Shown in pieces: positions 1 to 64,000 of a DNA stretch of 64,000 bases; position 1 is the stretch's first letter, and each line of letters starts with the position of its first letter. Where the stretch lies: contig NC_060106.1 in assembly GCF_021155765.1 (NCBI RefSeq), forward strand, positions 21,540,031 through 21,604,030, read 5' to 3'. The position numbers and the translations under genes were made by a program. Below the pieces are notes generated by a model. That model saw only the letters and a list, made by a program, of their open reading frames with translations. It searched no databases and was not told the DNA's origin. Source of the DNA: Diprion similis (lineage: Eukaryota > Arthropoda > Insecta > Hymenoptera > Diprionidae).

Positions 1-139
1 ATGATGTGTCTATCTCAACTCACTGATCTCTCTCGGCATACTCCGGTCTGCAGAAAAGCATATACAGTGCACGTAGCGTACTGTTATACCCACGGAGCAG
101 TATTATATCTCAGTGCAGTCAACGCTCAGTGTTTCTAGC
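1..139. other. unique flank left of the repeat region
   Basis: No similarity to the satellite monomer and no convincing coding frame was seen here. It is the only apparently single-copy DNA to the left of the array in this window. Confidence 0.4.
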
Positions 140-335
140 AGTCGAATTGATTCCAGCGTTATCGCAAATCGATAAAATTTTCACCAAGAGTCCAAAGGGG
201 TTGACATTACTTTTTTTTTTAGGAAAAATCTTTCATGTCTGAATCGATTTGTATGAACCTTTCTGGACTAAGTGGACCCTCGGCATTGCGAGAAAAATAT
301 CTGGACTAGCAAAAGACCAACAGCTAAGGAGATAC
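140..335 (+). repeat. diverged satellite half-monomer, left outer flank
   Basis: This stretch aligns by eye with the second half of the 304-bp monomer. It has the same order of landmarks: a GAATTGATT-like start, CCAAAGGGGTT, a T-run, GAAAAATCTTT, GAATCGATTTGTATGA, a CCTTTCTGGA-like block and GACCAACAGC. It is much more diverged than any monomer inside the array. After about 335 the monomer similarity stops and the spacer begins. The same junction (GACCAACAGCTA.. into spacer) is found on the right side at about 30230-30250. Confidence 0.75.
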
Positions 336-715
336 AAAAAAAACAAGAAAAATTCATTTTATATTTTTTATTTTAATTCGGGTTACATGAAACGATAACA
401 ATACAACAATATCATACTTATTACATTGGTTCCTGCAGAGGTGTGTTGTACCTGTACGCATACATGCCATAACTTAAGCTATATTTAACAATATGTGTGA
501 TAGACACTAGCTAACACAATATTTTTCAGATTCTGTTGAGGACATGATGTTATACTATTGAGTGTTGTTTAATCACATTTTTGCATTTACATTTATCGGT
601 TACTTTAATACTACTCAACAACTTGTTATATTTTTACACACTGACACCCAAGCACTTGCATTAGAATTAGGGTATATTGAATAAACAGCTGAAACTTAGT
701 AGATACAAATTTGTC
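336..715. repeat. left copy of the array-flanking spacer
   Basis: This is AT-rich non-monomer DNA that reappears on the far side of the array. Shared blocks in the same order are CCTGCAGAGGTGTG (432-445 versus 30341-30354), ACTTAAGCT (472-480 versus 30374-30382), CTGACACCCAA (641-651 versus 30560-30570) and GTATATTGAATAAAC (672-686 versus 30796-30810). Downstream of it, monomer-like sequence resumes weakly from about 840 and clearly from about 893. No open frame, terminal inverted repeat or target-site duplication was recognised. Confidence 0.7.
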
Positions 716-915
716 ATTTTTCTTCCCCACCTTTTCGAAATCCGTGTGCCAATGCAAGGAATTTGGCCGGAATATTTGGTAACTAATTGGGCGACTAGAA
801 ACGCAGTGAACGCACTGAGAAGAGCAAAGGCCATACGGCGAAGAAATTGCGTAGTGAGAAGCAGCAGCAGGAAAAAGAGAGAAAAGAAGCCCTTCGTTTT
901 TCGGCTGTAACTCTC

Positions 916-3900
916 GATCCATTGCTCGCATTGTATTCGGACTGCGCTCAATCGATTCCTCTCGCAAAATTACGTCGGAATAGTACCTGAGAGAATTAAT
1001 TGCAGCACTTTTCAAAGTCGTCGAAATTTTTACCAAAAATGCAAAGGGGTTAGCCTTGGATTTTTTTTGACCGAAAAATCTTTTGTCTTGGAATCGATTT
1101 GTATGACCCTTTCCGGAGTAAATCGACCCCCAGGAACTCAAAAAACGCACGAAACAGAGCGTAGAACCAACAGCAGAGGAATGAGGACAAAAATGAGCAG
1201 TTTTTCGCCTGTAACTTTTGATCCGTTGCTCGCAGCGTATTGGGACTGCGCTTAATCGATTCCTCTCGCAAAATTACGTCGGAATAGTGCCTGAAAGAAT
1301 TAATTGCAGCACTTTTCAAAGTCGTCGAAATTTTTACCAAAAATGCAAAGGGGTTAGCCTTGGATTTTTTTTGGCCGAAAAATCTTTTGTCTTGGAATCG
1401 ATTTGTATGACCCTTTCCGGAGTAAATCGACCCCCAGGAACTCAAAAAACGCACGAAACAGAGCGTAGAAACAACAGCAGAGGGATGAGGACGAAAATAA
1501 GCAGTTTTTCGCCTGTAACTTTTGATCCGTTGCTCGCAGCGTATTGGGACTGCGCTTAATCGATTCCTATCGCAAAATTACGTCGGAATAGTGCCTGAAA
1601 GAATTAATTGCAGCACTTTTCAAAGTCGTCGAAATTTTTACCAAAAATGCAAAGGGGTGAGCCTTGGATTTTTTTTGGCCAAAAAATCTTTTGTCTTGGA
1701 ATCGATTTGTATGACCCTTTGCGGAGTAAATCGACCCCCAGGAACTCAAAAAACGCACGAAACAGAGCGTAGAACCAACAGCAGAGAAATGAGGACGAAA
1801 ATAAGCAGTTTTTCGCCTGTAACTTTTGATCCGTTGCTCGCAGCGTATTGGGACTGCGCTTAATCGATTCCTCTCGCAAAATTACGTCGGAATAGTGCCT
1901 GAAAGAATTAATTGCAGCACTTTTCAAAGTCGTCGAAATTTTTACCAAAAATGCAAAGGGGTTAGCCTTGGATTTTTTTTGGCCGAAAAATCTTTTGTCT
2001 TGGAATCGATTTGTATGACCCTTTCCGGAATAAATCGACCCCCAGGAACTCAAAAAACGCACGAAACAGAGCGTAGAACCAACAGCAGAGGAATGAGGAC
2101 GAAAATAAGCAGTTTTTCGCCTGTAACTTTTGATCCGTTGCTCGCAGCGTATTGGGACTGCGCTTAATCGATTCCTCTCGCAAAATTACGTCGGAATGGT
2201 GCCTGAAAGAATTAATTGCAGCACTTTTCAAAGTCGTCGAAATTTTTACCAAAAATGCAAAGGGGTTAGCCTTGGATTTTTTTTGGCCGAAAAATCTTTT
2301 GTCTTGGAATCGATTTGTATGACCCTTTCCGGAGTAAATCGACCCCCAGGAACTCAAAAAACGCACGAAACAGAGCGTAGAACCAACAGCAGAGGAATAA
2401 GGACGAAAATAAGCAGTTTTTCGCCTGTAACTTTTGATCCGTTGCTCGCAGCGTATTGGGACTGCGCTTAATCGATTCCTCTCGCAAAATTACGTCGGAA
2501 TAGTGCCTAAAAGAATTAATTGCAGCACTTTTCAAAGTCGTCGAAATTTTTACCAAAAATGCAAAGGGGTTAGCCTTGGATTTTTTTTGGTCGAAAAATC
2601 TTTTGTCTTGGAATCGATTTGTATGACCCTTTCCGGAGTAAATCGACCCCCAGGAACTCAAAAAACGCACGAAACAGAGCGTAGAACCAACAGCAGAGGA
2701 ATGAGGACGAAAATAAGCAGTTTTTCGCCTGTAACTTTTGATCCGTTGCTCGCAGCGTATTGGGACTGCGCTTAATCGATTCCTCTCGCAAAATTACGTC
2801 GGAATAGTGCCTAAAAGAATTAATTGCAGCACTTTTCAAAGTCGTCGAAATTTTTACCAAAAATGCAAAGGGGTTAGCCTTGGATTTTTTTTGGCCGAAA
2901 AATCTTTTGTCTTGGAATCGATTTGTATGACCCTTTCCGGAGTAAATCGACCCCCAGGAACTCAAAAAACGCACGAAACAGAGCGTAGAACCAACAGCAG
3001 AGGAATGAGGACGAAAATAAGCAGTTTTTCGCCTGTAACTTTTGATCCGTTGCTCGCAGCGTATTGGGACTGCGCTTAATCGATTCCTCTCGCAAAATTA
3101 CGTCGGAATAGTGCCTGAAAGAATTAATTGCAGCACTTTTCAAAGTCGTCGAAATTTTTACCAAAAATGCAAAGGGGTTAGCCTTGGATTTTTTTTGGCC
3201 GAAAAATCTTTTGTCTTGGAATCGATTTGTATGACCCTTTCCGGAGTAAATCGACCCCCAGGAACTCAAAAAACGCACGAAACAGAGCGTAGAACCAACA
3301 GCAGAGGAATGAGGACGAAAATAAGCAGTTTTTCGCCTGTAACTTTTGATCCGTTGCTCGCAGCGTATTGGGACTGCGCTTAATCGATTCCTCTCGCAAA
3401 ATTACGTCGGAATAGTGCCTGAAAGAATTAATTGCAGCACTTTTCAAAGTCGTCGAAATTTTTACCAAAAATGCAAAGGGGTTAGCCTTGGATTTTTTTT
3501 GGTCGAAAAATCTTTTGTCTTGGAATCGATTTGTATGACCCTTTCCGGAGTAAATCGACCCCCAGGAACTCAAAAAACGCACGAAACAGAGCGTAGAACC
3601 AACAGCAGAGGAATGAGGACGAAAATAAGCAGTTTTTCGCCTGTAACTTTTGATCCGTTGCTCGCAGCGTATTGGGACTGCGCTTAATCGATTCCTCTCG
3701 CAAAATTACGTCGGAATAGTGCCTGAAAGAATTAATTGCAGCACTTTTCAAAGTCGTCGAAATTTTTACCAAAAATGCAAAGGGGTTAGCCTTGGATTTT
3801 TTTTGGCCGAAAAATCTTTTGTCTTGGAATCGATTTGTATGACCCTTTCCGGAGTAAATCGACCCCCAGGAACTCAAAAAACGCACGAAACAGAGCGTAG

Positions 3901-6900
3901 AACCAACAGCAGAGGAATGAGGACGAAAATAAGCAGTTTTTCGCCTGTAACTTTTGATCCGTTGCTCGCAGCGTATTGGGACTGCGCTTAATCGATTCCT
4001 CTCGCAAAATTACGTCGGAATGGTGCCTGAAAGAATTAATTGCAGCACTTTTCAAAGTCGTCGAAATTTTTACCAAAAATGCAAAGGGGTTAGCCTTGGA
4101 TTTTTTTTGGCCGAAAAATCTTTTGTCTTGGAATCGATTTGTATGACCCTTTCCGGAGTAAATCGACCCCCAGGAACTCAAAAAACGCACGAAACAGAGC
4201 GTAGAACCAACAGCAGAGGAATGAGGACGAAAATAAGCAGTTTTTCGCCTGTAACTTTTGATCCGTTGCTCGCAGCGTATTGGGACTGCGCTTAATCGAT
4301 TCCTCTCGCAAAATTACGTCGGAATAGTGCCTAAAAGAATTAATTGCAGCACTTTTCAAAGTCGTCGAAATTTTTACCAAAAATGCAAAGGGGTTAGCCT
4401 TGGATTTTTTTTGGTCGAAAAATCTTTTGTCTTGGAATCGATTTGTATGACCCTTTCCGGAGTAAATCGACCCCCAGGAACTCAAAAAACGCACGAAACA
4501 GAGCGTAGAACCAACAGCAGAGGAATGAGGACGAAAATAAGCAGTTTTTCGCCTGTAACTTTTGATCCGTTGCTCGCAGCGTATTGGGACTGCGCTTAAT
4601 CGATTCCTCTCGCAAAATTACGTCGGAATAGTGCCTGAAAGAATTAATTGCAGCACTGTTCAAAGTCGTCGAAATTTTTACCAAAAATGCAAAGGGGTTA
4701 GCCTTGGATTTTTTTTGGCCGAAAAATCTTTTGTCTTGGAATCGATTTGTATGACCCTTTCCGGAGTAAATCGACCCCCAGGAACTCAAAAAACGCACGA
4801 AACAGAGCGTAGAACCAACAGCAGAGGAATGAGGACGAAAATAAGCAGTTTTTCGCCTGTAACTTTTGATCCGTTGCTCGCAGCGTATTGGGACTGCGCT
4901 TAATCGATTCCTCTCGCAAAATTACGTCGGAATAGTGCCTGAAAGAATTAATTGCAGCACTTTTCAAAGTCGTCGAAATTTTTACCAAAAATGCAAAGGG
5001 GTTAGCCTTGGATTTTTTTTGGCCGAAAAATCTTTTGTCTTGGAATCGATTTGTATGACCCTTTCCGGAGTAAATCGACCCCCAGGAACTCAAAAAACGC
5101 ACGAAACAGAGCGTAGAACCAACAGCAGAGGAATGAGGACGAAAATAAGCAGTTTTTCGCCTGTAACTTTTGATCCGTTGCTCGCAGCGTATTGGGACTG
5201 CGCTTAATCGATTCCTCTCGCAAAATTACGTCGGAATAGTGCCTGAAAGAATTAATTGCAGCACTTTTCAAAGTCGTCGAAATTTTTACCAAAAATGCAA
5301 AGGGGTTAGCCTTGGATTTTTTTTGGCCGAAAAATCTTTTGTCTTGGAATCGATTTGTATGACCCTTTCCGGAATAAATCGACCCCCAGGAACTCAAAAA
5401 ACGCACGAAACAGAGCGTAGAACCAACAGCAGAGGAATGAGGACGAAAATAAGCAGTTTTTCGCCTGTAACTTTTGATCCGTTGCTCGCAGCGTATTGGG
5501 ACTGCGCTTAATCGATTCCTCTCGCAAAATTACGTCGGAATGGTGCCTGAAAGAATTAATTGCAGCACTTTTCAAAGTCGTCGAAATTTTTACCAAAAAT
5601 GCAAAGGGGTTAGCCTTGGATTTTTTTTGGCCGAAAAATCTTTTGTCTTGGAATCGATTTGTATGACCCTTTCCGGAGTAAATCGACCCCCAGGAACTCA
5701 AAAAACGCACGAAACAGAGCGTAGAACCAACAGCAGAGGAATGAGGACGAAAATAAGCAGTTTTTCGCCTGTAACTTTTGATCCGTTGCTCGCAGCGTAT
5801 TGGGACTGCGCTTAATCGATTCCTCTCGCAAAATTACGTCGGAATAGTGCCTAAAAGAATTAATTGCAGCACTTTTCAAAGTCGTCGAAATTTTTACCAA
5901 AAATGCAAAGGGGTTAGCCTTGGATTTTTTTTGGTCGAAAAATCTTTTGTCTTGGAATCGATTTGTATGACCCTTTCCGGAGTAAATCGACCCCCAGGAA
6001 CTCAAAAAACGCACGAAACAGAGCGTAGAACCAACAGCAGAGGAATGAGGACGAAAATAAGCAGTTTTTCGCCTGTAACTTTTGATCCGTTGCTCGCAGC
6101 GTATTGGGACTGCGCTTAATCGATTCCTCTCGCAAAATTACGTCGGAATAGTGCCTGAAAGAATTAATTGCAGCACTGTTCAAAGTCGTCGAAATTTTTA
6201 CCAAAAATGCAAAGGGGTTAGCCTTGGATTTTTTTTGGCCGAAAAATCTTTTGTCTTGGAATCGATTTGTATGACCCTTTCCGGAGTAAATCGACCCCCA
6301 GGAACTCAAAAAACGCACGAAACAGAGCGTAGAACCAACAGCAGAGGAATGAGGACGAAAATAAGCAGTTTTTCGCCTGTAACTTTTGATCCGTTGCTCG
6401 CAGCGTATTGGGACTGCGCTTAATCGATTCCTCTCGCAAAATTACGTCGGAATAGTGCCTGAAAGAATTAATTGCAGCACTTTTCAAAGTCGTCGAAATT
6501 TTTACCAAAAATGCAAAGGGGTTAGCCTTGGATTTTTTTTGGCCGAAAAATCTTTTGTCTTGGAATCGATTTGTATGACCCTTTCCGGAGTAAATCGACC
6601 CCCAGGAACTCAAAAAACGCACGAAACAGAGCGTAGAACCAACAGCAGAGGAATGAGGACGAAAATAAGCAGTTTTTCGCCTGTAACTTTTGATCCGTTG
6701 CTCGCAGCGTATTGGGACTGCGCTTAATCGATTCCTCTCGCAAAATTACGTCGGAATAGTGCCTGAAAGAATTAATTGCAGCACTTTTCAAAGTCGTCGA
6801 AATTTTTACCAAAAATGCAAAGGGGTTAGCCTTGGATTTTTTTTGGCCGAAAAATCTTTTGTCTTGGAATCGATTTGTATGACCCTTTCCGGAGTAAATC

Positions 6901-9900
6901 GACCCCCAGGAACTCAAAAAACGCACGAAACAGAGCGTAGAACCAACAGCAGAGGAATGAGGACGAAAATAAGCAGTTTTTCGCCTGTAACTTTTGATCC
7001 GTTGCTCGCAGCGTATTGGGACTGCGCTTAATCGATTCCTCTCGCAAAATTACGTCGGAATAGTGCCTGAAAGAATTAATTGCAGCACTTTTCAAAGTCG
7101 TCGAAATTTTTACCAAAAATGCAAAGGGGTTAGCCTTGGATTTTTTTTGGTCGAAAAATCTTTTGTCTTGGAATCGATTTGTATGACCCTTTCCGGAGTA
7201 AATCGACCCCCAGGAACTCAAAAAACGCACGAAACAGAGCGTAGAACCAACAGCAGAGGAATGAGGACGAAAATAAGCAGTTTTTCGCCTGTAACTTTTG
7301 ATCCGTTGCTCGCAGCGTATTGGGACTGCGCTTAATCGATTCCTCTCGCAAAATTACGTCGGAATAGTGCCTGAAAGAATTAATTGCAGCACTTTTCAAA
7401 GTCGTCGAAATTTTTACCAAAAATGCAAAGGGGTTAGCCTTGGATTTTTTTTGGCCGAAAAATCTTTTGTCTTGGAATCGATTTGTATGACCCTTTCCGG
7501 AGTAAATCGACCCCCAGGAACTCAAAAAACGCACGAAACAGAGCGTAGAACCAACAGCAGAGGAATGAGGACGAAAATAAGCAGTTTTTCGCCTGTAACT
7601 TTTGATCCGTTGCTCGCAGCGTATTGGGACTGCGCTTAATCGATTCCTCTCGCAAAATTACGTCGGAATAGTGCCTGGAAGAATTAATTGCAGCACTTTT
7701 CAAAGTCGTCGAAATTTTTACCAAAAATGCAAAGGGGTTAGCCTTGGATTTTTTTTGGTCGAAAAATCTTTTGTCTTGGAATCGATTTGTATGACCCTTT
7801 CCGGAGTAAATCGACCCCCAGGAACTCAAAAAACGCACGAAACAGAGCGTAGAACCAACAGCAGAGGAATGAGGACGAAAATAAGCAGTTTTTCGCCTGT
7901 AACTTTTGATCCGTTGCTCGCAGCGTATTGGGACTGCGCTTAATCGATTCCTCTCGCAAAATTACGTCGGAATAGTGCCTGAAAGAATTAATTGCAGCAC
8001 TTTTCAAAGTCGTCGAAATTTTTACCAAAAATGCAAAGGGGTTAGCCTTGGATTTTTTTTGGTCGAAAAATCTTTTGTCTTGGAATCGATTTGTATGACC
8101 CTTTCCGGAGTAAATCGACCCCCAGGAACTCAAAAAACGCACGAAACAGAGCGTAGAACCAACAGCAGAGGAATGAGGACGAAAATAAGCAGTTTTTCGC
8201 CTGTAACTTTTGATCCGTTGCTCGCAGCGTATTGGGACTGCGCTTAATCGATTCCTCTCGCAAAATTACGTCGGAATAGTGCCTGAAAGAATTAATTGCA
8301 GCACTTTTCAAAGTCGTCGAAATTTTTACCAAAAATGCAAAGGGGTTAGCCTTGGATTTTTTTTGGCCGAAAAATCTTTTGTCTTGGAATCGATTTGTAT
8401 GACCCTTTCCGGAGTAAATCGACCCCCAGGAACTCAAAAAACGCACGAAACAGAGCGTAGAACCAACAGCAGAGGAATGAGGACGAAAATAAGCAGTTTT
8501 TCGCCTGTAACTTTTGATCCGTTGCTCGCAGCGTATTGGGACTGCGCTTAATCGATTCCTCTCGCAAAATTACGTCGGAATAGTGCCTGAAAGAATTAAT
8601 TGCAGCACTTTTCAAAGTCGTCGAAATTTTTACCAAAAATGCAAAGGGGTTAGCCTTGGATTTTTTTTGGCCGAAAAATCTTTTGTCTTGGAATCGATTT
8701 GTATGACCCTTTCCGGAGTAAATCGACCCCCAGGAACTCAAAAAACGCACGAAACAGAGCGTAGAACCAACAGCAGAGGAATGAGGACGAAAATAAGCAG
8801 TTTTTCGCCTGTAACTTTTGATCCGTTGCTCGCAGCGTATTGGGACTGCGCTTAATCGATTCCTCTCGCAAAATTACGTCGGAATAGTGCCTGAAAGAAT
8901 TAATTGCAGCACTTTTCAAAGTCGTCGAAATTTTTACCAAAAATGCAAAGGGGTTAGCCTTGGATTTTTTTTGGCCGAAAAATCTTTTGTCTTGGAATCG
9001 ATTTGTATGACCCTTTCCGGAGTAAATCGACCCCCAGGAACTCAAAAAACGCACGAAACAGAGCGTAGAACCAACAGCAGAGGAATGAGGACGAAAATAA
9101 GCAGTTTTTCGCCTGTAACTTTTGATCCGTTGCTCGCAGCGTATTGGGACTGCGCTTAATCGATTCCTCTCGCAAAATTACGTCGGAATAGTGCCTGAAA
9201 GAATTAATTGCAGCACTTTTCAAAGTTGTCGAAATTTTTACCAAAAATGCAAAGGGGTTAGCCTTGGATTTTTTTTGGCCGAAAAATCTTTTGTCTTGGA
9301 ATCGATTTGTATGACCCTTTCCGGAGTAAATCGACCCCCAGGAACTCAAAAAACGCACGAAACAGAGCGTAGAACCAACAGCAGAGGAATGAGGACGAAA
9401 ATAAGCAGTTTTTCGCCTGTAACTTTTGATCCGTTGCTCGCAGCGTATTGGGACTGCGCTTAATCGATTCCTCTCGCAAAATTACGTCGGAATAGTGCCT
9501 GAAAGAATTAATTGCAGCACTTTTCAAAGTCGTCGAAATTTTTACCAAAAATGCAAAGGGGTTAGCCTTGGATTTTTTTTGGCCGAAAAATCTTTTGTCT
9601 TGGAATCGATTTGTATGACCCTTTCCGGAGTAAATCGACCCCCAGGAACTCAAAAAACGCACGAAACAGAGCGTAAAACCAACAGCAGAGGAATGAGGAC
9701 GAAAATAAGCAGTTTTTCGCCTGTAACTTTTGATCCGTTGCTCGCAGCGTATTGGGACTGCGCTTAATCGATTCCTCTCGCAAAATTACGTCGGAATAGT
9801 GCCTGAAAGAATTAATTGCAGCACTTTTCAAAGTCGTCGAAATTTTTACCAAAAATGCAAAGGGGTTAGCCTTGGATTTTTTTTGGCCGAAAAATCTTTT

Positions 9901-12900
9901 GTCTTGGAATCGATTTGTATGACCCTTTCCGGAGTAAATCGACCCCCAGGAACTCAAAAAACGCACGAAACAGAGCGTAGAACCAACAGCAGAGGAATGA
10001 GGACGAAAATAAGCAGTTTTTCGCCTGTAACTTCTGATCCGTTGCTCGCAGCGTATTGGGACTGCGCTTAATCGATTCCTCTCGCAAAATTACGTCGGAA
10101 TAGTGCCTGAAAGAATTAATTGCAGCACTTTTCAAAGTCGTCGAAATTTTTACCAAAAATGCAAAGGGGTTAGCCTTGGATTTTTTTTGGCCGAAAAATC
10201 TTTTGTCTTGGAATCGATTTGTATGACCCTTTCCGGAGTAAATCGACCCCCAGGAACTCAAAAAACGCACGAAACAGAGCGTAGAACCAACAGCAGAGAA
10301 ATGAGGACGAAAATAAGCAGTTTTTCGCCTGTAACTTTTGATCCGTTGCTCGCAGCGTATTGGGACTGCGCTTAATCGATTCCTCTCGCAAAATTACGTC
10401 GGAATAGTGCCTGAAAGAATTAATTGCAGCACTTTTCAAAGTCGTCGAAATTTTTACCAAAAATGCAAAGGGGTTAGCCTTGGATTTTTTTTGGCCGAAA
10501 AATCTTTTGTCTTGGAATCGATTTGTATGACCCTTTCCGGAGTAAATCGACCCCCAGGAACTCAAAAAACGCACGAAACAGAGCGTAGAACCAACAGCAG
10601 AGGAATGAGGACGAAAATAAGCAGTTTTTCGCCTGTAACTTTTGATCCGTTGCTCGCAGCGTATTGGGACTGCGCTTAATCGATTCCTCTCGCAAAATTA
10701 CGTCGGAATAGTGCCTGAAAGAATTAATTGCAGCACTTTTCAAAGTCGTCGAAATTTTTACCAAAAATGCAAAGGGGTTAGCCTTGGATTTTTTTTGGCC
10801 GTAAAATCTTTTGTCTTGGAATCGATTTGTATGACCCTTTCCGGAGTAAATCGACCCCCAGGAACTCAAAAAACGCACGAAACAGAGCGTAGAACCAACA
10901 GCAGAGAAATGAGGACGAAAATAAGCAGTTTTTCGCCTGTAACTTTTGATCCGTTGCTCGCAGCGTATTGGGACTGCGCTTAATCGATTCCTCTCGCAAA
11001 ATTACGTCGGAATAGTGCCTGAAAGAATTAATTGCAGCACTTTTCAAAGTCGTCGAAATTTTTACCAAAAATGCAAAGGGGTTAGCCTTGGATTTTTTTT
11101 GGCCGAAAAATCTTTTGTCTTGGAATCGATTTGTATGACCCTTTCCGGAGTAAATCGACCCCCAGGAACTCAAAAAACGCACGAAACAGAGCGTAGAACC
11201 AACAGCAGAGGAATGAGGACGAAAATAAGCAGTTTTTCGCCTGTAACTTTTGATCCGTTGCTCGCAGCGTATTGGGACTGCGCTTAATCGATTCCTCTCG
11301 CAAAATTACGTCGGAATAGTGCCTGAAAGAATTAATTGCAGCACTTTTCAAAGTCGTCGAAATTTTTACCAAAAATGCAAAGGGGTTAGCCTTGGATTTT
11401 TTTTGGCCGAAAAATCTTTTGTCTTGGAATCGATTTGTATGACCCTTTCCGGAGTAAATCGACCCCCAGGAACTCAAAAAACGCACGAAACAGAGCGTAG
11501 AACCAACAGCAGAGAAATGAGGACGAAAATAAGCAGTTTTTCGCCTGTAACTTTTGATTCGTTGCTCGCAGCGTATTGGGACTGCGCTTAATCGATTCCT
11601 CTCGCAAAATTACGTCGGAATAGTGCCTGAAAGAATTAATTGCAGCACTTTTCAAAGTCGTCGAAATTTTTACCAAAAATGCAAAGGGGTTAGCCTTGGA
11701 TTTTTTTTGGCCGAAAAATCTTTTGTCTTGGAATCGATTTGTATGACCCTTTCCGGAGTAAATCGACCCCCAGGAACTCAAAAAACGCACGAAACAGAGC
11801 GTAGAACCAACAGCAGAGGAATGAGGACGAAAATAAGCAGTTTTTCGCCTGTAACTTTTGATCCGTTGCTCGCAGCGTATTGGGACTGCGCTTAATCGAT
11901 TCCTCTCGCAAAATTACGTCGGAATAGTGCCTGAAAGAATTAATTGCAGCACTTTTCAAAGTCGTCGAAATTTTTACCAAAAATGCAAAGGGGTTAGCCT
12001 TGGATTTTTTTTGGCCGAAAAATCTTTTGTCTTGGAATCGATTTGTATGACCCTTTCCGGAGTAAATCGACCCCCAGGAACTCAAAAAACGCACGAAACA
12101 GAGCGTAGAACCAACAGCAGAGAAATGAGGACGAAAATAAGCAGTTTTTCGCCTGTAACTTTTGATTCGTTGCTCGCAGCGTATTGGGACTGCGCTTAAT
12201 CGATTCCTCTCGCAAAATTACGTCGGAATAGTGCCTGAAAGAATTAATTGCAGCACTTTTCAAAGTCGTTGAAATTTTTACCAAAAATGCAAAGGGGTTA
12301 GCCTTGGATTTTTTTTGGCCGAAAAATCTTTTGTCTTGGAATCGATTTGTATGACCCTTTCCGGAGTAAATCGACCCCCAGGAACTCAAAAAACGCACGA
12401 AACAGAGCGTAGAACCAACAGCAGAGGAATGAGGACGAAAATAAGCAGTTTTTCGCCTGTAACTTTTGATCCGTTGCTCGCAGCGTATTGGGACTGCGCT
12501 TAATCGATTCCTCTCGCAAAATTACGTCGGAATAGTGCCTGAAAGAATTAATTGCAGCACTTTTCAAAGTCGTCGAAATTTTTACCAAAAATGCAAAGGG
12601 GTTAGCCTTGGATTTTTTTTGGCCGAAAAATCTTTTGTCTTGGAATCGATTTGTATGACCCTTTCCGGAGTAAATCGACCCCCAGGAACTCAAAAAACGC
12701 ACGAAACAGAGCGTAGAACCAACAGCAGAGGAATGAGGACGAAAATAAGCAGTTTTTCGCCTGTAACTTTTGATCCGTTGCTCGCAGCGTATTGGGACTG
12801 CGCTTAATCGATTCCTCTCGCAAAATTACGTCGGAATAGTGCCTGAAAGAATTAATTGCAGCACTTTTCAAAGTCGTCGAAATTTTTACCAAAAATGCAA

Positions 12901-15900
12901 AGGGGTTAGCCTTGGATTTTTTTTGGCCGAAAAATCTTTTGTCTTGGAATCGATTTGTATGACCCTTTCCGGAGTAAATCGACCCCCAGGAACTCAAAAA
13001 ACGCACGAAACAGAGCGTAGAACCAACAGCAGAGGAATGAGGACGAAAATAAGCAGTTTTTCGCCTGTAACTTTTGATCCGTCGCTCGCAGCGTATTGGG
13101 ACTGCGCTTAATCGATTCCTCTCGCAAAATTACGTCGGAATAGTGCCTGAAAGAATTAATTGCAGCACTTTTCAAAGTCGTCGAAATTTTTACCAAAAAT
13201 GCAAAGGGGTTAGCCTTGGATTTTTTTTGGCCGAAAAATCTTTTGTCTTGGAATCGATTTGTATGACCCTTTCCGGAGTAAATCGACCCCCAGGAACTCA
13301 AAAAACGCACGAAACAGAGCGTAGAACCAACAGCAGAGGAATGAGGACGAAAATAAGCAGTTTTTTGCCTGTAACTTTTGATCCGTTGCTCGCAGCGTAT
13401 TGGGACTGCGCTTAATCGATTCCTCTCGCAAAATTACGTCGGAATAGTGCCTGAAAGAATTAATTGCAGCACTTTTCAAAGTCGTCGAAATTTTTACCAA
13501 AAATGCAAAGGGGTTAGCCTTGGATTTTTTTTGGCCGAAAAATCTTTTGTCTTGGAATCGATTTGTATGACCCTTTCCGGAGTAAATCGACCCCCAGGAA
13601 CTCAAAAAACGCACGAAACAGAGCGTAGAACCAACAGCAGAGGAATGAGGACGAAAATAAGCAGTTTTTCGCCTGTAACTTTTGATCCGTTGCTCGCAGC
13701 GTATTGGGACTGCGCTTAATCGATTCCTCTCGCAAAATTACGTCGGAATAGTGCCTGAAAGAATTAATTGCAGCACTTTTCAAAGTCGTCGAAATTTTTA
13801 CCAAAAATGCAAAGGGGTTAGCCTTGGATTTTTTTTGGCCGAAAAATCTTTTGTCTTGGAATCGATTTGTATGACCCTTTCCGGAGTAAATCGACCCCCA
13901 GGAACTCAAAAAACGCACGAAACAGAGCGTAGAACCAACAGCAGAGAAATGAGGACGAAAATAAGCAGTTTTTCGCCTGTAACTTTTGATTCGTTGCTCG
14001 CAGCGTATTGGGACTGCGCTTAATCGATTCCTCTCGCAAAATTACGTCGGAATAGTGCCTGAAAGAATTAATTGCAGCACTTTTCAAAGTCGTCGAAATT
14101 TTTACCAAAAATGCAAAGGGGTTAGCCTTGGATTTTTTTTGGCCGAAAAATCTTTTGTCTTGGAATCGATTTGTATGACCCTTTCCGGAGTAAATCGACC
14201 CCCAGGAACTCAAAAAACGCACGAAACAGAGCGTAGAACCAACAGCAGAGGAATGAGGACGAAAATAAGCAGTTTTTCGCCTGTAACTTTTGATCCGTTG
14301 CTCGCAGCGTATTGGGACTGCGCTTAATCGATTCCTCTCGCAAAATTACGTCGGAATAGTGCCTGAAAGAATTAATTGCAGCACTTTTCAAAGTCGTCGA
14401 AATTTTTACCAAAAATGCAAAGGGGTTAGCCTTGGATTTTTTTTGGCCGAAAAATCTTTTGTCTTGGAATCGATTTGTATGACCCTTTCCGGAGTAAATC
14501 GACCCCCAGGAACTCAAAAAACGCACGAAACAGAGCGTAGAACCAACAGCAGAGGAATGAGGACGAAAATAAGCAGTTTTTCGCCTGTAACTTTTGATCC
14601 GTTGCTCGCAGCGTATTGGGACTGCGCTTAATCGATTCCTCTCGCAAAATTACGTCGGAATAGTGCCTGAAAGAATTAATTGCAGCACTTTTCAAAGTCG
14701 TCGAAATTTTTACCAAAAATGCAAAGGGGTTAGCCTTGGATTTTTTTTGGCCGAAAAATCTTTTGTCTTGGAATCGATTTGTATGACCCTTTCCGGAGTA
14801 AATCGACCCCCAGGAACTCAAAAAACGCACGAAACAGAGCGTAGAACCAACAGCAGAGGAATGAGGACGAAAATAAGCAGTTTTTCGCCTGTAACTTTTG
14901 ATCCGTTGCTCGCAGCGTATTGGGACTGCGCTTAATCGATTCCTCTCGCAAAATTACGTCGGAATAGTGCCTGAAAGAATTAATTGCAGCACTTTTCAAA
15001 GTCGTCGAAATTTTTACCAAAAATGCAAAGGGGTTAGCCTTGGATTTTTTTTGGCCGAAAAATCTTTTGTCTTGGAATCGATTTGTATGACCCTTTCCGG
15101 AGTAAATCGACCCCCAGGAACTCAAAAAACGCACGAAACAGAGCGTAGAACCAACAGCAGAGGAATGAGGACGAAAATAAGCAGTTTTTCGCCTGTAACT
15201 TTTGATCCGTTGCTCGCAGCGTATTGGGACTGCGCTTAATCGATTCCTCTCGCAAAATTACGTCGGAATAGTGCCTGAAAGAATTAATTGCAGCACTTTT
15301 CAAAGTCGTCGAAATTTTTACCAAAAATGCAAAGGGGTTAGCCTTGGATTTTTTTTGGCCGAAAAATCTTTTGTCTTGGAATCGATTTGTATGACCCTTT
15401 CCGGAGTAAATCGACCCCCAGGAACTCAAAAAACGCACGAAACAGAGCGTAGAACCAACAGCAGAGAAATGAGGACGAAAATAAGCAGTTTTTCGCCTGT
15501 AACTTTTGATTCGTTGCTCGCAGCGTATTGGGACTGCGCTTAATCGATTCCTCTCGCAAAATTACGTCGGAATAGTGCCTGAAAGAATTAATTGCAGCAC
15601 TTTTCAAAGTCGTTGAAATTTTTACCAAAAATGCAAAGGGGTTAGCCTTGGATTTTTTTTGGCCGAAAAATCTTTTGTCTTGGAATCGATTTGTATGACC
15701 CTTTCCGGAGTAAATCGACCCCCAGGAACTCAAAAAACGCACGAAACAGAGCGTAGAACCAACAGCAGAGGAATGAGGACGAAAATAAGCAGTTTTTCGC
15801 CTGTAACTTTTGATCCGTTGCTCGCAGCGTATTGGGACTGCGCTTAATCGATTCCTCTCGCAAAATTACGTCGGAATAGTGCCTGAAAGAATTAATTGCA

Positions 15901-18900
15901 GCACTTTTCAAAGTCGTCGAAATTTTTACCAAAAATGCAAAGGGGTTAGCCTTGGATTTTTTTTGGCCGAAAAATCTTTTGTCTTGGAATCGATTTGTAT
16001 GACCCTTTCCGGAGTAAATCGACCCCCAGGAACTCAAAAAACGCACGAAACAGAGCGTAGAACCAACAGCAGAGGAATGAGGACGAAAATAAGCAGTTTT
16101 TCGCCTGTAACTTTTGATCCGTTGCTCGCAGCGTATTGGGACTGCGCTTAATCGATTCCTCTCGCAAAATTACGTCGGAATAGTGCCTGAAAGAATTAAT
16201 TGCAGCACTTTTCAAAGTCGTCGAAATTTTTACCAAAAATGCAAAGGGGTTAGCCTTGGATTTTTTTTGGCCGAAAAATCTTTTGTCTTGGAATCGATTT
16301 GTATGACCCTTTCCGGAGTAAATCGACCCCCAGGAACTCAAAAAACGCACGAAACAGAGCGTAGAACCAACAGCAGAGGAATGAGGACGAAAATAAGCAG
16401 TTTTTCGCCTGTAACTTTTGATCCGTTGCTCGCAGCGTATTGGGACTGCGCTTAATCGATTCCTCTCGCAAAATTACGTCGGAATAGTGCCTGAAAGAAT
16501 TAATTGCAGCACTTTTCAAAGTCGTCGAAATTTTTACCAAAAATGCAAAGGGGTTAGCCTTGGATTTTTTTTGGCCGAAAAATCTTTTGTCTTGGAATCG
16601 ATTTGTATGACCCTTTCCGGAGTAAATCGACCCCCAGGAACTCAAAAAACGCACGAAACAGAGCGTAGAACCAACAGCAGAGGAATGAGGACGAAAATAA
16701 GCAGTTTTTTGCCTGTAACTTTTGATCCGTTGCTCGCAGCGTATTGGGACTGCGCTTAATCGATTCCTCTCGCAAAATTACGTCGGAATAGTGCCTGAAA
16801 GAATTAATTGCAGCACTTTTCAAAGTCGTCGAAATTTTTACCAAAAATGCAAAGGGGTTAGCCTTGGATTTTTTTTGGCCGAAAAATCTTTTGTCTTGGA
16901 ATCGATTTGTATGACCCTTTCCGGAGTAAATCGACCCCCAGGAACTCAAAAAACGCACGAAACAGAGCGTAGAACCAACAGCAGAGGAATGAGGACGAAA
17001 ATAAGCAGTTTTTCGCCTGTAACTTTTGATCCGTTGCTCGCAGCGTATTGGGACTGCGCTTAATCGATTCCTCTCGCAAAATTACGTCGGAATAGTGCCT
17101 GAAAGAATTAATTGCAGCACTTTTCAAAGTCGTCGAAATTTTTACCAAAAATGCAAAGGGGTTAGCCTTGGATTTTTTTTGGCCGAAAAATCTTTTGTCT
17201 TGGAATCGATTTGTATGACCCTTTCCGGAGTAAATCGACCCCCAGGAACTCAAAAAACGCACGAAACAGAGCGTAGAACCAACAGCAGAGAAATGAGGAC
17301 GAAAATAAGCAGTTTTTCGCCTGTAACTTTTGATTCGTTGCTCGCAGCGTATTGGGACTGCGCTTAATCGATTCCTCTCGCAAAATTACGTCGGAATAGT
17401 GCCTGAAAGAATTAATTGCAGCACTTTTCAAAGTCGTCGAAATTTTTACCAAAAATGCAAAGGGGTTAGCCTTGGATTTTTTTTGGCCGAAAAATCTTTT
17501 GTCTTGGAATCGATTTGTATGACCCTTTCCGGAGTAAATCGACCCCCAGGAACTCAAAAAACGCACGAAACAGAGCGTAGAACCAACAGCAGAGGAATGA
17601 GGACGAAAATAAGCAGTTTTTCGCCTGTAACTTTTGATCCGTTGCTCGCAGCGTATTGGGACTGCGCTTAATCGATTCCTCTCGCAAAATTACGTCGGAA
17701 TAGTGCCTGAAAGAATTAATTGCAGCACTTTTCAAAGTCGTCGAAATTTTTACCAAAAATGCAAAGGGGTTAGCCTTGGATTTTTTTTGGCCGAAAAATC
17801 TTTTGTCTTGGAATCGATTTGTATGACCCTTTCCGGAGTAAATCGACCCCCAGGAACTCAAAAAACGCACGAAACAGAGCGTAGAACCAACAGCAGAGGA
17901 ATGAGGACGAAAATAAGCAGTTTTTCGCCTGTAACTTTTGATCCGTTGCTCGCAGCGTATTGGGACTGCGCTTAATCGATTCCTCTCGCAAAATTACGTC
18001 GGAATAGTGCCTGAAAGAATTAATTGCAGCACTTTTCAAAGTCGTCGAAATTTTTACCAAAAATGCAAAGGGGTTAGCCTTGGATTTTTTTTGGCCGAAA
18101 AATCTTTTGTCTTGGAATCGATTTGTATGACCCTTTCCGGAGTAAATCGACCCCCAGGAACTCAAAAAACGCACGAAACAGAGCGTAGAACCAACAGCAG
18201 AGAAATGAGGACGAAAATAAGCAGTTTTTCGCCTGTAACTTTTGATTCGTTGCTCGCAGCGTATTGGGACTGCGCTTAATCGATTCCTCTCGCAAAATTA
18301 CGTCGGAATAGTGCCTGAAAGAATTAATTGCAGCACTTTTCAAAGTCGTCGAAATTTTTACCAAAAATGCAAAGGGGTTAGCCTTGGATTTTTTTTGGCC
18401 GAAAAATCTTTTGTCTTGGAATCGATTTGTATGACCCTTTCCGGAGTAAATCGACCCCCAGGAACTCAAAAAACGCACGAAACAGAGCGTAGAACCAACA
18501 GCAGAGAAATGAGGACGAAAATAAGCAGTTTTTCGCCTGTAACTTTTGATTCGTTGCTCGCAGCGTATTGGGACTGCGCTTAATCGATTCCTCTCGCAAA
18601 ATTACGTCGGAATAGTGCCTGAAAGAATTAATTGCAGCACTTTTCAAAGTCGTCGAAATTTTTACCAAAAATGCAAAGGGGTTAGCCTTGGATTTTTTTT
18701 GGCCGAAAAATCTTTTGTCTTGGAATCGATTTGTATGACCCTTTCCGGAGTAAATCGACCCCCAGGAACTCAAAAAACGCACGAAACAGAGCGTAGAACC
18801 AACAGCAGAGGAATGAGGACGAAAATAAGCAGTTTTTCGCCTGTAACTTTTGATCCGTTGCTCGCAGCGTATTGGGACTGCGCTTAATCGATTCCTCTCG

Positions 18901-21900
18901 CAAAATTACGTCGGAATAGTGCCTGAAAGAATTAATTGCAGCACTTTTCAAAGTCGTCGAAATTTTTACCAAAAATGCAAAGGGGTTAGCCTTGGATTTT
19001 TTTTGGCCGAAAAATCTTTTGTCTTGGAATCGATTTGTATGACCCTTTCCGGAGTAAATCGACCCCCAGGAACTCAAAAAACGCACGAAACAGAGCGTAG
19101 AACCAACAGCAGAGAAATGAGGACGAAAATAAGCAGTTTTTCGCCTGTAACTTTTGATTCGTTGCTCGCAGCGTATTGGGACTGCGCTTAATCGATTCCT
19201 CTCGCAAAATTACGTCGGAATAGTGCCTGAAAGAATTAATTGCAGCACTTTTCAAAGTCGTCGAAATTTTTACCAAAAATGCAAAGGGGTTAGCCTTGGA
19301 TTTTTTTTGGCCGAAAAATCTTTTGTCTTGGAATCGATTTGTATGACCCTTTCCGGAGTAAATCGACCCCCAGGAACTCAAAAAACGCACGAAACAGAGC
19401 GTAGAACCAACAGCAGAGAAATGAGGACGAAAATAAGCAGTTTTTCGCCTGTAACTTTTGATTCGTTGCTCGCAGCGTATTGGGACTGCGCTTAATCGAT
19501 TCCTCTCGCAAAATTACGTCGGAATAGTGCCTGAAAGAATTAATTGCAGCACTTTTCAAAGTCGTCGAAATTTTTACCAAAAATGCAAAGGGGTTAGCCT
19601 TGGATTTTTTTTGGCCGAAAAATCTTTTGTCTTGGAATCGATTTGTATGACCCTTTCCGGAGTAAATCGACCCCCAGGAACTCAAAAAACGCACGAAACA
19701 GAGCGTAAAACCAACAGCAGAGGAATGAGGACGAAAATAAGCAGTTTTTCGCCTGTAACTTTTGATCCGTTGCTCGCAGCGTATTGGGACTGCGCTTAAT
19801 CGATTCCTCTCGCAAAATTACGTCGGAATAGTGCCTGAAAGAATTAATTGCAGCACTTTTCAAAGTCGTCGAAATTTTTACCAAAAATGCAAAGGGGTTA
19901 GCCTTGGATTTTTTTTGGCCGAAAAATCTTTTGTCTTGGAATCGATTTGTATGACCCTTTCCGGAGTAAATCGACCCCCAGGAACTCAAAAAACGCACGA
20001 AACAGAGCGTAGAACCAACAGCAGAGAAATGAGGACGAAAATAAGCAGTTTTTCGCCTGTAACTTTTGATTCGTTGCTCGCAGCGTATTGGGACTGCGCT
20101 TAATCGATTCCTCTCGCAAAATTACGTCGGAATAGTGCCTGAAAGAATTAATTGCAGCACTTTTCAAAGTCGTCGAAATTTTTACCAAAAATGCAAAGGG
20201 GTTAGCCTTGGATTTTTTTTGGCCGAAAAATCTTTTGTCTTGGAATCGATTTGTATGACCCTTTCCGGAGTAAATCGACCCCCAGGAACTCAAAAAACGC
20301 ACGAAACAGAGCGTAGAACCAACAGCAGAGGAATGAGGACGAAAATAAGCAGTTTTTCGCCTGTAACTTTTGATCCGTTGCTCGCAGCGTATTGGGACTG
20401 CGCTTAATCGATTCCTCTCGCAAAATTACGTCGGAATAGTGCCTGAAAGAATTAATTGCAGCACTTTTCAAAGTCGTCGAAATTTTTACCAAAAATGCAA
20501 AGGGGTTAGCCTTGGATTTTTTTTGGCCGTAAAATCTTTTGTCTTGGAATCGATGTGTATGACCCTTTCCGGAGTAAATCGACCCCCAGGAACTCAAAAA
20601 ACGCACGAAACAGAGCGTAGAACCAACAGCAGAGAAATGAGGACGAAAATAAGCAGTTTTTCGCCTGTAACTTTTGATCCGTTGCTCGCAGCGTATTGGG
20701 ACTGCGCTTAATCGATTCCTCTCGCAAAATTACGTCGGAATAGTGCCTGAAAGAATTAATTGCAGCACTTTTCAAAGTCGTCGAAATTTTTACCAAAAAT
20801 GCAAAGGGGTTAGCCTTGGATTTTTTTTGGCCGAAAAATCTTTTGTCTTGGAATCGATTTGTATGACCCTTTCCGGAGTAAATCGACCCCCAGGAACTCA
20901 AAAAACGCACGAAACAGAGCGTAGAACCAACAGCAGAGGAATGAGGACGAAAATAAGCAGTTTTTCGCCTGTAACTTTTGATCCGTTGCTCGCAGCGTAT
21001 TGGGACTGCGCTTAATCGATTCCTCTCGCAAAATTACGTCGGAATAGTGCCTGAAAGAATTAATTGCAGCACTTTTCAAAGTCGTCGAAATTTTTACCAA
21101 AAATGCAAAGGGGTTAGCCTTGGATTTTTTTTGGCCGAAAAATCTTTTGTCTTGGAATCGATTTGTATGACCCTTTCCGGAGTAAATCGACCCCCAGGAA
21201 CTCAAAAAACGCACGAAACAGAGCGTAGAACCAACAGCAGAGAAATGAGGACGAAAATAAGCAGTTTTTCGCCTGTAACTTTTGATTCCTTGCTCGCAGC
21301 GTATTGGGACTGCGCTTAATCGATTCCTCTCGCAAAATTACGTCGGAATAGTGCCTGAAAGAATTAATTGCAGCACTTTTCAAAGTCGTCGAAATTTTTA
21401 CCAAAAATGCAAAGGGGTTAGCCTTGGATTTTTTTTGGCCGAAAAATCTTTTGTCTTGGAATCGATTTGTATGACCCTTTCCGGAGTAAATCGACCCCCA
21501 GGAACTCAAAAAACGCACGAAACAGAGCGTAGAACCAACAGCAGAGGAATGAGGACGAAAATAAGCAGTTTTTCGCCTGTAACTTTTGATCCGTTGCTCG
21601 CAGCGTATTGGGACTGCGCTTAATCGATTCCTCTCGCAAAATTACGTCGGAATAGTGCCTGAAAGAATTAATTGCAGCACTTTTCAAAGTCGTCGAAATT
21701 TTTACCAAAAATGCAAAGGGGTTAGCCTTGGATTTTTTTTGGCCGAAAAATCTTTTGTCTTGGAATCGATTTGTATGACCCTTTCCGGAGTAAATCGACC
21801 CCCAGGAACTCAAAAAACGCACGAAACAGAGCGTAGAACCAACAGCAGAGAAATGAGGACGAAAATAAGCAGTTTTTCGCCTGTAACTTTTGATTCGTTG

Positions 21901-24900
21901 CTCGCAGCGTATTGGGACTGCGCTTAATCGATTCCTCTCGCAAAATTACGTCGGAATAGTGCCTGAAAGAATTAATTGCAGCACTTTTCAAAGTCGTTGA
22001 AATTTTTACCAAAAATGCAAAGGGGTTAGCCTTGGATTTTTTTTGGCCGAAAAATCTTTTGTCTTGGAATCGATTTGTATGACCCTTTCCGGAGTAAATC
22101 GACCCCCAGGAACTCAAAAAACGCACGAAACAGAGCGTAGAACCAACAGCAGAGGAATGAGGACGAAAATAAGCAGTTTTTCGCCTGTAACTTTTGATCC
22201 GTTGCTCGCAGCGTATTGGGACTGCGCTTAATCGATTCCTCTCGCAAAATTACGTCGGAATAGTGCCTGAAAGAATTAATTGCAGCACTTTTCAAAGTCG
22301 TCGAAATTTTTACCAAAAATGCAAAGGGGTTAGCCTTGGATTTTTTTTGGCCGAAAAATCTTTTGTCTTGGAATCGATTTGTATGACCCTTTCCGGAGTA
22401 AATCGACCCCCAGGAACTCAAAAAACGCACGAAACAGAGCGTAGAACCAACAGCAGAGGAATGAGGACGAAAATAAGCAGTTTTTCGCCTGTAACTTTTG
22501 ATCCGTTGCTCGCAGCGTATTGGGACTGCGCTTAATCGATTCCTCTCGCAAAATTACGTCGGAATAGTGCCTGAAAGAATTAATTGCAGCACTTTTCAAA
22601 GTCGTCGAAATTTTTACCAAAAATGCAAAGGGGTTAGCCTTGGATTTTTTTTGGCCGAAAAATCTTTTGTCTTGGAATCGATTTGTATGACCCTTTCCGG
22701 AGTAAATCGACCCCCAGGAACTCAAAAAACGCACGAAACAGAGCGTAGAACCAACAGCAGAGAAATGAGGACGAAAATAAGCAGTTTTTCGCCTGTAACT
22801 TTTGATTCGTTGCTCGCAGCGTATTGGGACTGCGCTTAATCGATTCCTCTCGCAAAATTACGTCGGAATAGTGCCTGAAAGAATTAATTGCAGCACTTTT
22901 CAAAGTCGTCGAAATTTTTACCAAAAATGCAAAGGGGTTAGCCTTGGATTTTTTTTGGCCGAAAAATCTTTTGTCTTGGAATCGATTTGTATGACCCTTT
23001 CCGGAGTAAATCGACCCCCAGGAACTCAAAAAACGCACGAAACAGAGCGTAGAACCAACAGCAGAGGAATGAGGACGAAAATAAGCAGTTTTTCGCCTGT
23101 AACTTTTGATCCGTTGCTCGCAGCGTATTGGGACTGCGCTTAATCGATTCCTCTCGCAAAATTACGTCGGAATAGTGCCTGAAAGAATTAATTGCAGCAC
23201 TTTTCAAAGTCGTCGAAATTTTTACCAAAAATGCAAAGGGGTTAGCCTTGGATTTTTTTTGGCCGAAAAATCTTTTGTCTTGGAATCGATTTGTATGACC
23301 CTTTCCGGAGTAAATCGACCCCCAGGAACTCAAAAAACGCACGAAACAGAGCGTAGAACCAACAGCAGAGGAATGAGGACGAAAATAAGCAGTTTTTTGC
23401 CTGTAACTTTTGATCCGTTGCTCGCAGCGTATTGGGACTGCGCTTAATCGATTCCTCTCGCAAAATTACGTCGGAATAGTGCCTGAAAGAATTAATTGCA
23501 GCACTTTTCAAAGTCGTCGAAATTTTTACCAAAAATGCAAAGGGGTTAGCCTTGGATTTTTTTTGGCCGAAAAATCTTTTGTCTTGGAATCGATTTGTAT
23601 GACCCTTTCCGGAGTAAATCGACCCCCAGGAACTCAAAAAACGCACGAAACAGAGCGTAGAACCAACAGCAGAGGAATGAGGACGAAAATAAGCAGTTTT
23701 TCGCCTGTAACTTTTGATCCGTTGCTCGCAGCGTATTGGGACTGCGCTTAATCGATTCCTCTCGCAAAATTACGTCGGAATAGTGCCTGAAAGAATTAAT
23801 TGCAGCACTTTTCAAAGTCGTCGAAATTTTTACCAAAAATGCAAAGGGGTTAGCCTTGGATTTTTTTTGGCCGAAAAATCTTTTGTCTTGGAATCGATTT
23901 GTATGACCCTTTCCGGAGTAAATCGACCCCCAGGAACTCAAAAAACGCACGAAACAGAGCGTAGAACCAACAGCAGAGAAATGAGGACGAAAATAAGCAG
24001 TTTTTCGCCTGTAACTTTTGATTCGTTGCTCGCAGCGTATTGGGACTGCGCTTAATCGATTCCTCTCGCAAAATTACGTCGGAATAGTGCCTGAAAGAAT
24101 TAATTGCAGCACTTTTCAAAGTCGTCGAAATTTTTACCAAAAATGCAAAGGGGTTAGCCTTGGATTTTTTTTGGCCGAAAAATCTTTTGTCTTGGAATCG
24201 ATTTGTATGACCCTTTCCGGAGTAAATCGACCCCCAGGAACTCAAAAAACGCACGAAACAGAGCGTAGAACCAACAGCAGAGGAATGAGGACGAAAATAA
24301 GCAGTTTTTCGCCTGTAACTTTTGATCCGTTGCTCGCAGCGTATTGGGACTGCGCTTAATCGATTCCTCTCGCAAAATTACGTCGGAATAGTGCCTGAAA
24401 GAATTAATTGCAGCACTTTTCAAAGTCGTCGAAATTTTTACCAAAAATGCAAAGGGGTTAGCCTTGGATTTTTTTTGGCCGAAAAATCTTTTGTCTTGGA
24501 ATCGATTTGTATGACCCTTTCCGGAGTAAATCGACCCCCAGGAACTCAAAAAACGCACGAAACAGAGCGTAGAACCAACAGCAGAGGAATGAGGACGAAA
24601 ATAAGCAGTTTTTCGCCTGTAACTTTTGATCCGTTGCTCGCAGCGTATTGGGACTGCGCTTAATCGATTCCTCTCGCAAAATTACGTCGGAATAGTGCCT
24701 GAAAGAATTAATTGCAGCACTTTTCAAAGTCGTCGAAATTTTTACCAAAAATGCAAAGGGGTTAGCCTTGGATTTTTTTTGGCCGAAAAATCTTTTGTCT
24801 TGGAATCGATTTGTATGACCCTTTCCGGAGTAAATCGACCCCCAGGAACTCAAAAAACGCACGAAACAGAGCGTAGAACCAACAGCAGAGAAATGAGGAC

Positions 24901-27900
24901 GAAAATAAGCAGTTTTTCGCCTGTAACTTTTGATTCGTTGCTCGCAGCGTATTGGGACTGCGCTTAATCGATTCCTCTCGCAAAATTACGTCGGAATAGT
25001 GCCTGAAAGAATTAATTGCAGCACTTTTCAAAGTCGTCGAAATTTTTACCAAAAATGCAAAGGGGTTAGCCTTGGATTTTTTTTGGCCGAAAAATCTTTT
25101 GTCTTGGAATCGATTTGTATGACCCTTTCCGGAGTAAATCGACCCCCAGGAACTCAAAAAACGCACGAAACAGAGCGTAGAACCAACAGCAGAGGAATGA
25201 GGACGAAAATAAGCAGTTTTTCGCCTGTAACTTTTGATCCGTTGCTCGCAGCGTATTGGGACTGCGCTTAATCGATTCCTCTCGCAAAATTACGTCGGAA
25301 TAGTGCCTGAAAGAATTAATTGCAGCACTTTTCAAAGTCGTCGAAATTTTTACCAAAAATGCAAAGGGGTTAGCCTTGGATTTTTTTTGGCCGAAAAATC
25401 TTTTGTCTTGGAATCGATTTGTATGACCCTTTCCGGAGTAAATCGACCCCCAGGAACTCAAAAAACGCACGAAACAGAGCGTAGAACCAACAGCAGAGGA
25501 ATGAGGACGAAAATAAGCAGTTTTTCGCCTGTAACTTTTGATCCGTTGCTCGCAGCGTATTGGGACTGCGCTTAATCGATTCCTCTCGCAAAATTACGTC
25601 GGAATAGTGCCTGAAAGAATTAATTGCAGCACTTTTCAAAGTCGTCGAAATTTTTACCAAAAATGCAAAGGGGTTAGCCTTGGATTTTTTTTGGCCGAAA
25701 AATCTTTTGTCTTGGAATCGATTTGTATGACCCTTTCCGGAGTAAATCGACCCCCAGGAACTCAAAAAACGCACGAAACAGAGCGTAGAACCAACAGCAG
25801 AGAAATGAGGACGAAAATAAGCAGTTTTTCGCCTGTAACTTTTGATTCGTTGCTCGCAGCGTATTGGGACTGCGCTTAATCGATTCCTCTCGCAAAATTA
25901 CGTCGGAATAGTGCCTGAAAGAATTAATTGCAGCACTTTTCAAAGTCGTCGAAATTTTTACCAAAAATGCAAAGGGGTTAGCCTTGGATTTTTTTTGGCC
26001 GAAAAATCTTTTGTCTTGGAATCGATTTGTATGACCCTTTCCGGAGTAAATCGACCCCCAGGAACTCAAAAAACGCACGAAACAGAGCGTAGAACCAACA
26101 GCAGAGGAATGAGGACGAAAATAAGCAGTTTTTCGCCTGTAACTTTTGATCCGTTGCTCGCAGCGTATTGGGACTGCGCTTAATCGATTCCTCTCGCAAA
26201 ATTACGTCGGAATAGTGCCTGAAAGAATTAATTGCAGCACTTTTCAAAGTCGTCGAAATTTTTACCAAAAATGCAAAGGGGTTAGCCTTGGATTTTTTTT
26301 GGCCGAAAAATCTTTTGTCTTGGAATCGATTTGTATGACCCTTTCCGGAGTAAATCGACCCCCAGGAACTCAAAAAACGCACGAAACAGAGCGTAGAACC
26401 AACAGCAGAGGAATGAGGACGAAAATAAGCAGTTTTTCGCCTGTAACTTTTGATCCGTTGCTCGCAGCGTATTGGGACTGCGCTTAATCGATTCCTCTCG
26501 CAAAATTACGTCGGAATAGTGCCTGAAAGAATTAATTGCAGCACTTTTCAAAGTCGTCGAAATTTTTACCAAAAATGCAAAGGGGTTAGCCTTGGATTTT
26601 TTTTGGCCGAAAAATCTTTTGTCTTGGAATCGATTTGTATGACCCTTTCCGGAGTAAATCGACCCCCAGGAACTCAAAAAACGCACGAAACAGAGCGTAG
26701 AACCAACAGCAGAGAAATGAGGACGAAAATAAGCAGTTTTTCGCCTGTAACTTTTGATTCGTTGCTCGCAGCGTATTGGGACTGCGCTTAATCGATTCCT
26801 CTCGCAAAATTACGTCGGAATAGTGCCTGAAAGAATTAATTGCAGCACTTTTCAAAGTCGTCGAAATTTTTACCAAAAATGCAAAGGGGTTAGCCTTGGA
26901 TTTTTTTTGGCCGAAAAATCTTTTGTCTTGGAATCGATTTGTATGACCCTTTCCGGAGTAAATCGACCCCCAGGAACTCAAAAAACGCACGAAACAGAGC
27001 GTAGAACCAACAGCAGAGAAATGAGGACGAAAATAAGCAGTTTTTCGCCTGTAACTTTTGATTCGTTGCTCGCAGCGTATTGGGACTGCGCTTAATCGAT
27101 TCCTCTCGCAAAATTACGTCGGAATAGTGCCTGAAAGAATTAATTGCAGCACTTTTCAAAGTCGTCGAAATTTTTACCAAAAATGCAAAGGGGTTAGCCT
27201 TGGATTTTTTTTGGCCGAAAAATCTTTTGTCTTGGAATCGATTTGTATGACCCTTTCCGGAGTAAATCGACCCCCAGGAACTCAAAAAACGCACGAAACA
27301 GAGCGTAGAACCAACAGCAGAGGAATGAGGACGAAAATAAGCAGTTTTTCGCCTGTAACTTTTGATCCGTTGCTCGCAGCGTATTGGGACTGCGCTTAAT
27401 CGATTCCTCTCGCAAAATTACGTCGGAATAGTGCCTGAAAGAATTAATTGCAGCACTTTTCAAAGTCGTCGAAATTTTTACCAAAAATGCAAAGGGGTTA
27501 GCCTTGGATTTTTTTTGGCCGAAAAATCTTTTGTCTTGGAATCGATTTGTATGACCCTTTCCGGAGTAAATCGACCCCCAGGAACTCAAAAAACGCACGA
27601 AACAGAGCGTAGAACCAACAGCAGAGGAATGAGGACGAAAATAAGCAGTTTTTCGCCTGTAACTTTTGATCCGTTGCTCGCAGCGTATTGGGACTGCGCT
27701 TAATCGATTCCTCTCGCAAAATTACGTCGGAATAGTGCCTGAAAGAATTAATTGCAGCACTTTTCAAAGTCGTCGAAATTTTTACCAAAAATGCAAAGGG
27801 GTTAGCCTTGGATTTTTTTTGGCCGAAAAATCTTTTGTCTTGGAATCGATTTGTATGACCCTTTCCGGAGTAAATCGACCCCCAGGAACTCAAAAAACGC

Positions 27901-28893
27901 ACGAAACAGAGCGTAGAACCAACAGCAGAGAAATGAGGACGAAAATAAGCAGTTTTTCGCCTGTAACTTTTGATTCGTTGCTCGCAGCGTATTGGGACTG
28001 CGCTTAATCGATTCCTCTCGCAAAATTACGTCGGAATAGTGCCTGAAAGAATTAATTGCAGCACTTTTCAAAGTCGTCGAAATTTTTACCAAAAATGCAA
28101 AGGGGTTAGCCTTGGATTTTTTTTGGCCGAAAAATCTTTTGTCTTGGAATCGATTTGTATGACCCTTTCCGGAGTAAATCGACCCCCAGGAACTCAAAAA
28201 ACGCACGAAACAGAGCGTAGAACCAACAGCAGAGAAATGAGGACGAAAATAAGCAGTTTTTCGCCTGTAACTTTTGATTCGTTGCTCGCAGCGTATTGGG
28301 ACTGCGCTTAATCGATTCCTCTCGCAAAATTACGTCGGAATAGTGCCTGAAAGAATTAATTGCAGCACTTTTCAAAGTCGTCGAAATTTTTACCAAAAAT
28401 GCAAAGGGGTTAGCCTTGGATTTTTTTTGGCCGAAAAATCTTTTGTCTTGGAATCGATTTGTATGACCCTTTCCGGAGTAAATCGACCCCCAGGAACTCA
28501 AAAAACGCACGAAACAGAGCGTAGAACCAACAGCAGAGGAATGAGGACGAAAATAAGCAGTTTTTCGCCTGTAACTTTTGATCCGTTGCTCGCAGCGTAT
28601 TGGGACTGCGCTTAATCGATTCCTCTCGCAAAATTACGTCGGAATAGTGCCTGAAAGAATTAATTGCAGCACATTTCAAAGTCGTCGAAATTTTTACCAA
28701 AAATGCAAAGGGGTTAGCCTTGGATTTTTTTTGGCCGAAAAATCTTTTGTCTTGGAATCGATTTGTTTGACCCTTTCCGGAGTAAATTGACCCCCAGGAA
28801 CTCAAAAAACGCACGAAACAGAGCGTAGAACCAACAGCAGAGGAATGAGGACGAAAATAAGCAGTTATTCGCCTGTAACTTTCGATCCGTTGC
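916..28893 (+). repeat. 304-bp satellite array, 92 tandem monomers
   Basis: The landmark GATCCGTTGCTCGCAGCG recurs every 304 bp from 1220 to 28580, and its last, broken copy starts at 28884; a diverged first copy is at 916. That gives 92 periods covering 27968 bp, which is exactly 92 x 304, so there is no net length change anywhere. Most monomers differ from their neighbours by zero to three bases. The outermost left monomers differ most, as expected for unequal crossing-over and conversion. The monomer carries A and T runs (T8, A6) and two ATCGAT-type dyads. It has few stop codons, so overlapping open frames of 113 codons (+) and 134 codons (-) recur every 304 bp. Because 304 is not a multiple of 3, each frame re-reads the same DNA in a shifted phase, so these are not treated as genes. 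Function is unknown. Confidence 0.97.
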
Positions 28894-30116
28894 CTTACTT
28901 TTTTGGTCATTTTCGGAGCCGAAAATTTTTCGTCTCGTAATCTATTTGTATGATCATCTCCAGAGTAATTCGACCCCAAGGAACTCAGAAAACACATAAA
29001 AAAGAGCGTCGGACCAACAGCACAGAAATTACGACGAAAATCTCCAGTTTTTTGGCTGTAACTTTTCAGGCGTTGCTCGCAGCGTATTGGGACTGCGCTC
29101 AATCGATTTCTCTCGCGAAATGACGTCGGAATAGGGCATGCAAAAATTTTTTGCAGCACTTTTTAGAATCGTTGAAATTTTCGCCAAAAATCCAAAGGGG
29201 TAAGCCTTACTTTTTTTGTCATTTTCGGAGCCGAAAATTTTTCGTTTCGGATTCGATTTGTATGACCATCTCTAGAGTAATTCGACCCCAAGGAACTCAG
29301 AAAACACATGAAAAAGAGCGTCGGACCAACAGCACAGAAATTACGACGAAAATCTCCAGTTTTTTGGCTGTAACTTTGGATGCGTTGCTCGCAGCGTATT
29401 GGGACTGCGCTTAATCGATTTCTCTCGCAAAATCACGTCGGCATAGGGCATGCAAAAATTTATTGCAGCACTTTTCAGAATTGTTGAAATTTTCGCCAAA
29501 AATCCAAAGGGGTAAGCCTTACTGTTTTGGTCATTTTCGGAGCCGAAAATTTTTCGTCTCGGAATCGATTTGTATGACCATCTCTAGAGTAATTCGACCC
29601 CAAGGAACTCAGAAAACACATGAAAAAGATCGTCGGACCAGCAGCAGAGAAATTACGACGAAAATCTCAAGTTTTTTGGCCGTAACTTTCGATGCGTTGC
29701 TCGCAGCGTATCGGGACTGCGCATAATCGATTTCTGTCGCAAAATTACGTCGATATAGTGCGTCCAAGAATTGATCACAGCATTTTTCAAACAAGTTAAA
29801 ATTTTTACAACAAAATCTAAGGGGTTAGCCTTACTTTTTTTGTGATTCTCGGAGCCGAAATATTTTTGTCTCGGAATCGATTTGTATGACCCTTGCTGGA
29901 CTAACTGCATATCCAGGATCACAAGAAACACATACAAAAGTGCGTAGGACCAACAGCAGAGAAACGACCATGAAAATCTCCAGTATTTTGGCTGTAACTT
30001 CAATGCTTTGCTTGCAGCGAATTCGGACCGCACGCAAAATCACGTCAATGTAGTGCATCCAAGGATTGATCACAGCCTTATTTAAAAAAGTCGAAAGTTT
30101 TACCAAAAATCCAAAC
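28894..30116 (+). repeat. 312-bp sister satellite, about four tandem units
   Basis: The landmark CTTACT followed by a T-run occurs at 28894, 29206, 29518 and 29830, a spacing of exactly 312 bp three times. The next, degraded equivalent is at about 30117 (287 bp on). The units are clearly related to the 304-bp monomer (shared CCAAAGGGGTAAGCC, GTATGACCATCTC, GGACCAACAGCA and GCGTTGCTCGCAGCGTATTG). They differ at many sites and carry an extra TCATTTTCGGAGCC-like segment. Divergence rises towards the right. They form a separate subfamily abutting the homogeneous array. Confidence 0.92.
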
Positions 30117-30250
30117 GCTTCAATTTTTGCTTGAGTTCAAAACCTCTCCATTCCACAATCGATTCGTATGGACCTTTCCAGACTGATTGGACAGAATCAC
30201 GCAAAAGAAATCCGGAACAACGAAAGACCAACAGCTAGGGAAATGCATAG
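30117..30250 (+). repeat. degraded half-monomer, right flank
   Basis: Monomer landmarks persist in weak form: CAATCGATTCGTATGGACC, TTTCCAGACTGATTGGAC and GAAAGACCAACAGCTAGGG. The similarity ends at the same monomer position at which the left outer half-monomer (140-335) ends, and the spacer sequence then begins. Confidence 0.65.
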
Positions 30251-30850
30251 AAAATACGGAAAAAATCGATTTTCTATTTAACTCCCAGTTTTATGAAATA
30301 GTGACAATACAATATCAAACATTAACTTATTGTATCGTATCCTGCAGAGGTGTGATGCAGTACGAAGGCCAAAACTTAAGCTTAGATATTTATTAACTAC
30401 GATCAACACGATATGTAGAATTTTTTGAACATATATATACTGTACACCTATCTCCTCATATTAGAATAAGATATTCCGTGTAATGTTTATTCATAATTAT
30501 AGCATATCTTTTTGTCTGACACCTCAATTCTATTCGTCGATTTGTTAAATTTCTATATACTGACACCCAACACTTGCACTATAAAGTTGCGATGTATACA
30601 CCTCGCAAACACGGCTAGCCAAAGCTTCTATACCGCTCAAGCGATCAGCATGAAACTTGGTCAAATGATGACTTAATTCGGCAAAACATGGAGCGACTTT
30701 TTACTTCCTGAAAATTTGAAATAAAAATTATAGATTAGTCATGAGTCACCGTAATTGGGAAAATTTTCGCAGTTGTACTAAAAGTACACCTGAAAGTATA
30801 TTGAATAAACTGCATCAAACTGAGTCTGAAACTGTGTGGCTATGACTCAC
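30251..30850. repeat. right copy of the array-flanking spacer
   Basis: This is homologous in order to 336-715 through four shared blocks, beginning with CCTGCAGAGGTGTG at 30341. It is longer than the left copy: about 190-200 bp between roughly 30590 and 30790 has no counterpart on the left, so one copy gained or lost a segment. No coding capacity was recognised. Confidence 0.7.
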
Positions 30851-30908
30851 TGATTTTTTTTCCTACCTCTATGACAATTGTGTGCAGATTTTACGTATTT
30901 CGGACGAG

Positions 30909-30987
30909 ACTTTCGATCTGACTGCGTACACTCGATTTCCCTCGTAAAAATACGTCAACATGGTGCATCAAAGAATTGGTTGATGCA
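30909..30987 (+). repeat. monomer fragment beyond the right spacer
   Basis: The blocks ACTTTCGATC, ACTGCGTACACTCGATTTCC, CTCGTAAAAATACGTC and GTGCATCAAAGAATTG match the monomer region around its CTCGCAAAATTACGTCGG segment. This shows monomer sequence resuming after the right spacer, mirroring the left side, where monomers resume after the left spacer. Confidence 0.65.
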
Positions 30988-31421
30988 GGTCTATAATGCA
31001 GGTGATAGTTGTTGGTTAGGAAGAAATTCCTTTACCGGCGTAGTCAGTTGCTTACTTGATAATAACTGCTGTTATCCCCAAGCCCGGCCCAGCAAAAATA
31101 ACTGGCTGTTAGCTCTTCAAGAGTAGATCCTTGTTTTTTTAGTTGTAGCATGGTTTCAACCGTTTCAACCGTTTCCGCAGATTTTGTCGCTTTGATTCGG
31201 TTGTTCAAAAGCGTCCACAGGCACCTCTGTACCACAGAATTGTAAACGAAGCTTTAAACATTGAGGAATCCGGAATAGCATGTCGACTTTCTACTCACGG
31301 TAGTTTTATGCCAATGGCGTTGGCGTTGTGAATTGTGGAGTGAAATTCTAATCACAATAACACAAAATTGACGTATATGAGTAGAAATTCACTGCATTTG
31401 TAGATCTTATGTTTGCATATT
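30988..31421. other. gap between repeat region and FAF1
   Basis: About 430 bp with no recognised gene. It holds a small tandem of a CGTTTCAAC-like unit near 31151-31180. The FAF1 promoter and 5' leader must lie here or further left, which puts the repeat region within about 450 bp of the FAF1 start codon. No TATA box or other clear core element was identified. Confidence 0.4.
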
Positions 31422-34400
31422 ATGGCTGAAAATCGAGAAGTGATTTTAGCCGACTTTCAGGTAATATTGAACACATAATGTTTCCGTAATGTAGTAAAAT
31501 GATTTGGTTATGTACGCATCTTCAATGATGACATTGACAATTGCTGTAGTCGCTGGAAACAAAATTTCATCGATCTGAGGGCTGAGTTCTTCACTACGAT
31601 GATATAAACCTACTAATACTCTCTTACTCGCAATTAGGCAGAGTTCGGAATATTTCATACTGGGCGTAATCGATTAACGACAGTCTCCAATAATCCGCAA
31701 TCTCATTGATTCGTTCAAGTTTACGCATTCCTACAAATAAATGCATTAATTTTAATTCCCAAGCCTGCTCATTTCAACGGAATATTTTTTTTACTTAGTT
31801 TAAAACTCTAAAAAAATTACGCGTTTTTCAATTAGTAACTAATATCTCACAATGATAGGTCAACAAACAAATCCGCCATGACTATTCGAGCAGAAGAATA
31901 AAAATGGAAACAAAAAGCTCGAAAACTTTCGATCTGCCCGGAATAATAACAAAGAATCGTGAAATTTCGATGAATAAATATGCGATTTTCAGCACTATCA
32001 TTCAACACATAGAAGTTTACTTTGACAATCATATTCCAACCAGATTTAGTGTCTGTAATTGGGTCGTAATTTGTTGATTTTGAAAATTAGACACTCAATA
32101 GTAATCGAAATTTACATTTCAATACTTATTTCTAAATGACACAATTGCATAATCATAGAAATATTCACTCATGACATTCAATATGATATGATGCTGATGT
32201 AAATAATGATGTGTTTTAAATTTATTCAAAAATCATTTTCATCATGTAGGTCATGATTAAAAAAAAAAAAACTATTTGTAAAATTTCAACTTTTTACAAT
32301 GTTACTGTCTATTATGAATACGTTTGATTTGTCTACAATATTGCAAAAGCATTCACCAGCGTGTAATGTCGTACGTAACTTTTTACAATTGTTTGTAGGC
32401 ATGTACTGGAATTGATGATGTTGGGGAAGCCATTTTACACTTGGATGAAACCAATTGGGATTTGCTGGTAATTTCATCGCTGACATATAAGTGAAAACAA
32501 GAATATTTAACTTTCTTCCTTTAATGAAATGATTTCATTAACAAGTATTTTATTCGAAATTTAGGCAGCAATCAATAGAGTTATGCCAGAAGATTCACAG
32601 CAGCTTCCGTCAGAAATGGGACCAGACATAGAAATGATACAGGAAATTCGTCGGACTCCAGAAATCATAGACATTGTCACGATACCAAGTAATTCAAGTC
32701 CACCCATAATACGTGTACCTGAAAACACTCGAGCTGGTACAAGCAAAACTAGAAGCAACACGTCAACAGTGACTTTTCATATACACTACATGGATACAGT
32801 CTTTGACATTCAGTTGCCAGTATCACACTCTGTTGGTAAGTAATTCATATACAAGTATAGGGGAAGGCCTTCATAAAACTCGTTTCAATAATTATTTGTA
32901 TATAGATAACAGGTATATGATATGCTAGAAAACTTTTAATTTGGAATGTTGTTTTCAAAGGATACTTGAAGCACATGATTCGTGCAGAAGTAGGCATTCC
33001 ACCTTGCCAGCAGGAGCTACATGGCTGGAAAAAAGAGCCACAATCTGATTTTACTATTCTCGAAACACTGGATTTATTACCGGAAGTGACATTATACTTG
33101 AGACTGATTACAGAAATTGGCGATTGGGCAAGTGATGTGTGAGTATTTATCAACTATTGTATCAATTGTTGGAAATTAATATTTTTCTGAGATGAAAAAA
33201 GTTTAAAAATTATACAATATTATATTTTTTGTATAATTAGGAAGAGCAATTGATCGAAATTGGAGTTAATAACTTTTCTATGATTTGGCAATGTGTACCC
33301 TTGAACAAATTTCGACTACAATGTAAACTTGGTGATTGTTTTAGCGTCAAAACATCCGACCGATTGGCCCAAGAATATGTACTGAATATTCGTGATGAAG
33401 TACACAACCGCAGTTATAAATTGAAATTCCTAGGAACACGTACAGTTCTGGAAGTGAAAACTGACCTTTTTACACTGACAGATATCCCTGTACGAAATCA
33501 GCATTGGATTGGCTGGCCGCCTACGTTGAAGAACGATAATACAATGTTAGCTCAAAGCGGAATTTCATATCCAGAGCATGATCTCACGATCGACAAATTA
33601 CCTGTGAAAGAAAATAAGCCAGTATGTAAAATTTATGATAACCGTGAAAACTGTTAATAAGAAGACCCAACAGAAACTTTCAATTTATTGATAATAATAT
33701 TTATAACAAAAGTAATAAATTCAAGTTTTCTCTATAACGAAACTATAAAAGAAGTAACAACAAACTGAAGTACAGGTATCTGGTAAATTTATAATTATAA
33801 TTACCTAATTTCACAGGTTGTCGTGGATACAATAGATAGCGATAGTTCCGTTGAAGAATTCGAAGACGCTTCGGAAACATTCAACATTGAAGATGATGTT
33901 TTCTTAGAAAATGTTCAATCTATGAACATCCATCATCTAAGTGAGTTTACTTTATTGCATCACTGATTGATATTCAGTTAATCAAATAACTTAATTTAAG
34001 AGTAATTTTTATGTAATTAAAGTTTATGACTTTAATGTGTTTTTTCTTTCAGTGCCTGATAATGTGGAAGACGAAACTATAGGTACTCTTCAATTTGCGG
34101 AACAATTTCAAAAACGTTATGGTGCTGCCCACCCTGACTTCTTTGCTGGTACATTTGAAGAAGCCATAAAAGAATCATGTCTCAGACCAGCAAAAGAGGT
34201 AAGAAACGTTACCTTCTACTTGTTACTCATTCCGTAGTATAAATGCATCGAATTTTTTGTTGATTGTAAACCCATACTGATTCTTTGATCATTAATTGAT
34301 GTACAGTATATTTAATATTACACAGTGTGAATGATCCATAATGACCTCATACCTTATTTTTAACAGAGGAAATTACTGGCCGTTTATTTGCATCACGACA

Positions 34401-36061
34401 ACAGTGTTCTGGCCAATGTGTTTTGTACGCAGTTACTAGGCTTTGAAACTGTGCTACAACTTCTATCTGCGAATTTTATAGTATGGGGATGGGATTTCAC
34501 TCATGAATCAAATAAACGGAAGTGAGTATTTTTTAACACTATCTATAGAATTGAATCGATTATCAATAATATTGATAATTAATCATGAATATAGGTGTTT
34601 CATTATTTAAATACTCACAATTTAATACTTGTGATTCGTCCGCTGTCAAATGTGAGTAAATAATTTATTTTTTTTTACAACAAATTAGGTTTTTGTCAGC
34701 AATTAATCGAACACTCGGACCAGTTGCTGCACTTACAGTGAGAAATATTGATGTGGATACGCTGCCAGTACTTATGATCATCATGCGGTCACGATCAAAT
34801 ACTGAAATATTTACGATTGTTCAGGGAAACGTAGGAGTCAATGAACTTCTCACTAATTTAATCCAAGCTGTCGACGTTTTCCAAGTAAGAAACTGTATTT
34901 GGCTTAAAAGCTTTTTTAAATCATATAATTTCTGTGATTTGAATGACCTTATAACTTTTTTGAGTTTATACATTTCTGAAAAATTTGGCACTCTACCAAC
35001 AACATTGTTTATCAAAGCGATTGTTAGAAAGCATATATTTTTCTAGGATCAACGAAGAGCGGATATTGAAGTTGAAGAGGAAAGACAAGCCAGGGAGAGA
35101 GTGAAGCATGAACAAGACTTGGCGTACCAAGAGAGTTTAGCAGCAGACAGGTAGCTTCCGGTTTCTTTGCTCAATATGAAACTTTGTTTATTAAAGGAAT
35201 CATTTTGAAACTAATCATCTTAGATCAGCTCCTTATATCTTGTCGAGTAGTGCTGCTTGAGAATACTCACGAATTCGTTTCAAGAAATTTTCAAATTGAT
35301 CTGACAACATATTTTTCGTTATTTTTAGAGCCAAAGAAGAGGCAAAACAAATGCAAGAGTTGTTAGAAAAGCAAGAAAAAGAACGAGCTGAAAATGAGAG
35401 AGTTGCCGGGGAAGCTCGAAGAGAGGTAAAACTGATGTCGTGCTTCAGTACATCATTGATTTCACCAGTATACTTATTTGGCATTGAAACATAATTTTCT
35501 ATCACAGGCTCACAGACAAGCAGCAGAATCAAGCTTACCTCCAGAACCCGAAGAAGGAGCAGGCGATGGTATTACAAAAATACGAGTACGACTACCTGAA
35601 GGTACATTCTTGGAACGCAAGTTTCAAACGGACACCCCGCTTCAGACACTGCTTAATTTCCTCATCGTTGAAGGATATCCTACGGACGAATACAAAGTTA
35701 TTTCTAACTGGCCACGAAGGGATGTAAGTAAAATGATGTAAGCATTATGCGTTGTATTTCACTTTGATTTATTTGAACCGTGAATTGATTAATTGTTCAA
35801 ACCGTTCTTTAAATCAACAGTGGTTTATTTTAATTTTTTTTCCCTAAGAAATTATCCTGATCTGAAAAATAATTTGCTACTTGTACTCGTGACGTTGTAT
35901 ATTCATAGTATATAGCGCTAAATTCGAAAAATCTTCTCGTTTTAATATTTCATTTGTAAATCTACATTACGTTTTCACAGCTCACATCAATGGATACGAA
36001 ACTTACTCTCCTAGAATTGAAACTATGCCCGCAAGAAACTGTTATCTTAGAAGAACGATAG
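31422..36061 (+). CDS. FAF1: FAF1 / Caspar-type UBX ubiquitin adaptor
   Basis: Reconstructed coding exons: 31422-31460, 32399-32467, 32565-32835, 32961-33136, 33241-33621, 33817-33940, 34053-34198, 34367-34521, 34689-34884, 35047-35150, 35329-35425, 35508-35723 and 35981-36061. Phases join to give 684 aa (human FAF1 is 650). Domains are an N-terminal UBA (about 1-45, with ILADFQ then ACTGIDD and NWDL), two ubiquitin-like domains (about 100-185 and 230-305), a thioredoxin-like UAS domain (about 355-519, containing YLHHDNSVLANVF), a charged coiled coil (520-590) and a C-terminal UBX (about 607-684, ending CPQETVILEER). The family bridges ubiquitylated clients to the p97/VCP ATPase; the fly orthologue Caspar restrains IMD/Relish immune signalling. 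The first exon codes only 13 residues, but its MAENREVILADFQ matches the family start. The exon 4 donor (GTGTGAG at 33137) was chosen by phase because GTGAGT two bases on breaks the frame. Confidence 0.95.
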
Positions 36062-36364
36062 AAACACCAATTTGTAAACAAATTCTTTATAGAAATTAAG
36101 CATGGCGATGTTTGTAATATGTATTTATTTAATAATTTTGAAATAGCAATTAGTTGAGAGAATTATGTGTTAATTGCGTGATAACATTTTTATGCTGTAA
36201 TAACATTATTATTATTAATAATGATAACTACAACAATAATTATTATTATATCTTCGTATGATTACATTGTAAAACAGATGTAGTTCTATTTTATAAAAAG
36301 AAATCCTTTCTACACTGTTTTATGGTAATTTGTAAATTTCCCGTCCCATGTTGCTATTAAGAAC

Positions 36365-36370
36365 AATAAA
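36365..36370 (+). terminator. AATAAA polyadenylation signal for FAF1
   Basis: A canonical AATAAA lies 304 bp after the FAF1 stop codon, in AT-rich DNA and with no competing gene nearby. It is the best candidate 3' end; the cleavage site is not resolved. Confidence 0.5.
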
Positions 36371-38400
36371 CCAATTATCAAGTATTTGGGACTCGAACTG
36401 TTCCTAATTTTATTTCACACTTTGCCTGACCTTGCAATTAGATTTTGAATAAAAATACTGAGCATTTTTTAACATGCCCGTTGCTTTGTTTTTAGAGAAA
36501 ATAAGAAACAAAAAAAAGTTATTATTATCACCACGAAAGTGGAAAGTTGAGTTTGTACTAGATCTGCATGTTTTGAAATCTGACGAATCACCTCCAACCA
36601 TCTCCGGATGGATGCTGGGATGTGATAAATTTTAGTCCAATGATATCTCGAGAATGAATGAGCAGATTCTTATGATTTCAGACTCAACCGACATGACTTT
36701 ACCTAACTTTAAACTGAATTGATTTGAAATCTGATCGGTACAGTGAATTGTTCGAATTTAATACATCCTAAGGTGTAACATATGAGGCAGGCGGATGCTA
36801 GGAGTGAGTAATGGAAGTTTAAAAATAATACGATCTTTTCATTGCATACAAACTTTCGAATGTTTCATATAAGAAGTATACATACAATTCTATTACTATT
36901 ATGATTTATAAAAAAGGTCCGTACGGTACTTTTCAAAAAGAAACCGATTTTATTTTTTGTTTAAATGTGTCGAAAAAATAATAAAAATTGATTTATTGAG
37001 TCGTCTAGTTTTTACCCAATGTATAATTATCTTCTTCAAACTTATACCAATGGGTCTTACGGTACTCCAATTTGATTGAAAATAAAAAATTCAACATGCT
37101 TTACAAATTTTTTTTTCAATTTTCCTTTCATCGTCCTCAAATTACTCGCAAAAAACTGATCAAGAAATAAATTTACCGTCACCTTAATACTGAGTCGTCA
37201 TGTATCTGAAAAGTTGGTGTAAACTCCCCTCATTTTTAAGAGAAATTATTCAAATGATATCTCGAGAACGGGTCCATGAATTTAGATGATTTTAGCCTGA
37301 ATCAAATCAATCTAGGCTTCGATCAGACTGACAATTTTCAACTTACTTGAATAACAAAATTAGTTATTGATGCAGAAACAAAGAAATGTTACGAATTCTA
37401 CTAAATCGCAGTAGTAAATTTGAAAAATTCAAACCGTTTCTTTATTTCTGTGTCTAATGAAAATGTATTCGAGCGTTTTCGTTCAGAGTGTATAGAATAA
37501 GGCTGTCAAACCGTTTTTCTCGTTTGAAATACGTCGACTTCGATATTTCGAAATACAACCTAACAAAATCAAAATCGACTAGGGAACCTCCTTAATGATT
37601 AAAATGGATAAAAATAGCAATTAAAAATTAGTTCAATAGTTTGTTAATAATAATTAAAATTAAAGATACTGTGTTGACAATATTCAGTATTGCGACGGAA
37701 AAGTCAGCGTTCGAAATATTTTGTCAAACATTTTGAAAAAAAAAAAAAATGTATAAGAACGATATGAAGGTGTACAAATTAAGACTTGAATAATTAAAAA
37801 AAAAATATGTATTATGGAAGGAAATTTAAGGTGTTTCAATACAGGCATGCTGAAATAAACGACGAATAATTCAGCATTTTGCGTAAGAAAATAATTATTT
37901 TTGATGCGATAATCGGCAGGAGTCCAATTATTATCCCTTAGTACATAAATAAATAACACGATGTATATTGGGAGATTTTATTTTAGTCTAAGTTGTTGAG
38001 GAGAAACCTTAAAAACAATACCAATAACAAAGCCAAAACGAAGCGAAATAATTTTCTTTTTCGAATGTAAACACGCGAGTCACAATAACCGTCACCGATA
38101 TTCTACATAAGTATAACTGTATGCATTACATATATATATATATTGGTGTTTTTATGCCGAGCTCGGATCGGGTGAATACCTGGAATTGCGCGAGCATCGC
38201 ATGCACTCATATATACATATATAAGTTAGATAATACATTCTCAACCGCCCGAGTTATACGAAAGAAAAAATTCTTTCAAAAAGCTCGTGTAATAATGATC
38301 GAACTTCCAAGGCACGATCAGTTGTGAAATACGTTTCTCGTCTCATGGTTAGTTAGAAAAAAAAACACAGAATTTCACGAATTTCTCTCGCTAAAAATCG
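36371..38400. other. intergenic DNA without a recognised gene
   Basis: AT-rich DNA with only short, unconvincing frames. It contains two diverged copies of one sequence sharing AATGATATCTCGAGAA (36639-36654 and 37253-37268), with loosely similar context after each. This points to an old dispersed repeat. A (TA)n run lies at 38131-38143 just upstream of the next gene. Confidence 0.45.
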
Positions 38401-38710
38401 CGACTATTCCACAGCTCGCGTTTTTAACTAAGGTATAGCTATACCAATCTCCCGAAGGAGTAGCGCAGCGTGGCCGAATCCTTACGCAGGATTGGCTGGA
38501 CTCCCCAAAGTGGGGGGGAAATTGTCAGAGTGGGGTTGCAGGTTGATCCAGGGACCGGGAAGTCGCGCGCTACCCTCTCATAATTCAACACGCAATTTCG
38601 CACCGCGGACACAGAATTCGCGCGGTGAGCGTCTGCAGGTGTTTCGCACGCGTGTTGCGCTCCAATTTTTCTGCATTTTTTGGACGATTCAATTTTTCAA
38701 CATCGGAACA

Positions 38711-40871
38711 ATGAGCGACGTCTTGCAGAGTGCAGTCGACGTAGTCGCAAACATCTCGAGGTCCGACGAGGTGACCAAGAGATTGCTGGCGCTGATAGAT
38801 CGATGCGATTATCAGCTCGTGCAAGAGAACGGACAGCGACGATTGACCAGCGTGAGTTCCGTGCCGCGGATTAAAGGTGCGGAAGTATTCCTTGGTCGGC
38901 TTCCGCGGGATTGTTACGAGGACGAATTGGTGCCGCTGCTTTCGACGATTGGACGGGTCGTCGAGCTCCGGCTTATGATGGATTTTTCTGGATCGACTCG
39001 CGGCTATGCTTTTGCCCTTTTTGAAAGCCAACGGATCGCGCGTTGCGCCATCGATAAATTAAACGGCTACGAAATACGGCCCGGCCATCGCATCGGCGTC
39101 GTTAAATCGATCGACAACTGCAGGCTCTTCCTTGGCGGGGTTCCGAAGGATAAAACTAGGGCCGATTTCATGGAGGAACTCGGCAAAATGCTCGACGGTA
39201 TCACCAATATTTACGTCTACCCATCCACCGAGGACAAGGCACTTAATCGCGGCTTCGTCTTCGTCGAATTTAAGGATCACAGGTCCGCCGCGATGGCCCG
39301 ACGGAAACTTATCCCGGGAAGAGTTATGCTCTGGAATCACGAAGTGGCTGTCGATTGGGCTGATCCGGAACCCGGTCAAGACGTCGACGACGAAATCATG
39401 GAAACGGTACGAACTGCTTTTTTGTTCATTTCTATTTGTTTTATAACTGGACGACTGATTCGTATAAATGTGAAAACGTCTTTATAATTCTCAGACGCAT
39501 TAGAGTTGTCTCATATTATTTAATTGTGATATACACGCTGGCTCTGCATTCCCGTTCGATTTCTCCAAATCAGGTGTCCGCGTTGTTCGTGAGAAACTTG
39601 AACCTCGACACTACGGAGTCCGAGGTGAAAAACGCGATCCAACGTTCCACAGGCGTTCCGATAATGAAGATTAAGAAAATCAATCACTTCGCGTTTCTCC
39701 ACTACGAAACTCGCGCACAAGCTCAACGTGTACTCGATATAATGAGACGTAAGTTCAAAACAACATGCCGATTCTTCCAAATTTATACATACCTGCAAGT
39801 AAAAATATACTCAACCCATAATAAGGTTGTTACTCGCGCAATGCAGTGTGTCTATTAATTACTTTTTTTCTTGTCTCACCAATATTCTTGGATATACGAC
39901 TGAGCGCGTAAGTAACTGTTTATTTAAAAAATGTTCGACTTGAATTTGCTCGACTATCGCACGCGCGCAAAATTATTATTCAACTTGATTCCTCGGTGTA
40001 ACAGTGCCCGTTTGTTGATTTCCCATTTACGTTATTTACGCAACTTATACGCGCAGAGTCCGGACGTCCCTCGAACGAAACATCGGAGTGGGAATTAGCT
40101 TGGGCAAAGCCGATACGCAAGTCGGAGAAGCTTGAGGAACGGTTGCGTTGTACGAAAAAGGGAGGGAGTCAAGCGGGAAGCCGCGGAGGTCCGGAATCTT
40201 CGGCTCGAAAAATACAAGCTGCGAAATATAACGAGAAAAACTTGGCTAGCGATGACTGCGGCACAAGTATTTCCGTTGTAACGACCAAGAATACTAAGAT
40301 CGCCGATTCGAAACCGTCTCTCAGTCACTCGAACAACACAATGATGAACAACAACGTGCCGTCGGGTAACCTGGTCATTCCGAGCCTCGAAAGCTACTGC
40401 AATCCGTACTACCAGCCATTTATTGCCGAAAGCAAAGCAGTTCCGCTGCGGTATAACGTCGGAAACTACGATGTCTGTGTGAGAGCCCTAGTCGAACTTG
40501 CTGCCAAGGAGTTTCAGGCAAATCTGCGCTACGAGTGTTTTGCCGACTCGACGAGAGCCCAGTACTTTTGCAAGGTTGGATCAGAGCAATTACTTTTCAC
40601 TTTGCAAAAAATAGGAGATGTCAATTGAGTTTTAACGCATGTTTGAAATTCAGCAGTTAACTCGATTATTTTTGTTCATTCTTTAGTGAAAACAGCTCCG
40701 ATATTGAATTATTGTATTTTGCAGATTGTACTCGAAAGAAATGGATACGAATTGATGAACTACAAAGGTGATCCCGCGGCTACGGCAGAACAGGCGTTTC
40801 GGTTCACGGTGAGGGCTGCATACGAATCGCTGCAGTCAATGCTGATATGTGCGAAGGAGTACAATATATAA
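38711..40871 (+). CDS. A1CF/RBM46/RBM47-type RNA-binding protein, 3 RRM + dsRBD
   Basis: Exons 38711-39406, 39574-39748, 40057-40574 and 40725-40871 give 511 aa, close to vertebrate RBM46. The N-terminus carries the family signature QLVQENGQRR (about 35-44). RRM1 (57-134) has RNP2 VFLGRL and RNP1 RGYAFALF; RRM2 (137-220) has LFLGGV and RGFVFVEF followed by AAMARRKLIPG and VDWADPE; RRM3 (235-305) has LFVRNL and ends in a WAKP motif. A serine/lysine-rich linker leads to a C-terminal double-stranded-RNA-binding domain (about 428-505), as in A1CF, RBM46 and DND1. Members bind mRNA 3' UTRs; several act in germ-cell mRNA control, and fly Tut is a candidate relative. The start at 38711 (AACAATGAG context) is preferred: the frame is open upstream to 38492 but reads like leader sequence. 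The exon 3 donor (AAG/GTTGGA at 40575) is weak but restores the dsRBD. Orthology within the family is not settled. Confidence 0.87.
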
Positions 40872-41232
40872 CTGATCTAAGCTAATGAGTTACATGGATA
40901 TATAAATCGTATATAATATGTTTGATTGTAAAACGTCACGGTAAAGCTTGTATTCTCTGTATTAGATGGAGCATTATATGTTTATCGAGTCAACAAGTGA
41001 ACAAAGAATAATTATTCGTTACTTGAATTTATAGTACAAACTGGGTATACTTATGTATGTATATTGAGAATATCGCATGGTATTTTTATACGCATATGCA
41101 TTAGTTTTATACGTATTTTGTCGATATTTATATAGGAAAAACAATTCAGGGCATATGTTATATATTAGTCGTAATTTTTAGTCCACTTTTGAGAATGTGT
41201 AATACTTGTGCCAAATCAGTGTCAAAGTTTGT

Positions 41233-41238
41233 AATAAA
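41233..41238 (+). terminator. AATAAA polyadenylation signal of the RRM gene
   Basis: AATAAA occurs 362 bp after the stop codon of the RRM/dsRBD gene, followed by T-rich sequence. It is a reasonable 3' end, inferred from motif and position only. Confidence 0.45.
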
Positions 41239-43122
41239 TATCTAATTTGAATATATTGAATTGTTCAGAATTTTTTACCTTAATTAATTTCCGAGCAAAG
41301 GAATAAAATCACGTTAGGGGACGGTTAATTTCGGGGTTTAACAAAAATACCGCGTAAACGTAGTTCGCTTTAATACATCAAAGTTCGTGTAAATTCAACA
41401 GTAACAAAAGTTTTATATATAATTTTTTCTCTTTTTCATATTGTTTTCTCCTCCGTTCCTTAAATAAGCAAAATAAATTTACGTACGTTGATTGCTATGC
41501 GAATCTTTTAAATCAGATTTCAACTCGTAATTAATTATACTTATGTAAACATATATACTTATAATAAATAATGCTAAAATCTACGAGTTCAGGCACAACA
41601 TAATTATGAACAAGTCAACAACGCAAAATTTTAAGCCAATCTTTCAACAATTCATTGCACATGGAGTTTTTACAACAACCTCCCCGATTATATTCATTCG
41701 ACTGTATTTGATGACTATTTTAACTATACGAATAGAAATAAAAATACAAAAATTACACGTGAATATGTTTCTTCCTTTTCAATATCGCGTAGTACGTATA
41801 ATAAACATGTACGTAAGCTTTTTCAGATAATATAATTCATAATATAATATATTATAATATACCTAAATAAAATATAAATGTTTGCAGCCCATATAAAAAA
41901 AGAAAATTTTTGAAATAGGCGCACATCTCGGATCTATTAGTAATAATTATTAAATGCACGTTAAGTGTCTATTAGATATCATTTTGGCATGTGTTAGGCA
42001 AAAAGAAAGGATACCTATACATGGTTCGTTTGCTTTCTTCCATTATAATATAAACACCATTCAATTAAAAATAGCTTAGAGTAAGGCAAAAAATATTCTT
42101 CGTTCACATAATCATTCGCCCACAATGCATATTTTTTTTTCTCAACTAATTCTTTGTCGTTTCCTTTAGAAAAATTATGTATTGCAGACATACAGCAACG
42201 ATTTAGTAATATTCAATTATTATACTTATGCTTATAATTGAAAAATCGGGGCAAGATTTTCTTACCCGTAAGTGCGACTATTATACCCATACGTATATTG
42301 TACGTAGAATGTCAGTGAAATATCACTGTATGATGGATGAGTAACACGTTTTATCGCAATCCACATGTGAACTGATCTGATAGATAAAAGTCACGACTCA
42401 TTTACCGTTATAATATGCTTTGTATTGCAAGCGGATTGCCAATTTACGCTTATTAGAGTCAGCTGCATTTAGAATATTTTTATTCACGTTGACTTCAGGC
42501 GATACGAAGTAATCGATACGTAATCGAGTTGAATTTGCTTACAGCAATGCTTGCTCTAATTGTTAAGAATTAAGATTCACTACTTTTTCGTAAATAAATT
42601 CTCCAAACGGCTTAGATATTCTTATTTTTTTAAATTTATTACGAATAACCTACAACGGTTTTATTTACAATATTATTGTATTCATTGCAAGGAGATAAAT
42701 CCAAAAATGCGTTCGAGTGTTTTTTGGAGAATTGATTTGCGAAAAAACGCAGCTTTAGTATTTCCAACATTATAAAAAATGTTTAGCTAGCCGATGTGCT
42801 CTAAACAGACTTCCACTGGATTAATCCTACTAAAATGGTCCATCGCATATTTTAACAAATTCATCTCGATTAATTCCGATTGCAATTCACACATATCGCA
42901 ATTTTTCTATTGCTTAAACTTTTTTCCGACTGTACCATCGAAGGTCCGCCCAAGAAATCCTTGACTCTGATAATGAAAGGCGATCACCTCCAGCGAGACA
43001 CCATTCGATCAGCAGTTCTCGAATTACGACTACCTAAACAAGAGCCTGACAATGAGTGCCCTCCATCGGGCATTCTTCCAGTGCGCCGGAGTCGATGCGA
43101 CCGATCACCCGGGAGTCAGAGT
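41239..43122. other. convergent intergenic region
   Basis: AT-rich DNA between the tail of the RRM gene and the tail of the LRR gene. No gene was recognised. From about 42930 to 43122 the base composition becomes more coding-like on the + strand, but no start, acceptor or known domain supports an exon. A minus-strand AATAAA (TTTATT at 42635-42640) could end the LRR transcript. Confidence 0.4.
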
Positions 43123-46100
43123 TCAGACCTTGGTGGTGGTGAGGAGTTTAACGTACCGGGCCCTGTGCGTAATTTCGAATTCCTCAGCAGGCAGGAAGCA
43201 CTGGCCCTGAATCCGCGTGGGCCTGGTACGGTGTAGAAGACTCCTTCCGGCCCAGAGAGCGGCGACGAGGAGAGCGCAGGCGACGACGATTACAGCGAAG
43301 AGGACGATTTCGAGGCGCGCTGACTCCCGCACGCCGCGAACCGTGACGTCGACGCACCGGGTCCGTGGGGCAAGCTGCATCTCGGTGTGATCCGTACCCT
43401 GTGCTAACGTAGCACAGACTCTGTAGGGACCCTGTGCAAGGTCGGCGATGGTCGCATATCCCCTGGTGCAGTTTAGCTTCCGCTGACGAACGACCGACTC
43501 GTCCGAAAATACGACGAGACTGAGATCGCAATCGGCCGAGTCCCGCGGCCCTCCGCCGACAAGATTCACGTCGACGTAGAGGAACCCGTCATCGGAGGCG
43601 TTCGTTTTCATCCCGGCGATCCTGGCCCCCCCGGGGGCCGGTGACTTCAAGGCAGTGCTCCGCTCCAGGGTGAGGATATCGCTGCACCCTGGCACAGGCA
43701 TGACACGGTCCCCTGATTGGATCACCGCGACGCAGTAGCGGTACCTGTGACCCAACTCGAGGCTCAGACTAGCCGGGATCGTGACGGGCAGAGTGCAGGG
43801 GTCCAGCATGTCCGCGGACTCGCAACGAAGCGGCCGCGTCGCGAGGTGGACCTCGCTGTCGCCGGTCCACTCGTTCACGATCACCCTGTCGCAGGTGTAC
43901 GGTTTCGAACAGGGCTCGACCTTCCAGACCAAGTTTATCGTCCGCGACTCCTGGTAGTAGACGTTCTCCAGTGTGATCTGGGTATCGGGAATCAGGGGGA
44001 TCGATGGCGCCAGGGTCGCGAAGGGGGGGATCGGCTCCCCGCATAGCAAACTCCCCGGGGATACTTGGGCCAGGATCCCGTTCTCCAGGGCCGGGGGAGT
44101 CGCGCAGACAGCCGAGGCTCTGTCCTCGTCGCTTAAGCTCGTCGAGTTCGTCAGCCAGCTCGCAAAGTCAAGGAGAGTGCAGTCGCAGTTCAGGGGATTA
44201 TCGGCCAGCGATAGTCTCTTCAGTCTTAGATTAGGCGTCAATACGTCGCTAGCCACCATGCTGATGTCGTTGTCGTCGAGATGCAGCTCTTGCAGGTTTT
44301 TCAGCGGTAGGATCAGGTCCGCCGTTAGGGAACGGAGGAAGTTGTGGGTCAGGTCAAGGCTCGTAAGCTTCTCCAAATGCGCGAGTGACGCGCTTGACAC
44401 TGCTACTATCCGGTTGTTAGCCAGTTCCAGCTTTGTCAAGGTCGACAAGTTCCTGAACGCGTGGTCCTCCAGTACGTCGATCTGCGTTAACATAGGAATT
44501 AGTTATATAAGTTGAATATACCATCCACCGAATTTCCCGTAATCCGCAAAAGTGTTTGCAAAGTATGCAACAACTTTTTACGTCGGTCACTTTCCTGCAG
44601 TTCATAAACAAGATAAAAGTATGAAAATATATTATTTCATATCATCATTTCCTTTCCGACGAAGGACTAAAATCCGAGAATTCAACTTTGCGAAACTCAC
44701 TTCCATAAAGTATACGATCGAACGATTTATACACCATTGTCAATGATTCTTGATTAACTACCCACCCACACTTATTGAAATAACTTACCGAGCCTTTAGT
44801 GTAGAGCGAAGTCTAACTGAATTCTTATATCACCGCCTGTTATTTAAATTCCGTATAGCAGATCTACATGATTGCATAAGAGTAAATTTGTCCTGGATTT
44901 TGACTAAAGGCTTGGCTCGAAATTCATATGTATAGTAATTTCAAAATAATAATTGTGCATATAAAAGTAGTGCGTACGTGATTATTGGAAAGGCTGAGGC
45001 AGGTGAGATTTGGTAAACCTTGAAGCGCGCCGCGTTGCACCTTGACGAGTTCGTTTCCTGATAAAGTGAGGAATCGAAGCGTGGGCATCCGCGGTAGCAG
45101 GTTGGGCGTGGCAGGGCCGATTAGTCGGTTACCGGAGAGATCGAGTTCCTCGAGGTTTTGAAGTCCCCTGAGGGCTGAGAGTGCAGAGACGCTCAGTTGA
45201 TTGCCGCGCATCCGGAGGGATCGCAGAGATCCAAAGCTGGGAAATGCTTGGGGTGACAATTGCGACAGTAGGTTGTCGTTCAGGTCGAGATAGGTCAGAT
45301 TCGTCAAACCCTGAAACACCGAATGCCCGCATTAATAGAAGCAAGACAAGCCCATGAGCTCTCATCGATTAATTTTCAAAACGATCTAGATAAAGTTTGA
45401 CGTAACATAAGAATTTAGAGACTCGAAGAAAATTTTCTTTTTTATTTCCCAGATTGTACCAGATTTTTTTTTTAATATCAGGAATATTCAATCGTTGTAG
45501 TGCCGATATTCATTTGACTATAATTTCTTAGTAACCAGAGAAAAATGAAATCTCTCTCAGACTCAGTATATAAGGAAACAGCCAAAGGATCAGAGCCAGA
45601 ACTGTACGCAGAATGTCTTTATACTTACCGCGAAAGAGTCCGCCTCGAGAGTGGTCAGTTTGTTGTGAGAGAGGTCGAGCCTCTCAAGGCCGATCAAGGG
45701 CCTCAGAGCGAGGCTCGGCACGGCCTCGAAGAGGTTGTTGGGAAGGCCCAGAGCTTGAATGGACCGTGCCAGGGCGACGAACGCGTTGTCATTGACACGG
45801 CGAAGTTCGCCGGTGGATACAACGAGACCGTGGAGAGGTACGCCATCGAGGAATCGGGCCGGAAGTACCGAAATCTCTGACACCGTTATGTCCAGAAGAG
45901 AAATCGTCCCGGCTGGGAAAAGGCGCAGTCGTCTGCCGATCACCTGAAGGCGTTTAGGTACAATTAGACTGTGAAGAATTTATTTCTTCGGAATAATTTG
46001 AGGAAAATTCTCGCCAAAGGCTGTCGAAGACTTTCGTATACGACGATGTTCGCACCTGCAGAGCATTTTTGTCGCCGGTGCATCTCAGGGTGTGAGGAAA

Positions 46101-46271
46101 ATCACAGGAACACTCTACAGACGGGTGCTTAGTTATGTTGGGGCACTTCCATTCGTTTTCTATTATCACTCCCGAGGAGCGCGAGTCCTCCGAAGCGATT
46201 CTCGAGACCGTCAATAGAACGCAGATCAGCACCTGGACGAGCACTCGGTTTCCGGGTATCAAGGCAGGCAT
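43123..46271 (-). CDS. leucine-rich-repeat transmembrane protein with FN3-like domain
   Basis: Minus-strand exons: 46271-46056, 45943-45629, 45310-44978 and 44481-43123, all joining in phase 0 to give 740 aa. A signal peptide (about 1-27, hydrophobic VLVQVLICVLL) is followed by an LRRNT-like cysteine cluster (CPN..CSCD..LRC, about 43-64) and about ten LRRs with LxxLDLSHN- or LDLNDN-type cores. Then come an LRRCT beginning NPLNCDC (383-389), a cysteine-bearing fibronectin-III-like segment (about 450-540), a second extracellular stretch, one transmembrane helix (about 678-699, IVLFAVIVVACALLVAALW) and a 41-residue cytoplasmic tail. Exon borders fall inside LRRs and the joins rebuild perfect repeats, for example SLSNNH/IDVLEDHAF. 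This architecture suits a cell-surface adhesion or guidance receptor of the insect LRR class. I could not name the orthologue. The gene is head to head with DRC11. Confidence 0.88.
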
Positions 46272-46598
46272 CGTGCTGGAATAATTTAGCCATCTTCAAC
46301 CACCTGTTTCCGTTTATCTAATTGTAGACTATCTGTAGCTTGAGGTGCGTTTATGTTACACAGTAGTTGCAGGTTTAAAGAAATTTTATGGATTATTTTA
46401 TGGGATATTGACAAGGTGGTATTGCTAACGTCAGATTGGTGAGGCGGAAATCGCGTTATTCGTCTCATTAAAATGCGGTATTAGGTAACCTCGCAACAGT
46501 GCAGGTCCACAAAAATAAACTATAAATATTTGAAAAAGTGTTCAAAATTCCAAGTGCAGCCCGGAACCGTGTGCATAAATTACACCACGTTAATTTTC
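46272..46598. promoter_or_regulatory. shared divergent promoter interval, LRR gene / DRC11
   Basis: Only 327 bp separate the LRR-gene start codon (46271, minus) from the DRC11 start codon (46599, plus), so both promoters and 5' leaders must fit here unless non-coding first exons lie further away. No TATA box was identified. The call rests on geometry alone. Confidence 0.5.
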
Positions 46599-49500
46599 AT
46601 GTCTCATCAATTTTATTCCGAGTTATGGCTCGCGACGAGGGAAGATGTAGAGAAACTTTTACGGATGGATCAGGACAGGCTGCAGCAGGAAAAGAAAGGG
46701 GGGAAATCGAAAGATAAAATCTCGGGTCAGCTGGTTACGATGTACATCAGGTAATTGGTTCCCACGTATATACGAGTTATGCAATCACCTCTGGTACATA
46801 TGTACACTACATATACGCGAGTACATAATAGTTGTACGTATATGAAGTCAATTCTTCGCCTAAGCCATGCACTCATGAGATTACATACATATTCATTTAC
46901 AAACGTCGATTTCAGATATAGGGAATTAATTCGTCGGCTAGCTCTATGTCACGATCAAGTTTGTCAGTCCCAGAAACGCGAGCTGATAAAGCAGGTGCTT
47001 AATTGTGCCATTGGAAGAATGTTGGAGTATAAACGACAGTTGGTCCTCTCACAGAATCGGGAATCAGTGCAAGTTCAGACTTTTCCACCTTTACGTGATA
47101 AAATTCTCTTTTTTTCATTATACCATTTCAATGCTAATCGAATGATGGTCAATTTGAACTCATTGATATACCGAGTGTTTTATATCTACAGCTACGCCGA
47201 CGATGTTTTGATACCGCTGAAACTTACTCCGGATGACATTGGTTGGCGAAAACCATCCTACTTTGTTACGGACCGGCAATCTCATCTCGACGCTCGCAAG
47301 AAATGCATAAATGACCTGATCCAGCAGGTAGATAAGACTACCTTATACGAATGCATAATTCAGTGAATGTATATGGGTGTGTGATGTAAGTATGTGGCGT
47401 ATTTTTACGTATATGCACACATGGCATACGTTATACATACATGCAACTCTGCAAATCACGTTTTTCTAGGACTCTGTATGAATTTATTTTCCGTACACCT
47501 GATAGCTTGTAGCCTCTAAGCATTTTCCTAATACTAGATTAGAGAACTCTGCGGAACTTGCAACTTTTCAAACGACTCTTTTCACACGAGCTTATAGAAA
47601 CTGGCGGCTGTAGCTCCGCAGGATTCGCGGCAAAATTCAATCATCGTCCCGAATCAGAGCGAATCGGAAGAGAAAATGTCGCGAGAAGCTTCGCGGCTGT
47701 CTCCGCGTGTGACTGAGGGGGAAATCGAAGTGAACTTGAATCTTCCGATACGAGTAGAAAGCCCCGAAGAAGCTGCTGCGAGGATCGCCCGTGAGGAGCT
47801 AAACGCGGCCGTTCTTCTTATCCAGTCCCACGACCGTGCCAGGAAGGCCAGAATCGTCGGGGCCGAATGTGAGGATAATTTTAATTTTTATGAAATATTA
47901 TTAAAGTATAAATTTTTTTATTACAGTGAGGAGAATGAACGGTTACAAGAAGAAGCTTGCCAACGGTGAATTGGTGGAAGTGAAACACGACAAGCGAACC
48001 AAGGTCAAAGCAGTCGTCACGATGCAGAAATGGTGGCGAAGCTACGCGACGCGAATCCACCTCAAAGAAAGGACCGACAGGCTCGAGGCGGTCCTTGGCA
48101 TGTCCATTCCCAGCTGGAAACCTCATCAAGTATTTGATCGGGACGTTGAAAACTTTAAACGAAGGCAATCGATGCAACCGGAATACGCCGCAGCCACTCT
48201 TCAGGCTATTTCCACCGAGAACGCCAGGGTATATAACTATATAATTTATAATTTTATTATTATACTAAGCTTACCGATACATGTATTATTTAGGCCTCTG
48301 CTTTCGGGTGTTTGTCAATGTCTCTCCTCTTCACTTGCGTCCTAGATTTTAATTGTATTTACTCTGGTAACGGGGTCCAGGGAGGCTGATGCACTCTTGA
48401 GGGATCCCTTCGAGGGAGCCCTTCTCAATCGTCTTCTTAACGCATCCGTCTTCTCTCAACCACGGACGCATCTTTGAACTCTAGAACTTTGCTGCTGTCG
48501 AGCTGTGGGATTTCAATTGACATTGATTAGAAATCTGTGTTATGCGCAGTTCAGAATTAGAAGACTTTTGTTTTAGAGGGTGATAAATATTTTATTCGGC
48601 AACGTCATCAAGGACAAGTCCTAAATGAATGCGTCAGAATGTAGTCGAAGAAAACTTGAAATTTATGAAAAATCAAGCACCATTGAGGTGATCTCTAATT
48701 TCCCTTCTAGTTACAGGCTACAATTTTTGCGCTATGTTATTTTTGCTATGTTTGATGTCAATCCAGCAGTGCAGAGGAACCGGAATTCCGGAACACTGTA
48801 GTAAAAAATTATATTCTAAAAATTCGCGCGCGCATCAAAGTCATTTTCTACTGCACCGTTGAAATTTGTCAATTAACCGACTATACTGCGATTTATAAAT
48901 TTCAACAATTAATCCATCGTGATAACGTCTACACCACTATACTTACGAAAATTTTCCACGAGTTTTTGGGTCAAGCATCTCATTTTAATACCCACATCGC
49001 CGTCTCACCCACACTAAAATGTAAACGTATGTATGAAAATATATGCCGTAGCCTGACCTCAAACGCCGGGCTCGTATTTCTTTTCTCGCAGAGCCAAAGG
49101 CTACACCTCGAATAAAATTCGTCTAATTCACTCGCACGTTAGAAATCGTATTAGCGACCATTCAGTCATGCGATTTTGAAGGATGAACCTGCGGTTGACG
49201 CGTGACGCGCATTCTTCTGCATGTATAACTGTTAGACCGGATAAATCAAGCAATGAATGACAAGCGCAGAAACACTAACAATAAAATATCTGTACCATGC
49301 TCACAGCAATAGCTTCGATCGATATGCATCGCGGAGGTCAAGTCGGGATAATACCAAGTCTCACGAAAATTTATTTCCTATTTATAGGTGCACCAAATTC
49401 GGGGACCAGGGCTGTTGGAGGACATAACCGATGAGGTCAAGGAATGGTTTCTGCTCTGGTACAACGAGCTGGGATTTTTCGACGCTTATCCTTTGGCCCA

Positions 49501-52500
49501 GGCGGGAGGCAGTATCCTTATAGCAACGGGGCAGACTCTCACCCCGGAGGAATATCACATGGAACAGATGCGGAAGGCGGAAGAAGCGAAGAAGGGAAAG
49601 GGAAAGGCTGCGGCGGCAGCAGCCAAGGCGAAACAGAAAGTTAAACAACGCGGCGATAAAATAGAGGAGCCGAATACCCTCAAGGGCCTGAGGGAAGCGA
49701 ACGACGACTTCCTCGCAAACTGGAGCCTCCGGGATGAAACCGGGAACCCCCATCAGCGCGAATATCTCGATCTCATCACCGACAAACTCTGCTACGAACT
49801 CCAACTCGAGATGAGGGAGGTCGTCGACGAACTCATGCGCCTCGAACTCGCCGCCCTTGAAGCCGCCCTCGCAAAGGATGAAGCCGAGAGCGGCGGGCGC
49901 GCGAAGGGACAAAAACAACAGAAACGTAGGTCAATTACATTTCGTTGAATCGTAGATATTCACCATCGATGCTCCTTCTGGCACGTATATAGAATTCAAA
50001 ATTTTCAGATGAACTTTCCAAGCCGACAAGAATTATTGCGATTATTGCATATTAACGCGTTCCATCTCAAAAATTTCCATTTCCTAGCCACATATCACAG
50101 TTTATTTACAACTTCAAATGATTTTTGTTACTTCGCATATCCCCAACAACCGCTGACAATAGTTTCAACGAGTTTCGGTCAAAATCATCGAGTTTTGATA
50201 GTTTTTTCGATTTTTCATCCGCCATACTGAATCCGCCATGTTGGATTTAAAAATTAACAAATTTTGACTTCAGATTTGTGATCAGCGACCCAAAAAGCCC
50301 CCGTGCAACAAAATTCAGGCTAAAATATTGAGTTGAAAAATATGTGACTGAAAGGATTAAATCCGCCTGCATTTATGCAATGCAGGGAACATTTTACCGA
50401 TCGAAATTTGTTTCGTGACGAAACAAATGCCGACCGGTAGAATAATCTCTGATTGTTACTTACCAAATTGCAGACGAATTTCGATAAAATGTAGTCTGAA
50501 TTGCATAAGGTCAGGCGGATTTATCGTAAGTTAGATAGTCCGTGGACGATTTTCAAAAATTTAACCCTGACACGAAAACAAGACAATAATCCGACACCTC
50601 TGGGAGATTGATCTATTTTTGGCCAATTACGTGTTTGGAGGAGAGTATAAGTTATGAAAAAAAAGACAATGCTACGACTGTATCGAATTGTGAAAAAAAT
50701 GCGGGTAATAGAGAATTGCCTCATCCTGCCTAGGTATTAATAAATGAGTATAGTGTCTAAAATTATGAGTTGAGCAGAGTCAGTGAATGAAAAGAAGAAG
50801 ATTCCTGGCGAGCTGAGTGAGCCTGGCCACTACATCGTGGGCGTCGCGGTTTGCGCGTGGGGCGCACCAGGTTCGTTCAGGTATCGCCGAGCTCGCCACC
50901 TACTCGTGTAACCTGACGTCATTTACCGTGTATGCTATCGAATATTATATACCTACCCGTCGTGTATAAGAATAATACAGGAATATATTATAAGACTTTG
51001 CACGACGGACGTAGCTTAGCGAGAATACGTAGGTACAGGTTATATCGGCATAGGTTAAATACCCACACACGTACAGCTATAATAATGTAACGCACCTATT
51101 GTTCAGCGAAATAATTCGTCCTGGTCGAGCGATAATAACAGACACCCGTTAATTTTATTACAGGTATATTATGCGCGGGCAAGTTTTCTTCGCAAAAATT
51201 GTTTTAAAAAAATCCAACCTATATAGGAGTGACTATAAGTAGATATGTAGCGTCAAAAAGAACCTAGATAATACGATTAATATCGACGCATAGAAATATT
51301 CGACTCAGCTGTATTACCATGGAATGAAAACGTGGCTGATTACGTATTTTTGGAAAAGCCGCCAGACGATTCTTTGACCTTTCGGTGAGTTCAAATGAAT
51401 TCGAATATAGTTTTGGAGAGTCCTTCACGCGATTTCGGTTACGTTTCAGTTGATTATTTCAATTGAAACCTGATGAGACCATTGAACTTGTCTTCACATT
51501 TCGAATCATATTGAAGTTACTAACGTTATCGTAACGATTCGTGCAGATGAAAACCGTTATTTCGCCATTTTGTAATTGTTTGAAATACAGTAAACTGTAA
51601 AGAAACAAATCACACTAATATTTCAAAATCTTAGACCCTTTATAATCACTGTGAAATTAAGAAAATGGTAATTTTTTCCCGAATGTTTCGTTACGATAAC
51701 GTTGCTAACTTCAACCCCGTCATTTCGAGCATTCTCACGACTGGATATTTTCAAGTTACGAATGTACGTACAAACAGAGTTCAGAAATAGTAAGAAAAGA
51801 AAAGGGGCACCAAAGCAAGGCATAGAGCCACATTTTACGGTACATTGCTAATGGATAGTCTAGCGATGGATCGGTGCACGATGTAACTCTATATAAAACG
51901 TTATACGTACGCCGCACCTGCTGCAAGGCCTGAGCTTCATGAGGACAGCCGTGCAAGATCGGAAGAACTGCAAATCAATCTTCCCTTTTAAAGCTCCCAC
52001 TATATGGTGGGGCATGCAAGTTGTTCCTTCGACGGTGAAGAATTCCTACGTTATACATGTTCTCCCGACGCGTTGACTAAACAGTAGCAGTTGAAGATTA
52101 TCTGCTCAATGTCGAAGAATGCAGTAACTGACAAATCCCATAATCGAATTTTTCACTTCCAGATAACAAAGGTACGAAAAATAAAAAGAAGAAGAAAAGC
52201 AAGACTGAGGGCACGCGGAAGGTGGGCAAGAAGAAGGAACAGGGACCGGTTCCAACGATTGAGGAACTCTTCAGCGAGCTGGTGAACACCGGGATAATCC
52301 GCGAATATCCGGATGTTAAGATGAGCGATTGGAAAGGCGACGTGTCCTACCAGAACACAGAGGCTGTCAGAGAATTCAGAGAGGTCAGAAACTGTCTGGG
52401 CGACGTGGTCCAGCCAATAATGGAGTATTGCGTGCTCCCGGTTGGCTCGAAGGAGATACATCAGGTCGCTCCTTTAGTCCGCTCCGTTTCTATAGTCGGA

Positions 52501-53995
52501 CTTCCTCGCTCGGGAAAGTCTTTTCTGGTAAATGCGATTTGCAATGAAATCGGCGCTCTGCTTTTCGACCTTTCGCCGAAAACGGTCGCGGAAGGCTATC
52601 GGACGAAAAAAGACCTCGAGAGACTAGTAAGTTCCATCAACAAGGTCGCTCGCGCCTATCCGCCCTCTCTACTCTTCGTCGATGCCGGCCACCAGCCCTG
52701 GTGGAAGAAAATACCCCCCGAGGAAAAGCAAAATAATCCGAAACTCCTCGCTGGTCCGCTGACCAAACTCGTCAAGGGAATCCGCCCCGGGGATCAAGTG
52801 AGTTGACTTTTCGGAGAGTATTAAAAGCATTATTCTCCCACCGCTCTTAAAATTTTCGAAATTACTGGCAAATAAAAAAGTGACAGAATTTAAATTAGAG
52901 ATGTGAAACGGAAGTCGAAAAATGTATAACGGCATAATTCAGGATAGGTAAATTTTCGAGTCACTAAAAAAAGTCTGTAGATTCAAATCGTAATTTTTGC
53001 AACTTTCCCTTGGTTTTAGATACCAGCACTTTTTACTCTTCAGTGAAAATAAAGGTTAATCTTTTCCTTAACACTTAAGATCAGTCTGTATACAGCTGCT
53101 ACCGAAGCGTCATTATGTATGGGTTTGAGGAAGTTGTACGGCCGTATAACACATTACACACCTATGTGTAGCTACCGAATAAAGGAGAAAATTAACGGAA
53201 GTCCCACACGCGTCTCGCGTCTTTTATATTTCAACTTTATTATACCTGACAGCTGAGCAAAGAACGAGCAGAATTATCATATATACATATATATTTTCAT
53301 TCGGTTATTCTACTGTTTGGTGAGTCCGTTTCCCAAATGGAAGTGGTGGGTGGTATATACCTACCGGGAACAGGGTTACAATAAGCGACACCTGGTCGCC
53401 TCGCGAACGATAGATCGAATCCACATACGCATTACGTTACATAGGTGCAAGAAAACCGACAAGCTCAGCGTGTATATCATGGGTATAATATACCTATATG
53501 TAGCGTTGTTTTCTATTTCAGATCCTATTTCTCACGACAACGGACCAACCGCAAAAAGCCGGAAAAGGGTTCATGAAGCTCCACGACAAGTTCATCCTCA
53601 TACCACTCCCCGATTACAACACGTTGTACCTCCTCTACAAGGAGTTGCTGATGCGGTATCACGGGGTGGACAGGAACTTCGACTGTTCAAGTTTAGCCAG
53701 CCTCTCGGTCGGTCATCCGTTGGAGGGAATTCGCAACGCGGTAGAGAAGGTCCTGACCATCGAGCGCCGAATTAATCTGAAGAAACGACCCCTTCAGCCC
53801 AAGGAGATCATGCAGTTTCTGATCTCGAACCGAGTTCAGGCTCAGACGAAGGAGTACGAGACGCTGGTTAAATGGGAGATGAAGACACCCTTCGGTAAGC
53901 GACGTTCGAAAGCTGAAGCCGCGGAGACGGCAGCTCGCAGCGGTAAGAAACCCGGGGACAAAAAGATGCAGAAGGTGCAGGAGAGGCAAAAGTAG
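46599..53995 (+). CDS. IQCA1: DRC11/IQCA1, IQ and AAA-domain axonemal protein
   Basis: Exons 46599-46750, 46916-47068, 47192-47327, 47598-47868, 47927-48228, 49388-49925, 52163-52797 and 53522-53995 give 886 aa (human IQCA1 is 822). The start MSHQFYSELW matches the family N-terminus. There is one IQ motif at about 222-232 (IQSHDRARKAR) and a second IQ-like helix at 270-280 (MQKWWRSYATR). A lysine/alanine-rich linker follows, then an AAA ATPase domain with Walker A GLPRSGKS (630-637). The Walker B region reads LLFVDAG (about 687-693), with Ala where Glu is usual, so ATP hydrolysis may be impaired. The C-terminus has the family KTPFGKRR motif and a basic tail. DRC11 is a subunit of the nexin-dynein regulatory complex, which controls dynein in motile axonemes; in insects that means mainly sperm. 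Intron 2 uses a GC donor (GCAAGT at 47069), the only choice that keeps frame and family similarity. Confidence 0.93.
50394..50440. repeat. imperfect palindrome in DRC11 intron 6
   Basis: The core has perfect 11-bp arms around one base: ATTTGTTTCGT, G, ACGAAACAAAT (50406-50428). The pairing continues outward imperfectly through TACCGATCG on the left and CGACCGGTA on the right, giving about 22-bp arms in total. It could form a stable hairpin or mark a small inverted-repeat element; nothing identifies which. Confidence 0.6.
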
Positions 53996-54503
53996 ACATT
54001 CGCATTATTCAATCGACGTAAGAACTTGACGGCCGGGCTCGAGAAGAAATGGAAGCCGCGACACCGAGGGAGAAAAAGCGGAATTCTTTTCGGCCCAAAG
54101 ATGCTCTCGGCGACTTTTTGATTACGCACCCATACAGCGGAAGGAACTGTCGCGGATTCGTCGCTCCGGCTGAACAGCATATGCACGCAACGCGTTAAAG
54201 TACGCGTATATGTACATCCGTACCGTCGTATGCTACTGTGGCCGCTACACCTACGCACGTTGCACCTACGCGCGTGGCTTCACCTACGCACTATACCTGC
54301 GCCAAGGGAGCGGTGGAGGAAAGGAAGGAAATTTTGAACAGGAAACGAAAATGGAACACGACCGATCATCGCTAGGAGTGGACGTGAAGCGAAAAGATAA
54401 TTAAAGGCAATCGGTCGTTTATCCGGATTTAAAAAATCCACCCGGTTCCTGCTGCAGAGCAATGCGCAGGACCGAGCGACTACTCGCTGCAGCTTACCTA
54501 AGG

Positions 54504-54527
54504 TCGACGACGACGATGATGATGATC
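54504..54527 (+). repeat. GAC/GAT trinucleotide run
   Basis: A short GACGACGACGATGATGATGAT-type tandem tract between DRC11 and KNL1, outside any recognised exon. Confidence 0.7.
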
Positions 54528-55103
54528 AAGTCCGTCTTCGCGGTTTCTGGAGCAGTTGATCCCCGGTCGCAAAGTGTGTATTTGCGCTAACTCGGCACTC
54601 CGGACATCAGGGATCTCCTTTCATCCCCGCAGTTAGTGTAACGAATACCGTACGAGACGAGGACCGTAGGTGGACTGTAGTAATGCTTAGCTTAACTGTA
54701 TAACGATCATTATACAACTGTTTCGACAATTCTAATAGCGAATAGCGATTATATATGTAGTATTTTGATTTTTGTCAGTTCTCTTTTTTTCTTGGTTCGT
54801 TCCTTTCCCTTTAAATGGAGCCGGCCGCCCGGGATTATTCGAACGGGCTCTATATTGAACTTTTCGCGCCACCCGCACACACCACGTCGAGATTAAGAAA
54901 CGCCTGTAACGTCGATCAGCAGTAGCGCGCTGGACAAAACGCCGCGCAAACCTGCAGCAGCTCGCGGGTATTAACTGAGAAAAACTGCGAGCCCGGAGCG
55001 CTCGTCGGAGTATCAACAGCGCGGGGCAGTAAAGTCGAACTCGCGGAAGAAACGTGGGACTTGGTATGAGGAGGGAGGGAGGGAGTGAGGGGCGTAGAGG
55101 AAA

Positions 55104-55126
55104 GGAGGAGGAGGAGGAGGAGGAGG
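55104..55126 (+). repeat. (GAG)n microsatellite
   Basis: A pure purine trinucleotide tract of about 23 bp at the edge of the GC-rich island. Confidence 0.85.
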
Positions 55127-55261
55127 GCAGCCCGGCCTCGGGTCGCGGCGGGAAGAGGAAAGGCGAAGAGACGACGGGAGGGACTCACTCGGTGGGGACT
55201 GTGTCTCTTTCAACATAGCATAGCCATGTATGGAACCGAGAGACAAGTACGAGGACGAAGC

Positions 55262-55291
55262 AGAAGAAGAAGAAGAAGAAGAAGAAGAAGA
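55262..55291 (+). repeat. (AGA)n microsatellite
   Basis: About ten copies of AGA in a row, followed by an imperfect GAAGAC/GAGGAC run to about 55312. It creates the poly-Glu and poly-Arg stretches of the spurious + frames and the poly-Ser/Phe stretches of the opposite strand. Confidence 0.9.
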
Positions 55292-58157
55292 CGAAGACGA
55301 AGAAGAGGACGGCGGGTGCACTGCAGCCAGCCCGCGCTTCTCCGCTATAACAGCACACCGTACCGCTTCGGTGACAACTACACAACGCAAACGCGCAACG
55401 TCGACGAGGAGACGAAGACGACGAGGACGTCGACGAACCTCACGAGACGCCCACTTGTCGCAGTCCAGGCGGGACGAACGCCGGCGCAATCCAGCGACAG
55501 ATATTACTTGGGCAACTTGTTTCGCTCTGCACCTACGCGCGGATCCCATGGATTCGACTTTCTCGATTTTCACGACTGCTGCAGATGGGCCCTTATTTCA
55601 ATCCGAATAACGTATTTCTCGCTGGGAACTCGATAAGATATATGCGCATGAGTTCGACTCGTTATTTATTTTTAATTTCTTTTTCTTCTACTCCTTCTTC
55701 CTATATATTCTCTGTATTAAATTACAAGTTTATTTTCCTCGGAGCAGGTAAAGATCATCCTCTGAGATCACGTTGATATAAAAATATCGATATCATATTT
55801 AGCGGTGACACGCTGATTAAGCATGTATACAGAAATTTTACCGGAAAAAGTCTTGAGTTAGTTTACGGCTGAATCTTGAGCTGAATAAAAGGCAAACTTA
55901 ATTGAAGTGAACATTTCAACGATGCAAAGACAAACAGCGTGAGAAAGTATAATAATTTGAGATATTATATTACGTAAAAAATGGATTAGAGAAGAATGAT
56001 TGATTACATGACGCAATGATTAGAGAAACAAAAATGAATGAAATAGAATTGCAAAGAGGAAGCATAAATAAATCCCAAGTCATAATATGAAGACTTGAGA
56101 GTACCAAAGTGAAGTAAGGTTTGTATAGCGCGGAACAAAATGCGCAAACAAAAATCAATAAAAATCCCAGGATATTTGCTACTGCAGAATGTTACATGGA
56201 TCGTTCGAAGAGCGTATATATAGGTATAATATGTACAAGCATGAGGCATAAGATGTGATTTACGAGGCGCTACCTGCACCCGCAGGTATAGGAAAGTTGA
56301 GTGCATGATGTATGTACTTATGTACAAGTTCAAATACGATAATGAAGAATACACGTGCGGGTAGTTTGCCTACGGAGTCGTGCGGTTTTATAAATATACG
56401 GAACACGAGGCCGGCGTAAAGGCGATACGTTAAATAGATAGCCGCGGCATACGGAGATCCGAACGATTGGATAGGAAGGAACAGCGCGCTGGCGTGAGGC
56501 GGGCGCGCTCGATAAAGCCACGTGAAAGTCGAAACCGGTCTGCGGGGCTGCACCTTCGGCCACCGGTAACTCTCCGCAGGTTTCATCAATGGCTGAAGCA
56601 ATTCGGACAGAACGTGAGTGTTGTAATCGGTCCGCGCTGCGCCGCGCTGCGCAGAACGAAGCGTGGGCGGACTCGCGCGCTGTAAGCAGCCAACGGCTAC
56701 TAACCCGTCGCCCTCGGGAGATGCCGCCGAACGAGTCCCGAAACCAGTGATGCCATGCAGTGATGGCAGTGATCGCTCTCCCATTGAAAGAGAGATAAAA
56801 CGATCTTCCAATAACCATTACACCTAATGATCGTCATTTTCGTCGCTTTTCAATATCACCTAGGCTGTAGTACCTTCGTATACAATTCATTTCATTATCT
56901 TGAATTGTTGTCTGACATGCACGAAAATCAATTGCCTTTTTCCTAAATTATTTTCTTCTATTTATGTAGCCCATCTCTATGTGTGTAATTACTGCTGCAC
57001 GTATCCCATACGAAGGAAATACTTGTCAAGGCGATAAAAATTATACTAACGTTCCGTCGCGTTAGCCTTAACGATTAACGAATTAATTGATATTTGATTT
57101 TTTGAAAAGTTTTCTTATCTACTGTATTTTTACTTTAAACGTTGAATAAAGTTGTAAAATAATAACAAATAATTCGTACTTGATAGTCTTAGGGAGTTTT
57201 GGATTCAACGATTTTTTACCAGGCATGTTTATGCTAGGTGTGAACAAACGGTAGCTGCAAGGTTTACGATTGTTCTTAGAAATTCTACTACTGTAAACAA
57301 AATTTTACATACATATACCGCAGTATGTATACAGTATACGAGCGTATGTACCTAAACCTACGTATACATAGTAATATGATAACTGTACTCGAAAATTTCG
57401 AAACTTCGTGAGATCGAGTTTTCTACTCGACAACTTGACATTCCGTTCATAAAATCGGGTGATATATCTAGCAGGTAAAGCCCACGCCGCTTCCGTGGGA
57501 AGGCCCTTTACGAAAATCAAGAATAAAAAGTCAGACGTCGCTGTTAATTAGATATAACTTCTTCTCCACGCTTAACGCCTACCGGCCTATATTGATAACC
57601 GATTATCCAAACGTTAATTATAATTGATCCTATCAATCTTCGTCTGCCGCAAACGTCATCACGCTTCTGTTCATCAAAGTTATTTGAAATAGGTATAGGC
57701 GGTATCTGGGCTTTTTTTTCACTACAGGAACAAGCTGGATTTCTGAGAAAGTGTAGTTTCACAAGTACGAAGCCTGTCCTCGTGCTACTGATACTGCTTC
57801 GGATGAAAAATTACAGACCGCAATACGGCAGAATAAGTTTCGCCGATGTTCACAGGTGTCGACCCTATCATATCATGTATCATGTATCATACGAAAATTA
57901 AAACTATACACACACCCATATCTAGTATAAAAATGAACGTATTCTATATTTTTCTTCTTAATTAACTTATCTACAATTAATGTCATTATTGCCACGATAT
58001 TCCAAGACCGATTCGATCTGACTTTTTAAAATTTTACAAGTTGGACATACACTTACCTAGTTATCTTGTAAAATTCGTGAACACTTTGAGGATGCTTGGC
58101 ATCGAGTTATTTGCTTCTCAAATCTAATGTAATAACCTAGAGTTTGACAGATACGTT

Positions 58158-61100
58158 TCATTTTTCTACAACTAACGCGATATACTCTTTAACGGCATCG
58201 ATCCAGCTGGTCAAGAATCTGTGATCCTTTTTTACACCGGTGATCAATTGCTTAATGTCTTTCTCTCTGAAAAAAAAAACAGTGTGTAAGTACATGGTTT
58301 TTCATAAATCTGAATCCCTCTTGTGCATTATAATTGCAATCAATAAAAAAAGACTTCTCATGTGATTCAAGTGGATAGAAAAGTATGATGAAAAACCTAC
58401 TTTATGGTACCTAGAAGACATTCCACGGTTACATCATCTGGCCTGATATTTTCAAATGGCTCAAGATTTATAGTAACATTTATTACCAGTTGTACCTTGT
58501 AGCTATGAAGTTGAAACGATATCCTGTAAGATAAATATAAACCTTTGTTACTCTATGCGCCGATTTTAAGCCTAACAGGAATAATTATTTTTCTCAAGTT
58601 ATTTCCAAAATTAAATTATTTTTTTATATTTACCGATTTCCCAATCTTGTTATCGCATGAAAATCCCGGAGCTTATCAAACTCGTACATAAAATCTATCA
58701 GTAATTTCACTCTTTTTGAAATCAACTCTAGCAAAGGTAAAATACCCTGCGTTGTTCGATGCATCAATTTCAAATGCTCGGGATCGAGTTTTTTCAATAG
58801 TATATTATGGACCAGAGAAATTTCATCATCTGCAGAATCTGTGTGAAATATATTTTTAATGCGAATTGTTTATCAGTTTGTTTATATTTGAGATTTGTTA
58901 TCTTAAGTGGAGTAAAATTCCACCTTACCTGGAAGAAGTGAAATTATTCTGATATGCTTAATAAGATATGGTGCAGTCAACTCTTTGTTTGCTTCAAGAT
59001 CTATTATGATGACGAGGGATTTCGAAATAAAGTCGATCATGACTTTTTCCGTATCCAATGACCTTATTTCCCAAATGCAATCATCTCTGAAATCGAAAAT
59101 GTTATTTCAATAATTAATTATCAATGCAATTCCAGTTTCCTGACTAATTTCTCAGGTCTTAAAAGCATCATCGACTCACCTTTGAGCATACTTCTCAAGT
59201 TCTTCGCTGAACATCACAAAGAGACAATTGTCATTGTACTCCAAACATTTCTCTGGCAACAAGAAACTTTGAGAACTTTTATTACACTCTACTGATGCTT
59301 GTTTTTGTTTCTCATAAACGCGCTGCAGCTCCGTAGTGTCCGAATCTGAATCGGAATATGGGGCTGTTCCTTTTGCTTCTATGAAAGGATATTCCTTCCC
59401 GCTGATGACACCTTCAGTCTGAGTCGGTGAAGCTGCAGCTTTTGACTCGTCATTCTGACTAACGATCAATATTTCAGGATCTTCACAGAAATCTGGAGTA
59501 GGAATTGTAGTAGTCATCTCTTCGCTGCTTTGTAGCTTTTTTTCAGCAACATCAGTAATACAATTGTTTCCGATCGTTCTATCCATAGATACTGTGCTTT
59601 GTGGTTCATGCATAATTGCAATTCTTGATGGAGGTCCACTGATCATTTCGGAACTCGTATTTTCCTGTAACGCCGAATTTTCAGTGACAGAGTATTCTTT
59701 GGTGAGTGAACCGTTTTTTTCAGCATTGGGACTTGTTACCTTAAGTCGCTTCGGCTCAGGAGTAATTATATTAGACAAACTGTCGTTACTTATATGAAAC
59801 AATTCTTTATCAACTAAATGCTGCACTAAGCAACTCTCGGAGTTTTTATTTAGCAACATTTGAACAGAAGATTTGCTTGTTTCCATAATTTCTGTACCCT
59901 TATCCGACTTTCTCTTCTTACTGAATTGTAGTTCAGTTGGTATAATGCCTGCATTGAATGACAAATCTTGCTCTTTCAAGCTTACTTGGGCATTAGGAGT
60001 ATACAGAGCTATGCTCGGAGAGCTGGTGATGCCAGCATCATGTTCAGCTCTTTCGTTGTTTGAGGAATCACAGTATTCGTTGCTTTCAATATTTCTAGTG
60101 CTCTCTTTAGGCATTCGGTTTCCTTCATTCTGTGATTCTTCGGATTCGATTATAACAGAAATTGAATCACTGCCCAAAGATGTGATATGCTCTTCTACAT
60201 TTAATTCCGGATTTATCTGGGTAGTATTAATTGTGCATTTATTAAGTAGCGCAGGTTGATTGATTTCCAATATACGATCATCATCTCTGTCGTCTTGCAC
60301 GTTTTTAGATGCAGTAATTGCTATTGTACATTCCATACATGAGTCGTTGAATGAGTTTTTCCCATCATTATTCTCAATTACTAATTCCAGTGCAGGTTCT
60401 ATGCTGCTGGGCTTACTGCTGGAAGACAGATTCGTAGATCCTTTGAATTCAGGTAACATTAATTTATCTTCATGTTGTTTACTCATAGGTGATTCAAATG
60501 GTGTAATACGCTGCATATCACTTGTATCACCAGAATTTGTATTCTGATCTGGACCAGTCCTTAATGTATCGATTGCTTCTGTCATTTCACAGGCAATGTC
60601 ATTACAGAAAATAGTTTTATCCCTTAATTTTGCCATACCTTCGTGATTTTTACTCACAGACAATTCAAATGGTATAATATGCTGCATATCATTTGTATCG
60701 TCAGAATTTCTAATTTGATCTGGACCAGTTCTTAGTGTATCGATTGCTTCTGTCATTTCGCAGCCAATGTCATTAAAGAAAATAGTTTTATCTCGTAATT
60801 TTGCCGTATGTTCTTCAGACTTTTTAGATATTTTCAACTCGTGATCACAATGCTTTGACAATATGCTGATGTCTTTTGTCATAAAAGTTACATGGTTTCC
60901 TTGATATTCAGCAGATATGTCCATTACAGTATTACAGGGAGTCTGACGTTCATTAGACTCAGGCGTCAACTTATCTTCAGCTAAATTCTCCACAGGTAAC
61001 ATGTGTCTCATAGTGTCGATAGCTTTTGTCACATCGCAACTAAAATCATCGAAAAACATAGTTTTGTTGCTGGCCTGAGCAACCTCACGTTCGTTCATAT

Positions 61101-62227
61101 CACAATTACTTTCTAAATTATTCTTCATGTGTTGCTCATCATTATGAGCAACTGTTGAGTTGCTGATCATCATATTATTTTTCATTCGTAAGTCAGGGTT
61201 TGAGTGTGATTTTGTTAGAGTCAGATCCATCATTGAGTCGTCAAATATTATAGTTTGATTTTCTATAGGAGATGCCATTTTCATCTGTTCTAAATGTGGA
61301 ACTGTCTTGATAGGTGTCGAAAACTGAATTTTTTTACCACTGATAACTTGAGTGAACTTCATTTCGCCATCACTGTCATCAAAAAGCACAGTACTTTCGG
61401 GATTGTGAACATCTTTGGCAATAGCTGTATATGTCGATTGCGAGTCAATGGCTCTTCGGACAGAAACTGTTTGCTCAATTCCACCAACTGTCTCAGTTGT
61501 GTCCAAATCAACATCTTGGCAAAATATTGTTTGAGACATTAGATTGTTCAGATTTCCATGACTACAGGGAATGACATCGGTAAATTCAATATCCGCGGCT
61601 GTGTTGGAAAATACTTTGGTCAAAGAATGGATGGCATTATTTTGATCCATGGTTGTACATTCGCCAGTGTGTATTAACTCATGTTCATTGCATACGAATG
61701 TAGCACCCATTTGTCTCATTTCGATCCCTACATTTTTATTGTTTTCTGTATCCAGATTGTTACTGTTTATATGCTCATTTGTAGTTTCCGTCGACTTTGA
61801 GATATTCTGATCGGCTTCTTCGTAAGTACTATCCCAAATTGTACCCTGCTCCTTGTGGTCACAGAATTCTCTGCGCAAATAAACATCCAGTAACAATCTT
61901 GCAACTGATCTTTGATGAGATCTTATTTAAATTCAGATCATTTATATTTGGTAATGCTTACTTGACATGCTTCTTTTCAGCAAAGCTTACACGCCTCCTT
62001 TTTATACTATCTGGACTGTTCTCGGCTGATGAAGCATTGAAATCCAAATCTTGAAATGGCAGTCGGGATTTTGGTGGCTTGAGGATCTGTTTGAGAAAAA
62101 TATAAAAGTGAGTAAATAAGAACTACTTATAAACTTATCTCTTTAGTCATCTTGGAATCAAAGTAACAGCCCTGAAATAGTTACCGAAGATCTTCGTTGG
62201 TTACTACCGGTAGAATTTCGGGTGAGC
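58158..62227 (-). CDS. KNL1: KNL1/Spc105 kinetochore scaffold, 5' end unresolved
   Basis: Minus-strand exons: 62227-62185, 62086-61962, 61870-59180, 59086-58929, 58838-58634, 58523-58401 and 58266-58158, giving about 1150 aa without the first residues. The N-terminus carries the two PP1-docking motifs of KNL1: SSILKPPKS, split across the first two listed exons, and RRRVSFAE (RVSF at about 46-49 of this model). The 2.7-kb exon is acidic and disordered, with MELT-like repeats of the type KTIFFNDxxCEMTEAID, the docking sites for BUB3-BUB1 when phosphorylated. The last five exons encode a region that should correspond to the C-terminal RWD pair, which binds the MIS12/NDC80 side of the KMN network. 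KNL1 coordinates microtubule attachment and the spindle checkpoint at the kinetochore. No in-frame ATG was found upstream of 62227, so at least one short coding exon is missing. Only short coiled coils are likely. The gene is divergent to DDA1. Confidence 0.92.
60463..60804 (-). repeat. 171-bp in-frame tandem duplication inside KNL1
   Basis: Two adjacent 57-residue units (60804-60634 and 60633-60463, minus strand) begin AKLRDKTIF and share CEMTEAIDTLRTGPDQ. They are exactly 171 bp apart, with about 80 percent or more identity by eye. The period is a multiple of three, so the frame is kept and one MELT-like site was added. Confidence 0.9.
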
Positions 62228-62699
62228 CTATAAAATGAATTATATTTACTGAAATCATGAAAAAATTGAGTAATCTCAATATTATTATAAATATCTAAGC
62301 TGGGGCACTATTGAAAGACAAATATTGGGAGAAATGTTTCTTTCAGTTAATTATAAAATTTATGATTGTGGAAGAAAGTTTTTTTCACACGAAGACAAAG
62401 CAAAATAAATAAACATACTTCACAGACTGATTGATTGATGGATCGGATTGTTTACTTGTCACAAATTATACTCACATTATTTTGTTGTTTGTATTTTAAA
62501 TTACTCCTGTTTTAGAAACGTCACAATTCTAACTATCACCTGACACATAAAGAAGACTAGGTCTCCAGATACCTAGTGAAAAGAACTCTCGACACTGATA
62601 AATATTGAATATTACAAAAAATCTCGGCGAGAATATTTTAAATTTGAACCGTTGCATTTGCCAGGTTATAAACAACACTTTTGGCTCTGAAATTTCCGA

Positions 62700-63258
62700 C
62701 GCGTATTGGTATCACTGTTTGGGATGCTGTGAGCCATTGCTGCCAACTGTTCTTTAAAGTACTTTAAACCCAGCATTTAGTGGTTGACAGCCTATCAGAA
62801 ACAAATATAGAGTCACGTGGTTGTGTTACTAACCAATGATATACACAGTGTACCACGTGATTCGTTAGATGAGGTTATCGAGACGCTGTTGTCGATTTCG
62901 GCTGCTTCTAATCGACTCGTTCAGGGCGGAACGCCGACTAGCGATTCAGTTAGTGCGACATCCGCTGTGAAATGTCAAGTGGCGCTGCGGGCGGCATTGA
63001 GAGAAACCGATAAGGTAGAGATCCTTGTTTTGTAGAGACCGTAGAGACTGTGCGAGAGAAGGCACACCATCACCATCTGTGGCGATCAGTAGAGCATGTG
63101 TCTATACGTTTGGAAATATTTGGAAAATAGGTTGTTTTTTTATGATTTTAACTAAGATTTTCTTTCGCAAATACGGGACACTTTCATATTTGATTATAGC
63201 GCGGTACACCATTTACGGATTTTGTGTATTGTGAACTTGCGATAAGCATTCATTAGCA
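62700..63258. promoter_or_regulatory. divergent promoter region KNL1 / DDA1 with paired E-boxes
   Basis: This lies between the KNL1 5' end (minus) and the DDA1 start (plus). Two CACGTG E-boxes form an inverted pair with 8-bp arms, TCACGTGG (62813-62820) and CCACGTGA (62853-62860). A CCAAT box (62833-62837) lies between them. Such elements are typical of housekeeping bidirectional promoters. Transcription start sites are not visible, and a spliced 5' leader for DDA1 could be present. Confidence 0.55.
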
Positions 63259-63998
<740 letters not shown>

Positions 63999-64000
63999 CT

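Follow-up and report, generated by a model that had tools for sequence, protein, structure and literature searches.

The window analysed here is a stretch of 64,000 nucleotides of Diprion similis (C2:21540031-21604030), and all of our evidence comes from this single genome, an assembly of 269 Mb in 60 contigs. The left half of the window holds a tandem array of monomers (M, 304-312 bp) that is bracketed by two copies of a spacer (S, about 440 bp), with every part on the forward strand; open frames in the right half of the window match RRM, LRR and AAA domains and are animal-like in appearance. The parts were chained with nhmmer, using a monomer profile HMM built from 86 units. The chain opens with a partial monomer (143-343) that begins at phase 97 and continues to phase 306 and into the left spacer, S1 (core 331-717; profile match 290-771). 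The similarity of other monomers to the window begins at 141-155. S1, defined by alignment and profile, belongs to a dispersed family and contains at 680-685 an AATAAA that the spacer alignment and the genome pattern hits identify as the best-kept stretch of that family. A second partial monomer (770-851, phase 218-299) lies 3’ of S1, and about 92 monomers of 304 bp each follow (896-28858). Older monomers of a 312-bp type, 77-82% identical to a core monomer, occupy 28892-29978, and a last diverged monomer (29984-30252, phase 2-304) stands ahead of the right spacer, S2 (30201-30910, by alignment and profile). S2 carries its own AATAAA at 30804-30809, as placed by the spacer alignment, and is succeeded by an outer partial monomer (30904-30987) that starts at phase 10 and stops at about phase 112.

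The sequence-only reading of this DNA had proposed that two homologous spacers (336-715 and 30251-30850) bracket the array, that the order at both sides is monomer, spacer, monomer, and that both spacers interrupt the monomer at about the same place. All three points hold. The profile chain recovers that order at both sides, and each spacer sits at a unit boundary, the left-hand monomer ending at phase 304-306 ahead of either one, near the position first given. When 1-1000 was aligned with 29901-31100, window 146-666 matched 30064-30583 at 65% identity over 548 columns (E 7e-48), in a main block that starts within the monomer and crosses the junction into the spacer; the final spacer block (GTATATTGAATAAAC...) forms a separate alignment outside it. 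The two window spacers alone, with the foldback arm described below excluded, reach a local score of 82, whereas 300 dinucleotide shuffles average 13 and never exceed 22. Three details needed amendment. The bracketed 304-bp array stands, but to its right the core gives way to roughly 3.6 older monomers of 312 bp; the outer monomer pieces are incomplete, the left one lacking everything before phase 97 and the right one everything after about phase 112; and the second spacer measures 600 bp only because it is split by an arm of about 206 bp (30580-30785, forward strand) of another dispersed repeat of foldback type, foreign to the spacer and monomer family. A second arm of that repeat, in inverted orientation, is present at 19 of the 29 loci at which we read it (some of these being one element seen from either arm), and the profile chain detects the monomer at none of the 29, so that these loci serve as a negative control.

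A search of the assembly with the left spacer gave at least 45 matches (40 of 68 candidates scored). Besides the two window copies we read 27 from elsewhere in the genome (L002, L004, L006-L008 and L070-L091), leaving out L001, L003, L005 and L069 as duplicates of other copies or of the window; about 13 places from the search lie outside this set. A monomer adjoins at least one side of the spacer in all 29 copies and both sides in 21, and same-strand spacer pairs recur 6.5-41 kb apart. These observations support the composite unit, a spacer within monomers, that had been suggested from the letters, and dispose of the contrary picture of spacers without any link to monomers. In 19 of 25 cases the left monomer runs out at phase 292-307, and the right monomer restarts at phase 1-11 in 10 of 25 and at phase 132-192 in 12 of 25; this places the spacer at the unit boundary, in many cases with a half monomer after it. 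With a stretch of L004 that begins in the monomer and spans S as the query, the genome returned 43 match rows, and 17 matches, L004 itself not counted, begin no more than 35 bases into the query and thus cover monomer plus spacer. Scanning for the spacer core, with 26 fixed bases of which at most 3 could mismatch, gave 138 hits (68 forward, 70 reverse) and none for the reversed pattern; a pattern of equal stringency taken from the 5’ part of S gave 25. The spacer places listed fall on at least 13 contigs, and therefore something has moved. There are exceptions: L086 and L087 are each a lone spacer accompanied by one monomer, the spacer core is missing from L073, and at L076 a second spacer is present in inverted orientation.

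Bracketing recurs elsewhere in the genome. Merging the left-spacer search, the core scan and the search with the L004 stretch gave 136 mapped spacer places, which include 100 of the 138 core hits. Among these listed places, all 14 pairs up to 150 kb apart are on the same strand, and pairs 150-300 kb apart are divided between same-strand (6) and opposite (8). Ten pairs, the window’s included, lie 2-45 kb apart where random placement predicts 1.74, and 0 of 2000 randomisations reached 10. The array between two spacers was read end to end in the window only. L002 is a left end whose spacer partner sits to its right, and L084 and L088 are right ends with spacer partners on the array side; the predicted right partner of L002, when read (L091), has the order M, S, M134-307 and then M1-125 to the end of the piece. 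Of 30 further monomer places, each a cluster or a single hit, eight have a spacer no more than 50 kb away, always on the same strand, against 0.93 under the null; the remaining 22 have none within 50 kb among the spacer places listed. At C4:23480536, C6:9725754 and L089 we find S-M-S steps only 0.7-1.0 kb long, and these are what a composite ancestral unit leads one to expect.

The interior and the edges of the window array differ in age. Among the 91 aligned 304-bp units, 89 differ from the consensus by 0-3 bases, one by 5 and one by 13. Because the 304-bp core is this uniform, the edge monomers are so much less alike and the two spacers are only 66% identical, we take the interior to be young and the borders to be old, two clocks within a single locus. 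Monomers up to 98% identical to those of the window make arrays on C9 and C11, and over 109 units the mean identity is 83.5% within loci versus 75.0% between loci. With about 92 head-to-tail copies of 304 bp, and with units more alike within than between loci, the array has the properties of satellite DNA. The uniformity of its units, 90 of 91 within 0-5 bases of the consensus, is a sign of exchange, or of rolling amplification, among monomers. The proposal that the array expanded by exchange between two spacer copies finds no support, as the spacers are too dissimilar and are not each other’s nearest relatives.

AATAAA is nearly unchanged although the spacers are only about 65% alike. It is intact in all 28 aligned spacer copies that retain the core (16 left, 9 right and 3 lone, in the alignment of 29); the next-best 6-mers of the spacer are intact in 89% (one that overlaps AATAAA) and 88% (ACTGAC), against a median of 22% over 6-mers. 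Because words close to the core had led us to many of the copies, the sample favours an intact core. The copies free of this selection are L071 and L074, found through the 5’ half, and S2, found by position, all three with AATAAA intact, and L073, also found through the 5’ half, in which the core is missing. The core-pattern counts, including the 138 hits, are independent of that choice of copies: 96 of the 100 listed hits keep AATAAA intact, and it accounts for 5 of 185 mismatches where 42.7 are expected. Within 60 bases 3’ of AATAAA, a run of at least four T is found in 22 of 28 copies (commonest at 31 bases) and a TTGT-like motif in 24 of 28 (commonest at 25 bases). The spacer thus has the sequence hallmarks of a functional poly(A) site, a conserved AATAAA with a downstream T- or GT-rich element, and the conservation of AATAAA argues that the borders would still act as such sites. 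The spacing of two conserved blocks in the core might also hint at an snRNA-type promoter, a speculative reading. For a conserved RNA structure, 0 pairs were predicted from 25 spacer sequences. A search of window 1-2000 against Rfam, with E up to 5, gave two weak matches, both under gathering scores, and no ribozyme; a retrozyme, which is a hammerhead tandem repeat, was rejected since neither a hammerhead nor another ribozyme family was found in that interval. Inside the array AATAAA occurs twice on the forward strand and never on the reverse, where composition predicts about 20 and 13, a shortage that carries no weight because all units copy one monomer.

Our data support an ancient composite unit, its wide dispersal, turnover of the interior between monomers, and retention of the spacers at the borders. 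On balance we think it somewhat more likely than not that an old composite family of S and M has had its interior re-amplified and its edge spacers kept as poly(A) sites. The ancestral unit would have contained both modules, and the composite may have spread long ago, carried by a mobile element or re-inserted from circular DNA. The interior may since have been renewed through unequal exchange or rolling amplification among monomers, with S remaining at the edges. The left S would terminate transcripts arriving from outside and the right S those of the array, and each array would be a transcription unit with its own 3’ ends; a role as a working poly(A) site may be what keeps S at the edges. 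The conserved signal suggests that satellites of this kind could be transcription units with built-in stop signals. A more far-reaching proposal, which we offer tentatively, is that arrays dispersed genome-wide are fenced at either edge by a poly(A) or termination module under selection and may be kept among genes as insulated non-coding transcription units, with selection acting on the fence and the content of the array free to turn over.

To our knowledge, satellite arrays are usually held to be without fixed borders or fixed transcription signals; at these arrays, the conserved part is the borders. If constraint on AATAAA is confirmed, it would allow one to test directly whether dispersed satellites are maintained as transcription units, and it would bear on how arrays can endure next to genes and leave them undisturbed. 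A spacer-bracketed satellite architecture was not recognised among titles and abstract beginnings, in open journals, of the literature on Diprion and sawfly satellites, internal tandem repeats, and satellite polyadenylation or termination.

The spacers might instead be edge relics without function, left over from an old composite satellite whose centre was replaced by unequal exchange and whose edges were homogenised less. A relic of this kind would account for the union of old edges with a young interior in a single array, for the S-M-S steps at some loci, and for a spacer tree (29 copies, 13 of 26 inner branches open) in which end branches are long and inner branches short. It does not, however, predict an intact AATAAA amid the decay of the remaining S, and we consider it unlikely. 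Array edges in bivalve satellites, as far as the consulted part of that study describes them, also have partial monomers beside other sequence, with junctions that are mostly abrupt and varied (PMC5139131); unlike those junctions, the spacer here enters at one monomer phase in most copies.

Alternatively, the arrays may be non-autonomous mobile elements with direct terminal repeats (partial M, S and partial M) around an internal monomer array, AATAAA then belonging to the element’s own transcript in the manner of an LTR. Direct repeats at both ends and wide dispersal are in keeping with this, and L086 and L087 resemble lone spacers. L002 and L078, which lie on different chromosomes (C2 and C7), have about 55-70 bases in common left of the first monomer piece and nothing further out, a shared limit that looks like an insertion boundary; the window locus is without it. 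At the window locus a target-site duplication was not found, the matches near the two boundaries being only 5-6 bases long and the ends old; no inverted repeat of 10 bases or more joins the window ends (the longest inverted match is 9 bases), and a constant outer end was not found. Outer ends also differ from locus to locus, and because of this the ancestral unit is not delimited. The window’s S copies are no closer to each other than to other copies, and L002 and L091 share 65% identity; identity at insertion has therefore been lost or was never present. On the spacer tree S1 and S2 (W1 and W2) are not sisters, W1 grouping with L070 (90/91) and W2 weakly with L072 (85/24), and close relatives are limited to L089/L090 (90.5%) and L002/L078 (87.3%). 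Separate left-end and right-end spacer lineages were rejected, as the tree requires 9 label changes against shuffled means of 8.2 and 8.3, with 445 and 440 of 500 shuffles as low. A mobile element whose direct repeats are terminal may have caused the original dispersal; as an account of the arrays as a whole we regard such an element as unlikely. The suggestion of mobility is in keeping with the dispersal, and the ends of an element were not found at the window locus; the sequence-only interpretation as a whole is partly supported.

Several known kinds of element come close to this family. Direct S copies with AATAAA at both sides could be read as the terminal repeats of an LTR-type element, but a partial monomer lies outside them and the ends vary; the target-site duplication expected of such an element was not found at the window locus. 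Non-autonomous Helentrons with central satellite repeats (Cg_HINE of Crassostrea gigas, DINE-1) carry, between a left and a right flank, a satellite-like array of fixed orientation; the two flanks differ and carry subterminal inverted repeats and a 3’ palindrome, in the sections of the source consulted (PMC7492417). Our family has the same dispersed flank-array-flank layout. Unlike those of Helentrons, its flanks are direct copies of one spacer in the same orientation, with a conserved AATAAA; they form no separate groups on the tree, and at the window locus subterminal inverted repeats are lacking. The foldback element Tetris of Drosophila virilis is dispersed as well, and its internal tandem repeats have expanded into satellite-like arrays (PMC4079207). 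In the portion of that source available, the repeats of Tetris lie within terminal inverted repeats, whereas our spacers flank a single array as direct repeats, without long terminal inverted repeats, and S pairs up to 150 kb apart share a strand. As described in the consulted parts of these sources, Helentron arrays, Tetris and bivalve junctions have neither direct brackets of the same sequence nor a conserved poly(A) signal (PMC7492417, PMC4079207, PMC5139131).

A family of non-coding genes resembling hsr-omega would have a promoter 5’ of the left S, a short transcript that runs to the left S, and a long repeat transcript that runs to the right S. The order of unique part, AATAAA, tandem array and AATAAA fits, and hsr-omega, a Drosophila non-coding RNA gene with several transcripts, has a unique part with exons followed by a long array of tandem repeats of about 280 bp each, according to the part of the source consulted (PMC9865238). 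Tandem repeats within a transcription unit, here a proposed one, would be common to both; unlike hsr-omega, a single gene of two exons and an intron, ours is a large family, dispersed through the genome, in which spacers stand at either side of the array. A promoter or exon was not found, and the flank at 1-142 is unmatched elsewhere among 39 scored candidates, so that a shared upstream part is not apparent; we think this explanation quite improbable. Chance likeness between two AT-rich spacers that are only about 65% alike, the alternative that the first reading had itself named, is refuted by the dinucleotide shuffles, by a junction phase that is the same at many loci and by the same-strand pairing of spacers, and its probability is negligible.

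The window's 304-bp monomer unit has close relatives in three large arrays on other chromosomes of the assembly, at C9:1820440-1861672, C9:4173473-4215418 and C11:8109328-8180876, whose units are 95-98% identical to it across the three. This level of identity indicates that one monomer variant has spread between chromosomes recently. In a core pattern scan for the spacer that interrupts the monomer, five cores at C4:22.3-26.3 Mb have the variant TTGTACTACGATTAAG in common and form a local subfamily. At one locus (L076), a second spacer, inverted, and a monomer adjoin the first spacer, an inverted arrangement seen only there among the 27 spacer loci read outside the window.

Inside the right spacer, positions 30580-30785 (206 bp) are an arm belonging to a foldback-type repeat. 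Only a single arm is present in the window copy; two inverted arms were found at 19 of the 29 loci fetched, some of which show one element from either arm. The search for this repeat counted 1080 candidates at first look. A second dispersed repeat of about 70-95 bp lies at 30997-31092 and starts 10 bases past the right end of the monomer. In the search that took it in, 29 of 42 matches start at query base 147-154.

A 916-aa open frame on the minus strand (59176-61926) has no Pfam match and contains a 171-bp tandem repeat. Its repeated units terminate in MDLT, CDVT or CEMT and are reminiscent of the MELT repeats found in KNL1, a kinetochore protein.
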